Shown: positions 1 through 64,000 of the stretch, piece by piece
Layout of the letters: every line of letters starts with the position of its first letter
Position numbering within the stretch: the stretch's first letter is position 1
From: Thraustochytrium sp. TN22
Taxonomy: Eukaryota; Sar; Bigyra; Thraustochytrida; Thraustochytriidae
Direction of reading: 5' to 3'
Assembly (NCBI GenBank): GCA_013306675.1
Contig: JABLUY010000020.1
Span: 62,001-126,000, forward strand
DNA: 64,000 nucleotides
Program-made: the position numbers and the translations under genes
Notes under the pieces: model-generated
What the model was told of the DNA's origin: nothing
Databases searched by the model: none
The model's input: only the letters and a program-made list of their open reading frames with translations

Positions 1-403
1 GTTCGCCCGGCACCTCGAGCACACGCAGCGCGACACCAGACGAGATCTGCAGGCCGTCCTCCGGAATGCGTCGCAGACGCCGTCGGTTCTGCAGCGAACG
101 CTCACGCTTCGCGAGCGCCGCCTCTCTGCGCTCCGTCTGTGCCGGCGACTCGGTGAAGAGACCCTGGACGGTGGCAGCACGGCTGCTGCTGCTGCTGCAG
201 AGGTTGCCGCCGGCGCCCACCTCGTCGTCGCTGTCCACGCCGCCCAAGCGCGACAGCCAGGCCTCCCCTTCGTCGCTGCTGGAGCTGGCCGCATCATCCT
301 CGTCCCCTCCGGGATCCGCGGCCGCAGCGACGTCGATATGAGCCCTCTGCGCCTCGACGGCCTCGACGGCGCCGTGCTCGTGCATCACCTTTTCGTGCGC
401 CAT
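1..403 (-). CDS. Partial acidic protein of unknown function, 5' end only
   Basis: An open frame starts at an ATG on the minus strand (bases 403-401) and stays open for 134 codons until it leaves the window at base 1. I translated it by hand and found no stop. The N-terminal 90 residues are acidic and serine-rich (DPGGDEDDAASSSSDEGEAW, then a five-serine run). They are followed by a basic helical stretch (RREAALAKRERSLQNRRRLR) and the beginning of what may be a folded domain (LQISSGVALRVLEVPGE). This change from acidic disorder to basic helix to hydrophobic segment looks like real protein rather than chance GC-rich frame. No family is recognised. The 3' part, and any introns, lie outside the window. 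Confidence 0.5.
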   Translation of the reverse strand, partial: MAHEKVMHEHGAVEAVEAQRAHIDVAAAADPGGDEDDAASSSSDEGEAWLSRLGGVDSDDEVGAGGNLCSSSSSRAATVQGLFTESPAQTERREAALAKRERSLQNRRRLRRIPEDGLQISSGVALRVLEVPGE

Positions 404-955
404 GTGGCACGTCCCCGTTCGTACGCTCCGCAGGCTCTGCTGGCGAGCGCTCGCGGCTTCCACGGGCGCGCAGGTGCGGCGTGCACGAGCCTGCCTCTGC
501 GTGCGCCCTCGGCCTCTGTGCTGCGCCTGGGACCTCGCGGCGCGCTCGCGTCCGGGTGCTTGCTTGGTGGTCTGTCTGTCTGTCTGGCTGTGACTGGCAG
601 AGGAGAGCGCGAGCCAAGACGAGCCTCTGACGGGGAGGGCGCGCCGGGCGCAGGGCGGGGCGATGCGCCGCAACATTCATCCCCATGGCAGGCTTTGTGG
701 AGAGGCTTCAAGGCTCTCAAAATCACAAAAAGGGCTTCAAAATACGGCCTTTCGAGAGTGCGTGCGTGCGTACGTGGCAGGGTACATGGCGAGGTGCAGT
801 GATGTTGGCTGCGTATGCGCATGCGCATGCGCATGCGCGGGGAGGCTGCGAGCTCGCTGTTGCGTGGCATCGTGTGTATGTTTCTTGGCGACCGCAGTCT
901 GCTAGAATGAGCAGCTCAAGAGGCCAGGCTTGGGCGGCCCGCTCGAGCTGGGCTG
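404..955. other. Intergenic region between two minus-strand genes
   Basis: This stretch is the 3' flank of the FDSxDY protein gene and the 5' flank of the partial gene at the left edge. It contains the ATGCGC array at 814-838 and a short TCTGTCTG repeat near 570-590. Several frames are open in both directions but their translations are arginine, proline and serine-rich composition without domain signal, so I call no gene here. Confidence 0.4.
814..838. repeat. ATGCGC hexamer array
   Basis: About four tandem copies of ATGCGC. Each contains the palindrome GCATGC or GCGC, so the array can form alternating purine-pyrimidine (Z-DNA-prone) structure. It lies about 120 bp beyond the stop codon of the FDSxDY gene, and no function is evident. 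Confidence 0.7.
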
Positions 956-2941
956 CTAAGGCTGAGGCGAGAGGTTGGAGAGCTGCTTGCGCAGGCGCGA
1001 GGGGCCTGGCGAGGGGCTCTGCGTGGGCGGGGAGTACGGCTGCGGCGAGCGCTCCAGCGCCGCGTTCTTGTCCGGGACCGGGAGGTCGTCGGCATCCATG
1101 CCGCGGAAGTAGTCGGCCGAGTCAAAGCGATGAACGCGAGGCGACTGGGGCGACTGCAAAATCTTGCGTGCCGCGGCCGTGGCTGCACCCTGGTCGGCGC
1201 GAAAGGTGACGGCTTTGGCGCCCAGCGAGCTGGCGGCGGACGGCGGGGCAACGTCCTCGTTGGTTTTGGACTCGATGGATGAGGTGCGTGCCACCATGGC
1301 CGAGGCGCGCGCCTTGAGTTTGGCGGCAGAGGCCTCCTGCTTGCGTTGCATGCGCTGGTGCAGCAAGTGCTGGGCAATGCTTGCGCCGGGCTCCGCGTGC
1401 GCCTGCGCGGGTGGCTCGTCCACGCTCTGGCGCGCCTCAGGTTCACGGGCCGCGGCGAAGGCGGCGTCCATCGCAGCGGCGCCTGCAGCCAGACCGGGCG
1501 TCGCAGTCTTGGCCTGCGCCTGGGCTACAACGTCCTCTTCGGCGGTGAGGCCAGCGAAGAAATCGGCGCTGTCGAACCGGCGCTGCTGGCGGATTGAGCG
1601 GCCCACCACGACACGGCGCGCCTCGTCCTTGATGAGCTGCGCCGCGGCGCGCGGCGAGGCGCCCTTGACGTCTGCCAGCGCCTCAGAATCGGACTTGACG
1701 CCGCGGAAGAAGTCTGCGCTGTCGAAGCGCGTGCCCCGCTTCAGCGGCGAGGTGGTGTTTGCCACGGCCTCTTCCTCCTCCTCCTCCGCCGCCGCCGCCG
1801 CCAAGCTCGCTGCCGCAGTCGCTGCCGGCCTCGCGGCCGCAGGGGAGCTCTGAAGCAAAGGCACGTCGGCCTTGACCAGCTGCTGCGCCTCGGGCTCGGG
1901 CGACCCAAGTTCTACAGCATTTTCGCCCTCCGAGCGCATAGAGTTGTTGCGCACGAGACGCGGCACCTCGGGACTCAAGCCGGCGATAACCTGGCGCGAG
2001 GGCGAGGCGCCCGAGCCCAGCGCGCCAATGGAGGCGGGCGGCGAGGCGAGGCCGGACAGCCGCGAGGGCGGAGACGCCAGACCCCCGACCCCAGATTTGC
2101 CTCTGATCGCCGAGCCCGAGGCCAATGCGGACGTAGATGTCGACGACGACGAAGATGATGATGATGAGGAGGAGGAGGAGGTCGACCCAATCAGCGACGA
2201 GGACATCGACGGACTTCGGAGCGTCGACGCGGGCGCGATGGTCTTGGGCCGCAGACGCGGCGGGCTCGAGCCGGCAATGGCCTCATCCGGCGCCGCCCCG
2301 GCGAAGAAATCCGCGCTGTCAAACCGGCGCGCGCGCCGCAGGCTATACTCGAGCAGGATACGTGTGCCGTCCTCATTGATCTTGGGCACGGAGGGCGCTT
2401 CCCGCTCCTTCTCGCGCTCCGCAACCGTCCCACGCGGCGCCGAGGCGAACGGGGAGCGTCGCTCAGAGGGCTCATCGTCCGTGCCCGCATCTGCGCCTGC
2501 GCCTGCGTCTGCGCCCGCGGCGCCCACGCCCGCGGCGCCCGCGCCCGGGACGTGAACCTGACGGAGTCGTCCACCCAGGCCGCCGACCGCGCCACGTCCG
2601 CGCTGCTCGAGCGTGCGCTCCCGATTGTGCGTGTGGTGATGCCCAATCTCCTCCGTCGCCTCAATGTCCTCCATGTAGTCCTGTTGCTGCTCGCGCGGCA
2701 GGCTAAAGTACTCGCCCGAGTCAAAGTGCCGCATCTCAAACAGCCGGTGGTCCAGCAGCTCGCGCCTGCCCTCCAGCGCCGGCCGCAACCTCGCGGCCTG
2801 CAGCCTGGGCGCCGTCGCGCTCTCCTGCAGCTGGTGCCCTTGTCCCTGCGCCTGCGCGTGCGCCTGCCCCTGCGCCTGCGCCGCCTCCGCCGTCGGCGCT
2901 ACGGGCGCCTCCGCGGCCGCCTGCTCCTGCGCCTTCTCCAT
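956..2941 (-). CDS. Protein with five endosulfine-like FDSxDY/F motifs
   Basis: This 661-residue protein is largely low complexity (Gln, Ala, Ser and Glu tracts) but carries five copies of one short motif: RHFDSGEYF near residue 72, RRFDSADFF near 205, TRFDSADFF near 405, RRFDSADFF near 455 and HRFDSADYF near 604. In endosulfine/ARPP-19 (yeast Igo1/2) the core FDSGDY, or FDSADW in plants, holds the serine phosphorylated by Greatwall-type kinases, after which the protein inhibits PP2A-B55. Four of the five motifs are preceded by an Arg/Lys-rich segment. The frame is open upstream to 3592, but residues before the ATG at 2941 have promoter-like composition, so I start there. The function, multivalent PP2A-B55 binding or inhibition, is inference; the repeats themselves are seen directly. 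The gene is divergent from the glycosyltransferase gene 834 bp away. Confidence 0.7.
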   Translation of the reverse strand: MEKAQEQAAAEAPVAPTAEAAQAQGQAHAQAQGQGHQLQESATAPRLQAARLRPALEGRRELLDHRLFEMRHFDSGEYFSLPREQQQDYMEDIEATEEIGHHHTHNRERTLEQRGRGAVGGLGGRLRQVHVPGAGAAGVGAAGADAGAGADAGTDDEPSERRSPFASAPRGTVAEREKEREAPSVPKINEDGTRILLEYSLRRARRFDSADFFAGAAPDEAIAGSSPPRLRPKTIAPASTLRSPSMSSSLIGSTSSSSSSSSSSSSSTSTSALASGSAIRGKSGVGGLASPPSRLSGLASPPASIGALGSGASPSRQVIAGLSPEVPRLVRNNSMRSEGENAVELGSPEPEAQQLVKADVPLLQSSPAAARPAATAAASLAAAAAEEEEEEAVANTTSPLKRGTRFDSADFFRGVKSDSEALADVKGASPRAAAQLIKDEARRVVVGRSIRQQRRFDSADFFAGLTAEEDVVAQAQAKTATPGLAAGAAAMDAAFAAAREPEARQSVDEPPAQAHAEPGASIAQHLLHQRMQRKQEASAAKLKARASAMVARTSSIESKTNEDVAPPSAASSLGAKAVTFRADQGAATAAARKILQSPQSPRVHRFDSADYFRGMDADDLPVPDKNAALERSPQPYSPPTQSPSPGPSRLRKQLSNLSPQP

Positions 2942-3774
2942 GGCGCCCTGGCTTGTTTCGACGTCGGGTTGCACGCCTGGGCGGCCGCGCTCGCCCCGCG
3001 CGCGCGGGACTTGGCCGAGGTCACGGGGCGGGTGGAGGGTCAACTTGGCGCCTCCCTGCCCGCCTGCTTCCCTGCCCGGCCGCGCCCCGCCGCCGACCAA
3101 CGCCGCGCCCCGCCGCCAGCGCAGGCGCGCAGGCGCGCAGGCGAACCTGTGCGCGCCGCGCCGCGCCGCCGCCCGCCGCCGCGCGCGAGCCGCGAGCCGC
3201 GCGCCGCGCCGCCGCGGGTGCTCTGCCGGCGCTGCGCCGCGGCGACGGCGCCTTCGGCGGAACTCCGCCCGGCCCAACCGTCGCGCGGTCTCGCGCGCCG
3301 CCGCCCGCGCACACGCCACGGCGCCTCTCCGGCGCGGCCGCCGCGCCGCCGCGAGGGGGCGCCGCGCGAGTCTGCGCCGCGCCGCGCCGGGTCGCCCCGG
3401 CGCTCCCGCGCTCGCGGCGGCCGCGGCTTTCTTTTTTGCCAGCCCGCCGAGCCAATGGCGGCGCGGCGCGTCCCAGTTTGAACCTGGGTTTGAATTTCGA
3501 ATTCGAATCGAATTCGAATTCGAATTCGAACTCGAAGTCGAAGGCGAAGGCGACGCGAGGCCGCCGGCGCGGCAGGCAGAGCCGCATACCACGGCGCTCG
3601 CGCGGGGCGGCCGCGCGCGGCGCGCGGCGCTCGCCCGCGGGGCGCGCGATGCGCACGGCGCCCGCGCGGCGCGGCCGTTGGCAGCGGCACGGGCATGGGC
3701 ATGGGCATGGGCATGGCCATGGCCATGAGCGCGGCCGGTGGCCCGCGCGCGAGCACGGCCGGGCGGCGGCAGGG
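2942..3774. promoter_or_regulatory. Divergent intergenic promoter region
   Basis: An 833-bp region separates the start codons of two oppositely directed genes. It is extremely GC-rich except for an AT-containing array of TTCGAA/GAATTC units at 3492-3553. The plus-strand side ends in a GGGCAT array that creates six ATGs in one frame. No clear TATA element is seen. All frames are open because of composition, not because of coding. Confidence 0.5.
3492..3553. repeat. TTCGAATTCGAA-type array
   Basis: Tandem, slightly degenerate 6-bp units (GAATTC, GAATCG, GAACTC, GAAGTC, GAAGGC) start at 3492 and decay rightward. Each perfect unit contains the palindromes TTCGAA and GAATTC. This is the only AT-rich patch between the two divergent start codons, so it is a candidate nucleosome-free or factor-binding site; that role is inference. 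Confidence 0.7.
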
Positions 3775-3778
3775 ATGA
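3695..3778 (+). promoter_or_regulatory. Upstream ORF overlapping the glycosyltransferase start codon
   Basis: Six ATGs at 3695, 3701, 3707, 3713, 3719 and 3725 share one frame and open a 27-codon peptide. Its TGA (3776-3778) overlaps the ATGATG start of the main gene (3775-3780). If the transcript begins upstream of 3695, ribosomes would terminate exactly on the main start codon, an arrangement known to permit reinitiation. The overlap is seen directly; regulation is inference. Confidence 0.45.
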
Positions 3779-6700
3779 TGGTGTTGGCCGTGCTAGCGGC
3801 GCTTGTGGGCGTGGCGGCCGGCGCCGTGGTGGCGCCGGCAGAGCCCGTGGTCATGGTGCGGGGCGAGGTGGACCTGAAGGCGTACACGCTGTACAACGAG
3901 GGCGTCAACGCGGAGCGCGCGGGCAGGTCTGGCGAGGCGGAGGAGCGCTACCGCGGGGCGCTGCGGCTCAAGGACAACCTGCTGGAGGCGATGAACAACC
4001 TCGCAGGCCTGCAGCACCGCGCGCAGGCGCTCGAAGAGGCCGAGGCGCTGTACGGAAACCTGCTGCGCGGCGCGCTCGCAGCGGGTCGCAGCGATCTCGT
4101 GGCCGCGGCCAGGAACAACCTGGGCCTAGTTGCCTTTACGCGCGCCACGCGCGGCTCGCAGTCTGCGCCGCTCGACCCGGCCGCTGTGCGCGAGCGCGCC
4201 ATCCCGCTCTACGAGGCGGCGCTCGAGGCCGACCCGAGCCTCATCGACGCGCGCTACAACCTCGCCAACGCCTACCAGGTGCTCGGCGAGGACAGCCTCG
4301 CCCACGGGCGCTTCCACGAGGTGCTGCAGCGCGAGCCGGGCCATCCGCGCGCCAACATGAACCTCGGCAACCTCTACCTCAAGCTCAACCGCTACGAAGA
4401 GGCCGCCGTCTACCACGAGCGCGCGGCGCTGCAGACGCAGGCGCAGGGTGAGTCCCCGCGGGCGCAGGCCGACACGCTCAACAACCTCGGCCAGACGTTG
4501 CGCGAGGCCGGTGACCTCTACGGCGCGCTCGCCCGCCACGAGCAGGCCCTGGAGCTCGACCCGAACTCCACCACGGCTGCGCTGCAGCGCGTCGTTGCGC
4601 TGCGTGCACTTTGCCTCTGGCGCGACTGGGACGCCGCGCACGTGCACTTGGCCGACGTGCTGCGCAGCGAGACCGCCGAGACGAATTGCGCGGGCCCCGA
4701 CGCGAGGGAAGTCGCGCTCACGCCCTACGACAGCCTTCTCTTCCCGCCCGCGCTGCTGCACGGCCCGCTCGCGCCTGCGCGCGTCACACGTCGCGCCGTT
4801 GAAAACCATCTCCAAGACGACAAAGAAGGCAGCGGCGCCCTGCGCGCCACGCGCGAGGCGCCTGCGACCGGCAGCCGGCAGCGTGAGTCGCAGCCCGTCC
4901 TGCACCTGGGCTACCTCTCCTACGACATGAAGGAGCACCCCATGGGCTATCTGATGCGCGGGCTATACGAGCAGCACAACCGCGCCGCCGTCCAGGTGTC
5001 AGTGTTCATGTATGGCCCGCGCGACGACTCGTGGCAGCGCGAGCGCATCGCAGCCGCCGCGGATCGCTTCGTGGACATCTCGCGCGCGCCCTCGGACCTG
5101 GCGGTGGCCCGCATGGAGCAGGCCGGCGTCGACGTCCTTGTGGACCTCATGGCACACACGCGCGGGGCGCGCGTGGACATCGCGGCGCTCGCGCGCCCGC
5201 TCGCCTATGTAAATTTCCTTGGTTTCCCGGGCACGAGCGGCTTCGCCGGACCGCGTGCCTTCGTTGCGGTTGACCGCGTCGTCCTGCCGGCCGAGCACGT
5301 GCGCGCTGAGGTCACGGAGCGCCCACTTTACCTGCCTGGCTCCTACCAGGCCAACGACTACAACGCGACGGTGCGCCTGTGCCAGGCCGTGCTCGAGGGC
5401 GAGCTCGGCCTCGAGCGCTGCCGCCGCGAGACCTCGGCGCACGCGCACCTCGAGGGGCTCGGCCTCGGAGACGCCTCCATCGTTCGCTTCGCCAACTTCA
5501 ACACGCTGCACAAGCTCGAGCCAGCCACCTTTGACGTGTGGATGCGCATCCTGCGCCGCGTCCCGCGGAGCGTGCTCATGCTCGTGCAACCCAAGGACCG
5601 TGGTGGCGTGAACGTGACAGCTAACCTGCGCGCGGAGGCCGCCGCGCGTGGTGTGGCGCCGGCCAGGCTGGTCTTCCTGCCTCGTGCCGGCAAAAATGAC
5701 CACCTGGATCGCCTGGCGGCCGCGGATCTGTTCTTGGACTCCTTCGTCTACGGCGCGCACTCCACCGCGTCGGATGTGCTGTGGAGCGGAGTTCCCGTGC
5801 TCGCAGTCCGCGGCAGCCTCTTTCCGGGCCGCGTCGCAGCGAGCCTGGTCGCCTCGCTCGGCCTCGAGGACGTTCTTCTGGTCGACTCCGTCAAGGCCTT
5901 CGAGGACCTCGCCGTGAACTATGCCACGCACCCGTACCGGCTTGCAGCCGTGCGGGCCGCCTTGGCGCGCGCACTCGCGACGCAGGACACCTTCGACCCG
6001 ACCGGCTTTGCGCCCAAGTTCGAAGTGGCCGTCCGTGCCGCCGTGGACGAGGGCGCGCGCCGCGCCGCTCAAACCGGCGGGTCCGCGCCGTCCCGGGGAG
6101 CCCTCTTTGTCGTGGACGGCCTCTCCGCGGAGGCCAAGGCAGCGGCCGCCCGCCAGCGCCTCGCGGCTCTTCTTCGCAAGGGTCAGGCGCTGCACCATAC
6201 GGATGCGACCGGCGCCGCTGCGGCCTACCGTCGCACGCTCGCCGGCGCCCTTGCGGCGCACGACCTATCCACAGCCGCTGACGCCGCGCACCTCCTCGGG
6301 ATCCTGGAGGGCGACGTGGCGCTCCTGCGCGTGTCCATCGCCGCTGCTGCGCGGATTGGTGTCCCGACGAGCTCCTTCCGCAGCAACCTCGCTCACGTCG
6401 AACGGCAGCGAGGTCGCGCCGACGCGGCGCGGCGCGCCTTTCTGGACGCCCTGGATGCCTGCCTGGACGAGGGCGACCGGCTCGGCAGCATGACCGACAT
6501 TTTCAACGCCGCGGCGCACCTCTGCTTCGTGGCCGCGCCTGCGGACGCGCTCGCCGACGCGCGCCTCTTGCTGGACCGCTTCGACCGCTTCCTCGCGTCC
6601 CGGACCGCGGCGGGCCTCGCGCCGGAGGCTCAGCGGGCGCTCCTTGGGGCGCTCGACACCATGGCGGATCACTTCATTCAGCGCCAGGTGCATCACGCGT

Positions 6701-8067
6701 TTGCGGCGCGCATCAAGCAGCGCTCGGCCAACCTCGTGGCGGGTCCGCGGCGTTTTCGCCTGCTCTACGACGCCGGCTCGCTGCTCTCGAGCGCCGGGCA
6801 CCACGCCGAGTCGCTGGCGTTGCACACCAGCACGGTGCGCGCCGAGCACGAGTTTTTGCGGCGGCCACGGCCTGAGCTCCGCGCACCGAGCCACGCGCGT
6901 CGCCGGCGCGTGGCCATCTACTGCCACGAGTATGGCCAGACGTGGTGGCCGCACTGGGGCCCGCGCTCGCCGCAGAGCAACGGCGTGGGCGGCTCCGAAG
7001 AGGCCGTCATCTTCATGGCCAGGGAGCTGGCCCTCATGGGCTACCTCGTGGAGATCTTCGCGGACCCTCCCGACGAAGACATGGGCCGCGAGCCGGACCA
7101 TGATGTTTATTGGCTGCCTCATACCGCATACGATCCGGCGGACCCGCCTGACGTCTTCGTGGCATGGCGCTACCACATCTCTCTCGCACTCGCGGAGACC
7201 GCGCCAGTACGCCTGCTCTGGCTGCACGACGTTGTGTCGGCGCTCGGCCCGCAGATCGCCATCCAGCGCGAGCAAGGCGACTTGCACGCAGTACTGGCGG
7301 GCAGCCGCTTTCACATCTCCAGCATGCCGCCCGACGTGCAGGCGGCCACGCGTGTCGTCGGCTACGGCCTGCAGGCCGGCTTCTTTGAAGACGGCCCAAA
7401 CGACCCTTACGAGTTCATCTACGCCTCGGCGCCCAATAGGGGCCTCGAGCAGCTGCTGGCGATTTGGCCGCGCATCCGTGCCGCTGCGCCGCAAGCCATC
7501 TTGCGCATCTACTACGGCTTCTCACCGGCCTTCATGCGTTGGGGTGAGACCAGCATCCCGCACTTTGCAGCCTGGGTCGACCGTCTCAACGCCACCATCG
7601 TCGCGCTGCACGAGCAAGGCGTGCGTTATGTCGGGATGGTGCCGCATCGCGAGCTCGCCGAGGCTTACGCGCGCGCCGGCTTCTCACTGTATCCGACTTC
7701 CTTCCCGGAGACCGGCTGCGTCTCGCTGATGAAGGCCATGGCCATGGGCGCCATCCCGGTGACCAGTCGATTCGAGAACTCCTCATTGCCAGACCTGGCG
7801 GGCCTTTGGGACCTCGGCCCGCCGCCGCGCGCGCCGGGCACGCCAACCATCGACCGCAACCCGGCCTTTTTGGATGAATACGCGTTGACGGTCGCGGACA
7901 TTGTGCTGCGCCGCGACGCCGCGGAGATTGCGTCCCATCGACAGCGAATGGTGCAATGGGCGCGCCGTGAGCTCCTCTGGGCCGCCGTTGCGCGCCGCTT
8001 TGTAAGTACGCTTACGGAAGTCGACAACCACCACCAGGAGCACCACCAGCACCAAGCGAAACAATAG
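3775..8067 (+). CDS. TPR-GT41 (SPINDLY/OGT-like) and GT4-like fusion glycosyltransferase
   Basis: This 1430-residue protein begins with a hydrophobic leader (MMVLAVLAALVGVAAGAVVA) that reads as a signal peptide or anchor. Tetratricopeptide repeats follow (about 33-285). A GT41 catalytic region (about 375-745) contains GYLSYDMKEHP, NFLGFPGTSGF, LPRAGKNDH and HSTASDVLWSGVP, matching O-GlcNAc/O-fucose transferases. A second helical, TPR-like section spans 745-1040. The C-terminal third (about 1046-1400) is a GT4-like fold with NGVGGSEEAV and SLYPTSFPETGCVSLMKAMA. GT41 enzymes usually act in cytosol and nucleus, so a leader peptide is odd. In the GT4-like part the second Glu of the usual EX7E pair appears to be Lys. 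An in-frame ATG at 3649 would add a His-Gly repeat before the leader; I prefer 3775. The donor and acceptor substrates are unknown. Confidence 0.8.
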   Translation: MMVLAVLAALVGVAAGAVVAPAEPVVMVRGEVDLKAYTLYNEGVNAERAGRSGEAEERYRGALRLKDNLLEAMNNLAGLQHRAQALEEAEALYGNLLRGALAAGRSDLVAAARNNLGLVAFTRATRGSQSAPLDPAAVRERAIPLYEAALEADPSLIDARYNLANAYQVLGEDSLAHGRFHEVLQREPGHPRANMNLGNLYLKLNRYEEAAVYHERAALQTQAQGESPRAQADTLNNLGQTLREAGDLYGALARHEQALELDPNSTTAALQRVVALRALCLWRDWDAAHVHLADVLRSETAETNCAGPDAREVALTPYDSLLFPPALLHGPLAPARVTRRAVENHLQDDKEGSGALRATREAPATGSRQRESQPVLHLGYLSYDMKEHPMGYLMRGLYEQHNRAAVQVSVFMYGPRDDSWQRERIAAAADRFVDISRAPSDLAVARMEQAGVDVLVDLMAHTRGARVDIAALARPLAYVNFLGFPGTSGFAGPRAFVAVDRVVLPAEHVRAEVTERPLYLPGSYQANDYNATVRLCQAVLEGELGLERCRRETSAHAHLEGLGLGDASIVRFANFNTLHKLEPATFDVWMRILRRVPRSVLMLVQPKDRGGVNVTANLRAEAAARGVAPARLVFLPRAGKNDHLDRLAAADLFLDSFVYGAHSTASDVLWSGVPVLAVRGSLFPGRVAASLVASLGLEDVLLVDSVKAFEDLAVNYATHPYRLAAVRAALARALATQDTFDPTGFAPKFEVAVRAAVDEGARRAAQTGGSAPSRGALFVVDGLSAEAKAAAARQRLAALLRKGQALHHTDATGAAAAYRRTLAGALAAHDLSTAADAAHLLGILEGDVALLRVSIAAAARIGVPTSSFRSNLAHVERQRGRADAARRAFLDALDACLDEGDRLGSMTDIFNAAAHLCFVAAPADALADARLLLDRFDRFLASRTAAGLAPEAQRALLGALDTMADHFIQRQVHHAFAARIKQRSANLVAGPRRFRLLYDAGSLLSSAGHHAESLALHTSTVRAEHEFLRRPRPELRAPSHARRRRVAIYCHEYGQTWWPHWGPRSPQSNGVGGSEEAVIFMARELALMGYLVEIFADPPDEDMGREPDHDVYWLPHTAYDPADPPDVFVAWRYHISLALAETAPVRLLWLHDVVSALGPQIAIQREQGDLHAVLAGSRFHISSMPPDVQAATRVVGYGLQAGFFEDGPNDPYEFIYASAPNRGLEQLLAIWPRIRAAAPQAILRIYYGFSPAFMRWGETSIPHFAAWVDRLNATIVALHEQGVRYVGMVPHRELAEAYARAGFSLYPTSFPETGCVSLMKAMAMGAIPVTSRFENSSLPDLAGLWDLGPPPRAPGTPTIDRNPAFLDEYALTVADIVLRRDAAEIASHRQRMVQWARRELLWAAVARRFVSTLTEVDNHHQEHHQHQAKQ

Positions 8068-8287
8068 CGATTTCCCAACAAGGAGAACTTTGCATCGCAA
8101 AATTCACAAGCCGAACCGAAAGTCTTTTGCTTCGCCAAACTCAAATCACGATTTTACCACGACAGCGACAGGGGGCCGGCACACTCTCACTCTCCTCCTC
8201 TCCCTCCTTTTCTGACTACGGGTTCGCCGCGCGCCTCATGTCATGTCTTGTCTGCCGGTCTGTCTGCCACGCTCTCCTTGCTCTAGC

Positions 8288-9197
8288 TCACTGGACGCCC
8301 ACCAGGTCGTCGGTCTTGAGCAGCATGCGCGTGACCTCGGAGGCGAGAGAGATGGCAGAGGTGGTGACGAGGAGCGGCTGGTAGACGTTCTCCTCGGCCA
8401 GGTTGGAAATCTTGCCCTGGCGCACGTTAATGCCGCTGGTAGTGACGCCCTCGGCGTGCTGGCGGCGCAGCTCGGTGATGATCTCGATCGGGTTCAGGCC
8501 GGCGTTCTCAGCAAGCGTGTAGGGGATGACCTCGAGAGCGTCGGCGTAGGCCTTGACGCAAAACTGCTTCTGGCCAGGCAGCGTCTTGGCATACTTGGAG
8601 AGACGCAGCGCGAGCTCGGCCTCGGGCGCAGCGCCGCCGACAATAAGGAACTTCTTCTTGACGAGGCAGCGGATGACACAGAAGGCATCGTGCAGCGAGC
8701 GCTCGGCCTCGCCGAGCACGAGCTTGTTCGAGCCGCGAACCAGAACAGTGACGGTGTTCGCCTTGGTCTCGCAGCCGGTGACCTTGACGATGCGGCCCGA
8801 GCCCAGGCTGACCTCCTCGACCAGGGCGGCCGTGCCAAGCTTGTCGGCCGTGAAGTTGTCGGCATGCGCCACGGGCGTGCAGCCAGCGGTTCGTGAGATG
8901 AACTCGATGTCAGCGCGCTCCACGTCGGTGATGACCATGATCTTCATCTTGGCAAGAAAGTGCAGCGAGAGGTCATTGACAGCGTCGCGCAGGATCGACT
9001 TTTGGATGAGCAGTACGTTGCAGCCGGCGTCCTTGATCTTCTTGCACAGCTTGAGGATGTACTTGCGCTCCTCGCGGAGGATGCGGTCCATGGCCGCGTA
9101 CTCGGACACCACGACGTTGTTCTCGATGTCCGTCTTGGGCGCCGACAGGCAGACTGCGTCCGTCATCACGATTCGACGTCCCTTTCAGGTTAGTCTT

Positions 9198-9255
<58 letters not shown>

Positions 9256-9994
9256 TGTGTCACGTACACTGGATGAGGCCGATCTTGGCGTTCTCGACGC
9301 GCGTGGGCGCACCCGAGACGGTGGCGCCCTTCTTGCGGAACACGAGGCCGTTCACGAGCTCCGTGTCCTCGATGGTCCCGCCCACCTGCTGCACGACGCG
9401 GATGTTCTCGTCAATGTCCACGCTGGCCGCCGCGCCCGTGTCGATGACGCGGAGCGTGGCGTCCACGGCGATGGGCGCAAGGATCTGGCTGTCGCCCGAG
9501 ACCACCTTGGAGCTGAGCGAGGTCGTGGCGGCCTGGATGAGCGCCTCGCGGTCGTCCAGCTGCACGGGCCGCGACACGGACTCCAGAATCTTCTCGGCCT
9601 CCTGCGAGGCCTCCAGGAAGGCCTCCGCAATGGTCGTCGGGTGGATGCCCTTGGACAGGAGGTCCTGCGTGGACTTGAGCAGCGCGCCGGCCAGCACCAC
9701 CACGGAGGTGGTACCGTCGCCAGCCTCGATATCCTGCGACTTGGACAGCGACTGCATCATCTTGGCCGCCGGGTGCATGCACTTCATCTTGGACAGAATG
9801 GTCGCGCCGTCGTTCGTGATGATCACCTCGCCGTCGTCCGACTGAATCATCTTGTCCATGCCGCGCGGGCCAAGGCTCGTGCGCACGGCATCCGCCACGG
9901 CCTTGGCCGCCAGGATGTTCGACTCGCGCACGTCGCGCTCCTTCTCGCGCTTGCGCAGGGTCTCGGTGGACCCGCCGTTCCCGCTCGCCGCCAT
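8288..9994 (-). CDS. CCT4: T-complex protein 1 subunit delta
   Basis: CCT4 is one of the eight subunits of the cytosolic chaperonin TRiC/CCT, which folds actin, tubulin and other proteins in an ATP cycle. The gene has two exons, 9268-9994 and 8288-9153, joined to give 530 residues, close to the usual 540. The intron of 114 bp has donor GTACGT, branch-like ACTAAC and acceptor GCAG. The splice restores the family sequence [15 protein letters not shown] without a gap. Group II chaperonin motifs are present: [34 protein letters not shown] near the N-terminus, [13 protein letters not shown] and [13 protein letters not shown] later, and [13 protein letters not shown] near the end. The intron holds a long CT/GA microsatellite. 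The assignment to delta rather than another subunit rests on the [20 protein letters not shown]-type segment and the [13 protein letters not shown] segment. Confidence 0.96.
9202..9252. repeat. CT/GA microsatellite inside the CCT4 intron
   Basis: About 25 uninterrupted CT dinucleotides, read as GA in the CCT4 transcript. They fill nearly half of the 114-bp intron between the donor and the branch-like ACTAAC. Confidence 0.95.
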
Positions 9995-11247
9995 GCTGCC
10001 GCTGTGCTGGCCTCTGCTGTGCTGTGCTGTGCTGCGCCGCGCTGCGCTGCGAACGCTTGCCTGCTCGCTCTCTCTCTCTCTGCCTCGCCCGACCTTGCTG
10101 TGCGTCGCGTCGCGTCGCGTGCCTACTCGTCAGTCTCGCCGCTCCGCTCGCCCTTCTTCGCGACGGCGCCCGGTGCGCGTGCGCTGCAACCGACGCCGCT
10201 CCCGCCGCTCGCGCCGCTCGCCCGCTGCCTGGGCCGGGCGGGCGCGCCGCGAGGGCGCTTCACGGCGTGCAGCGCCTCGTCCTAGACCCCGCCCGCGCCG
10301 CGCCGCGCCCTGTCGCGCGCCGCCGCGCCGCGCGCGCTTGGTCGCGCGCGGCCCAGGCATGTGGCATGGCCGTCGTCTCAGGCAGGCATGCCTGGGCATC
10401 GCATGCAAGCATGCTTCATGATCTCATGGCCGCGCCGCCGCGCCGCCGCGCCGCCGCGCGCCGGCGAGGGCGCCGGGAGCGCTGGCCGCGCTCGCCCGCG
10501 CGGCGCCGCCGCCTGCCGCCGCCGTCCACCTACCTTGCCGCGGCGTCGCCCGCGAGCTTGGTTTTGAAAGCGCGGGCCCGGCGATCTCTGCGGCGGCGAC
10601 GGTTGGCCGGCGCAACCCAGCTTCTGCCGAGCTGCCCCTGGTTTCTCCGATCGTTCACGAAGGTTCAACTTGGTGGTGTCAATGCAGCGACCGCAGCGAC
10701 AATCGAATCAAAATTGGAGCCTCGCTCCGAGTCAGGCTGTCAGACTCTTTCAGAGTCAGGCCTCTAGCTAGCTCTAGACTCTAGGCCAAGGCGTAAGGTA
10801 GTAACTGTGAAGCAGATGGCCCAAGCTAACTAACTTTTAAGTAAAGTAAGTTACTCTGTCACATTGCCACGGTTGGCGGGCCTTGGAGGACGTTGTCGTG
10901 ATCGACGCGTACAAGCGTCTTTGAGGACGGTCTTGAGGCCTCTCACCGGCGCCGCCGGCCACGGGTAAAGAGGGCTGCTGATTCTGCTGGTAAGCGGTGC
11001 AAGCACTCTGGTGCGCGCAGTGGCGCGCGAGCGAGCCTTGCAAACGGTCAAGACAGAGCGAGAGGGCACCTGCTTCGCACCACGTGCGTCCGAGCGACGG
11101 AGTCCCTCCCGGTGGCGAGGCGGGCAGGGCGTGGCAAGGCGCTGCAGTGCGCGGAAAGGCGCTGCAGGGCGCTGCAGGGCGCCGCCGGGCGCCGCCGGGC
11201 GCTGCAGGGCGCTGCAGGACGAGGCACCCACGCGGCTGCAGAGGACG
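9995..11247. promoter_or_regulatory. Divergent intergenic region between CCT4 and the CATSPER4-like gene
   Basis: This 1.25-kb region has a GCTGTGCTGTGCTGCG-like simple repeat just upstream of CCT4 and a short CT run near 10070. GCATGC clusters lie near 10379-10414, and a CTAG-rich segment lies at 10764-10784. Just before the channel gene is a tandem GGGCGCTGCA / GGGCGCCGCC repeat at about 11155-11220. No frame here has domain signal. I see no TATA box that can be assigned with confidence. Confidence 0.4.
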
Positions 11248-14232
11248 ATGTCTGACAAGGAGCTCCATGACAGCGCGGAGGACCAAACAAGCAGCCCCTC
11301 GACCGAGAGAATCGTGGAGGAGGGCAAGAGCGAGGGCCAGGAGGCCAAGGACGAGGGCCAGGAGGCCAAGAACGAGGGCCAGGAGGCCAAGAACGAGTTT
11401 CAAGAGGGCAAGAGCCAGGACCACGAGGCGTACGATGGCGCGGATGACCTCGGTCGGAGTGTGAGTGCGCGCACAAATACCCATCGAGACAGCGCGGTAG
11501 AGAGCGCGCTGCAAGCTGCCGCGAGCATGAGCTCCGTTACGTCCTCTGCAAGACATCGAATGGCCTTTGCGCGAGCAACAGCACCGCCGTCCGAAGAGAC
11601 GGCCGAACAGGCCGCTGCGGCTGCATCTGAGCAGGCGACGACCCTACCGTCGCAGGACACGGCCCCGCCATCGCAAGTCAGGGCCCCGCGGTCGCCGGCC
11701 TCCGCCGCCTTGGAGGCGTCGCCATCGCAAGCGTCCGCTCTGCGTATGTCAGCGTCGTTCGCGGCTGCTCATGGGTCCATCCTTCAGCGATTCTCGTCTC
11801 GCGCCTCTCGTGCGTCCCGAGGTTCTCGAGCTTCCGCGTCTCACTCTTTCAAGGAGAAGGAGGGCGCGTCGAACGCCGCATTGCTGCAATCCTTGGCGTC
11901 GCGTGCTGATGCCGGCGAGGCGCCGTCACAAGACGCGCCGGCGGCTGGTTCGCCTGAAGCTGCCGCCCTGCAGTCAATGCAGGCCGCGATGCGGGCCTCC
12001 GCCGAGGGCAGCGCGCCGCAGAACATGAGCATGAAGATCAAAAACGGAGCCATGTCAAGCTTCGCGGCTCGCAACAGGTCGGGCATGGCCTTGGGACTGT
12101 CCCAGAACCAGTCCATCAAGCTGCGCACGCGCAACGCGCTGGGTTCCTCCGCAGCGCCTGACGCGGGGATCCCCTCACTATTACAATCTGCGGCGTCCTT
12201 TGTAATGCAGCCTGGCGCGGGCGCGCACAAGTCGTTCAAGCGCGGGCGCGAGAAGCAGGGTTCGATGGAGATTCTCGCCAGCGAGCTTACTGCCGATGAG
12301 GCCCCGACGGCGTCCTTCAACGCGAAGCGAGGAGCCACCTCCGTCATGCAGGACCTGATGCAGGATGTGGAAATCGCCGATTCGGAGAGTCAGGCCCGGG
12401 CTGAGCGCATTCGCAGCTTGAGCTTTCGCTCAGGCGGGCCGCCGTCCGGCGCTGGCGCAGGACAGGCCGAACCGCAGAGCTCCGATGGTGCCGGGGCCAG
12501 CCCCGGACCCGGGACTGGCCCCGGGCCCGGCGCCGGAGTGGCGAACATGGACGGTCTGTCGAAGAAAGCAAGCTTCCTGAGTACCCGGCACACGTCCTTC
12601 ATCGGGCAGTCGTCCAAGGCCAAGTACGAGGAAATCATGCGCAAGCGGTCCGAGAAGTCCGCCGCGAGCCGCTCGAGCAGGCGCGACCACGATGGGCGCA
12701 GAGCCATCTTCTTCGAGCCGCCCGTCACCTTCGCGCAGGACGCAACGCACCTGCGGCGGCGCGCAACGCAGTCCGGATCCCCTCTGCACCAAGACGCGGC
12801 AGGAGGATTCGGCGGGCCCGGGCCGGGCGTGCGCTTCGCGTCAACGCTGGAGCGGCTCGCCGAGGTGAATCGGCTGGCCGCGCTGCAGCGGCGGTCGTCG
12901 CGCACGAACACGTCCTCAGCGCCGACAAGCTTTTACGATGTGGTGGACACCGAGGCAGAGCCACAGGCGAGCAACACGGACTTCTCGGAACGCCTGGCCG
13001 GGCGTGTCACGGAGTCGTCGTGGTTCCAGAATCTGATCTTGGCTTGCATCGTCTTCAACACTATCCTGTCCATGCTGTATACGGACCCGGACATTGAGAA
13101 GAACTACGGCCGGCTCATCGACCAGGCGGACGGCATTTTTCTGGCCATCTACCTGATGGAGCTCTGGCTGAAAATCATCTACCAAAAGGCAAGCTTCTGG
13201 CGCGACAACTGGAACAACTTCGACTTCTCGCTCATCCTCGTGTCGGTGCTGAGCACCTTTGTGCGCGACATTGGCTCGCGGTCCACGGTGGACGGCCGCG
13301 TGTTGCGCTTTCTGCGCGTGTTGCGCGCCTTTCGCACGCTGCGCATTCTGGGCGCCTTGCGCAAGCTGCAGGTCGTGGTGAACACCTTTCTCAAGAGTCT
13401 CATGGAGCTCACCAACATCGTCGTGATGATCTTGCTGCTCATCTTCATGTTCGCCATCATGGGCCTGCAGCTCTTCCAGGAGTACTCGCCCGAGTACTTT
13501 GGCACGCTCACGCAGTCCGCCATGACGCTCTTCGTGTGCATCACCCAAGAGGGCTGGGTCGACATCACGGACGAGGTTTTCGAGTCGGTGGCCAACAGCG
13601 ACGGCGGCGTCGACGTCTTCATGTCCTTCATCATGCACGCCTTCTTCATCATCTACGTCACCATTGGCGCCTGGATCATGATCAACCTCATCAGCGGCAT
13701 CACCGTCACCAACTGGCAATTCTACGTCGACGAGATGAAGGCCATGGAGCGCGCCAAGTTCCACGAAATCGAAATGCCGTCTCTTCGCGACGACCAAGTT
13801 GCCAAGGATACGCGCACGGTCTCCCAGGACACGGTCTCCAACGAGGTTTGGGCCAAGCAGGTGCCGCTCGTGTCGGCCACGAGCGTGGGTCGCGTCTCCA
13901 TCAAGAAGCTCGAGAACTACATGCTCGTGCTTGACGCCCTCGAGCGCAACATGCAGGAATACAAGGACCTCAAGACGGCCCTGCGCGGCCACCTGAGCGT
14001 CATCCAGAGCACCAATTCGATGCTCGAGGTCCCTGTGCTGGAGACCGAGCGCGTCGACTCACGCTTCGACGGCGACGTCCTAAGCATACAGCTCATGCAC
14101 GAGGAGGCCTCCAGAGGTTCCAACGGCTTGCACTCCGGTCACGGTGGCGGCGGAGGCATTCTCCGGCGCAACTCTGCTGTGCAGCGCATCCGGCGCCGCG
14201 GCAGCTCCATGATTCGCAACATTATTAGTTGA
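11248..14232 (+). CDS. CATSPER4: CATSPER4-like single-domain voltage-gated cation channel
   Basis: This is a 994-residue protein. Residues 1-590 are disordered, Ser/Ala-rich, with three EGQEAKNE repeats near residues 30-50. One six-helix channel domain follows: S1 near 593-612, S4 near 684-702 with arginines at every third position (RVLRFLRVLRAFRTLR), a pore segment reading TLFVCITQEGWVDI near 760-773, and S6 ending INLISGITVTN. The pore sequence and the C-terminal helix (ENYMLVLDALERNMQEYKDL) match what I recall of mammalian CATSPER4 better than other CatSper subunits. CatSper channels are four-subunit calcium channels of the flagellar membrane. The long N-terminal tail is much larger than in mammals. 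The start is set at the ATG before MSDKELHDSAED; the frame is open upstream but repetitive. An EFCAB9-like gene lies 25 kb away. A generic single-domain protist channel is the alternative. Confidence 0.75.
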   Translation: MSDKELHDSAEDQTSSPSTERIVEEGKSEGQEAKDEGQEAKNEGQEAKNEFQEGKSQDHEAYDGADDLGRSVSARTNTHRDSAVESALQAAASMSSVTSSARHRMAFARATAPPSEETAEQAAAAASEQATTLPSQDTAPPSQVRAPRSPASAALEASPSQASALRMSASFAAAHGSILQRFSSRASRASRGSRASASHSFKEKEGASNAALLQSLASRADAGEAPSQDAPAAGSPEAAALQSMQAAMRASAEGSAPQNMSMKIKNGAMSSFAARNRSGMALGLSQNQSIKLRTRNALGSSAAPDAGIPSLLQSAASFVMQPGAGAHKSFKRGREKQGSMEILASELTADEAPTASFNAKRGATSVMQDLMQDVEIADSESQARAERIRSLSFRSGGPPSGAGAGQAEPQSSDGAGASPGPGTGPGPGAGVANMDGLSKKASFLSTRHTSFIGQSSKAKYEEIMRKRSEKSAASRSSRRDHDGRRAIFFEPPVTFAQDATHLRRRATQSGSPLHQDAAGGFGGPGPGVRFASTLERLAEVNRLAALQRRSSRTNTSSAPTSFYDVVDTEAEPQASNTDFSERLAGRVTESSWFQNLILACIVFNTILSMLYTDPDIEKNYGRLIDQADGIFLAIYLMELWLKIIYQKASFWRDNWNNFDFSLILVSVLSTFVRDIGSRSTVDGRVLRFLRVLRAFRTLRILGALRKLQVVVNTFLKSLMELTNIVVMILLLIFMFAIMGLQLFQEYSPEYFGTLTQSAMTLFVCITQEGWVDITDEVFESVANSDGGVDVFMSFIMHAFFIIYVTIGAWIMINLISGITVTNWQFYVDEMKAMERAKFHEIEMPSLRDDQVAKDTRTVSQDTVSNEVWAKQVPLVSATSVGRVSIKKLENYMLVLDALERNMQEYKDLKTALRGHLSVIQSTNSMLEVPVLETERVDSRFDGDVLSIQLMHEEASRGSNGLHSGHGGGGGILRRNSAVQRIRRRGSSMIRNIIS

Positions 14233-14486
14233 ACGGAGCTCGTAGAGCCTAAGTGGCGGGCGAGTCCCCAAAATCCCGACCATGCGCATGCACACTCTGG
14301 ATAATGTGAGAGGCTCAGAGGTGGGTGAGGCCAAGAAAGACGCAAATGCACACTGGATGAACTTTGGCTTTGGGGATGGTCGCGATCAAATGACTACCCG
14401 GGTGGTGGTACTAAAAATCTGGTAAGGGACGGGCTTGCAGAGGAGACTCCCATGGCTCTGGACAGTCATCACGGAAGGTGGCGCGC

Positions 14487-14804
14487 CTAGCGCTCCAGGT
14501 TCGCGACGCGCTTGCGCAACGCCTTCTGGCCGTCCAGCGTATCGCGGCGCAGCTCCGCGAGCGACTGCTCCACGTTCTTGGTGCAGGCGTCGATGTCCTG
14601 GCCCAGCTGGTAGTAGCCCAGGCCCAGGCTGCCGGCCACGCCGAAGAGGAACCACGTGAACCGCGTGCTCATGCTCGGGCCTCGCCGCTTCGGCGCCGGC
14701 GCCGCCACCACCGGCGGCGGCGTCGTGGCCGGCGCCGTCGTCGAAAGCGGCCGCGCGCCGCGCTGCGCCGCCTGCGCCGCACGAGCCGCTGCCTGCCGCA
14801 TCAT
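14487..14804 (-). CDS. Small single-pass membrane protein, probably mitochondrial
   Basis: This 105-residue protein starts MMRQAAARAAQAAQRGARPL, an arginine and alanine-rich amphipathic stretch typical of mitochondrial presequences. A Pro/Ala linker is followed by one membrane segment (RFTWFLFGVAGSLGLGYYQL, about residues 48-67). A short charged helix ends the protein (CTKNVEQSLAELRRDTLDGQ, to the stop), which could be a coiled coil. I do not recognise a named family; the layout resembles small inner-membrane assembly factors. The frame is open further upstream to 14927, but those residues are Arg/Gly composition and I take the ATG at 14804. It is tail-to-tail with the channel gene, 254 bp away. 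Confidence 0.6.
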   Translation of the reverse strand: MMRQAAARAAQAAQRGARPLSTTAPATTPPPVVAAPAPKRRGPSMSTRFTWFLFGVAGSLGLGYYQLGQDIDACTKNVEQSLAELRRDTLDGQKALRKRVANLER

Positions 14805-15214
14805 CCTGAGCGCGCGCTCCGCTCGCCCGTCCTGCCGCCGCCGCCGCTCCGCCCGCCCGCGCCCTCCGCTGCCGCCGCCGCCGTCCCCTCGCGCGCGCAC
14901 GAATCTATCGTTCGCCTCGCTCGGCAATCTTGATTGATTGCAGCCGACTTGCAGCCTCCGGCGAAGCCCTGCAGCGCCGCGCCAGCGCGCGCTGCTCAGT
15001 CGCTCGCGCGCCAGCGCGCGCTGCCCAGTCGCTCGACTGCCCGCCGCGCTCGGTCGCGGGCGAGCGAGCGCTCCGTCCCGAGCACGACGGCCGTCCTCGT
15101 CGTCGTCGTCGGGTCGAATTCAAAAATCAAATCGAGGCGAGAGCGCGGGCGGGCGGGGGGGCGAGCGAGCGAGCGAGCGAGCTGGCGGGCGTGCGGGCGG
15201 CGGCGGCGGCGGCA

Positions 15215-15764
15215 ATGGCGGCAATGGCGGCGTTCACGTATGCGCCGAGCGGGGCCGCGGAGGTCGCGGCGTACGACGCGCTCTGGCGCGCGGCGACTGC
15301 AGAGGCGGAGACGCCCGGCCGCCTCGGCGGCCGCGCGGCCGTGCAGTTCTTCACGACGAGCGGCGTGCCGCGCGACGTGCTGCGCGACGTTTGGGACAAG
15401 GCTGACCAGGGGCAGCGCCACTACCTGGAGAAGCCGCAGTTCGACGCCGCCGTCAGACTCATCGCCGTTGCGGCCGCTGGCGGCAACATCGCGCAGGTCG
15501 GCACGTGTCCGGGCAGACAGCTACAGCTTCCGGCGCCATGGGAGGCGCAGGTGCAAGCCACGCTTGCGCCGCGTGTACAGCCACGATTTGCCAAGCAGGA
15601 CCGCGTCGCGCATACGCGCACCTCGGACGGCCTCGTGCGCACGGGCATCGTTGTAGGCGTTCACACCGACGACGCGGTCAACGGCATCTATTACACGGTG
15701 CGCCTTGACGAAGGCAGTGAACTGCAGGCTGCGGAACACAAGCTTCGTCACGAACATGAGCTCC

Positions 15765-15826
<62 letters not shown>

Positions 15827-17908
15827 TTGCCGCCACTGGAGCAAATGCCGCAGCAGGCGCCGCAGTACCAACAGCAGCAACAGCAGCAACAGCGGCAACA
15901 ACAGCACCAACAGCCTGCGGACTGGTCTCTCGACGCGACACTCCTAGAAAGGTACCGACACATCTATCGCCAAGCAATCGCAAGCGAACCGCACGGCCGT
16001 CTTGACATGCATGCCACGCATCGCTTCTTCCAGCAGTCCAAGCTGGACGACGCCACAATCGCGCATATCCTCCGCCTTTGTGGATTTGGACCGCAGCACG
16101 TGCTCACCGAGGCGCAGTTTTGCGTCGCCTTCCACCTTGCAATCGGGGTGAGCAAGAAGAGCCAACCCTTGCCCTCCTCGCTGCCGCCCCAGCTCGTCCA
16201 TCTCCTTGCAGGTAAGTGCGCTTCCGAGGTCTGAGCGAGCGTACCGTGGATGTGAACATGGCACCTGACTAACACGCAAGATTCCACCCAGCTCCCGGCG
16301 CTGGATGGCGATAGGCCCGCGCCGCCCCTCACGCCGTCCCTCTCCTGGGAAGAAGACCTTGCGCCGGACAGTGACGGCTCGCCAGATCATGACGACGGCA
16401 GGACAGGCGAAGTGAAAGACATGCTCGGTCCTGCGCCTCTTCATGCCCAGGACTTGGACGAACTCGAAAACGAGCAGGACGACGGAGACGCGGCGTTTGA
16501 GGAAATTCCTGCGTCCATGCCCGTCAAGATCGCGCCCACGGCGAACTCGAAGGGACCGGTTCACAAGGCGGATACTCCGCAAGTCGCCAGTGCAGCAGAA
16601 GCAGAAGAATCATCCGGAGATGCGGACGCGGACGCGGACAAGCCAAAAGCGGTCACGAAAAATGCTGAAGGAAGCGAGGACTTTGCTTGGAGCGAGCCCC
16701 TTGCGAGCGAGTCGTCAACCAGCGCGCAGGACGAGTTTGACTGGGGCGAGCCAGCTGCGGCCGAGGCTCCTCGCATGGACCAAGCTCATGCTCAGGAGAG
16801 CGGGCTGGACTGGCATGAGCCTAGTTCGGATCCCGTGGAGACACCACTGCAAGAGCCGAATCATGTCACAACATCGCAGGTGGCACAGCCCAACGAGCCG
16901 GCGCCATTGAGTGGTCTCCCGGATGTGCTCGCGCCTGCACCAGCCAAGGCGAGTGCTGAGGAACTCGACTGGGGCGATTTCTCGGAAGGTCCCACGCCGC
17001 CTGCTTCTCATCCGAGCACGACGCCACAACAAGATATCACCTCGTCGGAGCGAAGCGATGACCTGCCACAGATGCTCGAGCTTGTCCGCGAAGAGCTCTT
17101 TGCCGACCTATGCGCCTACCTGGCCAAGCAGGGGGGGCTTCCGACGCAGGTCGAAGCGAATCCAGAGGCGTTGGAGCGGCTGGCAATCCAGCACCCGGGC
17201 TTGGGACACATGTACCGGGGTGAGCTAGGCGCAGCGAAAAAGGTCATCACGCAGGCGCTCCGCGAGGGCGAGCGCAAGCGCGCCTCCCGCGCTGCGGAAG
17301 AAGCGCGCGAGAAGCAGCAACGCATGCTGCGGCACGCGCGACTCGCCGGACTTGTTGCACGAGGTGGAAGCTCGGTCCTCACACAGTGGGCAGACATATT
17401 GGACGCCGTCGCGGAGGAGACGCGGCGCGCGTGTGCACTGCTCGAGGCCCTTCACGAATTGACGCAAGGTTCCGACGCCGTCGCGGCGCAGAACGCGCTG
17501 GCATCCGACGACGTTGCGATCTATGTCGCGGACGTGTCTTCCATGAACCATGTGGCTCTGCGCATTGCCGCGGCCGCACGCGCGGGCCTCGTGGAGGAGG
17601 ACCTTGTCTCATCACTAGCGCCTTGGCGCGAGGCTCGACGCGTGTTTGCTACACACCATGACCGCATCGGCCCGATAGCTGGACCCAGCTTCTCCATGGA
17701 GGAGCAGGACGAGGCAGGCGTGCATCTAGATGCGCTTGTCGCGCAGCTTCTGGCCCACGAGGATTCCCAGGAGCGGTGCGGATTGACACTCGCGCCTTTG
17801 GACCCGGAGCAGGCGCACTCCTTCAGCGGCGCACGCTTCCAGCGCGACGCCCTCAACCTCTGGATCAACCGTGTGGACTCTGCGGCTCCAATGGTCTTTT
17901 GGTCATAA
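15215..17908 (+). CDS. SYNRG: Gamma-synergin-like EH-domain adaptor (AP-1 accessory protein)
   Basis: The gene has two exons, 15215-16211 and 16281-17908, giving 874 residues. The 69-bp intron has donor GTAAGT, branch CTGACTAAC and acceptor CAAG. EH domains appear near residues 8-75 and 245-330, the second ending in SLPPQLVHLLAD across the splice. Between them are a small barrel-like segment (about 130-180) and a polyglutamine tract of 19. The second half carries four acidic Trp motifs (FAWSEPL, FDWGEPA, LDWHEPS, LDWGDFS), the type that binds adaptor ear domains. A helical C-terminal region ends CGLTLAPLD...NLWINRV, which recalls the C-terminus of animal gamma-synergin (CGVCL...NLWINCVEP). 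Gamma-synergin works with AP-1 at the trans-Golgi and endosomes. Two EH domains instead of one, and loss of a C-terminal Cys pair, are differences. The symbol denotes likeness, not proven orthology. Confidence 0.7.
15770..15826 (+). repeat. CAG repeat encoding 19 glutamines
   Basis: Eighteen CAG codons and one CAA lie in frame within the synergin-like gene. A second, impure CAG/CAA-rich stretch follows at about 15865-15915. The near-purity of the tract suggests it is length-variable between strains. Confidence 0.95.
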
Positions 17909-18040
17909 ATATCCTAAGAAAGGCTTGGCATGAACCGAAGGAACGAGAAGAATAGCTCATGCCTGAAACTTGTATCTCTCCGTTCCGTTTGCCTTTTGGA
18001 AGGTGTCGCAGCTCATCAGGTGCCCCGAGTTGCTTACTTT

Positions 18041-19783
18041 CTATTCAGGGGCCAAAGGAGGTGCGTCGGCGCTTACAGGCTCCAATTTCAAGAGCTGCTC
18101 GTGGAGCTTCGCCACGTCTTTTTGCAGGCGCGCTACAGAGGAAAAGTAGATTGTGCGCATCGTGTTGGCCTGCGAGGCGATCTGCTCGAGTCGTTGGTCC
18201 GTAATCTCTTGATTTAGCGAACTGAGACCCTGCACGAGGTTTTGATAGCTGGCGTGCAACGCGCGGTTGCTTGCCGTGGTGACGTCGATGCAGTCGCGCA
18301 CCGCGGCAAAGGCTTGTTCCTGCTGTTCCTGCTGCTGCGTCGACGAGGTAGCTTCGGCTCCCTCGCCGGGCCCTGGCAGGACAGCCCCAGCCCCAGCCCC
18401 GGCCCCGGCCCCAGCCTCAGCCACGGCCCCAGCCGCGGCCGCCACATCTGTATCCTCGGCCCGCCGCGCCGCCTTGCGAGGCCGCGAGTCGGAAGCGATA
18501 TCACTGCCGAGATCAATGGGCTGGTCCGCGAGCGCCATGGCGGTATCGATGGCTCTGCGTTGGCCCGGCACCGGCGTCTCCGTGTCGAATCGGACGCAGG
18601 GCACAGCGAGGGCGAGGCCGGCGTGCTTGCCGTCCTTGATTAGGTCCTCTTGATGGTGGAGCCGCGTTGGCAGCACGGCGAAGCACAGACGGCGGCGGCG
18701 AGTCTTGGTTCCTTCGGCGCCGGCAGCCACGCCCTTGGCCCCAGCGGCGTCGGCGCCCCCTCCGCTCGCCCCGCCCGCGGCGCCCACCGTCGCTGCCGCT
18801 GCCGCTGCCGCTGGCGTACCCGCCCCGCCCTGCTTGCGGGCCTCGTTTGACTCGTTCTTGAAGAACTCGTCCGGGAAGTGCGTCCACCGCACCTCGGGCT
18901 TGGTGAGGCGCTTCTCCACGAGCTGTGCCTCAGTCAAGCCCAAATGCGCCAGCCAGCGGTCGCGCATCTTGATGCCGCACCGCTCCGCCTCTGGTGCCGG
19001 CAGCTGGTACATGGAGCCATACAGCCAGTGGTACTCGCCGGCCTGGTCCTCCAGATATCGGCACTGGCCCTCGCCCACCGTCGAGCTCCTGACTTGCTCG
19101 CACACGCACAGATTACGCCGTCGTTTGCGCTGCGCAGGAGCAACCTGCATGACAAGCTGCTGGCCCGCAGGCCCCGGCGCCGTTGACGCGGCCTTTTCGG
19201 CCAGCGCGACCGACGCGAGCAGCTGGTCCTGCAGCAGTCGGTGCCGGTTCCCAAAGTCATTTCGATCCCTCTGGCTCGGCGCCGCTGTTGGCGCTGGTGC
19301 TGCCGCTACCGCCGCCCCCACTGCCGCGCCGGCATCCTCGTTCGATGCCAGGAGCGTCTGCAGCGGCGGCAGCGGCGGCGGCGGCGGTGGCGGCGGCGGC
19401 GGCGGCGGCGGCGGCACCCCCTCGCCCTCGGCGCCCTCCTCATTCTCCCCCTCCTGCGCGTTCAGCCCCCCGGCGCGCAGAGCCTGCACGGCCTCTTGCA
19501 GGGCTTTGGCGTCCTTTTGCCTCACGTTGCCGGCCTCCTGGCCGCCATCCTGCCGCTCTGCGGCGAGCGCCGCGTCCGCCTCGCCGGCGCCGGCCTCGCC
19601 CGCGCCGTCGGGGCCGGCCCCGCCGCCGCCGCCGCCGTCGCCGTCGCCTCCGACCGCCTCGCCGGCGGCGGCGACGCCGGCGGCGCCTTCGCCGGCCTCG
19701 CTGGCGCCCGCGCCCTCGCCCTCGCCCGCGCCTGCGCCCGCGCCCGCGCCCGCGCCCGCGCCGGCGCGCCCGCGCCGCGACAT
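18041..19783 (-). CDS. Unknown protein with proline tract, basic Cys/Trp core and C-terminal coiled coil
   Basis: This 580-residue protein is not assigned to a family. Residues 1-150 are Gly/Ala/Glu repeats. A run of at least 14 prolines lies near residue 130, where profilin or EVH1 domains could bind. The part that looks folded (about 220-335) starts with a basic patch RKRRRNLCVCEQV and continues with CRYLEDQAGEYHWLYGSMYQ, GIKMRDRWLAHLGL and EVRWTHFPDEFF. The last 90 residues, from QQQEQQEQAFAAVRDCIDVT on, are helical and probably a coiled coil. The basic stretches (KTRRRRL, RPRKAARRAE) could be nuclear localisation signals. The frame is open upstream to 19996, but the ATG at 19783 precedes the compositional change. 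It is tail-to-tail with the synergin-like gene (132 bp). Confidence 0.6.
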   Translation of the reverse strand: MSRRGRAGAGAGAGAGAGAGEGEGAGASEAGEGAAGVAAAGEAVGGDGDGGGGGGAGPDGAGEAGAGEADAALAAERQDGGQEAGNVRQKDAKALQEAVQALRAGGLNAQEGENEEGAEGEGVPPPPPPPPPPPPPPLPPLQTLLASNEDAGAAVGAAVAAAPAPTAAPSQRDRNDFGNRHRLLQDQLLASVALAEKAASTAPGPAGQQLVMQVAPAQRKRRRNLCVCEQVRSSTVGEGQCRYLEDQAGEYHWLYGSMYQLPAPEAERCGIKMRDRWLAHLGLTEAQLVEKRLTKPEVRWTHFPDEFFKNESNEARKQGGAGTPAAAAAAATVGAAGGASGGGADAAGAKGVAAGAEGTKTRRRRLCFAVLPTRLHHQEDLIKDGKHAGLALAVPCVRFDTETPVPGQRRAIDTAMALADQPIDLGSDIASDSRPRKAARRAEDTDVAAAAGAVAEAGAGAGAGAGAVLPGPGEGAEATSSTQQQEQQEQAFAAVRDCIDVTTASNRALHASYQNLVQGLSSLNQEITDQRLEQIASQANTMRTIYFSSVARLQKDVAKLHEQLLKLEPVSADAPPLAPE

Positions 19784-20241
19784 GCCTCTCGATGATCGAA
19801 GTCTGCCGCGCCGCAGCCGCCGCCGGGCGCGCCTTGGTTTCCCCGCGGGGGCACGCTGGGCTTCCTTGTTCATCCGAGGTCCCCGTTCGCCTCGTCGAGC
19901 CTGCTGCGGCTGACGGCGCCGGGGATACCAGAGTCCGGTACCGCTCCCTGGGAAAAACTGGCGGCTGTCGTTAGACCTTTGACCTCTGGAGGACATCGCG
20001 GAGGCGGCCGTGGCGGCGCGGTACGAGCTCGGGCAGCTCTCTCAGGGGCGAGCGGTCGACGAGAGGGCAATTGGCCAGGCAGTGGGCTGTCCTTCGGAGC
20101 GGGTCTGCCAAGGGCGGGGCGCACGGGCCGGGGATTTGACGTGAGGTGGCGGCATGTCCTTGCCGAATCTGGCGAAAGTCGCGTCACGATTTCAAGCTCA
20201 GGACTCAGGAGAAGTCTCTCTGATAGCTTAGCTAGCGAAGG
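19784..20241. other. Intergenic region between two minus-strand genes
   Basis: This is the upstream flank of the unknown protein gene and the 3' flank of the HYDIN-like gene. A CTAG-rich segment (TAGCTTAGCTAGCGAAGGCTAG) lies at 20225-20246, across the stop codon of the HYDIN-like gene. No coding signal is seen. Confidence 0.4.
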
Positions 20242-23200
20242 CTAGGCAGCGCCACCACTGCCACCGCCGCCAGTGCCAGAGCTGTCGCTGGAGTCGCCAA
20301 AGAAGAGCGCGCGCCAGTGAGCGTCTGTAAATGTGTAGGCGGCAGGCTGGAGCTGGGCATCATGGGCACGGCCGTTGCGCTCCATGCGCAACGGAGCGCG
20401 GTTCTGATGCCACTTGGGCGCCACGTTATAGGCTGAGGTCTCTGAGACCAAAGGCGCGGGTCGCGCGAGAGCGTTGTGCAGGCTCTGGGCGGCGGACTCC
20501 AGCGCGGGCTCCACAGGCGCGAGCAGATGGTCCAGCCCGAAGCTGGGAAGCCGCACGATGGGCTGTACAACGCGGTGCAGGTGCTCGTCCTCGACGTCGT
20601 CGGAGCGATGCTCGAGCATGGGCAAGCGCTCCTCGTCCAGGATGCGCTGCAGCTCGGCAGAGAGCGCGATTCTGTCGCCAACGCTGTCGACACGAACCTT
20701 CCAACCGTAAGGGTTCGTCGTGAGCGCATCGGCGCTCGGGACGAGGTCCACCCAGAGCGCGTGCGGCCCATCCTCCCGCAAGGTGAGAAGCACGTTGACC
20801 GTGGCGTCCTGACCAGGGAGCAGCGAGAGCTGCGGCGGTGCGAGCTTGAGCGCGCCAGCGTCCGACTCGCGCGGGACGAGCTTGAGATCGAGCGCGACGT
20901 CGCCTGTGTTGGCCACGTGAAGGTAGGTGGCCTGACGAATGTGCGTAGCAATGCGGCCAAAGTCGAGCGTAGGGGAAAACGCAAGGTCCACGCGACCGCC
21001 CATGCCCACGAGGCGCACGCTCTCCTCAAGGAGCCTTCGCGCGGCGGGACATTCCGAGGCTTTCCCTTGGCCCGCCGCTGGCGCTGGCGCTGGCGCTGGC
21101 GGTTGCGTGTTTGGGTCGCGGTCGAAAGCCCTTACCATGAGCGCGGCCTCATAGGTCTGCTCGAGCACCGGGGAGAAGCGCACATCGACCGACCGGGAAG
21201 CGCGGCCCTTGAGCGCAAATTGCGTTGTGCTGGCCTGGAAGCCATCGTTGTCGCCTACCGCCTCGAGCTGCACGTACATGGGAAGCGCGCTCGTGTTGCG
21301 CAGCACGAGCGCCTCGGAGGCGCTGAGTCGTGTCCCGACGAATCCAAAGTCGACGCAGGCAGCCGGCTTGAGTTTGATGCGCGCTTCGACGCCAGACCCG
21401 CTGAGCTGGATCACAAAGACTAATTTGTCAACCTGAATCTCCATCGTCGCCTCATAGACCGCCTCCACCCGCGGCTTGAAGAGCACTGGAACCCAGAACG
21501 GCTCCGAGACCGACACCTTGATCGGGTTCGCAAGCGTGGTGTAAAAAGCGGCGTCGCTGAAGGATATGCGCGCCTCGACCGGGTCCTCCGTCGCGTTTTC
21601 CAGGCGTAGGCCGGCCTCCTGCGTCCCACCAAGGAAGACGGCGTCCGGGAAGCGCACTGGCGTCAGGCTTGCCGCGCGGAAGACGTGCTCCATGGTCTTG
21701 ACCCGGACCGGGAGAATGGCCTCTGGCAGCGCGCCGTGCAGGAAGCTGATGCGCACCGCAACCGGATTATGTGCCGAGTCAAAGGGCACGGGAAAGTTGC
21801 AACGCAGCTTGATGGCCACCGGTTCGCCAGCTTCCAAAATGCCTTCCTTGCGTGTGAGCGAGAAGTGCGCGTTGTAGTTCTCCGTGGAGTGCGGATGCTT
21901 ATGCACGTGGATCTGCGCCTTAAACGGGATGCGCAGCTTGCTGTTTGTCGACAGCACAAAGGACCGGGACACCGGTTGCCGCGTCAGAACCGATCCGAAC
22001 ACGAGGTGCGCCACCACCAGCGCACGATCTTCCTCCGATAGCCCAGCCGTCTGGTCCCCGCTCCCCTCTGGCGCGCTCAGGTCGCGAATTCGCACCTGGT
22101 CGCGCTCTTCGCCAGTTTTGACCGCATCTGGCAGCTCCACGCGCACGCGAGGCAGGTCCAGGTTGTACATGACGTCGATGCGGAACGGGGGCAGGTTGCC
22201 CGGCCGAAGGAGAAAGAGCGGGATCGTCGAGGGCGCTGGCGCAGGCGGCTGCGCAAGGATGAGTGCACGGAACTTGGCCGCGCTCGCCTTGGTCGGCACG
22301 CCCTTGCCATCGAGCCAGGCCTCTGGCACGGCGAGCCGCAGGACCACCGCCTCCTCGGAGTCGCCCGCGACTAGTTCCGCCTGCGAGAGCGCGAGGTGGC
22401 CCATTGCGTGCGTCGTGGGCTCCCGAGGAGCTGCGCCCAGCGCGCCCTCGCGGTCGCCGCGAAGAATGCCCCCGCAGCCAAACGGCGGCGGCCAGCGGGA
22501 GTCCCAACGGGGCTCGTCGAAAAGCAGCTTCAGAGGGACGTCCATCTCGCCCCTGCGACGCAGCGCCAGCGAGAACGTCGGCGTCTCGCCCATGAGCCAC
22601 GGCCCAAAATGCACGCGGCTCGTCAGCTGGTCCATCTGCAAGTCGAACGCCTGACCCTCGGCGCGGAGCTCGACCTCTCGGGCTCCGCCGCCAAGGCCGC
22701 GCGTCTGGTTCGTGTCGAGGTGCAGCCGCGCGGCGACCGCACCGCGAAAGCGTGGCGCGAACGCGAGAGTGAGCTCCAGGACGCTGCCCGGCGCCAGCAC
22801 GCCAAAGCCTTTCATCAGGGGTTGCTCAATGCCCTCGCCGTGCCCGCAGCCCTCGTGGCTAAGCATTGCGCCCAAGCCCTTGGCGTACTCCTCCGCCTCC
22901 TCAGCGGCCTCTCCGGCGTCGCCAACGGCCAGCTCAAGGCGCGCAGGCACGGGGCGGTCGCGCAAGGTCGACTTGGGGCGCCGCCAGCCCAGAAAGAGCA
23001 CCTGCTCGTGGTTCTCGCGCGACTCGTACTCGATCCGAGGCCGCACGTGTAGCATGCCCGTGCCGGTGTTGCGCAGCACAATCGGCACGCACACGCACGC
23101 GTTGAGCTGGCAGCTGCCAAAGTCGAGGACGCCCTGGCCGTCCAAGTTTGTGGCTAGCTCTGGCCGGCCCACCGAAGCGTATCCGCGTAAACGCACGTCG

Positions 23201-26200
23201 CAAGACGCCGTCGTCTCGTTGAAGACCTCGATGTCCACCTCGTGCCAGTTGTCCACGTCCTCATCGTCTGTGAGGAACTGCACGCATAGCTCCACCGACG
23301 CGCCAGCTGGGAGGCGGCCCTTTGCAGGGGAGACCTGCCACGCCTGGTCTGGCCGCGACACGCGCGCGGAGAAGTCAATGTCCAAGTCCGTACCATTGAG
23401 AATGCGGCGCACATCGGAGCAGGCCTGGCCGGGTGGCACGCGACCCAGCGCAAAGTTTGACGTGCGTGAGAGCCGAAGGCGATTGTTAATGGCCTCCATG
23501 TCCAGCGGCAGCGCGAGGCCGAAGGGCCCAACGTCGACCTCGCCGTAGGACCGGGCGCCACCCACGCCGCTGCGCGTCGAAATCGTGCGCGTCGTCAACT
23601 CGAGAGTCTCGAGGCCCTCATGGCGTGGAATGACCAGGACCTTGCCCTGCAAGGGGCCCTGTGTCGAAGGGTTGAATCCGATGCTTATGCGCAAGGTCCC
23701 GTGGCCCTCAATCGTGTAGACTGTCCGGCAGTCGCCTCGTGCCTCATGCCCCGCCTTCTCGTGCCGTGCCTCGATCTCGTACTGTGGCAAGGCCGCCTCA
23801 GCGGCCGTACCTAAGATGACGAAGCTCACTGTTTCGCTGAGCTGCGCGGGTTCGAGGGAGAGCTCGATCGGCGACGCCAGTGCGCCATCGTTGAGCACGG
23901 TCATGGTGTGCGTGGTGATAAAGCCCACACCGATGGAACGCAGCTGCGCGGGCGGCGAGTCCACACGCAGCGCGAGCTCTCCGCCGGCGCCGGTGACCGG
24001 GATCTCCAAGGCTGACCCGGCCGTGCCGGCGAGCGTCACCTTGAGACGTCCCACAAAGGACTCTTCCGAGGATGGCGCGAAGCCGACATGGACGTGAGCG
24101 TGCTCTCCTGGCTGCAGGCGCAACTTTCGACGCCCCTGCAGCGCGCAGCCGGGGTCCTTGCTGCTGGCGGTCATGCTCAAGGCAGCGCTCAGGTCGTCAT
24201 CCTTGGCGTTGGACGACGACCGCCTGCCAAGCGCCTGGTTGGCCATCGCGCGGCTCAGCTCCAGCGCCTCGCCGGTGAGCGCGCTTGACTCCTCGGCTTT
24301 GGCGAATCGCCGCTCCATCTGCAGCTCGATGTCGCGTCGACGAACCTCCTCGGCATCAAAGCAAACGGCGAAGATCTTGGCCGCCAGGTCCGTTCGCACA
24401 CGTAGGTCCAAGTCCAGCTTGCCGTCGTTGTGCAGTTCCAGATGCTGCCAGGCCGTCGGGCAGCCCAGGTGGATGGGGCGCGTGCCGAAAGCAATCCCTG
24501 TGGCGCCTGCGTCGATCTCGTCGGGTCCGCCACGCAGGGTCCAACGGAGGCGGCCTCGCGCGCCTTCGCCAAGCAAAATGATCTCAAAGGGGGCCTGACC
24601 GGCCCACTCAACGAGTACCACACCTCGGCAATCGACCAGGTCTTCGTCATCCTGAAGCGTGTCGCTGGTGGGGCGAAACGTCACGGTCACCAACTGATCA
24701 TCCTTGGCAGGAATCTCGCCGCGATCCACGTCGAGCTTGAAGAGGCCTTCGCCCTCTGCGAGGCGCGCTGACCAGCTGACTGCGCAGTTGCCAGCTGACT
24801 GAAGCTCGAAGGAGGCGCTGACCGCATCCCCGTCGATCTGGCAACGCCCAAAGTTTAGGGTGCTCGCTAGGCAGAGGAGGCGCGGCTGGCCCGTGGTGGC
24901 CGCGAAAGCAATCTGCTCGCGCAACTCGCTGCCAGCCCCTGACGCGCTCCCCGTGGGCCGGAAGACAACGTCCGCGAGCAGCTGGTGAAATCCTTCGAGG
25001 CGGGCGCAAAAGACCACGTCCACGGCCATGCGCTCGCCTGGCGCAAGCCGGCCTGCGAGCGGGTGCACGCGAAAGCTCACGTCGTCCGGTGACACGTTCA
25101 GGTCGCGCTGCTCCGGCTGCACGAGGAACTCCACATCCACCGTGCCTTGATTCACCAGCGTGCAGGCGCCCTTGCGCACGAATTCGTGGCCAACGATGCA
25201 GACACCAAAGTAGCTAAGCAGCGGGCTTTGCGCCTCGTTCGGTACCAAGGAGTTTTGCTGCTCCTGCTGCGGTCGCCGCTGCTGCGCGGCGGACGAAGGC
25301 CGGAGTGCGCCTCCCTCTGGGAGCTCCACGCGCGCCGCCAACGTACCCACCATGGCGCGCAGACGACCGCTCCACGTTTTGCCCGGGATCTGGTCCACGG
25401 CCAAGCTCCAGGTGGCGAGAAAGGTCTTCGCCTCCTCGCCCAGGCCCTCCAGGTCCTCATCGCCGTAGGCCTCGAGCACCAGCGTCGCCGCCTCGTCTGG
25501 AGCGAGTGTCACGTGGACCGGGCCCAGCGCAAAGGCTTGGGCGCGAACGAAATCGGGTTGATCCGGGTCCGGAGGCGCCTCCTCGCGGTCATCGTTCCTA
25601 TCGCTCGAGTTAGTGTGCCTGCCCTGGAGGGCGTTCCGCACTACCTCCATGCCACGCACGTGCATCGCGGAGTCCTCGCGATCGGGCTGGTGGTCCCCGC
25701 TCTCGGCCTCATCTGACGTGCTCTTGTCGGTGAGTGCGGCCGGAGTGAGAGTGGCCCCTGACGTTGGGCCAGACCACATTGAGAGCACCTTGTTCGCGAC
25801 GGTCTTGCGATGGCCGTCCAGCTTGCGGTTGTGCAGGAGGAGCTTGGCGCGGATCACGACCTCCGTGAGACCGGTATTGCGGACTTGAATGCCGCGCTGC
25901 ACCCGCGCGTGGCGCAAAATGACGCCAAAGTCCGCGTCGCGGTCCTCCGGAATTTGCACCTGCGGCGCGACGACACGTCCGCGCAGGCGAAGGTCCAGCC
26001 TGCCGCCGTCCGAGACCAGAGGGATCGAGAAGTCGACCAGATCACACTCGTGCGGCACGACGCGAACCAGAACATCGGCGGTTTCGCCCGGCTCCAGGGT
26101 GCCGCTCTCCGGGGTCAGCGAGACGCTCAAGAAGCTGGGCGGCGTGAGCTCCTCTGGGATGCGGAACTCGCAATACACATTGCCCTCGTTGCGAAGCTTG

Positions 26201-29200
26201 AAGCGCGCCTCGGACGCACAGTGAAGCGTGAGGAGACCCATATCGCGGTCCTGGTCGGCGGCCGTCAGGACGACACGACCGACAGCGGCGCTCACAGGCA
26301 CGGGCGTGGTCGTCCAGCTGCCACCCGGCACGAGCTGCCAGCGCACGAGGATGGTTGCGTTGAGCGTCTCAGCGTCACCCAGGAGCTGCTTGGCCTCCGC
26401 CGTCAAGGAACAGGTCACGAGGACCGCCTCGCTGCCGCCGGAAGCCCCCAGGAGGAAGCTTTCTTGGCTGAGGCGAAAGTGCGGCGAGCTGCAGCTCACC
26501 TGGGCCTCGGCCTTGAGCTTGCCCGTGTTCGCCAGCACGAGCTTGAGACTCACCTCGCGGCCCACTTTGACGGCCGGGAGCCGAACCATTGCGGGGCTCG
26601 CGCTAACGTGCGCCACGGCGCCCGTGCCCGCTAGCTTGATTTCCCGGCGCCCGAAGATGTCCTCCAAAGCGAGCTGCGCGTGGTACTCGGTGCCCGCCAG
26701 CGCCGGGCGAAAGCGGATCGGCACGGCCACCACGGCACCGGGCTGGACCACGACTTCGCCGTCCGGGATCTCAAAGCTCGTGCTGTTGCATCGCACAAAT
26801 CGAAAGCCCTGCGGCTGCAAGCTCTCGTTCGTGATCGTGACATTCAGTGGCGTGCCCTCCGGAGTCACGCCCGGCGGATAGTGTTCTGCCGCGGCCGTCG
26901 GCTTAAAGGTGAGACTGGTCGGCGCGACCTTGAGCCTGCGAACGGCGACGCCCTCGAGGCGAGTTCTCGAAATTGCTCCGCTTACGTGCTCCAGCTCAAT
27001 GTCGCCCAGACCGAGGTCCATCGCCATGTCGGACACCTGCCACGGCGCAAAGTGCAGCGACACTGGGATGGACACGGGGACGCCGACTTCTGCCACGAAG
27101 TCCACGCGAAAGATGAAGCAGTCGCCCGTTTTGAGCGGAGGTAGCTCCGGGAGCGTCACATCCGTATACGTGTCGAGAGGGGTCTGCATGTCCAGTCGCA
27201 CCAGGGCCCCGGCCCCGAGCCCCTGCAAGAAGCGCTGAACGGCAGCATCGGCGTGCTCGTCCATGACAGCCTTAGCCTTCTCCGGTTTGAGGAGGCTCGA
27301 GGAGGAGCCAAGGAGTGAGCCCGAGGGCTGCTTCGTGGACCGCGTGATGATCAGCATGGAGCCTTGGCTCTCGTGGGACGTGCGCTTCATCGAGGCGAGC
27401 AACGACTTTCGGGAGCTGTTCGCGCGGGACGGCGCGCGTATCGCTGAGAACTGTCTGCGCGACCCGCGCATCGAGTGGTCGACGGCGTGGAGGGACGGTT
27501 TGCTTCGCACCATGAACGAGCCCATTGCCTGCACTGGTGCGAAGCGTCCGGTGCGAAGCTTGCTGCGGCCTGGCATCTTCGCGCGAAGACGCTGCAGCAC
27601 TTGGCGCCGCTCGGCCCGTAGCCGTGACCAGCCGTGCGGTTTCTCCACGAAGCTAAGAGGCCGCCTCGCCTTGGAGACCGACGGCACCATGCCTGCAAAG
27701 TGCAAGCGGAAGCGCCGGGCCTGCCATGCCAGCTCGTGAGGGCCTGAATAGTTCACCCGAGTGAGCTGCAGCGGGAGTGTGCCTGTGTTGATGACAGTAA
27801 TGAAGGTGGAGGTCCTCGTGGCGAAAGGACGCGGCCCGAAAGCCACCTCGCCAGTCAGGCCGGCGCTCAGCTGGACGCTGGCCTCGCCAGCGACCCCGCG
27901 CAGGGAAAAGACGAGCGGCTTGCCGTTCGCCATGCAGGTGAGCTCCTGCAAGAAGGAGCCGCTCGCCCTGGGCTCGAAAGCGAGCACCACGTCCTTGGTC
28001 TCGCCTGGTTCCAGCGTGAGGCTGGCGGGGACGGCGGAGAAAGGAGGCGCGACTGAGAAGGACAGGTCCTGTGGCGTGGTGCCCTTGTTGCAGAGTCGCC
28101 ACGTTCGCTTTGCGCGGGCGCCACGGGTGAGCGCGCCAAAGTTGAAGATTTCTTCCGGGTCCGGAAGGCCCTGGATCGCCTCAATAAAGGCATGTCCCAC
28201 CAGGGTAACCTCCATCTCTGTCACCTCGCGCTCTGAGTCCTCAGCGTTCCTCGCAGGCCGCGCCGCCTCCAGCGTGATGACAGCGCGCTCGCGCAGCTTC
28301 GTCTGGGACGCTGGGTGGAATTCGACGGGGAGGAGGCGCGCCTCAAAGGGCCGCAGGCGTCCGCGGGCCTCGGATTCTGCGAGAACGAAGGGCTCGAAGC
28401 CGAGATCGTGCTCGAGTAGCGGCATACGCACCTCGTATCGTGCCGCGTAGGCGCTCCAGTTGCGCAAGATGAGCCAACGTCGACGCACAACGCCCGCCGC
28501 GCACGCACCAAAGTCGACGACGGCGGTCTTGCCCGCGCGGGGCAGGGCTTCGGCACGGAGCGGCCCGTGGCGCTGAACCACGAGGCTCGAAAGTCGCGTC
28601 ACCGGGCCATCCGAGCCCTCGCGGTGCACGAGCGCCACGAAGCCGAACCCGCACGGCGCCGAGCAGGGTGCCATCTCGGAGATGTCCACACGAGGAAGGT
28701 TCTCGAGGCTCGCGCTCAGACCCGGCGTGCAGATGGCCGTCTCGTCGACGCTGGCGAGCTCCAGCGCCGCGTCGTCCGCGCCTTCGCCTTTTAGAGAACT
28801 TACAACGGTCGACAGCGACGGCGTCTGCAACTTGAGCACTCCGGTCTCGTCACATGTGGAGCTCGAGCCGCCGTCCTCGGCCGTGGTCCAGAGTATACGG
28901 GTTCCGAAAAGGGCCGAATCGCCCTCGGAGACCTCCACGGGTTCGTCGCAGAGCTGGCAGAGCTCGGTGGCGTGCCTGGACACGCTGCCGAGGCGGCGCG
29001 CAAAGCCCAGCGAGCCACCAGCAGGACCGAAGAAGCTGCCGGGTCTGGAGTCGTCCAGCCACGCGCGCAGCTGCGCGACGCGGTTGAGGTCGTACCTGAT
29101 CGGCACACTGTGTGCCTGTGGAGCCGCCACGATAGCCACGAGCTCCAGCAGGCCGGCGGGTCCGGCTGCGGCGTAGGTGGCGGGCGTCGGCTTGAGCACA

Positions 29201-32200
29201 CGCACGCCGAGGAGCGAGCGATAGACACCGCGACACTGGCCCGGGTTGAAGGCGATCTCAACGTCAGCGACCTCGAGGGGCTCTATCGTGACGGCATCGC
29301 GCGTGTCCGAGCCAACAGATGCGGAAAACCCCTCCGCCAGCGGCAGGAGGATGACTTCCACCTGATAGGGCGAGTGGTTGACAAGGGGCGCGCGCAGGAC
29401 AAGTGACTCGGCAGAGGGCAGATGCGCGCCGAAGAAGGTGCGTGGCTCGAGCGCAAACTCCACTGCGCGACCGACGAAGCCAAAAAGCCGAATGGACAGC
29501 GGCGTGCGCAGAATCGCGGCAGACACCTCGAGGAAGACCTCGAAGGGTCCGCTCCAGTCGCCGGGCCCGGAAGCCTCAAGATCCACGACGGCGATGTTTT
29601 CCGCAGCAACTTCGATCAGACTCGGAAAGCCCTTGACCCACGGGCAGCCCTCCAGCTGGAAGCCAGCTAGGATGCCTTCGGACGAAATGTTCTCCAGCAC
29701 GAACTTGCGACGGACAATTTGGAACGGGTCAATCAGCCCAAAGTCGACAGCCAGCGCTCCGGAGCCGTCCATGTCAACGGACTCCCAGTCGTATGAGACC
29801 TTGAGCGCTTTCGTCTCCACCTCATCGTCGAACTGGTCTTCGCCCTCGCCCTCGAGCTCCAGATCGATACCGCTTCCGTCGCTGTCTGCGTCGTCCAAGG
29901 GGAAGTGGGTCTCTAGCTTGTCGTCCGCACCGCTGAGGTCGGCGCGAGTGAAGCTCTTGTTGACGGCCTTGCGCGCGAGCTCCTCGACGAAGGGAACCTG
30001 TTCTTCGGGGCGATCCCCAGGGCGATCGTACAGGAACTGCCTGCGCGTCTTAAATCCGCCCACGCCCGTCATCAGCTTGCGTACCTGGCTCCACTGTCGT
30101 GTCACGGCTCGCCCACCAGTGGCCTCGCCGTCGCCCTGCTCGCTCGAGTGCGAGGCGCTGGAAGCAATCCCGTCCAGGTTGTTGACCGAGTAGTCGCGGG
30201 GCGCCGCGGCCAGGAGCGCGCTTACGGTGGGCTGCGCGTCGAGGCGCATGGCGCGCAGGGTGCTGTTCCGCTTCTTTAGCACGGAGGGCAGAGCCTGATT
30301 TTGGTCCGTCGGGTCCGCAACGTAGACAAGCCTCTCGCGTGGCGTGAGAAGGCGCGCATGGAGAGGCACGCCGCAAAACGCGTTCACCTCGAGCTGGTGC
30401 TCCTCGAAAGTACTGGTCTTCAAGCGTAAAATGGCCGTGTGGCGCCCCGTAACCTCGCCCGGAGCAAAGTGAATCGGCACGAGCGCCTCTTGAAACTTGA
30501 AGACGCTCAGCGCGCTCGCATCAACCGCAAATGTGGAGGTCGCCCCAAAGCTCTCAAAGGTGTCTTGTGCCTCTTCATTCTCGCAAGAAGACGACGCCAT
30601 CTCCAGGGTCAGGTCGACCTGCTCCGCGCACAGGTTTGAAATGGCCGCAACCAGCATGGTCTGCTGGCCAGGAGGCACCCAGATGGAGCGGCGCTGTATG
30701 GTGGAGATCTCAACAACGGGCCCGCGAAATGCTCGGAGCTGGGTGGTGCCCAGTACTGCGCCCGCAAAGTCCTGAATGCGCACTTCGCCGTGAACGTGCG
30801 ATGAGCGCTCGGGGTGCTTGTGCGGGCGGAAGGTGATGGAAATGGTCTGGCTCGTTTCCTTGGGCGAAAAGCGCAGCAGAGCGGGGTTGGCCACGAAGAC
30901 CTCAGGCGGGTCCAGCATGACAAAGACACTGAGCTCTTTGGTTGGCGCGACGCTCGTCTGTACGTTGACGGTGCGCACCTCCTCCGTCATGGAGTGCTCG
31001 AAGCTGATCTCCGCGAGCTCGAAGATGAGACGGAGCTTCGACCCGCTAGACGCCTCCACGCCGTCCGCGCCGGAGTAGATTGAAGCCATGAGCGACAGGG
31101 TCGAGTTCCCATGTGTCTGTGCGCTCCGTTTCTTTGATAGCCGGTTCGAGGCGGCAACGAAGTAGTTGGTGGCGTCGTCGCCATCTTCGTTCAGGAAAAA
31201 GTCTTCCTCATCCCCGTCCTCCTCGTCGTCATCGGAATCGAGTCCAGACAGTCCATGTTCCAGCGCGGCGGACCCTGACCCGCCACTGATGCTCACGTGG
31301 AAATCTGAGCTGTTCGCACCCTCTAGGGCAGGTGCCGCACCGGATCGAAGGAAGGCCGCCGCCGCCCGGACCTTGGCGAAAGCTGCCGGTGAAGCTCGCA
31401 ACATGGCTCTGCGAGTGAGTTGGCACGCCTTCCGCACCATGGACCGGCGCCGGATGAAGCTGGGGAAGAATGGGTGCAGCACAATGGACACCACCGAGTA
31501 GTACGGCACGCCCGTAGACGTGTACCCTGAAGGGGCAGGAAGGACGCTCTCCGGAGAGCGAAAGAATGGATGGCCCGCGTTGCTATACAGAATTGGCCGC
31601 TCCGCATGCGAGACGCGCTCGTCAGTCGCGTAGGCGAATCGACCTGTTGAGGTGCAGGCCACGGGTCGCTTCCGGAGCGGCGCGGCTGCTCCATAGAGCG
31701 GCGCGCCGGTGCTGCGTGCATAGCGGCGCGGCTCTGGCGGCAAGTTGCAGGGAGGCGCGTAGACGACCTTGTCGTTGTCAAGGAGGCCTGCAGGGATTGG
31801 GTTAGACCGTGCCATGGACGTTCCAGTTTCGTCCCGGTCCGTGCCCCACATTTCCAGGTCCTGGTCGTCTTCTAGAACCTCCAAGACGACCACGGTCGCG
31901 CACATGACCTCCCTGGCATGGCCTTGGGGCGATGTGCACTCGCTGGCAAGACGGAAGCGGATCTCGAGACGATCCTCTTCCTTCCAGCGTCCAGGTACTG
32001 CCTGGGATGCAGTTAAACCCGCGCCGTCCTCGGCGGCGGCGGCCTTTGTCCCCTCGTCACCGGCTGCGGCGAAGCCTTCACCATCATCTTGTCGCGGGCT
32101 GCTTCCGCCGTCGCTCCAGCTCATACCTTCTGCATCGAAACCGGCGCTACTCACGCTCGCGCCGTCGTCGCTGCTGTCCAGGCTGCCTCTGGAGCGGTCG

Positions 32201-34740
32201 CTTTGCAGCACTCGAGGCTGCATGTCGCTGACCTCACTAATGTCGGTGATCTGGCAGAGGTAGCGCAGGACAGGGCTGCTCGCGGTCTCCATGATCCAAA
32301 TCTCGAGCTCGCCATCCCGCAAGATCATCGGAGGCTGCTCGCTGTTCTCCTTCTTGTCAAGCCGGTGATAAGCCGACACGATCGGGTTGCCGAAGGTCGA
32401 TAAGGCGTCGTTCTGGCTCTTCGTCCCAGTCCCCGCGCCAGTGGCAAGCAGACGTCTGGAGTCTGTGCGAGTGCTGGCGCTGCCCTTCGACCCCTGACGG
32501 TTCATCCTTACGAAGCTTTCTCCAGCCTGGCCAGCTGTGTGGTTCGGGTCGGCGTCGTCGTCGCTTCCATCGTCGCTGGCCCAGTCGTCCTCACTCGCTC
32601 TGCTACCAAGGCTGGTCTCGTCCTGGTCGGGAATCTCTGCCGCCGCAATGGCATCGTCCTCGCTGAAGAAGAGGGCCGGAGGCGGCTCCCAGCCCTCGGC
32701 GTAGTTGATCGGGTCCCTCTCAAAGAGCCACGGGCACTGCTCTCCATTCATGTATGGCGCAGGCAGAAAGCCAGCTGGCACGCCAACACGCGATCGCAGG
32801 TAGCCCGGTGCATCGCTTCGCGCCTCGTTGGGGTCGGCCATGGAATCCGGCGCAAGGTCCGTCGCTTCGTCGTGGTCCAGCTCCGCCTCGGACCGCACCG
32901 GGAGGCTGGTGTTGCGCTCCGAGAGCACCTTGTAGCGGTTGCGCTTCTCGAGCTTGGCCGTAATAGAAGGCGATCGCGCTCGCGAGAGCACCTTGGGCTT
33001 GGGCGGCGGGTATGGGGACATGCCGAATTCCATAAAGCCTTGCAAGCCGGTCACCGTGCGCAACATGGTAGGTGTGAACATGGGCACCACCTCGCGGCCC
33101 GAGCGGCACAGCATAGGCGCCACAGTTGTGCAGCCCTCTGGAACATCGGCGAGCGGCGGGACGCGAACTGCAATGCGGACGGTGGCATGAGCCGTTCCGA
33201 CCGCGACGATCGTGATCTCACGGACGCCGCGAATCTGTTCCACAGCCTCCTCGTCCGCCACAAAGACGCGAGCACACGCCACCTCGGGCGAAACAGCTCC
33301 GGCGGGCTCCTCTTCGGCGCTGCTGTGCTCGGGCAGCACGGGCTCCCGTGCTGCAAGCTGAGCGGCCGTTCCCGGAAGATGCAAGACGGCACGCACGTTT
33401 TCGACGCGCAAGCGAACTTCGATCATGATGTCCGACAAACAGGCGTCGGCAGCGCTGCGCAGCGCAGCATAGCCGCGGAAGGGGACGAGCCTCTGCCCGA
33501 GCAGCATCGCGAACCCCCGTACGCACTCCACGCGAAGCTCCGCGGCCCTGTAGCGCACCTCGAGCTCGTCCATACGCGAGAACACGCCCGCCCAGGCACT
33601 GAGAAAGGCGAGTGTGGCCCTTTCCACATGGTGATTTCTGTACGCCTCCAACAGCCTTTGCATGAGAGGCACGAAGAGGGCGCAGAAGCGTAGTAAGCCC
33701 AAGTCGGTGTCGTTTGCGTCGCTTGAGGGGCCCTCCATGTCGAAGTCATCGAAGTCGTCGTCCAAAGCAGCCGCATCGTCCGTAAGGCTGACTTGGGAGA
33801 GCAAGAGCCGCGTCTCGCTCGCCAGCATGCGCAGCACGTGGGTGACGACGAGCGGCGAGAGACGCGCGCGGGCAGCGAGGAGCTCGTACGCAACAAAGAG
33901 CGTTCCCGCGCGACAGCGCTGGCGGCTGGCAGGCTGCTCAAAGCGGATAGAAATGTCCATGCACCGCGTGAGCACCGCCACCCAGCGTTGCTCAAGGGCG
34001 TCACCCTCGCAAAAGCTCCAGTGCCGCGGCAGCCGCGCGCTTTCCTCCGCGTGGGCATTGAAAGACGCAGCCACTTCGTGCAAGACGAATTGCCTAAGTT
34101 TCTCGCGCTGCGTCTGGCTCTCTCCGCCCAGCATCGAGCCGATGAGGCGCGCGCGGCTCGCGCGTCGGGTCTGCGCGAAATTGCGCGGCTCCGAGGCGGC
34201 CTCACCATGCGTTCGCAGGGTTGTCTCCATGGTCGACACGGCTAGCAGTCGGAGGTCCTCCACTTCGTCCCCCGCCGCAAGGTCCTGCAGCACGGTCACG
34301 AGGCGACCTGCGTCGCGGCCGGACAGCACGTCCCACATAGGGTGGCCCTGAAAGAGCGTTCCAATGCACAGCAGCGCCGCCTTGCGCACGACCGCCTCCG
34401 GGTGCTCCAGGCGCCGGATGATACTTCGGACGAGCCTCTCCACGGACTCCCAGTCCTGCGCTGCGAATCCTGCGTCAGCGCTCTGCTTCGCCTTGACCAT
34501 CATGGCGTACTCCTCTTCGTACGGCACGCTGCCCAGGGCCATCTCGCTTCGGACTTGCGGTCTCGCGCGCACCGCCGCCGCCGCCGCGCCGCGAAGCTGC
34601 GTCGCGGTCATCTCCACGGCATCCTCGCTCTCCCTGGCTAGTCTCCCGAGCGAGCTTCCGTCGTCCTTCTCCTCCTCGAGCGTGCCCGCGTCGTCGTCGT
34701 CGTCGCCGGCGCCACCGCGCGGCGCGTCGGTTGACGCCAT
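20242..34740 (-). CDS. Giant ASH/MSP-domain axonemal protein, HYDIN-like
   Basis: One uninterrupted frame of 14,499 bp encodes 4832 residues, near the size of animal HYDIN (about 5100) and trypanosome hydin. From about residue 1245 to the C-terminus it is a string of ASH/MSP-type immunoglobulin-like domains. They are recognisable by repeats of the form FGxxxxG...L.N.G...L (for example IFNFGALTRGARAKRTWRLC, DADFGVILRHARVQRGIQVR, LDFGRIATHIRQATYLHVAN) followed by LxPGE...V.F.P. HYDIN is a central-pair projection protein needed for flagellar beating. The N-terminal 400 residues look like HEAT-type helices and residues 600-900 are acidic and disordered, unlike the animal protein, and I see no P-loop of the adenylate-kinase-like domain of HYDIN. 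Other ASH proteins (CFAP47, CFAP65, CFAP74, DLEC1) are shorter. The first frame codon is GTG at 34782, so I start at the ATG at 34740. Confidence 0.75.
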   Translation of the reverse strand: MASTDAPRGGAGDDDDDAGTLEEEKDDGSSLGRLARESEDAVEMTATQLRGAAAAAVRARPQVRSEMALGSVPYEEEYAMMVKAKQSADAGFAAQDWESVERLVRSIIRRLEHPEAVVRKAALLCIGTLFQGHPMWDVLSGRDAGRLVTVLQDLAAGDEVEDLRLLAVSTMETTLRTHGEAASEPRNFAQTRRASRARLIGSMLGGESQTQREKLRQFVLHEVAASFNAHAEESARLPRHWSFCEGDALEQRWVAVLTRCMDISIRFEQPASRQRCRAGTLFVAYELLAARARLSPLVVTHVLRMLASETRLLLSQVSLTDDAAALDDDFDDFDMEGPSSDANDTDLGLLRFCALFVPLMQRLLEAYRNHHVERATLAFLSAWAGVFSRMDELEVRYRAAELRVECVRGFAMLLGQRLVPFRGYAALRSAADACLSDIMIEVRLRVENVRAVLHLPGTAAQLAAREPVLPEHSSAEEEPAGAVSPEVACARVFVADEEAVEQIRGVREITIVAVGTAHATVRIAVRVPPLADVPEGCTTVAPMLCRSGREVVPMFTPTMLRTVTGLQGFMEFGMSPYPPPKPKVLSRARSPSITAKLEKRNRYKVLSERNTSLPVRSEAELDHDEATDLAPDSMADPNEARSDAPGYLRSRVGVPAGFLPAPYMNGEQCPWLFERDPINYAEGWEPPPALFFSEDDAIAAAEIPDQDETSLGSRASEDDWASDDGSDDDADPNHTAGQAGESFVRMNRQGSKGSASTRTDSRRLLATGAGTGTKSQNDALSTFGNPIVSAYHRLDKKENSEQPPMILRDGELEIWIMETASSPVLRYLCQITDISEVSDMQPRVLQSDRSRGSLDSSDDGASVSSAGFDAEGMSWSDGGSSPRQDDGEGFAAAGDEGTKAAAAEDGAGLTASQAVPGRWKEEDRLEIRFRLASECTSPQGHAREVMCATVVVLEVLEDDQDLEMWGTDRDETGTSMARSNPIPAGLLDNDKVVYAPPCNLPPEPRRYARSTGAPLYGAAAPLRKRPVACTSTGRFAYATDERVSHAERPILYSNAGHPFFRSPESVLPAPSGYTSTGVPYYSVVSIVLHPFFPSFIRRRSMVRKACQLTRRAMLRASPAAFAKVRAAAAFLRSGAAPALEGANSSDFHVSISGGSGSAALEHGLSGLDSDDDEEDGDEEDFFLNEDGDDATNYFVAASNRLSKKRSAQTHGNSTLSLMASIYSGADGVEASSGSKLRLIFELAEISFEHSMTEEVRTVNVQTSVAPTKELSVFVMLDPPEVFVANPALLRFSPKETSQTISITFRPHKHPERSSHVHGEVRIQDFAGAVLGTTQLRAFRGPVVEISTIQRRSIWVPPGQQTMLVAAISNLCAEQVDLTLEMASSSCENEEAQDTFESFGATSTFAVDASALSVFKFQEALVPIHFAPGEVTGRHTAILRLKTSTFEEHQLEVNAFCGVPLHARLLTPRERLVYVADPTDQNQALPSVLKKRNSTLRAMRLDAQPTVSALLAAAPRDYSVNNLDGIASSASHSSEQGDGEATGGRAVTRQWSQVRKLMTGVGGFKTRRQFLYDRPGDRPEEQVPFVEELARKAVNKSFTRADLSGADDKLETHFPLDDADSDGSGIDLELEGEGEDQFDDEVETKALKVSYDWESVDMDGSGALAVDFGLIDPFQIVRRKFVLENISSEGILAGFQLEGCPWVKGFPSLIEVAAENIAVVDLEASGPGDWSGPFEVFLEVSAAILRTPLSIRLFGFVGRAVEFALEPRTFFGAHLPSAESLVLRAPLVNHSPYQVEVILLPLAEGFSASVGSDTRDAVTIEPLEVADVEIAFNPGQCRGVYRSLLGVRVLKPTPATYAAAGPAGLLELVAIVAAPQAHSVPIRYDLNRVAQLRAWLDDSRPGSFFGPAGGSLGFARRLGSVSRHATELCQLCDEPVEVSEGDSALFGTRILWTTAEDGGSSSTCDETGVLKLQTPSLSTVVSSLKGEGADDAALELASVDETAICTPGLSASLENLPRVDISEMAPCSAPCGFGFVALVHREGSDGPVTRLSSLVVQRHGPLRAEALPRAGKTAVVDFGACAAGVVRRRWLILRNWSAYAARYEVRMPLLEHDLGFEPFVLAESEARGRLRPFEARLLPVEFHPASQTKLRERAVITLEAARPARNAEDSEREVTEMEVTLVGHAFIEAIQGLPDPEEIFNFGALTRGARAKRTWRLCNKGTTPQDLSFSVAPPFSAVPASLTLEPGETKDVVLAFEPRASGSFLQELTCMANGKPLVFSLRGVAGEASVQLSAGLTGEVAFGPRPFATRTSTFITVINTGTLPLQLTRVNYSGPHELAWQARRFRLHFAGMVPSVSKARRPLSFVEKPHGWSRLRAERRQVLQRLRAKMPGRSKLRTGRFAPVQAMGSFMVRSKPSLHAVDHSMRGSRRQFSAIRAPSRANSSRKSLLASMKRTSHESQGSMLIITRSTKQPSGSLLGSSSSLLKPEKAKAVMDEHADAAVQRFLQGLGAGALVRLDMQTPLDTYTDVTLPELPPLKTGDCFIFRVDFVAEVGVPVSIPVSLHFAPWQVSDMAMDLGLGDIELEHVSGAISRTRLEGVAVRRLKVAPTSLTFKPTAAAEHYPPGVTPEGTPLNVTITNESLQPQGFRFVRCNSTSFEIPDGEVVVQPGAVVAVPIRFRPALAGTEYHAQLALEDIFGRREIKLAGTGAVAHVSASPAMVRLPAVKVGREVSLKLVLANTGKLKAEAQVSCSSPHFRLSQESFLLGASGGSEAVLVTCSLTAEAKQLLGDAETLNATILVRWQLVPGGSWTTTPVPVSAAVGRVVLTAADQDRDMGLLTLHCASEARFKLRNEGNVYCEFRIPEELTPPSFLSVSLTPESGTLEPGETADVLVRVVPHECDLVDFSIPLVSDGGRLDLRLRGRVVAPQVQIPEDRDADFGVILRHARVQRGIQVRNTGLTEVVIRAKLLLHNRKLDGHRKTVANKVLSMWSGPTSGATLTPAALTDKSTSDEAESGDHQPDREDSAMHVRGMEVVRNALQGRHTNSSDRNDDREEAPPDPDQPDFVRAQAFALGPVHVTLAPDEAATLVLEAYGDEDLEGLGEEAKTFLATWSLAVDQIPGKTWSGRLRAMVGTLAARVELPEGGALRPSSAAQQRRPQQEQQNSLVPNEAQSPLLSYFGVCIVGHEFVRKGACTLVNQGTVDVEFLVQPEQRDLNVSPDDVSFRVHPLAGRLAPGERMAVDVVFCARLEGFHQLLADVVFRPTGSASGAGSELREQIAFAATTGQPRLLCLASTLNFGRCQIDGDAVSASFELQSAGNCAVSWSARLAEGEGLFKLDVDRGEIPAKDDQLVTVTFRPTSDTLQDDEDLVDCRGVVLVEWAGQAPFEIILLGEGARGRLRWTLRGGPDEIDAGATGIAFGTRPIHLGCPTAWQHLELHNDGKLDLDLRVRTDLAAKIFAVCFDAEEVRRRDIELQMERRFAKAEESSALTGEALELSRAMANQALGRRSSSNAKDDDLSAALSMTASSKDPGCALQGRRKLRLQPGEHAHVHVGFAPSSEESFVGRLKVTLAGTAGSALEIPVTGAGGELALRVDSPPAQLRSIGVGFITTHTMTVLNDGALASPIELSLEPAQLSETVSFVILGTAAEAALPQYEIEARHEKAGHEARGDCRTVYTIEGHGTLRISIGFNPSTQGPLQGKVLVIPRHEGLETLELTTRTISTRSGVGGARSYGEVDVGPFGLALPLDMEAINNRLRLSRTSNFALGRVPPGQACSDVRRILNGTDLDIDFSARVSRPDQAWQVSPAKGRLPAGASVELCVQFLTDDEDVDNWHEVDIEVFNETTASCDVRLRGYASVGRPELATNLDGQGVLDFGSCQLNACVCVPIVLRNTGTGMLHVRPRIEYESRENHEQVLFLGWRRPKSTLRDRPVPARLELAVGDAGEAAEEAEEYAKGLGAMLSHEGCGHGEGIEQPLMKGFGVLAPGSVLELTLAFAPRFRGAVAARLHLDTNQTRGLGGGAREVELRAEGQAFDLQMDQLTSRVHFGPWLMGETPTFSLALRRRGEMDVPLKLLFDEPRWDSRWPPPFGCGGILRGDREGALGAAPREPTTHAMGHLALSQAELVAGDSEEAVVLRLAVPEAWLDGKGVPTKASAAKFRALILAQPPAPAPSTIPLFLLRPGNLPPFRIDVMYNLDLPRVRVELPDAVKTGEERDQVRIRDLSAPEGSGDQTAGLSEEDRALVVAHLVFGSVLTRQPVSRSFVLSTNSKLRIPFKAQIHVHKHPHSTENYNAHFSLTRKEGILEAGEPVAIKLRCNFPVPFDSAHNPVAVRISFLHGALPEAILPVRVKTMEHVFRAASLTPVRFPDAVFLGGTQEAGLRLENATEDPVEARISFSDAAFYTTLANPIKVSVSEPFWVPVLFKPRVEAVYEATMEIQVDKLVFVIQLSGSGVEARIKLKPAACVDFGFVGTRLSASEALVLRNTSALPMYVQLEAVGDNDGFQASTTQFALKGRASRSVDVRFSPVLEQTYEAALMVRAFDRDPNTQPPAPAPAPAAGQGKASECPAARRLLEESVRLVGMGGRVDLAFSPTLDFGRIATHIRQATYLHVANTGDVALDLKLVPRESDAGALKLAPPQLSLLPGQDATVNVLLTLREDGPHALWVDLVPSADALTTNPYGWKVRVDSVGDRIALSAELQRILDEERLPMLEHRSDDVEDEHLHRVVQPIVRLPSFGLDHLLAPVEPALESAAQSLHNALARPAPLVSETSAYNVAPKWHQNRAPLRMERNGRAHDAQLQPAAYTFTDAHWRALFFGDSSDSSGTGGGGSGGAA

Positions 34741-35121
34741 GCGCGCCGAGAGCGCCGCCTTCTCGCGGCCGTTCGCCGCCACCTGTGCGTGCGAGCGGGG
34801 CGCTGCCTGCGCGCGCGCGCCCGCCCGCGCGCCCGCGTGCCTGTCGCGTCGCCCGTGGACGCGCGACGCTGCGCGCGCGCGAGCGTCAACGGAGTTGGTC
34901 TTTGCCGGCGAACTTGAGCTCGTGGGACGCGCGTGCGTGGGACGCGCGTGTGGGCGCGGTACGGGCGTCGCGCAGAGCAGCCGGCCCGCGAGCTCCTCTT
35001 CGCGCCATGAGCGAGGCTCAAAATGGAACCGAGCGCTGCGTCAGCGAGCTTGCAACTCACACAGTCTCGGCGCTAGCTAGCTAGTGTCGTGAACAACTGC
35101 ACGCAAAGATTATAGTTAGGC
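34741..35121. promoter_or_regulatory. Upstream region of the HYDIN-like gene
   Basis: These 381 bp hold the promoter of the HYDIN-like gene and the 3' flank of the IQ/WW gene. A GCTAGCTAGCTAG run lies at 35072-35084, and the half nearer the start codon is CGCGCG-rich. No coding signal is seen. Confidence 0.4.
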
Positions 35122-38100
35122 CTACCATGGCTTCTTCCAGGTGGACTCGCCCGTGTGCTTGTGCACGTAGTAGCAGGCCTGGTCCGCGGCGGAAAAGTAC
35201 TCATCCCAGACCTCGGATGGGTGCTTGAGCGCGTCAGGTTTGTCCCAGACGATCTGCTCGGTTGTCTGCGTAAATGCGTTCCAGCAGTAGTAGTAGGGCT
35301 TCCCGGAGGCTTCGTCGAAGGCTTCATACCACTGTCGATGAGCGTCATCGTCCAGGGCGTCTTGTCGCTCCTCACTGGAGAGCGTGGCGGCGACATTTTG
35401 AGGGGTTCTGGCGCGCCCCTTGCGCTCGTGCTCGGGCTTCATCTCGTCTGGACGCTCGTACGTCCACTCGCCGGTGACGGAACTGACCCAATAGGCGGCG
35501 CTGCGCTCGAAGTCCCAGTACTCGGTATACTCGAAGCCGAGATCATCCAGCGGGCGCTCCCAGGTGGTCTCCTTGGTGTCACGGTTGACGTAGAATGGCC
35601 GGTTGAGCCCCGGGTGAATGAAGGTCTTCCAAAGCGGCTCGTCTGGGTCGGGCCCGAGAATCTCGGGCCGCTCCCAGGTGGACTCGGCCGTGGACGGGTT
35701 CTCGTAGTACTTGAGGCCGGAGTCTGCATCGACATGGACGACCCAATGGTCTCGCTCGCGCTCCTCTCTGGCGCGCGCGCGCTCCTGACGCAAAAAGCGA
35801 CGCATGTGCATCTCCTCGTGCAACATGGCCTGGCGCGCCGCGCGCTCCTGCTCGGCGTGATCGTAGGCCACCGGCTTGTCGAAGCTGGTCTCCAGGGTGA
35901 CCGTGTTGTAGTAGTACGTCTGCTCGTTCCACGTGTCCCAGTGACGAGTCCACTCGCACACGAGGCCCTCGTCGTCCGTGTCGCCGACGTCGTCGCCTGC
36001 TGCGTGAGCAGCGTTGGCGCGCCTGGCCTGCTGCACGAGGAAAGCCGCGTAGGCGCCTTGATTGCGTCGCCAGTTGCGTTGGATGCGTAGCGCCGCGCGC
36101 TTGCGCGCCATGTGCTCCCTGTAGGCGCGCTGCAGGCGACGAGCGCACGCGTGTTTGCCGCGGCGCTCGGCTTTGAAGACGGTCGCAAGGTGTTCCCTAC
36201 GTGCAGCGTGCACGCATCGCGCCAGGTGGCCTCGCACGATGGGCTGGATTCGGCGCGCGGCCTCGCGCTGCTTCGCGTAGACGGTCTTGGCCTGCATGCA
36301 GCGCACGAGGCTTTGAATGCGCGTCGCGGCGGCGTGCGCGGTTTGGACGCGACGCCGCACGATCCAGCCCCGGACCACGGCCTGCAGACGGGTTGCGGCG
36401 GCTCGCGAGGCAAGATAGCCTGCACGTTGCTCCCAGCCGCGCGCTTCGGCCTGGATTCGAACGGCCGCGCTGCGCTGCTGTATGAACTCGTGGCGCTCCG
36501 TCCAGCCGCGCTGCGCCGCCTGGATACGGACCGAGGCCGCGTGCTCGAGGGCGACCTTTTGGCGCGCCATGCGGCCACGCTGCAGCGCCTGCATACGCTG
36601 CAGTGCGCGACACTGCTCGTTGTAGGCCCTGCGGCACAGGTGCATCCGGACGACGGCCTGGACGACCACGGCCGCGGCGGTCTGGCGTCGCAGTTCGCGG
36701 CGTACGAGGTGGCCCCGGAAGAGCGCCTGGATGCGTCTCGCCCTGCCCCCGCGCTTCGCATGCAGCCGCCAGCGCATACCGGCCATCATGAGCGCGTGCT
36801 GGCGGCGCGCAAGCTTGTAGCGCTGTGCCTGCTCCAGAATGCGTGAGACACGCCGACGCCAGGCGCGCTGCACGCGCACAGCTGCTCCAATGTGCTCACG
36901 CGTCCAATGCACTTCGAAGATGACGCCCTCGCGGCTCGCGGCGTGCGCGGCTTCGTGATCGCGCAGAACAGAGTGGATCATGCGCATGCACGACCCGCAG
37001 AACTTGCCCAGACACGCGCGGCAGTAGATGGCGCAGACCTCATCCGCGCACTCGTCACAGAGGGGCATGCCATGCAGACGCTCGCGGCGCGCACGAAGCG
37101 CTGCCAACATGCAGCGCGCCGCGTGTGCTCGAGCGGCTCGCTGAATGACGGCAGCCGCGACGCGCTGCTCGCAGAACCTCCGCCGCCCGAGGATGCTGCG
37201 CCCCCAGGTCTGCACCGCCACTGCAGCGCGCTTGCGCGCTGCGTACCAGCGGTGCCAGCGCCACGCGCGCTGGAAGGCCCTCGCAGCCAGGTAGAGCCGT
37301 AGCCGCTTCGCGCGGTACGCCCGCTGGATGCGCCTGGCGCAGACCTCGCGCTGTCGATTGCGCACCGCAATCTTCACCGCAAAGGCCCGGTAGAAGCGCT
37401 GGATGATGCGCGCGCAGCGCTCGCGCTCGCGCCGGACGAGGAAGATGCCCAGCTGCGCGTGCTTGCAGCGCCAACGCGCTTGGATGCGAACGGCGCAGCG
37501 CTCCAGGAGCGCGCGCCGTAGGACCGCCGCCCGCCGCCGCGCCTGTCGTCCGCGAACCATGCTCTCTATGACCGTGGCGGCCGCGTTGCGCTGGAGAACC
37601 TGCACGCGCCGCAAGTGCACCCGCAGCTGGCCCTGATGGCCGCGCCACCGCGTTTGCACGCGAAGCGCAGCCAGCTCCCGCCGGCGCTCCTGCACGCGGC
37701 ACTTGGCGACTACGACGCGCATGAAGCGGGTGATGCGTCGCGCTGCGCGCTGCCGCCGCCGGACGCGCAGTACTTGGCGCGCCACGCGAATGCCAGCAAA
37801 AGTCCGCCATGCCTCCTGCACCACAACGGCGGCGTCCTCGCGGCGCAGACTGGCCTCGGCCGCAGCTCGAGCGCTGCGAGCGAGGATGCTGCGCGCAAAG
37901 CACTGCAGCGCCGTCGCGGCCCTCTCGACACCCCGCTCGGCGCGACGATCAGCGCAAAACGCCAGCGCTTTGCGTTGGCGGAAGCGGCACGCGATGCGCG
38001 TCTGGGCGGCCGCGCGCCTCCGGCGCACGCACCAAGCGCGCGCCACGTGGCCTCTGTACACGCGCTGGATCTGCAGGGCGCCAGCATATCGACCCCGAGT

Positions 38101-38847
38101 TGATGCCTCCACGGCGCGCTCGCGCAGGATAGCCAGGGCCTGGCCCGCCTGCTGCTTGAACCACGCGCGAGCGATCACCCGCGAGCGCGAGGCTAGAAAG
38201 CGTGCCCGATGGAATTCAACTCGCTGCTGCAGCCGGCTTTCGATGCGGTGCACCTCGTTGTTGCCCTCCAAGGCGGCCGGCTCCGCCGCGTAATAGGCCG
38301 GGTCATGACTCGCTTCACGAAACATCCCAAGACGCTGCACGATCTCGACCTTGATGCGTTTCTTCGCCTCTAGCTCGCTCAGAGACACGCCCTGCATGCC
38401 TGAGTTAAATACTCGCTGCATGGCCTTTTGCGGGTGCGTACCGGCGCGCAAGCGGCTCCAGACCTCCTCGCGCGCGTGTGCCACGCTCCACGTCGAGCCG
38501 TGCCACACGAGGCCGTGCGACGGCATGGTCAGGCGCACCACGCCGGCGCATAATGAGGCGGCAGCAGCGGCGCCAGCGGCGCTCTGCAGCGCAGCGACCT
38601 CCTCTTCGATCTCTTGGACGCGGCGGCCGTCCTCTGCGTCCATCCTGGCCCGCTCCCTGACGCGCATCTTGCGCACCATGGCTCGCTTCGGGAGCTGCGC
38701 TCGCGCCACAGCGTCGGCGTACTCCTGCACGCGCGACTTGTCTGCGTACAGCTTCGCGCGCGCGTCTGTCTCGCGCGGCCGCGGCCGCTTGCCGCGCCGC
38801 TGCCGCGGTGGCGCCTGCTTGCGCGCGGCATCCTCGCGCGCGCCCAT
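35122..38847 (-). CDS. IQ-motif, B-box and WW-domain scaffold protein
   Basis: This 1241-residue basic protein has three parts. Residues about 255-930 are a long array of IQ-like repeats (for example IQRVYRGHVAR, IQALFRGHLVRR, LQAVVRGWIVRR, IQPIVRGHLAR), the kind that binds calmodulin or myosin-type light chains along a helix. The array is interrupted at about 596-634 by a B-box-like zinc site with CDECADEVCAIYC, then CRACLGKFCGSC and HEAAH. Six WW-like domains fill about 960-1241, including YYENPSTAESTWERP, FYVNRDTKETTWERP and YYVHKHTGESTWKKPW; the last ends at the C-terminus. WW domains bind proline-rich ligands. IQ arrays occur in ASPM, myosins and many ciliary proteins. No P-loop motor or kinase domain is present. 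The role is unknown; the divergent promoter shared with an EFCAB9-like gene suggests, without proving, a flagellar or basal-body role. Confidence 0.75.
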   Translation of the reverse strand: MGAREDAARKQAPPRQRRGKRPRPRETDARAKLYADKSRVQEYADAVARAQLPKRAMVRKMRVRERARMDAEDGRRVQEIEEEVAALQSAAGAAAAASLCAGVVRLTMPSHGLVWHGSTWSVAHAREEVWSRLRAGTHPQKAMQRVFNSGMQGVSLSELEAKKRIKVEIVQRLGMFREASHDPAYYAAEPAALEGNNEVHRIESRLQQRVEFHRARFLASRSRVIARAWFKQQAGQALAILRERAVEASTRGRYAGALQIQRVYRGHVARAWCVRRRRAAAQTRIACRFRQRKALAFCADRRAERGVERAATALQCFARSILARSARAAAEASLRREDAAVVVQEAWRTFAGIRVARQVLRVRRRQRAARRITRFMRVVVAKCRVQERRRELAALRVQTRWRGHQGQLRVHLRRVQVLQRNAAATVIESMVRGRQARRRAAVLRRALLERCAVRIQARWRCKHAQLGIFLVRRERERCARIIQRFYRAFAVKIAVRNRQREVCARRIQRAYRAKRLRLYLAARAFQRAWRWHRWYAARKRAAVAVQTWGRSILGRRRFCEQRVAAAVIQRAARAHAARCMLAALRARRERLHGMPLCDECADEVCAIYCRACLGKFCGSCMRMIHSVLRDHEAAHAASREGVIFEVHWTREHIGAAVRVQRAWRRRVSRILEQAQRYKLARRQHALMMAGMRWRLHAKRGGRARRIQALFRGHLVRRELRRQTAAAVVVQAVVRMHLCRRAYNEQCRALQRMQALQRGRMARQKVALEHAASVRIQAAQRGWTERHEFIQQRSAAVRIQAEARGWEQRAGYLASRAAATRLQAVVRGWIVRRRVQTAHAAATRIQSLVRCMQAKTVYAKQREAARRIQPIVRGHLARCVHAARREHLATVFKAERRGKHACARRLQRAYREHMARKRAALRIQRNWRRNQGAYAAFLVQQARRANAAHAAGDDVGDTDDEGLVCEWTRHWDTWNEQTYYYNTVTLETSFDKPVAYDHAEQERAARQAMLHEEMHMRRFLRQERARAREERERDHWVVHVDADSGLKYYENPSTAESTWERPEILGPDPDEPLWKTFIHPGLNRPFYVNRDTKETTWERPLDDLGFEYTEYWDFERSAAYWVSSVTGEWTYERPDEMKPEHERKGRARTPQNVAATLSSEERQDALDDDAHRQWYEAFDEASGKPYYYCWNAFTQTTEQIVWDKPDALKHPSEVWDEYFSAADQACYYVHKHTGESTWKKPW

Positions 38848-39287
38848 GGATGGCCCTCGCCTGCGCACGCGGGCTCGCCGCCGCGCAGACCTGCCGCGCC
38901 TCCGCGCGCGCGCGTAGCTCTCGCCCCAGCGGCCTCGAGCGAGGCCAGGGCAGCCAGAGAACGTGGGCACGTGCGTGCAGCACGCATTTTCTCTCGGCCC
39001 ACAAGGCTGCAGAGAACCTGATAGGGAGTGACTGTGGAGGATGTGCGCGACTGCGCAACGCAAATTACTCTAACGTAACGGAAACACTGGGCCTCGCCAT
39101 CATCCGAGTCCGAGGCCGAGTCTGGGTCCTGACGCCGGTGACGGCAGCCGGGACTCGGAAGCGCCCAGCGACCCAGGGCGCCGCCGCGGCGAGCTCTCTG
39201 CGCGGCAGAGCGGAGGCGGCCAACCCCAAGGAGCGGGGCTGGCTGGCTTGCTCGCCACCGTCGCGGCTTTTTGCGCGGTGGGCAACG
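38848..39287. promoter_or_regulatory. Divergent promoter region between the IQ/WW and EFCAB9-like genes
   Basis: A 440-bp region lies between two head-to-head start codons (38847 minus and 39288 plus). It has a less GC-rich centre at about 39055-39095 containing CTCTAACGTAACGG. Close spacing makes shared regulation plausible. No TATA element is evident. Confidence 0.5.
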
Positions 39288-39948
39288 ATGTTCGTCCGAA
39301 GCGACCTACTACTGACGCTGCATCTGGACCCGCGCCAGCTGCTGCTCACGGCGCGCGGCATGCAGGTCGTCTCGGAGTACTTCAAGCTGCTGGACGTGAC
39401 GGGCATGGTGCGTCTCGCGCGCGTGCGCCGCGCGCTCGCTCGCGCCGTAACGCTAGCCGACAGGGAAGTGGCGTTGACTGACACAGAGCGTGAGAGGGGC
39501 ACAGGGCGAGCTGGACGACCTAGCCTTCACCACCTTCTTACAGTCCGCGACGGACTTGAACGAGAAGGAGGCGTACAAGGTCTTTGACATCTTCGACGTG
39601 GACGGCAGCGGCACGATTGGTTTTGACGAGTTCTACCTTATTGTGTGCATCCTCATCGCCATCAAGGACAACCAACAGAAGCAGTTTCTCTGGAACCACT
39701 CGCGCACGTGTTTCGAGCTCATTGACACGGACGGAAGCAACTCCGTGTCACGGTCGGAATTCGAGACCTTTGCCTTCATGTTCAACATCAGCAAGCGCGC
39801 GTCCAAGGACATCTTCTCCGACTTTGACAAGGACCGAAGCGAGGAGCTCGACTATGAGGAATTCCGCATGTTCACCATGGCTAGTCTTGACAAGCAGTTC
39901 GAGATCGACCAGCGCGTCCACGGCAGTAACGACGTGGGTCGAGGCTGA
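39288..39948 (+). CDS. EFCAB9: EFCAB9-like EF-hand calcium sensor
   Basis: The gene has two exons, 39288-39407 and 39505-39948, giving 187 residues; the human protein is 197. The 97-bp intron has donor GTGCGT, branch-like TTGACTGAC and acceptor ACAG, and it joins VSEYFKLLDVTGM to GELDDLAFTTFL in phase 0. This matches EFCAB9 across its length: an N-terminal SEYFKLLDV segment, TDLNEKEAYKVFDIFD, DEFYLIVCILIA, and an ending DFDKDRSEELDYEEFRMFTM. EFCAB9 in mammals is the pH-tuned calcium sensor attached to the CatSper channel in the sperm flagellum. Three EF-hand loops here are canonical (DVDGSGTIGFDE, DTDGSNSVSRSE, DKDRSEELDYEE). The CATSPER4-like gene in the same window supports the assignment. 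A single-exon reading starting at 39490 would use GTG and lose the conserved N-terminus. Confidence 0.85.
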
Positions 39949-40007
39949 AGCCATTCTGCCTGTCCCTTGCGGAGGATTCTGTTTCACTTGGTATATACAA
40001 GTATGTT

Positions 40008-43000
40008 CTACTTTGGCTCTCCTGCAGTCACGCGGGAAGACTGTTCGCGGAGGGCCGCGCTGGCCTCTTCAAAGTTGCGTCGCAGCTCAGCAACCCTGAT
40101 GCAGCAGTCCGCGATTGTACGGTAGGCATCTCGGACGCGGCCTCGGTCCAGCGAGCGGCTCTCCTCGGATGCGCCCGAGGCTGATCCCAGGGCCGCGGCT
40201 GGCAAGGAGAGCCTCTGCGAGGCCTCGGCGACCGTGCGGCGCGCGACGGCAATCTGCTCGTTGACTGCTGCCACGTCTTTGAGCACCTTGTGCACTTCTT
40301 GAATGAGGGCTTCCGTCTTGCCCACTCGCATGGATTGCTTGCGCCGGGCGCTGCATCTGCGGGCACGTGGGGCCACTGCTGGAGCATGGCGTGGGGCGGA
40401 CGCCAGGTCCGGGTCGCACCTCGATGCCGGGGTGGCCTCGTCGGCGACCCTTGGCTCGATGTCCAGGTCGCCCGCATCCTTGTCCTCGTCCTCGACCTCG
40501 ACCAAGTCTTCGTCTTCGTCCTCGTCCTCATCCTTGTCCTCATCCTCATCATGCGCAGAGTCCATGGTCTCCAGAGACGCTTCTCGCAGCTGCGACGGGT
40601 TTAGGTTATTGAATTGCGGCGCGTGCACGGCCCCAGCCTGGCGCTTGCGCTCCTCCCGTTGGCGCTCGGTGAGCAGGCCCGCTGCCCTGCGCTTACGCGG
40701 CGGCGGGAGCGGGGCCTCCACGAAGCCTTCTGCATCGACGCGCGCCGAGACAAGTCGCTCCGGCGCCGGCTCGGAAACGCCCGCGGGCTCAAAGCAGTGC
40801 CGCCACAAAGCACTGACCGCGACCGGGTCAGCCCTTGCAAGCAGGGGCTTCAACTCGTTCGATAATGCCTTTGTAAAGACCTGCCTACGACCTGGGCCTT
40901 TGGTCTGGGCCATGCCGCGCACCAGGGCTGTTGCGAGCGGGCGCGTCGCGTTGACGTATTCCTCGGGGCGATTCTTGATGGCAGCTGTGGCTTTCAAAGC
41001 GGCCCTCACGACGGCCTCCAGGTCTCCGCGCTGCACCATGGCCTCAACAAGCTCCCGCGCGCGCGGCAGGTGACTCGCATCCACCTGCAGTTCCATGAAA
41101 TGCTCCACGAGGGAATCTTGGGCCGTGGGCGTTCGCTCCGGCGCGTCCGCCCACCACGCCCAAAGCTGGGCTGCACGCCAATCCGCCGCGGTCGCTTTGT
41201 CGAGCGCCGGCCCGATGAGCGCGTCCCTGCCCCGTGCGAGCGTCTCAAGCACGAGCCTGCGGTCCTCCTCGTTCTTCTCTTCACCCCACACAAGGTCAAA
41301 GTCAGCGGCTCCGAGCCGCCTCGCGGCCAGCGCTTCCACGGCGGCCCCAAGGAGCGCGCGGGCGTGGTCGCCGAACCGCTCTGCGCGCTCTGCTCCGCGC
41401 ACGAGAACTACAGCGGGAAAGTCCTGTTGCAGCATGGTGGCGAGGCGCGTCGAAAACCAGGAGGCCGATTCGCCAGGTGGCACAAGCAGCCCGGCGAGAC
41501 TCGCGTCCGCGGGCCCTGGCGCACCCTTGAGCGTGAGCAGGAACGCGGGCATGCCGATCGCATCGCAGAGCTCCTCATCAAGGCGCCTCGCGCCGGGGGT
41601 GGGCACTGTCGCGCTGCGCTCGACCTGCCGCACGAAGGTCTTCGCCCGTAGCGCCGCGACGAGGAGCTTGCGGAGCGCGCGTCGCAGATCTGAATCGTGG
41701 CAGGCCCCTGCATCGCCGCGTCGAGACAGGAAAAAGTTTTGCCTCACGGCCAGGACCTCTTCCAACTGAGAGCAGAGCACAGAGAGCGCCTTGGGCTGAC
41801 CGAAAAGGTCAACGGCCGCTTGAACAGCCACCGCAGATCCCCTCAATTCTTTCATGCGATGCGCAAAGCGCGAGAACCCGACGAGGTCCAAAAGGGCCGC
41901 CAGCGGCCCGTAGTCCTGGTCGCCGTCCCGCGCCTTGGTCCACAGCGCGAGCGCGCCGTGCTCTAGCATGAGCCTGCGCAGGCGCTCCTCGTGCTGGCTG
42001 CTCCCGGTCGTGGCGAAGAGTGGGACCACGTCGCGCAGGCGACTCGCGAGAAACGAGACCGACACATCAGTGGGTGCGAGGCCCAGCGGCAAGACCACGG
42101 CGGCGTCGGCGCCCGAGGCCTGCCTGACCACCGATCTTCCGCGAAGGAGGTAGTTGACTCGGTGTTGCGCAGCCGCAGCGGCGTCCGCGCCGGAGGCAGG
42201 GTCCCCGGCGCGCAGAATCCAGCGCTGCACGCACTCGACGACGTCGGACGGGCCGTCCGAGGTTGTTCTTTGCGCAAGTGCGCTCAGGACCGGCCCCACG
42301 AGGAGATCCCAGCCGCAGAGCGGCTCGCGATGCTTGACTTCTCCCATGAGCGCCCGCGGCGGCAGGCAGGCAATCAGAAAGGCCCAGGCCCGTAGACGGC
42401 CCTCCGCGTCGTCTCCGGACGCCCCCCTAGAGGTGGCGTCGTGAAGGCGAAGCACGTTGCGGCTCAGCATGCACACGAGAGCGTCGGGTTCGCGCTGGGC
42501 GCTGTGTGCGTAACACACGCCCTCAACGAGGCACTCCACGGTCCACCAGGCCCCTGCAGCACCCCGCGCGATCAAGGCGCGAGACGCTGCGAGCAGCGAC
42601 TTGATGCAGGCCTTGATGTGCCTGGATTTGCTGCTCGAGGTCCACGAGGGGAGCTGCGGCAGGAAAAGGCCAAAGAGCGCGACCGCGGTCCCGACCGTCT
42701 CGCTCTCACCCGGTTCTGCCTCCTCGCTGGCCTTCGCTAACGCCTTTGCGAAGTGGGCCCAGGCCTCAGTGCACGCCGTGCCCTCCCCCTGCAGCAGCGA
42801 CGCAGCGATGCAGACGCCCGGGTCCGCGCGCCACCGCAAGAGCACCGGCACGAGTCGGAGAAGGGTCGCAGAAACCTCGCGGGTGGACGCTACGCCCTTC
42901 GCCGGGACGCAGCGAGCCAGCATGCGCAGGAGCAAAGGCCGGCTGTCCAGGCGGAGGTAGGTCGGGTCGCGCAAGCCCGGCTGCAGCACCACCTTTTCGA

Positions 43001-43517
43001 GCGCCTGGAGCGAGGCCCGCAGGAGAGCTTCCTTGATAAAGTCCAGGTCCAGGAGCACCTCGACGAGCTGCAGGACCTCGATCGCCGCAGGTCCGGTCCA
43101 GAAGCCGCTCGAAAGCTTGTCCGCTGCGGTGAATTCGTGGAGCGCGCCCAAGAGCTTCTCGCAGGCCAGGGCTGCGCTCAGCCCGTGCTCTGCGGAGCGA
43201 AGCTCCTGCAGCAACGGCGCGCCCAGCACATCCGTGAGTACTTCCTCGCGCGTGGCGACGGTCACCTTAGCGTCAATGCGCAGGATCTGCACCACAGTGT
43301 CGAGCGCTTGGATGGCGTCTGGCGGCGACGCGACTCGAACGATGTTCGTCAGCCTGGTGCGCCAGCGAAGGAGTGTCGTCTCGTCCGGGGCCACGTGCTC
43401 GCTCGGCCGCACCTCGCGCAGGACGCTCTCCAGCGTCGCCAGCGCCTGCGCGTTCGCGCCGAGGCTGCCCTCCCACTGGCTGCCTGAGGAGGACCCGGCC
43501 AGCCCGAGCCCCATCAT
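40008..43517 (-). CDS. Large helical protein of unknown function
   Basis: This 1169-residue protein starts MMGLGLAGSSSG. Residues 1-980 are almost entirely alpha-helical with alternating Leu/Ala-rich helices, as in ARM or HEAT solenoids, but no repeat register is clear enough to name. Residues about 990-1010 hold a basic cluster (PPPRKRRAAG). A highly acidic tract (EDEDKDEDEDEDEDLVEVED) follows near 1020-1045, and the protein ends in about 100 residues of probable coiled coil. The basic patch and acidic tract would suit a nuclear protein. It is head-to-head with the SENP-type protease gene with 252 bp between start codons, and its stop lies only 59 bp from that of the EFCAB9-like gene, so the 3' untranslated regions probably overlap. 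I recognise no homologue. Confidence 0.7.
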   Translation of the reverse strand: MMGLGLAGSSSGSQWEGSLGANAQALATLESVLREVRPSEHVAPDETTLLRWRTRLTNIVRVASPPDAIQALDTVVQILRIDAKVTVATREEVLTDVLGAPLLQELRSAEHGLSAALACEKLLGALHEFTAADKLSSGFWTGPAAIEVLQLVEVLLDLDFIKEALLRASLQALEKVVLQPGLRDPTYLRLDSRPLLLRMLARCVPAKGVASTREVSATLLRLVPVLLRWRADPGVCIAASLLQGEGTACTEAWAHFAKALAKASEEAEPGESETVGTAVALFGLFLPQLPSWTSSSKSRHIKACIKSLLAASRALIARGAAGAWWTVECLVEGVCYAHSAQREPDALVCMLSRNVLRLHDATSRGASGDDAEGRLRAWAFLIACLPPRALMGEVKHREPLCGWDLLVGPVLSALAQRTTSDGPSDVVECVQRWILRAGDPASGADAAAAAQHRVNYLLRGRSVVRQASGADAAVVLPLGLAPTDVSVSFLASRLRDVVPLFATTGSSQHEERLRRLMLEHGALALWTKARDGDQDYGPLAALLDLVGFSRFAHRMKELRGSAVAVQAAVDLFGQPKALSVLCSQLEEVLAVRQNFFLSRRGDAGACHDSDLRRALRKLLVAALRAKTFVRQVERSATVPTPGARRLDEELCDAIGMPAFLLTLKGAPGPADASLAGLLVPPGESASWFSTRLATMLQQDFPAVVLVRGAERAERFGDHARALLGAAVEALAARRLGAADFDLVWGEEKNEEDRRLVLETLARGRDALIGPALDKATAADWRAAQLWAWWADAPERTPTAQDSLVEHFMELQVDASHLPRARELVEAMVQRGDLEAVVRAALKATAAIKNRPEEYVNATRPLATALVRGMAQTKGPGRRQVFTKALSNELKPLLARADPVAVSALWRHCFEPAGVSEPAPERLVSARVDAEGFVEAPLPPPRKRRAAGLLTERQREERKRQAGAVHAPQFNNLNPSQLREASLETMDSAHDEDEDKDEDEDEDEDLVEVEDEDKDAGDLDIEPRVADEATPASRCDPDLASAPRHAPAVAPRARRCSARRKQSMRVGKTEALIQEVHKVLKDVAAVNEQIAVARRTVAEASQRLSLPAAALGSASGASEESRSLDRGRVRDAYRTIADCCIRVAELRRNFEEASAALREQSSRVTAGEPK

Positions 43518-43769
43518 GTCGCCGCGGTCGACCGCCGCGGCATGCCCCGCCGGTGTCGTATCGTCGCGGCCGGCCGCTCGGCCGGCCCGGCTGGGGCTGC
43601 TGCCGCCCGCAGCCGCCGCTAGCGGGCGCGGGCGCCGAAAACGAGGCGAGAGCGGCGTTTAGGTTCTGACGATGCTGACGATGGTCTTGATGGTTGGGCT
43701 GCAGAGCAGATCCCCCAACTTGAAGTCTTCGCCGCCTCCGGCCGCCTCCGGCCGCCTCCGGCCGCCCCG
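43518..43769. promoter_or_regulatory. Short bidirectional promoter region
   Basis: Only 252 bp separate the two start codons. It contains three to four tandem copies of GCCGCCTCCG at about 43730-43766, immediately before the protease start. A TGACGATGCTGACGATG repeat lies near 43667-43685 and creates upstream ATGs on the plus strand. Confidence 0.5.
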
Positions 43770-46700
43770 ATGGACCTCCTGCCGGCGCGTGGGGGCGCGC
43801 CGGACGCGGCCCCTGCCGCGGCGGAGGCCGCGGCCCCTGCCGCGGCCCCTGCCGCGGCGCTGGCGGCGGTGACGCCGGAGCACGCCGCGAGCGGCGCCTG
43901 GCGGCGCCAGGAGTACAACGTGCTCTTGCAGCAGACTAAACTCGGGCGCGTCGCTGCGACGAGCGACCTCGCGGCGCGGCGCACGGCTTTCATGGCGCCG
44001 TTGGTGTACAAGGAGCTCCGCTTGGCCGCGGAGACGGACCCGAACGCGTTGTTCCTGCTCGCATTCATGCTGAGCGGCGGCGAGGGGGAGGAGGAGGAGG
44101 AGGTGCGCGCCTTCTTGCAGACTGGCGATACCTTCGAGGCACTCTTCGGCCAGCTCTATGAGTTGCTGCTCAAGTGGCTGGACGCGCTGAAGCTCATCGA
44201 CCGCGAGCGAGGTGACCAGGCCTCCACCGGGCACCAGCTCAAGCAGGAGCGCAAGTCCTGCGAGGACTGGGCCAGCGCGCTGAAGCGGAGGCCGAGCAAC
44301 AAGCTGGAGGCGCGCGCGCTTGACGAAAACACATTCAAGGACTACGTGAAGCAGATGTGCAACTTCTCTTTAATGCTGCTCGTCACCCTGCTCGACAGAC
44401 GGCTCCAGGACCCTCTTCCGATGCCCACGCTGCGCAAGCTGGAGGAGGTGAGCGCGCGCTGCTTCGGGGAGCGCACAAGCGCTCTCTCGCAGCGCATCGC
44501 GATACGCGGCTCGGACCTCTCGGCGCTGTGCCTGGACCAGCTGCGCAAGCACGCCGCAGCCGGCAACAGGCACCTTCCAGCTAGCAAGAGCCGCGCTCGT
44601 CTGGAAGCCTTTCTATGGTTCGCGAACCGCGTTCTCTTCAAGCCGCCCAAGACGCGCGTCGACCTCCTGCTCAAGTGTGAGGACGTCCTGCTGCGGAACC
44701 AGTGGATTACACTTCTGTGGCCTTCCCTCGCCGCGAGTGAAGAGAACGCCGCACACTCGTTTGCTGAGGTGCGGCGCCGCCTGCCCGCGGCCCTTGGTGT
44801 GCACGTCGATAACTTGGATGCGTCCTCGTTCCCTACCAGCGAGAGCATCAGCGCGGACCTGCACAGTCTCAAGTGGCAGCGATCTGCGGCCGGGGCCGCG
44901 ACTACTGAGGAGGAGTGGGTGTTGGCTGGCAACCGCAAGTCGGCCCTCCGACGCGAGGGTCTCGACGTGGTGCATGGAGACGCCGCGTTGCGCGCGCTGT
45001 GGATTCGCGTTGCGGATCGTGTCCTACCGCGACTGGGTGCAGCTGCAGGCGGCCGTGCCAGCCGCCGATTGTCAGCAGCGGGCGAGCCGCCGCGTCGCCA
45101 AACTTCGATCGAGTCCCTCGCGCCGTCGCACGACTCGTCGCAGAAGTTCAACAGCGCAGTCTACCAGCCAGAGCACCTCTTGACCGCGGGCGCCATCTTC
45201 GTCGCTTATCTTGGCTATCCCAAGGCTGGGACCGCGTCGCGCGAGGCGTCGGACCTCTTCCTGAGCCACATGACGACCCTGGCCCGGAAAGCCCCGCCCG
45301 AGGCGCTCAGCCGCGTGCTCGCGGCCGCGCAAGCCGTCCTCGTAAGCTTCGTCGAGCAGTTCCTCTCCGTCGAAGCCCTGGCACGCGATAGTGAAGGGGG
45401 GCTCCGCCAGGACGCCCTGCGCAACGTAGCCTTCCTCATGACTCTCTTTGTGCGGGTGTGTGAGTCGAGCGAGGATGCCGAATTTCGCAGCTCATGCTTC
45501 TGCATCTGGACTTACCTCGTTGCTGCGCTGGCCCCAGAGGTGCTCAATGCCGGCCTCGACGTTTGGGACCTGGTCACAGCGCCGATTTTCCGCGACGCTC
45601 TGCGCAGGTCCTTCTTCCAAGGTCGGGACGCGCACCAGGAGTGGACGGCGCACTTTCTCTTCATGGCAAACAAGGCCACCTCGGCGACGGCGCGCTTCGC
45701 GGCGCTCACGAGGACATCCGCGGACAAGGGCGCCAGGCCCGAGCGCGTTGCACTGCGCACGCTTTCAGTGCTCACCGAGCCGGTTGATGGGTCCCTGGTG
45801 CACCGCGAAGAGGCGCTCGTTGACCAAGTCTGGTCGCGGCGACTGGACCTCTGCTTCAGCTGCTTCTTGAGCCCACCGGAGGGGGGGGGGCTCGCTGTGG
45901 ACGAGCTCGTCCTGGACCTCGTCCGGGAGCTCGTTCTCGACGCGCGCACTGACCTTGCACTCCAAGTTTTCGAGCGTGACCGCAAGGACCCTCTTCTCCC
46001 CATTTTGCTTCCCTTCGACCACTGGATTACGATGATCAAGAGCAGACCTCCGGACGCCAGGGGCCCGTCGATGCGCGAGTTGTGGCACATCAGTCGGGAC
46101 GTTTTCAAGACCGAGCTGGCGGCAAATTTGGCCGTCGCCGTGGACCTCATTCAAACCTGTATCCCGGAGCGTAACAATTGGGGCAACGCGCTCAAGTGGC
46201 CCGTCCGTCGCGCTGTGGACGCCGACAGCTTTACGGACCAGGTCCGCGCTGATCCCGATCTCCTCGTCTCGGTGCTTGCGCTAAAAGGCCTGCGCGACCT
46301 TCAGCCTGCTGAGCGCGTCCAGGCGCTCAACAGGGTTCTGCCGCAGGCGCGCGCGCGGCGCCCTGCGATTGAGGCACTGGCTCTGAGCGATGGGATAGTG
46401 GACGCCGGCCTCGCAATTGTGATGGACGAGCCGTCCTTTGCGAAGACCTTCTTTGCCAAGTTCTGGGAGCGCGTGCAGGCTGGTACGCGAAGCAAGGAAA
46501 GGTACCCCGTCAAGGAGGTGTGCGACGCGCTCGACTCCTTCGTACTCGCCACGCAGCGCACGTTGGCCAAGGCCAGGAGTCGCAAGCCAATCGAACCTCC
46601 AAGCGCGCCTGATAGCGACGAGGTCCGGGACGGCCCTTCGGTGGTGGACCTCCAGGCTTCCCAGGGCACGCTCGAGAGCCAGGGCCCTCTGACCTGCAGC

Positions 46701-48893
46701 GAGACACTCTTCAACTATCCGGCCGGCGGCGGACGATATGCGGTGAGCATTGGAGTCCACGAGCGAGAAATCGTGCAGTCCTCCTCGCGCCACTTCAATG
46801 ACGCCCTCGTGCAATTTTACTTTCGTTGGTGCATGCTGGAGAAGTACAAGCACCAACCCAGGGAGAGCCGCGACTCGGTTTTCTGCTTCGATGCGCTCTT
46901 CATGACGCGCATGATCCAGGCGGCCAGCGTCAAGACCAACACGCCTGCGAGCGTCTACGAGGCGGTCCGAACCTGGTACGCGAGTGCCGACCTCTTTGCA
47001 AAGGAGCTCTGGGTCATCCCGGTCGTGGACGGGTCGCACTGGTCGCTCATCCTGCTCTGCGATGTCAAGTCATCGACCACGCCGACCTTGGCGCACCTTG
47101 ACTCGACGGGAACGCACAAGACGGCGTCGCTCGTGAGCCTAGTGCGCACCTTTTGGGGGCAGCGCTGGGGCGAGGTGGGCGCTCGGTCTGGGCCTGCGCC
47201 GAAACTGGACGAGATCAAGGTCACGCCGCCCCTCCAGGACAACGAGTACGACTGCGGGCCCTTCGTTTGCAAGTACTTTGACAAGCTCATGGGCGACTAC
47301 TTCGCCAGTGGACACTTGCGGTCCGCGCAACCTTCCTTTCGCAAGATTCTCGCCGGCGTAAAGCGAGAATGGTTTCACGTCGCTCAGGCCTCCGGGTCGC
47401 CAGAGGGCAGAACCAGAGCCGCCAACGTGGGCCAGGAGATCCGCTCGCGTCTCGAAAAGCTCATTATGACCAAGGCGGAGGAGGAGGGGGAGCCCCAGCG
47501 GAGCACAGCAAAGGCACCCGCTGCAGTAGGACTCGACTCTTCGCTGCTGGTGCCCCGCGACTACGCGGACATGGCAAAGCTCATCCTGCACGCTGCCACG
47601 GAGCCAGAGCTTCGCGTCAGCATCTGGGCGGGTATTGGTGAGCATATAAGTCCAGGGCCGCACGGCCCAGAGGGCCTGGCTCTCGGTCTCCTGGAAAGCC
47701 TCCCGGCTCTGGACGACGCCGGTCCGCGGCCGGAGCTGGAGCTCGTGGGCCCGCTCCTCGAGCGCGTGAGTGACGCCAGTCTCTCGAAGATCATCTCCGG
47801 CGTGCTGGGGCCGGTGATTGCGCACTGCAGCGTCGGTGACGACGAAACCGTTCACATGCTGACCAAGGCGCTCGTAGAACGTCTCATGATTGCAGTCTCC
47901 AAGAGCGGCGACTTTGTGCTGGCCGGTTCGGCCAAGGCAGCACTCGAGCAGGTGCTGAAACGTGGTCTTAAGCTCCTGGACTCTGTGTTGCGCATGCGTT
48001 TCGTGGACGCATTCAAGCCGCGCGGCATTTCGGTCGACCCACAGGTGCGCAACGAGCACAATACGCACGTGGCTCATCAGTTTCTGGAGGACGACGATAA
48101 CGACGAGGTGGAAAAAGAGGGGGCTCGGCAGGTTGCACCCTTGGCAAGCGCACGCGAAGCGAAGCGGCAGCCTCACGAAGCGGAGTCCTCGTTGCTTGAA
48201 TTCTACGTCCCAGACAAGATTCGCGCGCAGGAGCGGGGCGGTCGGCTCGACCTTGCACTCTCGGACTCGGACTCGAACGAAGGCGACCGGGACTCAGACG
48301 TTGAGGACCAGGACAAGGGCATGGCGAGGGTGCAAGAGACGAACGCAGCCACGCAACGTCCAGTGAAGCGGCCTCGTGGGCTCGCTGTGGGCAGCGTGGA
48401 CCATGCGACCCAGCGGCCCAAGCTACGCACCCAAAGCGCGGAGACGGCGCGTGGTCCGAATTTGGTGCTCTCGGAGTCCGACGAGAGCGACCAAGACTCG
48501 GTCGCTGAGGACGAGGGCAAGGCCAAGGCCAAGGTCAAGGCGAGCCTGCACGAGACGAATGCAAGCATGCCACCCCCTGTGAAGCGGCCCCGTGTGCTCA
48601 CTGTAAGCAGCGTGAACCGCGTCACGCCGCCGCCCAAGCCGGAGACCCCCAAAGGGGAGACACCGCGCGGCTCGAATTTGGACTCACTGGGGCTGCCGCG
48701 GAGCGAACGGCCGGAGGAGAGCAAGATCAATCCTCTTGACCTGGTCCGCCTCAAGCTGACCTTGGACGAGATTGCTGGCGACACCAAGGCGCTATGCAAG
48801 TTCATCTCGCGCTTCCTCGACGAGGCGCAGGTGACGTGGGAGGAGCTCGACGAGGAGCGGGCGCGCCTCCTCGGGCAAGCACCAGTGATGTAG
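43770..48893 (+). CDS. Giant Ulp1/SENP-family (C48) cysteine protease
   Basis: In this 1707-residue protein a complete C48 peptidase domain lies at about 985-1175. The catalytic His is in VDGSHWSLILL (about 1090), the Asp in LAHLDSTGT (about 1110), the oxyanion Gln in PPLQDNEYDCGPF and the nucleophile Cys in the same stretch (about 1161). Such enzymes process or remove SUMO, or in some groups NEDD8 or other ubiquitin-like tags. The N-terminal 980 residues are a large helical region with no motif I recognise. Residues 1190-1430 are helical, and 1430-1640 are acidic and basic low complexity with two related segments (ETNAATQRPVKRPRGL and ETNASMPPPVKRPRVL, each with a KRPR nuclear signal). The size far exceeds typical SENPs. 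The order of catalytic residues and their spacing support an active enzyme. Specificity cannot be told from sequence. Confidence 0.85.
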   Translation: MDLLPARGGAPDAAPAAAEAAAPAAAPAAALAAVTPEHAASGAWRRQEYNVLLQQTKLGRVAATSDLAARRTAFMAPLVYKELRLAAETDPNALFLLAFMLSGGEGEEEEEVRAFLQTGDTFEALFGQLYELLLKWLDALKLIDRERGDQASTGHQLKQERKSCEDWASALKRRPSNKLEARALDENTFKDYVKQMCNFSLMLLVTLLDRRLQDPLPMPTLRKLEEVSARCFGERTSALSQRIAIRGSDLSALCLDQLRKHAAAGNRHLPASKSRARLEAFLWFANRVLFKPPKTRVDLLLKCEDVLLRNQWITLLWPSLAASEENAAHSFAEVRRRLPAALGVHVDNLDASSFPTSESISADLHSLKWQRSAAGAATTEEEWVLAGNRKSALRREGLDVVHGDAALRALWIRVADRVLPRLGAAAGGRASRRLSAAGEPPRRQTSIESLAPSHDSSQKFNSAVYQPEHLLTAGAIFVAYLGYPKAGTASREASDLFLSHMTTLARKAPPEALSRVLAAAQAVLVSFVEQFLSVEALARDSEGGLRQDALRNVAFLMTLFVRVCESSEDAEFRSSCFCIWTYLVAALAPEVLNAGLDVWDLVTAPIFRDALRRSFFQGRDAHQEWTAHFLFMANKATSATARFAALTRTSADKGARPERVALRTLSVLTEPVDGSLVHREEALVDQVWSRRLDLCFSCFLSPPEGGGLAVDELVLDLVRELVLDARTDLALQVFERDRKDPLLPILLPFDHWITMIKSRPPDARGPSMRELWHISRDVFKTELAANLAVAVDLIQTCIPERNNWGNALKWPVRRAVDADSFTDQVRADPDLLVSVLALKGLRDLQPAERVQALNRVLPQARARRPAIEALALSDGIVDAGLAIVMDEPSFAKTFFAKFWERVQAGTRSKERYPVKEVCDALDSFVLATQRTLAKARSRKPIEPPSAPDSDEVRDGPSVVDLQASQGTLESQGPLTCSETLFNYPAGGGRYAVSIGVHEREIVQSSSRHFNDALVQFYFRWCMLEKYKHQPRESRDSVFCFDALFMTRMIQAASVKTNTPASVYEAVRTWYASADLFAKELWVIPVVDGSHWSLILLCDVKSSTTPTLAHLDSTGTHKTASLVSLVRTFWGQRWGEVGARSGPAPKLDEIKVTPPLQDNEYDCGPFVCKYFDKLMGDYFASGHLRSAQPSFRKILAGVKREWFHVAQASGSPEGRTRAANVGQEIRSRLEKLIMTKAEEEGEPQRSTAKAPAAVGLDSSLLVPRDYADMAKLILHAATEPELRVSIWAGIGEHISPGPHGPEGLALGLLESLPALDDAGPRPELELVGPLLERVSDASLSKIISGVLGPVIAHCSVGDDETVHMLTKALVERLMIAVSKSGDFVLAGSAKAALEQVLKRGLKLLDSVLRMRFVDAFKPRGISVDPQVRNEHNTHVAHQFLEDDDNDEVEKEGARQVAPLASAREAKRQPHEAESSLLEFYVPDKIRAQERGGRLDLALSDSDSNEGDRDSDVEDQDKGMARVQETNAATQRPVKRPRGLAVGSVDHATQRPKLRTQSAETARGPNLVLSESDESDQDSVAEDEGKAKAKVKASLHETNASMPPPVKRPRVLTVSSVNRVTPPPKPETPKGETPRGSNLDSLGLPRSERPEESKINPLDLVRLKLTLDEIAGDTKALCKFISRFLDEAQVTWEELDEERARLLGQAPVM

Positions 48894-48977
48894 TTAAAGC
48901 GCGTCAATGATGTCATCAGAGCGCGCTCTACACCAGCTAGCCAGGCAACGTGCGGGCAAAAAAATTCTAACTTAGTG

Positions 48978-49353
48978 TACACTTGGGACGTCTTCTACTA
49001 CCTATAACTTATCAGTGTTCCCGGCGAGAGAGCCATATTTCATGCCGCCACGTTGCGCGGCACGATCTCACGGAGCGTGTCCATCTCAGCCTCATGATTA
49101 CCATGATGCGACCAGAGTAATACTTGGCATTGCCCTGCGCCTCGAGGAAGTCATTGTCAATGGAGCTGGCGCCGGGCCCGCCCGGGCCTGTTTGGAGTCT
49201 TGTGCGGCCCCAGGCAAGGCAGTTCGTCTTGGTGGTGACGCTGCGGAGGGCTGCTTGGCGCCCGAAGCGGGCAAAAACTAAGTCTAGCTCAGTGTACACG
49301 TCTTCTACTACCTGTAACTCATCAGTGTTCCCGGCGAGAGAGCCATCTTTCAT
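48978..49353. repeat. Partial tandem duplication with a templated patch from the cold-shock gene
   Basis: Two direct copies of a segment containing ATCAGTGTTCCCGGCGAGAG are seen at about 48985-49043 and 49294-49353. After the second copy comes the 3' end of the dehydrodolichyl diphosphate synthase gene (49354-49436); after the first copy a near-identical piece of that 3' end (49186-49268) also appears. Between them in copy one lies a 146-bp piece (49044-49189) that is nearly identical to 55350-55496, inside the coding sequence of the cold-shock-domain gene, in the same orientation. The patch no longer keeps the source reading frame throughout. Confidence 0.85.
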
Positions 49354-50240
49354 GCCTGTTTGGAGTCTTGTGCGGCCCCAGGCAAAGCAGTTCGTCTTGG
49401 TGGTGACGCTGCGGAGGGCTGCTTGGCGCCCGAAGGCAAGCGCGGCTGCTTCGCGGCGTACACATGGTAGTCCCAGAAGGCCCCGAGGAAGGCGCGAAGG
49501 TCGAGCTCGGGCCAGGTAATATCGATGAAGCTGAGGTACGTGTGGGCGGCCTGCCACACAAGAAAGTCGCTGAGGCGCGTCTCACCCGAGGTGCGGATGA
49601 GGAGCTGCGGAGCGCTGCCACGCGTGTACATGCGCGAGGAGATGAGATCGCTGGAAATCTCCTCCTTGGCGAGGCGGCCGGCGCGCGCGTCGCGCACCAC
49701 GTTGCGAACTGTGTTGGTGATCTCCTCGCTGGAAGTATACGCGAAGCAGATATTGAAGACGAGCCCGGAGTGGTCGATCGTACGGGCCATGACCTGCTCT
49801 GCCGCCTCGCGCACGTCGGGCGGCAAAAGCGCCAGGTTGCCAAGGATGTTGACACGCACGCCATACCGCATGACAAGCTCGCGGTTGTCGATAAACTCGA
49901 TGAACTTGTCTCGAGCCATGCGCATAAGCGCCTCGACCTCCTCCTGAGAGCGCTTGAAGTTTTCAATGCTAAACGCGTACACGGTCACCTCGCGCACGCC
50001 CAGCTTCATGCACCACTCCAGCACGCGCAGCAGCGTAGAGTAGCCCGCCAGGTGGCCGCTGGACCCCGCCTGCCCACGCCGCTTCGCGAACCTCCGGTTA
50101 CCGTCCATGATGAAGGCCACGTGCTCGGGCACGTCCAGGCACATGGCCGCCACGGCCAGCGCCATGCGCTCCGCCAGCGGCAGCTGCGACCGCGCGGCCT
50201 CGCTGCCGCCGCCGCCGCTGCCGCCGCCGCTGCCGCGCAT
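49350..50240 (-). CDS. DHDDS: Dehydrodolichyl diphosphate synthase (cis-prenyltransferase)
   Basis: This 296-residue enzyme adds isopentenyl units in cis to farnesyl diphosphate, making the long polyprenyl diphosphate that becomes dolichol, the lipid carrier for N-glycosylation in the endoplasmic reticulum. Family motifs are complete: HVAFIMDGNRRFAKRRG near residue 40 with the catalytic Asp, GHLAGY, VTVYAFSIENFKRS, FNICFAYTSSEEI and LLIRTSGETRLSDFLVWQ. The RTSGE version and sequence order are those of the DHDDS branch. Animal-type DHDDS works with a NgBR/Nus1 partner that carries a C-terminal RxG; no such gene is in the window. The start is the first ATG in frame (50240), and a Gly-rich leader precedes the domain. 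The C-terminal 30 residues (from LPSGAKQPSAASPP) lie in DNA that was partly duplicated next door. Confidence 0.93.
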   Translation of the reverse strand: MRGSGGGSGGGGSEAARSQLPLAERMALAVAAMCLDVPEHVAFIMDGNRRFAKRRGQAGSSGHLAGYSTLLRVLEWCMKLGVREVTVYAFSIENFKRSQEEVEALMRMARDKFIEFIDNRELVMRYGVRVNILGNLALLPPDVREAAEQVMARTIDHSGLVFNICFAYTSSEEITNTVRNVVRDARAGRLAKEEISSDLISSRMYTRGSAPQLLIRTSGETRLSDFLVWQAAHTYLSFIDITWPELDLRAFLGAFWDYHVYAAKQPRLPSGAKQPSAASPPRRTALPGAAQDSKQA

Positions 50241-50857
50241 CTTCGTGCTCAGGACGACGTTGCCGCCCAGGACCTTGAGCCACGTGCGTGGACCCCACCG
50301 CCGGGCCGGGCCGGGCCTGGCCAGGCCGGGCCGGGCAGGGAGGGCCTCGACGGGCCCGCTCGCGGTCTGCTCCGGGCCCGCCGCGCTGCGCCGCGCCGCG
50401 CGTCGGCGGCCGTCGCAAGCTGTCTGCGAGGTCGGGCGCCGCCACGTGCGACTACGAGTCGAGCCTCGCCACGAGGGACCGTCGCGAACCGTCGCGCCGC
50501 GTTCGGGGTCGCGCTTCAAGCGCGGCCAGCCTGACGGGGCTTGGCCGCAGTCTGGCCGCACTTGGGGTTTGCCACCGTCCTTGCCAGGAGGAGCTCCTGG
50601 CGGTGGCGAGTCTCGACTTCGTCGCAGGGTCTAGCCTCTAGCTGGCTGCGGGCCAGCTCGCTCGCCTCCCGTCCGAGTTGGGCTCCGTACAGGCCAGCCT
50701 GAGCTAGCTTCTGCAATCAAGTTGCATTGCCTTGACGCTGCGGCTCGAGCCCTCGTTCACCTCTAATTCGAAGGGAAGAAGATGCGCTGACCTGGGCAGC
50801 CTCGCTCTGTTGGCATCGTAGCATCACCCTCGCGCGGGTGTCGGTAGGTTTGCTTGC
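50241..50857. promoter_or_regulatory. Upstream region of the cis-prenyltransferase gene
   Basis: About 620 bp hold a GGGCCGGGCCTGGCCAG-like repeat near 50305-50335, CTAG-containing segments at about 50629-50642 and 50702-50709, and a less GC-rich part from 50700 on. The frame of the enzyme stays open upstream to 50561 but has no ATG there. Confidence 0.4.
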
Positions 50858-50981
50858 AAGGTCTCTGCTTGTTCAAGTCTGGCTGCACAGAGAAGTTGCA
50901 TAATTTCTTGAAGTTATGGTTCGATCAGTCGAGGCGAGAGTGGCGGGCTCGCTCTCTGACCTCGGGGAGTAGAGCAATCGA

Positions 50982-51018
<37 letters not shown>

Positions 51019-51173
51019 CTGCTTGCACGCTTGCTCGTTGAGTAAGGTCTCTGCTTGTTCAAGTCCGAGTCTGGCTGCACAGAGAAGTTGCATAATTTCT
51101 TAGAGTTATGGTTCGATCAGTCGAGGCGAGAGTGGCGGGCTCGCTCTCTGACCTCGGGGAGTAGAGCAATCGA

Positions 51174-51212
<39 letters not shown>

Positions 51213-51236
51213 CTGCTTGCACGCTTGCTCCTTGAG
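50858..51236. repeat. Two-copy tandem duplication with CT microsatellites
   Basis: Copy one spans 50858-51043 (186 bp) and copy two 51044-51236 (193 bp). Both run from AAGGTCTCTGCTTGTTCAAG to TTGCTCNTTGAG and differ by a 4-bp insertion, a few substitutions and CT-run length (about 50985-51015 and 51177-51209). The second copy ends two bases before the stop codon of the cold-shock-domain gene, so the pair makes up the start of that gene's 3' untranslated region. Confidence 0.95.
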
Positions 51237-51238
51237 TT

Positions 51239-54200
51239 TTACTCGGAGGCGGTGGGCGTGAATTCCTCGGCGGTGACGCGGAGCTTGGTGCGTGAGGGCA
51301 GGTTGCGGCCGCGGCCGGGCGGGAAGCCGCGCGTGCCGTCAGGACCCTTGGCCTGGGAGAAGCGTTGCACGGCGACAGCCGAGGTGGCCGTGCCGAGCTT
51401 GCGGAGCGCGTCGCGGTTGACAGAGCGCGGCTGCAAGCTGGCCGGCATGGTGGGCTCGGGAGCCTTCTTGATGAGGCGCACGCGGGTGGCGCGAGCCTCC
51501 TTGGTGCGCGGGTTGATGATGAGCGTGTACTCGACCTCATCGCCGTCGTTGAGCTCGACACCGTCGCGGATCTCGGCGCGGTCGAATCGAACGGTTCCGT
51601 CTCGGCCGCCGAGGCCGGGCTTGAAGGACTCGTCCACGTTCTCCTTGCCGGAGGTGCTCTCGCCGGCAACGAGAGGGCGCACAAAGCCGAAGCGGCCCGA
51701 GACGGTGCCCTCAATGAGGCCGCGCGAAGTTTTGTTGCCCGCGTTGATGAGCTTGATGTTGGTCGCGCGCACCTTGCCCGATGCGCGGTTCTTGCAGAGA
51801 ACGAACTCGACCTCATCACCGATGGCAGGCATCCAGTCCAGGGCGACGCGCATGCTGCGGCCAGCCGGGCGCTTGTTGCCATTCGAGGGCGGCTCGCTGC
51901 CGCTCTCGGTCTCGGCCTGGTCATCATCGTCTTGGTCGTCCTGGTCGTCATCGTCGTCGGGCTGGACGAGATCGCTGAGCGTGAAGACGAACTTGCTCTT
52001 GCTGGTGCCCTGGTCATCGTCGTCCTCGGCTGCAGCGGCGGCGCCGCCGCGAGGCCCCTTGGCCGCCTTGGATCCCTTGCGCCCCCTGCCCCGGGGCGCC
52101 TTGGCAACCTTGGCCTTGGCCGCATCGGTCTCGTCCTCCTCGGTCTCGGTCCCGTCCTCTTCGTCCTCCTTGTCCTTCTTGCCCTCGGCGTCCGACGTGG
52201 CGCCGGCCTCCGTGGCGCCGGCCTCTGTGGCGCCGGCCTCCTTCTCCTCGGCCTGCGGCGGCTGCTGCTGCTGGTCGTCACCATGCTCGGCGCGAAGGGC
52301 TTGGAGCTCGTCCTTGGACTTGGCGATGAGCAGCTTGCCGTTGACCCAGGCAGTGGCATAGCGCTCCTGCTGCGCGAGCGTCTCGAGCTCCTCAAGTTCG
52401 GCCTTGGGCAGGTCGTCTTCCACAGCCCAGGTGCGGCGAGCCTCGTCCTCGGCGAAAGACTTGTGCAGCTTGCCGAGCTCGTTGGTGCGGCGCCAGTCGA
52501 GCGAGACGCTGGCCTCCGAGGAGGCGAGCGCCTGCGGGTCGGCGGCCGCTGAGGCCTCGAGCACGCGGCCCATCATGCTGAGCGGTACGTGCGTCATGGC
52601 GAGGCGCAGCGCCTTGGGATGGTCACTGCGGCGAGCGGCGAGCCCGTTGTTGCTGGCGCCCTGCGGGCCGCCGGGGCCGCCGCCGCGCTGGCCAAATCGC
52701 GACTCAGCCTTGGTGTTGGACTTGGGTTCCTGCACGATGACGCCCTTGTAGACGCGCTGCTCACCCGTCTCGTCATCCAGCACGGGCTCGTCCACGACGA
52801 TGGTGCCGCTCTTGAGAGGGCGGATCTTGGTGGCCTTACCGCCGCGCTGCGCGCTCTGGAAGACATATTCGACTTCATCGCCCGGCTCGATGCGCAGGCG
52901 AAACTCTTCGTCTTCGCACTCGGAGATGTGGAAGAAGAGACGGTCCGGGCGGTCGGCGCTCTGCACGAAGCCAAAGCCCTCGTCGCGGAGAAAGGCGACA
53001 ACGCCGATCTCCGAGTTGGGCCGGCGTGGGCGGTGCACGACCTCGCGCTTGGTGCGCTCCAGCACGCGAACGGCCTGCGCCACATGGCGCGAGGACCGCT
53101 TGTCCAGGGCGAGGTTGAAGGCGACCTTGTCGCCGGGGCGCGGCGGCTGCTTGTCAGTCACCGCAGCGCTCGCAAAGCCGATGTTCATCTGTACAGCGGT
53201 CTGGGCGTCCGCATCCGCGTTCGCGTCCTGGGCCTCGCCCTCGTTCTCGCTCTTCACCTGGCCCGCGGCGTCGCCCTCTGCCTCTGCCTCTGCCGCGCTG
53301 CCCTTGGCCGCCTTGCTAGCCGCGCCGCTCTTGCGCGCCGGGGCACGCTTGCGCACGATGGTCACGTGCGGCTCGGCGCTGGTCCTGGCCGCGTGCATGC
53401 CGCGCGCGTCGCAGACCAACTCGAGCCAGTTGCAGTACTCGCGCAACACGCGCTCCTCGTTTTGCGAAACCTGTAGCGTGTAGACCTCGGCGCCAGCAGG
53501 CGCCGACGGCTGCTGTTGCTGCTGGTCCTGCGAGGCGTCAGGCGTAGACTCGCCCTTCTTGTTGTTGCGGCCGCCCGCGGCGCCCTTGGTGCGCTTGTTC
53601 TTGGGCAGGGCCAAGGGGTTCTCGGCGACAACCTCCACGGCGGTCGCCTTGACCTTGTCCTTGCCCTCGCTCGCCACAAGCAGGTCGCCTGAAGCCAGCT
53701 TCGCCAGCACCTCAAAAAGGCGCGGCGCGAGGAGCGCCTTGACCTCATCGCAGCGGATGAGGCCGAGCTCCTCGCGCGGCGCGTTGTGATGGTGTGCGTG
53801 GCCACCGCGGCCACCGCGCGCGGCGCCAAAGCCGCCGCGCATGTTCCGCTGCGCGACCTGATGCGGCGCCCGGACGACGATGCCCTCGAGATCAGAGGCA
53901 AGCGAGATCTCGCGCTCGATCTTGTCAACCTTGAGCACCTGGATGGCGATGGAGCGTCGCTCCGCGCCGTTCGGGTGCGGCTCGACGATGTACTCGAAAG
54001 ACACGGGTTGGCCCTCGCGAATGATATCGAGGCGCGGGCCGCGCTGCGAAAAGGCCGCAGCACCGCAAGGCTGCTGCTGCTGCTGCGCGGGGCCGCCGAG
54101 CGCCGAGGCGTCGTCGCCATCGCGGTTGGCGCGGTCGCCGATGACCTCCTTGATGGGAAAGAAAACCTGGCCCGGGCGGTCGAAGCACTCGATGAAGCCA

Positions 54201-56781
54201 AAGCCGGACTGCGAGCGCAGGCTCGTGACAATGCCCGTTTCGCGCTTGAGCTTGCCCTCGAAGGCGGCGATCGGGTCCGCCTGCTCGCGCTTAGCCTCCT
54301 CGGCCGGCACAGCAAGCTGGATATTGCGCAGGCGCAGCTGGTTTGTGCGCTTGACGCGCCAGACGTCCACCCACACCGAGTCGCCCGGGTTCATGCGCGG
54401 GCCCTGGGAGATGATGGCCTCGGACGTGAAAGTGATCCCCTCGAGCTCGGCCGGCTCTGCGCCCGACAACGCGTCGGCGAAGCGCAGCTTGCCGAGGAGG
54501 CCGCGCGCCTCGTGGCCGCCCGGCCCCCGCCGGTGGCTACCGCCGCTGTGCTGGCTGGCCGCGTCGCTCGTGTCGAGGCGCACCCGCTGCAGGCTGACGA
54601 GTTCCGCGACAGCACGCTCCGCGAGCAGGTCCTCGAGCTTGATGGACCCCGCCGGGAGAGCCTCAATCTTGACGGCGATCTTCTGCTCCGGGCGGAAAGG
54701 ATCGTCCACCACGTCAAACTCCAGCTCGGTGCCGACACGCAGCGTGGAGTCGCGCGCCACCGCGGCGGCCTCGGCGTCCTGGCGCCAGTCAGAGGCGCCA
54801 AAGCGCTTCTCCTTCTCCTTGCTGGCGGCCGCCGCCGCAGCGTCCGCCTCGGCATTGGCGCGCTTGGGCTGGAACTTGTCCGGAAGGTCCTTGTACGCGA
54901 AGCTGACGAGATCGTCGCCGTCCTCGGCCTCGAGGAAGCCCTGCAGGTAGGGCGCCCACTTGGCGACGCTGGGCAGCGCGCTCACGCGGCCGCGACGCCG
55001 CTTAAGGCCGCCCTTCTCCACCTCAGCGTCGATGAGCTTTTGCGCACGCTGCCGGACCGAGCGCACAATCGTGACGTTGATGGCATGGATGCGCTCCGAC
55101 CCGAGCTCCTGACCGACGTCGAACTTGACAATGTCGCCACGCACCGGCAACTGCACCGAAGGCCCGCGCCGCGGGCCGCGCGAGCGGGTGCCCCCCGACG
55201 CGCGGCTGCTGGTCGTGCTGCTGGCATCGTCGTTCATGGCCGAGCGGTCATCCCGACCGCCGGACTTGTCGTCCTTGCCGCCGGCCTTGGGAGGCTTGAA
55301 CATACCACGCGCCGCGAAGCTGTACACCTTATCGTTTTCGGGCGCCGCGGCCGCCACGTTGCCCGGCACGATCTCACGGAGCGTGTCCATCTCAGCCTCG
55401 TCGATCACCATGATGCGACCAGAGTAATACTTGGCATTGCCCTGCGCCTCGAGGAACTCATTGTCAATGGAGCTGGCGCCGGGCCCGCCCGGGCCTCGGT
55501 TGTAGAAGGAGCCCTGGCGACGCTGAGCCTGCGGGCGCACCGTCTCAGTGATGACCACACCAAAAAGCCCAGTCTTGCCGTCCAACACCTTATCGTAAGG
55601 AATGCCACCCTTCTCCAGCACCCTGAGCTGCGTCGCGTTCGGCTTGCCGTTGCGCCCGGTCACGAGCTCGAACTGCACCTCATCGCCGACTGACGCCTTG
55701 GCCGGATCGAAGCCCGTCCTGGCGGCCTCGTCATAGTGAAAGAAGACATCCGACTCTTGCTGTGCCGAAAGCATCTTGATGAAGCCAAACCTCTCCTTGA
55801 GCGCCGCGATGATGCCATACGACAGCTTCCCGCGCTGCTGCTGCGCGTGGTGGTGGTGGTGGTGCGCCTGCTGGAATGGCTGGTGCGATGGCGGCCCACG
55901 CGGGTCACCACGCGGGTCACCACGGAACCCTCGGCCCAGACCACGTGGCACGTTTTGCTGCTGCTGCTGCTGCTGCTGGGGCTGCTGCTGCCGCGGCTGC
56001 CGCGGCTGCTTGGGCTGCTCCTGCCGCGGCTGCTGGTGCTTGGGCTGCTGTTGCTGCTTGGGCTCGGAGACATTGGCAGCCTCAGCAGGCTTGGCAGCCT
56101 CAGCAGGCTTGGCAGCCTCAGCAGGCTTGGCAGCCTCAGCAGGCTTGGCAGCCTCAGCAGGCTTGGCAGCCTCAGCAGACTTGGCAGCCTCAGCAGGCTT
56201 GGCAGTCTCAGCAGGCTTGGCAGCCTCCGCAGGCTTGGCAGCCTCCGCAGGCTTGGCGGCCTCGGGCGGCTTGGCAACTTCGGCAGGCTTGTCAGACTCG
56301 ACCGGCTCGGCTGGCTTGGCAGGAGCCGCAGGGGGGCGAGGCGGGCCGCCAGCAGCGGCAGACCCGAGGCGCTCCCACTGGCCGGTCGGCGCAGTGAGGC
56401 CAGAACCAGGACCCGAGTTGGCGCGAGGATCCGGGTTGAGCGCCGCGGCCGTGGGCGGTGGCCGTGGCGGCGGCGCGGAGCGCCAGCTGCCACTGGGCGT
56501 GGAGTCTGGTGGCGGGCCAACTGGGCCGCGCGGGCCGCCGGGCCCGCCCATCATGGGAGGGCCGCCCATGCCAGGGCCGCCCATGCCAGGGCCGCCCATG
56601 GGCGGCACAGGCGGGCCGATGGGCGCGGCGTCGCCGCGCCAGTCGTTGCCGCCGGGGAGGTCGCTCACAGCGCGCGCGGCGAGCTTGACCTCGAGTTCCT
56701 GCTGCTGGCGGACCTGCTTCTTGGCCATCTCCTGGTCATGCTTCTGGACGTGGTTCTTCCAGCGGGCCGAGGCGGCACCGC

Positions 56782-56812
<31 letters not shown>

Positions 56813-57106
56813 AGGCGTGGGGCCAAAGTTGCTCCCGCCCATGCCCATGCCCATGCCCATGCCGCCGCCTGCGGGCGCCGGGGGCCGCGCGCCCCACGGG
56901 TTCTGCGCGGGCGGCGCGTTCATGCGTGGCTGGTGCTGCTCCTGTTGATGATGATGTTGCGGCTGCTGCTGAGGAGGCGGCGGGGGCGCATTCCTCTCGC
57001 GCTCGAGCCGCTCCTCCTCGAGCTTGGCAGCGGCCTTGAGCGCCTCAGCATCCTCGTCGTTGGGCACGTACGTGCCGTCGTCCTCCACCTCATCGGCCCA
57101 ATCCAT
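51239..57106 (-). CDS. Multi-cold-shock-domain RNA-binding protein, UNR/CSDE1-like
   Basis: This 1955-residue protein has several cold-shock-type beta barrels: SYGIIAALKERFGFIKM (about 425), a partner near 512 (GLFGVVITET), GIVTSLRSQSGFGFIECF (about 962), GVVAFLRDEGFGFVQSADRP (about 1365) and GLIEGTVSGRFGFVRPL (about 1800), with weaker copies between. The FGF core and VFF/LFFH strands are the single-stranded RNA-binding surface. Tandem arrays of such domains are typical of UNR/CSDE1, which controls translation and mRNA stability. The N-terminal 420 residues are low complexity: a start reading MDWADEVEDDGTYVPNDEDA, polyproline, Gly runs, an NPWG motif, and about 11 PAEAAK repeats. It is roughly twice the length of animal CSDE1. 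A 146-bp piece of its coding sequence was copied to 49044-49189. The start ATG at 57106 is clear. Confidence 0.8.
56073..56280 (-). repeat. 18-bp minisatellite encoding PAEAAK repeats
   Basis: About 11 tandem 18-bp units within the cold-shock-domain gene encode PAEAAK, at about residues 275-344. Most units are identical at DNA level, with a few Ser, Thr or Val variants. Such Pro/Ala/Lys repeats are usually extended, disordered linkers. Confidence 0.9.
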
Positions 57107-58095
57107 CTTGCCTGAAACTCACAATCGGTCAGCTCGTGCCGCCTCGCCTGGCCTCCTCCTCCTTCGTCCTCGCGGCTCCTCTGCTCAAGCGGTCCGCATC
57201 CACCGCGCGCTCCTCGTCGCTCGCCGCGTCCTCCTCGCGGTCCTTCTGGTCGTTGGTCTGACTGACTGCCTCCGCGATCCTGCACGCCACCGCGTTCGAG
57301 TCCGCGCTCCGCTCCACTCCGCTCCGCTCTGCGGCAGACTGCGCCGTGCGGGCCGCGGGGGGTGGGGACGCGCGTGCGGCGCCTTGCGCGCTGCGCGGCT
57401 GCCGGCCTCTTCCCAAGAGCGCTCTCCTCCTCCTCCTCCTCGCCCGCCTCCTCCTCCTCCTCCTCCTCGCTGATTCTCCGAAGCCCACCCGTTCGAAAAT
57501 CCTAGGGTTCGCGCCTTTCCGGCGCGCCCTCGCGCCGCAACCACCGGCGCGCGGGGGGCGACTCCTCCGTGCGTCGTGCGCGCCCCGGCGGCCGGCGCGA
57601 CCACCTGGCTGGGCCACCCGGCTCGGAGCCCTGTGGCCGGATGTACGCGCGCGCCCCCCGGGCCACCGGATATAAATCAACGTCGCGCGGATGCAGCGCA
57701 GCGCAGCGCGCGTGCCTGTGCTTGCTTGTGCCGTGGCGAGGACCTGAGGGCGGAGATCGGCCGGGCATGGGAGCAGTTGCGCTTCGTTCGGTCGAGGGGA
57801 GCCAGGTCCGTCGTGCCACGGCGCGCGCCGCGAGCGAGGGAGCGCGCAGGCGGTTGGCAGCGAGTCGGCCCGGCTGGCTCGGCTGCGCGCGCTGCGCTGC
57901 ACGTGCACCGCCTTGCACTTGCACTGGCAGCAAGCAAGCAAGCAGCCTGCCAGTGCCAGTGGCAAGGTCGGTCTCGCGCGCGCTCACGCTCACGGTGAGG
58001 CGCGCTCGCACACGCAGGCGCGTGGCACAAGAGACAGTCAGGCAGCAGCAGCAATCGCAGCAAGGAGGCAGCCGAGCAGCCAGACCCGTGGCGGC
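57107..58095. promoter_or_regulatory. Divergent intergenic promoter region
   Basis: A 989-bp region lies between the cold-shock-domain gene (minus) and the acidic protein gene (plus). It has CTCCTCCTC runs at 57425-57470 next to the first gene. A TATAAAT at 57671-57677 on the plus strand is the best TATA-like site in the window, 419 bp upstream of the plus-strand ATG; a long 5' leader would be needed. A CAAGCAAGCAAGC repeat lies near 57929. Confidence 0.4.
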
Positions 58096-59481
58096 ATGAA
58101 GACCGCGGAGGAGCAGCGGCGGCAAATGGCGCTGACGCAACACCAGCAAGTGACGACGATGCAGCAGCACCAGCAGCACCAGCAATCGCAGTACTATCAG
58201 CAGCTGCAGCAGCAGCGTGCCGGCATCATGGGCGGCACGGGCAGCACGACGAGTGTGTACCGCAAGGTTAACGGTGGCACGATCCAGCTGCAAACTCCCG
58301 CGGAGCGCGTGCACGTGTCCGTGGGCGACTGGCGCGCCTCGTGCTCGAGCGTATTGGTGCCGGTGAGCGAGTGTCGGCAGCCCAAGAGCGCGGCGCTCAC
58401 GGGCCGCCTGAGCAGGTCCTTCCCAATGCGCTTCACCAGCAGCCCCTCCAAGCGCGTGCGCGGTGACGGCAGCGAGCGCAAGCTGCAGTGGACCGCCTCG
58501 GTGGACGAGGCGTACAAAGCGCGTACCGCGGGCGCCGCGCAGAGCGCGCAAGCGCCCTCGCAAGCCTTCACCTCTTCCTATGCCAATGCGCGCCTGCGCC
58601 GCGCTAATGCCATGCAGCATGCGCCGCGCCGCCTCAGCCTGCACGAGAAGGTAGAGCTTTATTCGGAGCGCCCGGACCTCGACCTGGCTGGCATCATGCC
58701 ACGCCTGGAGGCGATCCGTCGCTTGGAGCGCATGAGTGCCTTTCCCGGTCAGGATGACGATGACGACGACGACGACTACGCAGTCGGTGACGGCGACCGG
58801 TCCGAGAGCAAGCACGCCTCTTCAGGTGTGGCCACTGGCAACAACAAGAAGACGACGATTGCGGCGGCGGACCCGCGTAGCATGTCGGCCAGCGCTAGCG
58901 CGAGCAGCTGCAGGACGGCGCAGGAGTCCAAGAGCTCGCGCGACGAGGAGGATCGCTCGGACGACGACAACGACGAGAGCGAGGAGGACGAGGACACCGA
59001 CGTGGAGGAGGATGCTGAGGAGGAGAAGAAGTCGACCACCGAGGAAGAGGCCCGTGGGGGTAAATCAAACCTCTCCACGAAGCGGGCCGCGGCGGGTCCT
59101 GCGCCCACGACGATTGCATCGTCCTTGAGCACGGCAGGTCCCGAGTCCACGTCCAGCAACAACGCGAAGCGAGACCGCGACGGCGAGGAGGCGGAGCGCA
59201 AGGCGGACGACTCTGATGACGAGGACTTCGTCGATTGCCGCGCCATGCAGGAGGACGACGACGAGTCAGGGGCCAAGGTTGAGGTCGACTTTGGCGGGCC
59301 GAGCGACGACGCTGAGGAGGCCGAGGAAGACGACAAGGAGACGGAGGAATTCGGCGAGGATCGCTACGAGGACTCTAACGCGGCCACCTCAGCCTCGGCT
59401 GCACTGCTCAAGCAGCGTCCGACGCAGCAGCAGCGCTCGCCCGCCGCAGCCTCGGCCACTGCCATGTCGTGGGGCCGCTAA
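58096..59481 (+). CDS. Unknown protein with Gln-rich start and acidic tail
   Basis: This 461-residue protein starts at MKTAEEQRRQMAL; the frame is open upstream only from a TTG. Residues 1-45 are Gln-rich and helical. A central part (about 60-240) has possible folded segments (SVYRKVNGGTIQLQ, ERVHVSVGDWRASCSS, SLHEKVELYSERPDLDLAGI). From residue 240 on it is disordered and strongly acidic, with an eight-aspartate run and a long Glu/Asp/Lys stretch (EESEEDEDTDVEEDAEEEKK type), typical of nuclear histone-binding or chromatin-associated proteins. I recognise no family and make no functional claim. It is convergent with the Cys-rich gene, 217 bp apart. Confidence 0.6.
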   Translation: MKTAEEQRRQMALTQHQQVTTMQQHQQHQQSQYYQQLQQQRAGIMGGTGSTTSVYRKVNGGTIQLQTPAERVHVSVGDWRASCSSVLVPVSECRQPKSAALTGRLSRSFPMRFTSSPSKRVRGDGSERKLQWTASVDEAYKARTAGAAQSAQAPSQAFTSSYANARLRRANAMQHAPRRLSLHEKVELYSERPDLDLAGIMPRLEAIRRLERMSAFPGQDDDDDDDDYAVGDGDRSESKHASSGVATGNNKKTTIAAADPRSMSASASASSCRTAQESKSSRDEEDRSDDDNDESEEDEDTDVEEDAEEEKKSTTEEEARGGKSNLSTKRAAAGPAPTTIASSLSTAGPESTSSNNAKRDRDGEEAERKADDSDDEDFVDCRAMQEDDDESGAKVEVDFGGPSDDAEEAEEDDKETEEFGEDRYEDSNAATSASAALLKQRPTQQQRSPAAASATAMSWGR

Positions 59482-59698
59482 TGTGTATCTGTCTTGAGTT
59501 GCCGCCTGTATTTGGCTGATGAAGAAAGAACGAATTCAGAGTCTGACCACAAGCAACGCCGGGATCCAAGCACCTGGGAAACGACTGATGAGTTGAACTG
59601 ATTTTCACTTGAACGAGAAGGCGAAACGCGCGCGCGCAGGCGGGCGTGCGACCATCTACAACACCAGAGGACGAGGACGCATAGGGCAGCGCGGCTGC

Positions 59699-60516
59699 TT
59701 AGCGCTCCATCTCGACCTGCTCCGGCGAGCCCTTGTGCGCGGCCACCTGCTTGTTGTACTCGGCCTCAGCGAAGGCGAGGTTGCCCTTGTACTCGCCGCA
59801 GCAGCAGGCGCACGGGTCCATGATGCAGTTGCCGCCGCAGCACTTGCACATGCACCACTTGTAGCGGCAGTCATTGCAGTTGCAGCACTGGGGCTTGGAG
59901 CAGCAGCCACAGCCTGTCGAGGATACAAGCAGGCAGACAGGCAAGCGTGCATAGGTCCTTGCGAGTCAGTCTCTCTCGTCGACATGCGCATGCACCGTCA
60001 CTTTTGCGGTATCGACGTGAACCTACAGCACTTGTTCGGGTCGTTCCACGAGAAGTTGCTCGAGTCACCGGTCTTGCCTGTTCGCGGGAGGCGGGCGCCC
60101 GTTAGCCAAACTGTGCGTGAGTGGACAAGAGCGCTCCTGAAAAGGTCCATTACGTACAGCAGCACACGTCGCACATCTTGCCGCAGCATCCGCGGTCCAG
60201 GCAGTCCGGGATGCAATCAATGTAGCAGCAGCCGCCACAGCACTGCGTCGCTCTCGCCTCGTCAGACTCCTCCCGTCCTCTCCGCGCGCGTCCTGCGCGC
60301 GCGTCCTGCGCCGTCCTGCTCGGTTCCCTCGCGCGCGCACACGCCCTCTCCTGCAAACCAGCACGCAAGCAGCAAGCACGCCATGCAGGCACGCATGCAG
60401 GCAGGCAGGCGCGCACGCAGGCAAGCCCATCAACACCCCTGGACCCCACCGGCCCTCAGCCGCCTCGCCCGGGCCGCCGCGGCCAGGCGCGCGCAGCGCA
60501 AACGTACGACAGTCAT
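59699..60516 (-). CDS. Small cysteine-rich protein, three exons with a 9-base first coding exon
   Basis: Joining 60508-60516, 60158-60242 and 59699-59913 gives 102 residues, about 28 of them Cys, mostly as CC pairs (CCGGCCYIDC, CCGKMCDVCC, CCNCNDC, CMCKCCGGNC, CACCCGEY). A Cys-free charged tail follows, ending EYNKQVAAHKGSPEQVEMER. Both donors read GTACGT, like the CCT4 donor. Both acceptors end CAG, with CTGAC branch-like sites 20-50 bases upstream. The reading phase is kept at each junction. The Cys pairs continue across the second junction, which supports it well. The first junction (ATG ACT GTC then the Cys-rich exon) is less certain; an upstream start in another exon is possible. The density recalls metallothioneins or disulfide-rich proteins, but the Trp, Tyr and Met within the Cys-rich part and the tail do not fit classical metallothionein. 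No signal peptide is seen, so metal binding in the cytosol is more likely than secretion; this is inference. Confidence 0.6.
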
Positions 60517-60985
60517 GGTGGCGAGGCGGGGCGCGGAGCTCGGGCGCGAGACGGCGGCGCGGCGCTCGAAGGTATCGGCGGCCTGGCCTGGACTCCCCTT
60601 TTGCTCTTTGCCGTGCCGCCGCACGCCGCCACCTCTTCAGCGAGAGTGCCAGCGCGCGCGCGCGTGCAGGGGGACTCGCCCCCCGCCCCCCGCGCTGGCG
60701 AGGCCCCGCGCGCCGCCTGCTCCGCCCGGGCTCGCTGCGGCCGCCAGGGGGCGCCGCGCGAGTTGCGCTGCGCCAGGATATCCTCGCGCAAGGTCCCGGA
60801 ATTCCGGGCCTCCAACGGCTACGAGGCGGAGCCTGAGAGACTCTGGCAGCAGCTTCAGGGCGGGGCATCGTGATGCGCGCTCAACTCGCGAGCGCGCGGG
60901 CAGGCTCGACGGTGACGGCGCGCGCGCCGGACTGCGCCGAGGGTGGAGCTCAGGGCGGAAGCGCGCGCTGCGCGCAGAGGCGAGG
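60517..60985. promoter_or_regulatory. Divergent region between the Cys-rich and tetraspanin genes
   Basis: These 469 bp of GC-rich DNA lie between the two start codons. A short non-GC-rich stretch containing GGATATCCTCGCGCAAGG lies near 60777. No clear promoter element or gene is visible. Confidence 0.35.
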
Positions 60986-61966
60986 ATGGCGGGCGGGTGC
61001 TGCGAGAAGCGGCAGGTGATGGACGTGCTGCGCATCGTGCTGGTGCTGCAGTTCCTGTGGTCCTTCGTCATGATGGTCCTGGGCCTGGTGCTGGCGACGG
61101 ACGGCTACGTGGCCAAAGGGCTGGGCGGGCTGCCGTCCGCGACGGGCGGCCTGGTGACCTTCATTAGCATCGGCATGATGGGGTCCTGCACGTGCGGGCG
61201 TTTCGGGGCGCGCACGCACAACAAGTTCTGCCTGCTCGTGTACGTGGCCGCGCAGCTGGGGAGCATGCTGGTGGTGCTCATCCTGGTGCGCGCTACGGTG
61301 GGTTGGGCGGAGAGCGACTACGACGCGAGTTTCCAGCAGGGCTGCGCGGCGCAGGGCTACAACGAGTCCTGCGTGGACTATCTGCAGGACGACCGGCGCG
61401 TGAGCCTGCGGCTGCTGTGGCGAGACCTCTTCGCGGACACGGAGCTGCAGCTCGAGGACTCGCGCAGCTCCAAGTCAATCCTGCAGACGATCCAGACGGA
61501 CGGCCGCTGCTGCGGCTTCGACCCGCCGTACGCGTGCAACTTCGGGCCGGGATCAACGGCCTGGGTGAACACGACCTACCTGCAGGGCGAGTCGGACCGG
61601 CCTTCGCGCTGCGGAATGCAGAACTACTGGTACTTTGCTTCTGAGGAGTGCAACCTGGAACAGCAGTTCTCGAACGGAACGACGTACGAGGCGGGGTGCC
61701 CGTATTTCCTGCCAGGCGGCACTTGCATGTACTACGACTTTACAAACGGCTGCGTGTATCAGTTACGCGTGTACCTGCTGAGCCGGTGCGTCCCGCTGCT
61801 GGGCGCCGTGGACCTCTTGGCGACCTTCAACGTGGCGACGGTGCTGCTGAGCGCGGTCCTCTTTCTAAAGCGAAAGGACCACGACGTGCTCCCCACGACG
61901 TACGTGGTGATGCACCGGCCGTCCAAGTTTACCTCGCAGCCGCAGCGCGGCAGGGGCGGGGGCTGA
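60986..61966 (+). CDS. Tetraspanin-family membrane protein
   Basis: This 326-residue protein has four membrane segments: about 13-36 (VLRIVLVLQFLWSFVMMVLG), 48-66, 82-104 (FCLLVYVAAQLGSMLVVLIL) and 270-296 (CVPLLGAVDLLATFNVATVL). The large loop between the third and fourth carries the tetraspanin signature CCG (about residues 174-176, in GRCCGFDPPYAC) and at least six more cysteines, including SRC, EEC, AGC, GTC and NGC. Two likely N-glycosylation sites are NTT and NGT, and a third is NES. A cytosolic N-terminus with a CC pair could be palmitoylated. Tetraspanins organise membrane microdomains; the partner is unknown. The loop of about 165 residues is longer than in most animal members. The ATG at 60986 directly precedes the first membrane segment, so the long open frame upstream is ignored. 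Confidence 0.85.
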   Translation: MAGGCCEKRQVMDVLRIVLVLQFLWSFVMMVLGLVLATDGYVAKGLGGLPSATGGLVTFISIGMMGSCTCGRFGARTHNKFCLLVYVAAQLGSMLVVLILVRATVGWAESDYDASFQQGCAAQGYNESCVDYLQDDRRVSLRLLWRDLFADTELQLEDSRSSKSILQTIQTDGRCCGFDPPYACNFGPGSTAWVNTTYLQGESDRPSRCGMQNYWYFASEECNLEQQFSNGTTYEAGCPYFLPGGTCMYYDFTNGCVYQLRVYLLSRCVPLLGAVDLLATFNVATVLLSAVLFLKRKDHDVLPTTYVVMHRPSKFTSQPQRGRGGG

Positions 61967-62048
61967 AGCGGCGGGCTGCTCACACGGTGGAGGCGCTCCC
62001 TCGCAGCGGATCGCACGCTCGCGGTTCCAGCCGGCACAGCTCTCCAAG

Positions 62049-63569
62049 TCAGTGGGCGCTGTCTGCGAAAAAGGCGCGGGCCGCGTGGATGATCTTGGTG
62101 CGCTCCGACGCGACAGCAAAGAAGTCGTACATGTGCGGGTCGGCGATGCGCGAGGTGAGCGCGATGGCAGCGCCCGGGTCGCGGTGGCGCAGCAGCGAGA
62201 CGGGCGGCGGGATCATGCCGTCCTGCTCGTGGTGCACCAGCAGCTTGCGGTTGTGCGGCAGCAGGTGCCATGCGTCGCCGACTGGCATGTCCCAGCCGAG
62301 CAGGCGCACGAGGTGAAGCGCGAGCGAGTTCAGCAGGCCGCGCCGCCCAAGCAAGACGCCGAGACCCGCGCAGTACACTGTGCACTCCCAGGCGGGGCCG
62401 ATCGACCGGCTCAGCATGAGCAGCACGGAGGCGACGCCCAGCGTCTTGGCCGCAAAGATTGTCATGCGCAGCGCCGACTGTGCGCGCGGCGTCGTGGCGC
62501 GGCGCGCTGCATTGTCAAACGGCCAGTATGGGGACATGGACCGGTGCAGAAGGCTCACGAGCAGCGTGGACATGCCGAATGCCGTCATCAAGGCGAGGCC
62601 CGGCACCGAGGGCGGCGAGACGCCCAGGCCCCAGCGCGCCACGGCGCAAGCGCACGCGCACGCATCCAGCAGGATGAGCCCGCCGATTGGCGCCATGTCA
62701 AAGTCATTGCCCAGCTTGTCCCGCACGACGTCCAGGAGGCTGAAGAAGGTGCGGTCCGCGATGACGAAGGGGCGTTGCGCGGCCGCCGCCGATGACGATG
62801 CCGCCGCGGCCGCGGAGGAGCCGGTGTTGGACGGCAGGGCGCCGGGAGCGGAGGCTGGCGGTGGCGACACCGGCGACGCCGAGGCGGCGGCCAGGACCGC
62901 CACCGCGCCGCCGATGGAGTGGCCGTGCAGGAGGATGTCCGACATGGACGCGCCCTGCTCGCGCTGCAGCCAGCTCAGCACGGCGCGGCCATCCTGCACC
63001 AGATCGGCGCCGCAGGTAGTGCGGCCTGTGCTGGCGCCCACGCCGCGATAGTTGACCAAGAGTAAATGACATGGCGCCCCGATCAGCTTCTGCACCTCGA
63101 GCGCGGTGGGCAGCTTCTCCTCGTAGCACACGCCGTTCGCATTCAGCAGCACAAAGTACTTGCTGCAGCCCGGCGCCGCGTGGCGCAGGAGCACGCCGTC
63201 CAGCACGCCGCTGCCGCTGCTGCCGGCCGGGATGCTCACGCGCGCCGCCTGCTTGACCTTGGCCAGGAACTCGTCTCGCACCTTTTCCAGATCCTGCTGC
63301 CGCACCACGTACACAATCTGCGACGGCAGGAAGAGCATGCTCAGCACGAACCGCCACGCGTACCAGTTGCCCACCGCTGCCGCGCCCAGCACGAGCCCTG
63401 CGGACCCCACGAGCGACGCCAGCTGCGCCAGCTGCGCCGCCTCGCCAGCGCCGTCAGCGCCGCCGAGTGCGCCCAGGGCCTCGCCGCCGCCCGCCTCGCC
63501 GCCGCCGCTGCGGCCGCTGCCGCCACCGCTGCCGCGGCCGCCCGCCGCTCCGCCGCCGCCGCCCTCCAT
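62049..63569 (-). CDS. Membrane-associated alpha/beta hydrolase
   Basis: In this 506-residue protein a Gly-rich start (about 1-45) precedes a hydrophobic segment (about 50-85, ASLVGSAGLVLGAAAVGNWY onward) that probably anchors it. The alpha/beta hydrolase core follows: KYFVLLNANGVCYEE, LLLVNYRGVGASTGRTT, and the nucleophile elbow HGHSIGGAVAV with Ser near 218. A likely acid Asp is in HHEQDGMIPP (about 448), and the catalytic His is in IADPHMYDFF (about 480). Between the elbow and the acid, residues 285-400 contain two or three hydrophobic stretches that could be a lid or further membrane helices. The NYRGVGASTG and NANGVCYE wording recalls bacterial CHLPS/DUF818-type hydrolases as well as ABHD proteins, so I do not name a subfamily. 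Substrate unknown. It is tail-to-tail with the tetraspanin gene, 82 bp apart. Confidence 0.8.
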   Translation of the reverse strand: MEGGGGGAAGGRGSGGGSGRSGGGEAGGGEALGALGGADGAGEAAQLAQLASLVGSAGLVLGAAAVGNWYAWRFVLSMLFLPSQIVYVVRQQDLEKVRDEFLAKVKQAARVSIPAGSSGSGVLDGVLLRHAAPGCSKYFVLLNANGVCYEEKLPTALEVQKLIGAPCHLLLVNYRGVGASTGRTTCGADLVQDGRAVLSWLQREQGASMSDILLHGHSIGGAVAVLAAASASPVSPPPASAPGALPSNTGSSAAAAASSSAAAAQRPFVIADRTFFSLLDVVRDKLGNDFDMAPIGGLILLDACACACAVARWGLGVSPPSVPGLALMTAFGMSTLLVSLLHRSMSPYWPFDNAARRATTPRAQSALRMTIFAAKTLGVASVLLMLSRSIGPAWECTVYCAGLGVLLGRRGLLNSLALHLVRLLGWDMPVGDAWHLLPHNRKLLVHHEQDGMIPPPVSLLRHRDPGAAIALTSRIADPHMYDFFAVASERTKIIHAARAFFADSAH

Positions 63570-64000
63570 CTCGCTCCGCGCGGCGCGCGATGTCGCGTTT
63601 CCTCCTCTGCCAGCGCCCAGCCTGCGCTGCCTGGCTCCAAGTCTTCGTTCGTTCCAGCCTCAGCTGTCTCATCTCGTCTCTGTCCAAGTCAGTCAAAGCC
63701 AGACCCAGACAGCGAGCCTGAGGCTGCGCCAAGTCGGCGGCGCCTCCTCCTCGAGGTGGCGGCTCGCCGGGCACGTCCTCTGCCGCGCTCTCCTGTCGTC
63801 TGGCACGCCACGCTTCGGCACGAGCTCGCGCGCAGGTCTCGGTCTCGCTCGTCTCCATGTCGGCGGCGGCGAACTCGAACCCTCTTCAGAACGTCTGTAC
63901 TCGCACGAAGCAGCACCGTGACGAAGCAGACGGAGCTAGCTAGCTTCGCTAGCGCAGAGGGCGAGCCGCTCGCCGTCGCGCTGCAGCAGACGCAGGCAGC
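63570..64000. other. Upstream region of the hydrolase gene, right window edge
   Basis: These 431 bp presumably contain the hydrolase promoter. A CTAG-rich segment lies at 63933-63954. A 28-codon frame starts at an ATG at 63858 on the plus strand and ends inside that segment; it shows no domain, and I do not call it a gene. Confidence 0.4.

Follow-up and report, generated by a model that had tools for sequence, protein, structure and literature searches.

Predicted CATSPER4 pore subunit and EFCAB9 calcium sensor of a CatSper complex in a thraustochytrid-like protist

The stretch of DNA analysed here (64,000 nucleotides, hereafter the window) very probably encodes, to judge from sequence comparison, two proteins of the same CatSper complex, namely CATSPER4, a subunit of the pore, and EFCAB9, a cytosolic EF-hand subunit. 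They belong to a thraustochytrid-like protist that would also possess CATSPER1-3, CATSPERβ, CATSPERγ and a δ/ε-type subunit. The origin of CatSper in early eukaryotes was published between 2014 and 2017 (the 2014 report is given in sections of PMC5362262), and EFCAB9 appears in the CatSper coevolution networks of 1,256 eukaryotes (part of PMC10055175) and of 1,952 eukaryotes (PMC12638846, section 8). The first-pass annotation's suggestion that the regulated channel is ancient is for this reason right as to the age of CatSper, but not new. The same sections of PMC5362262 name the Aurantiochytrium limacinum genome among those searched. In the literature collection searched, nothing was found on CatSper in thraustochytrids by that name, on CatSper in Cyanophora, or on calcium channels of thraustochytrid zoospores. 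Cai et al. are said to have described in 2014 that A. limacinum, itself a thraustochytrid, has CATSPER1-4 and auxiliary subunits, as here. What looks new is that the sensor and the voltage-sensing parts seem less worn than in mammals.

Table 1. Features of the window discussed in the text
Feature	Position	Strand	Remarks
CATSPER4 orthologue (predicted)	11248..14232	+	ATG proposed in the first-pass annotation; start probable
Six-helix channel domain of CATSPER4	13018..13716	+	S4 with Arg at every third residue, six in all
CATSPER4 C-terminal tail	13720..14229	+	of four CATSPER tails compared, only that of CATSPER4 matches, in a helix near 13861-13989
HYDIN/CFAP65-like protein, 4846 aa	20242..34782	-	HYDIN/CFAP65/Cep192/ASH-type Ig-like matches; bystander so far as examined
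IQ/WW protein	35122..39063	-	IQ motifs: two Pfam stretches, more by eye; WW: three Pfam stretches
EFCAB9 exon 1 (inferred)	39288..39407	+	joined to exon 2 in the 187-residue product
Intron (inferred), GT..AG	39408..39504	+	one of ten in-frame solutions listed
EFCAB9 exon 2	39505..39948	+	EF-hand loops near 39595-39630, 39724-39759 and 39826-39861, all three canonical

The channel gene lies within a 1073-residue open frame (11011-14232, plus strand) whose Ion_trans domain scores 138.8 bits over residues 670-902. Its best single-domain chain in the PDB is CATSPER4 (7eeb_D, from 7EEB, which we take to be mouse; 107.5 bits over residues 671-993), followed by a NaChBac chimera (96.7 bits) and others, and by CATSPER1 (81.8 bits), among the 60 of 151 matches listed. 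Four-repeat CaV/NaV chains exceed CATSPER4 in total score, with single repeats reaching at most 72.0 bits in the three chains scored per repeat. The selectivity filter reads TQEGW, compared with TQDGW in the mammalian reference, so that E replaces D in the T-x-D-x-W motif given in part of PMC8004680. The C-terminal tail resembles that of CATSPER4 with a z of 12.7, against -1.0 to 1.6 for the other three CATSPER tails; searched alone against the PDB, it again has CATSPER4 as its top match, but with an E of only 0.062. The channel is thus assigned as a CATSPER4 orthologue, in keeping with the first-pass annotation, which had proposed both a CATSPER4-like channel and matching C-terminal and EF-hand features.

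CATSPER1-3 are also encoded in this genome, on other contigs. Each of the four pore proteins has a different CATSPER as its best match among the single-domain chains listed (107.5, 218.9, 120.0 and 110.6 bits), the margin of candidate C332 over a bacterial-type channel being small (120.0 versus 110.5 bits); for the CATSPER1-3 candidates this forward ranking is against single-domain chains, without per-repeat CaV/NaV scores. The reverse search, covering the open frames of loci with 45 of the genome's 90 Ion_trans matches, is one-to-one, with CATSPER1 finding C332, CATSPER2 finding C222, CATSPER3 finding C126 and CATSPER4 finding the window (127.5, 184.4, 97.7 and 109.1 bits respectively, with runners-up at 75.7, 70.4, 75.5 and 57.7). 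The tails agree with these pairs: that of C222 matches CATSPER2 with a z of 16.7 (other tails at most 3.8), that of C332 matches CATSPER1 with 6.6 (other tails at most 0.2), and at the C126 locus the CATSPER3 tail gives a score of 96 with an open frame adjoining the channel, compared with 32 for the next frame. The references form one mammalian set, in which we take the CATSPER3 sequence and the CATSPER2 and CATSPER3 tails used to be the mammalian ones. Channel-domain trees support the CATSPER1, CATSPER2 and CATSPER3 pairs, and neither support nor reject the pairing of the window channel with CATSPER4 (AU p 0.514), undecided both in a first tree holding the distant outlier C353 and in a second without it. 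An acidic filter residue is present in all four proteins (E in CATSPER4, D in CATSPER1-3), and their S4 charge runs count 6, 5, 5 and 6 in CATSPER1-4. The genome is thus predicted to encode four distinct pore subunits, in one-to-one correspondence with mammalian CATSPER1-4.

Among the auxiliary subunits, CATSPERβ is recognised by a CATSPERB_C match in a profile search of the genome (1.4e-37), the δ/ε type by CATSPERD-E_C (3.0e-34, plus a partial second locus at 6.0e-6), and CATSPERγ by CATSPERG_C (7.2e-10 when the whole genome was scanned, 1.8e-14 for the open frame itself, whose Ig-like domain is barely above cut-off). The first δ/ε-type protein is closer to epsilon than to delta (94.1 versus 81.1). 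Models of the β-propellers of CATSPERδ and CATSPERγ match nowhere in the genome, nor do they in the control genomes, a negative that does not establish that the domains are missing. All the pore, β and γ subunits for which the first-pass annotation proposed a genome-wide search are therefore found, and neither of the outcomes it named as fatal to its reading, a channel placed outside CatSper or a genome lacking every other subunit, was observed, since the trees do not reject the CATSPER4 placement and other subunits are encoded. CATSPER1-3, β, γ and the one clear and one partial δ/ε-type loci lie on seven other contigs; the G+C content of the CatSper loci is 62-69%, and that of the window 67%. 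The genome also encodes a fused DHFR-TS, a marker that argues against animals and fungi, and a PUFA synthase, a thraustochytrid hallmark (2539.7 bits in a 3044-residue frame, with a divergent 2083-residue frame adjoining). A Labyrinthulomycete 18S primer has no exact match in the assembly, which would speak against a thraustochytrid if the rDNA is included there, though not decisively.

The second gene of interest had been annotated as an EFCAB9-like sensor, an assignment that holds. The open frame at 39490-39948 scores 116.9 bits against EFCAB9 and 37.4 against the best non-EFCAB9 protein. The intron was chosen from the listed solutions because it gave the best alignment by eye, and the 187-residue product of this predicted junction aligns with EFCAB9 across residues 8-175 at 136.1 bits, while the closest protein other than EFCAB9 scores 40.8. 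The gene is single-copy: the next place in the genome, on C385, is a 31% match and belongs to a protein with LRR and EF-hand domains. By one simple rule, three of the four EF loops examined are canonical here, compared with none of four in the mammalian PDB reference, which nonetheless stands above one EF-hand cut-off. The gene at 39288-39948 is accordingly a predicted EFCAB9.

Could the two proteins be something else? The window channel might be another one-domain eukaryotic channel, such as an EukCat, that merely resembles CATSPER4: its tree position is undecided, EukCats occur in stramenopiles (according to part of PMC10120453), and the comparison set was one without an EukCat reference. 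The reciprocal best match, some 50 bits ahead of the runner-up within the loci compared, the CATSPER4-type tail combined with a TQxGW filter, and the three sister subunits and auxiliary proteins in the same genome make this improbable. As for the EF-hand protein, its three canonical loops are calmodulin-like and would suit a generic relative of calmodulin or centrin, an identity rejected as scarcely credible given the more than threefold higher EFCAB9 score along nearly the whole length. The CATSPER4 and EFCAB9 assignments are thus retained.

The location of these genes is another matter. The first-pass annotation placed a HYDIN-like flagellar gene between channel and sensor, which is confirmed, and suggested that flagellar genes may be clustered here, which is not. 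CATSPER4, the HYDIN-like gene and EFCAB9 do place three flagellar-type genes within 29 kb, and in simulation at least one CatSper pair falls within 25 kb by chance with a frequency of 0.017, 0.041 or 0.077 for 6, 9 or 12 genes; a genuine cluster kept by co-expression is nevertheless unlikely. Only 1 of 36 CatSper pairs is linked, on which ground a CatSper gene cluster is rejected, and this pair was picked before the chance calculation, so that the event at about 4% weighs little. Within the 64-kb window, the other family-matched genes (OGT-like, EH-domain, Ulp1-like, cold-shock and IQ/WW) belong to no flagellar family, and several open frames matched no family of any kind. The proximity of CATSPER4 and EFCAB9 is most likely due to chance. 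The IQ/WW gene, which is divergent from EFCAB9 in head-to-head arrangement and has its first in-frame ATG at 38847, may encode a candidate EFCAB9 partner.

Compared with mammalian CatSper (PDB 7EEB, 9UBW), counterparts exist here for CATSPER1-4, β, γ, the δ/ε type and EFCAB9, and the acidic filter and subunit-specific tails are common to both. The differences lie in the CATSPER4 filter described above, in that of CATSPER1 (S here, T in mammals), and in the S4 charges in register of CATSPER3 and CATSPER4, 5 and 6 here versus 2 and 2 in the mammalian reference. The N-terminus of mammalian CATSPER1 is His-rich, whereas here one His occurs in the 128 open-frame residues preceding the channel, with further exons possible upstream. 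Of 12 Na_H_Exchanger matches, none shares a gene with an Ion_trans match, as an SLC9C1-type Na+/H+ exchanger fused to a voltage sensor would, though a separate exon could escape this search. The voltage-gated proton channel HVCN1 has a weak candidate, an open frame on C393 that best matches Hv1 by sequence alone (PDB 5OQK and 3WKV; 32.5 and 31.3 bits, 5.3e-7 and 1.2e-6, next 20.9), with a high bias term. The pH half of the regulation "by calcium and pH" claimed for the complex is thus not supported here.

How would such a channel work? Together, the four pore proteins would make up a Ca2+-selective heterotetramer that sits in the membrane of the zoospore flagellum and opens on depolarisation, perhaps aided by raised internal pH. 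EFCAB9, beneath the pore, would act as a calmodulin-like Ca2+ feedback sensor, and Ca2+ entry would alter the flagellar beat. CATSPERζ is called mammal-only in part of PMC5362262, and in part of PMC12638846 non-mammalian CATSPERζ is found by HMM. A tentative and rather doubtful extension is that this is an ancestral-type CatSper, with four full voltage sensors, three Ca2+ loops of calmodulin grade in EFCAB9 and perhaps no CATSPERζ. It would have steep voltage gating and strong Ca2+ feedback; in mammals, where the channel depends little on voltage and the EF hands are weaker and pH-tuned, these properties would then have been lost later, and the IQ-rich neighbour could replace CATSPERζ as the partner of EFCAB9. 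The age and spread of CatSper are known. For the origin of its regulators, a protist that has most of the complex, intact-looking EFCAB9 loops and fully charged CATSPER3 and CATSPER4 S4 helices may offer a view of the channel before its mammalian specialisation; in this organism it would serve the swimming of zoospores rather than of sperm.

CATSPER4 and EFCAB9 are confirmed to lie in one window, as the first-pass annotation had proposed from a channel-like and a sensor-like gene 25 kb apart. Among the best 60 of 151 PDB matches, the single-domain chain closest to the window channel is CATSPER4 of the CatSper complex structure 7eeb (107.5 bits), which we take to be from mouse, and the match extends beyond the channel domain up to aa 993. 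A NaChBac chimera is the next single-domain chain (96.7 bits), and CATSPER1 stands at 81.8. CaV and NaV chains outscore CATSPER4 in total because the bits of their repeats add up; taken singly, these repeats reach at most 72.0 bits in the three chains with alignments given. Conversely, the CATSPER4 reference finds the window frame at 109.1 bits and its next match at 57.7, within loci that cover 45 of the genome's 90 Ion_trans matches (genome size 37,891,866 bases, in 453 contigs). For the sensor, the second exon alone scores 116.9 bits against EFCAB9 and 37.4 against the best other protein, values which become 136.1 and 40.8 with the inferred exon 1. The gene is single copy as far as the search shows: of the ten matches, the strongest one outside its own two exons shows 31% identity.

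Coordinates of the genes discussed (window positions unless a locus or contig is named; the window is C122:62001-126000)
Feature	Position	Strand	Remarks
CATSPER4-like channel	11011-14232	plus	open frame, 1073 aa; Ion_trans domain at aa 670-902
EFCAB9	39288-39948		two exons, exon 1 inferred; match to EFCAB9
OGT-like protein	2953-8067		1704 aa; TPR and family-41 glycosyltransferase
HVCN1-like proton channel candidate	L033:3346-4521 (C393)	minus	best match Hv1, 5.3e-7, weak
PUFA synthase	L049 (G000:C124:26703-41142)		3044-aa frame, 2539.7 bits; divergent 2083-aa frame adjoining
Exchanger with voltage sensor	L024:1645-3930 (C343)		one 762-aa frame
Phosphodiesterase with voltage-sensor-like domain	L031:3622-7500 (C31)		single frame
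LRR and EF-hand frame beside channel frame	L050 (C385:7000-12000)		

Elsewhere in the genome, CATSPER1, CATSPER2 and CATSPER3 (contigs C332, C222 and C126), CATSPERβ (C439) and CATSPERγ (C254) are present, whereas HVCN1, named with them in the first pass, is represented by a weak candidate only. With CaV and NaV compared by chain total rather than by repeat, the one-domain channel at C332 pairs with CATSPER1 (120.0 bits, the top single-domain chain among the matches listed, a bacterial-type channel following at 110.5), that at C222 with CATSPER2 (218.9 bits, top among all chains listed), and that at C126 with CATSPER3 (110.6 bits, against 59.1 for the best non-CATSPER single-domain chain). Reverse searches of the loci covering 45 of the 90 Ion_trans matches return the same channels, at 127.5 bits for CATSPER1 (next 75.7), 184.4 for CATSPER2 (next 70.4) and 97.7 for CATSPER3 (next 75.5). 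The CATSPER3 reference is what we take to be the human sequence; those of CATSPER1, 2 and 4 are retrieved sequences.

Among the single-domain chains and loci compared, the window channel and CATSPER4 are reciprocal best matches, but the tree pairs only the other three subunits, with bootstrap/SH-aLRT values of 100/99 for CATSPER1, 100/97 for CATSPER2 and 97/90 for CATSPER3. In this second tree the CATSPER4 pair gains no support, yet constraining its two members to group raises the likelihood by 0.63 and is not rejected (AU p 0.514); the first tree agrees on this pair. For subunit pairing, the tails beyond S6, mostly outside the tree alignment, are more telling than the tree. The window tail scores z 12.7 against that of CATSPER4 and -1.0 to 1.6 against the other three; searched alone against the whole PDB, it has CATSPER4 as its top, weak match (E 0.062). 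The C222 tail reaches z 16.7 with CATSPER2 and at most 3.8 with the others, the C332 tail z 6.6 with CATSPER1 (score 59, one shuffle reaching 56), and the CATSPER3 tail is matched with a score of 96 by an ORF adjoining the channel at C126, the next ORF at that locus scoring 32. The CATSPER2 and CATSPER3 tails used for comparison are presumed sequences.

Among auxiliary subunits, a profile search of the genome finds CATSPERB_C at C439 (1.4e-37), a second CATSPERB domain there falling below its cut-off, and CATSPERG_C with an Ig-like domain (barely above cut-off) at C254. The CATSPERD-E_C model hits C129 with 3.0e-34, and a stretch of just 52 positions hits C443 with 6.0e-6. The C129 protein is closer to epsilon (94.1) than to delta (81.1), which fits the later origin described for delta (PMC5362262). 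Propeller models of delta and gamma match nothing in the genome, and likewise nothing in the prokaryotic controls.

A HYDIN/CFAP65-like gene of 4846 aa lies between CATSPER4 and EFCAB9, and an OGT-like gene is also found in the window. The proposal of a flagellar gene cluster fares poorly: the nine CatSper loci occupy eight contigs, of which only the one with CATSPER4 and EFCAB9 is shared. In simulations with contigs of random, rather than real, sizes, nine genes yield one or more pairs closer than 25 kb with a probability of 0.041, compared with 0.017 for six genes and 0.077 for twelve. This evidence of linkage is weak, since the pair was noticed before it was tested. The gene divergent from EFCAB9 carries IQ motifs (two Pfam stretches, more by eye) and three stretches of WW domains; because in mammals the sensor binds CATSPERζ at an IQ-like motif (PMC8147001), the product of this neighbouring gene is a candidate partner, no more.

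CatSper is described as a low voltage-dependent channel (PMC5558725). In S4, counted in stretches hand-picked from the alignment, K/R recur every third residue in runs of at most 6, 5, 5 and 6 in CATSPER1-4 here versus 7, 4, 2 and 2 in the references. By one simple rule, three of the four EF loops are canonical in EFCAB9 here and none of four in reference EFCAB9, the N-terminal loop being degenerate in both. The EF-hand_1 model gives 54.4 bits over three stretches here versus 20.1 (cut-off 25.4) for reference residues 9-176, but the EF-hand_7 pair model, with a threshold of 30, passes both here (59.2 bits) and in the reference (41.4 bits). Since EF-hand_7 passes and a review describes Ca2+ binding to the EF-hands of mammalian EFCAB9 as conserved (PMC8004680), the reference loops, though weaker by sequence, need not be dead. 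This anatomy fits a predicted channel regulated by voltage and Ca2+. The pH arm of regulation, also suggested in the first pass, is not supported: a single His occurs in the 128 residues preceding the channel in the CATSPER1 open frame, and none of the genome's 12 Na_H_Exchanger matches shares a gene with an Ion_trans match.

Other frames with voltage-sensor or channel matches also occur in the genome. In the C343 frame, the two halves of a Na+/Ca2+ exchanger (Na_Ca_ex 175 bits, two stretches) flank a voltage-sensor domain (Ion_trans positions 1-109, 65 bits) whose S4 has six Arg at every third residue, with no pore match. As a 2023 Nature paper describes SLC9C1 as the sole transporter known to be controlled by voltage-sensing domains (PMC10620092), this exchanger could be a second kind. 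The C31 frame joins a cyclic-nucleotide phosphodiesterase (240 bits) to a voltage-sensor-like domain (Ion_trans 26 bits, cut-off 25) with few S4 charges by eye, and at C385 some 360 bp separate the start of an LRR and EF-hand frame from a divergent frame with Ion_trans_2 and Ion_trans matches.

As to lineage, DHFR and thymidylate synthase occupy a single frame, a fusion which argues against animals and fungi, and a PUFA synthase of the sort found here is typical of thraustochytrids. A presumed labyrinthulomycete 18S primer has no exact match in the genome, and placement among thraustochytrids is likely rather than certain. CatSper was reportedly found in Aurantiochytrium limacinum in a 2014 paper. 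That genome is among those searched in PMC5362262; stramenopiles and glaucophytes are listed among CatSper holders (2023 review, PMC10120453), and multiple homologues are described in Phytophthora infestans and Saprolegnia diclina (2016 review, PMC4820453). In P. parasitica, a 2025 study of the zoospore membrane proteome found no resemblance to CatSper2 among the calcium channels annotated (PMC12223298), and a 2021 review still terms CatSper post-LECA (PMC7935092). EFCAB9 is described as broadly conserved in animals (PMC8147001) and belongs to coevolution networks of 1,256 (PMC10055175) and 1,952 (PMC12638846) eukaryotic species. Our literature search found no paper naming CatSper together with thraustochytrids. 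The ancient origin suggested for the channel is correct, though already published, and what this probable thraustochytrid holds is a known kind of system with informative differences from that of mammals.
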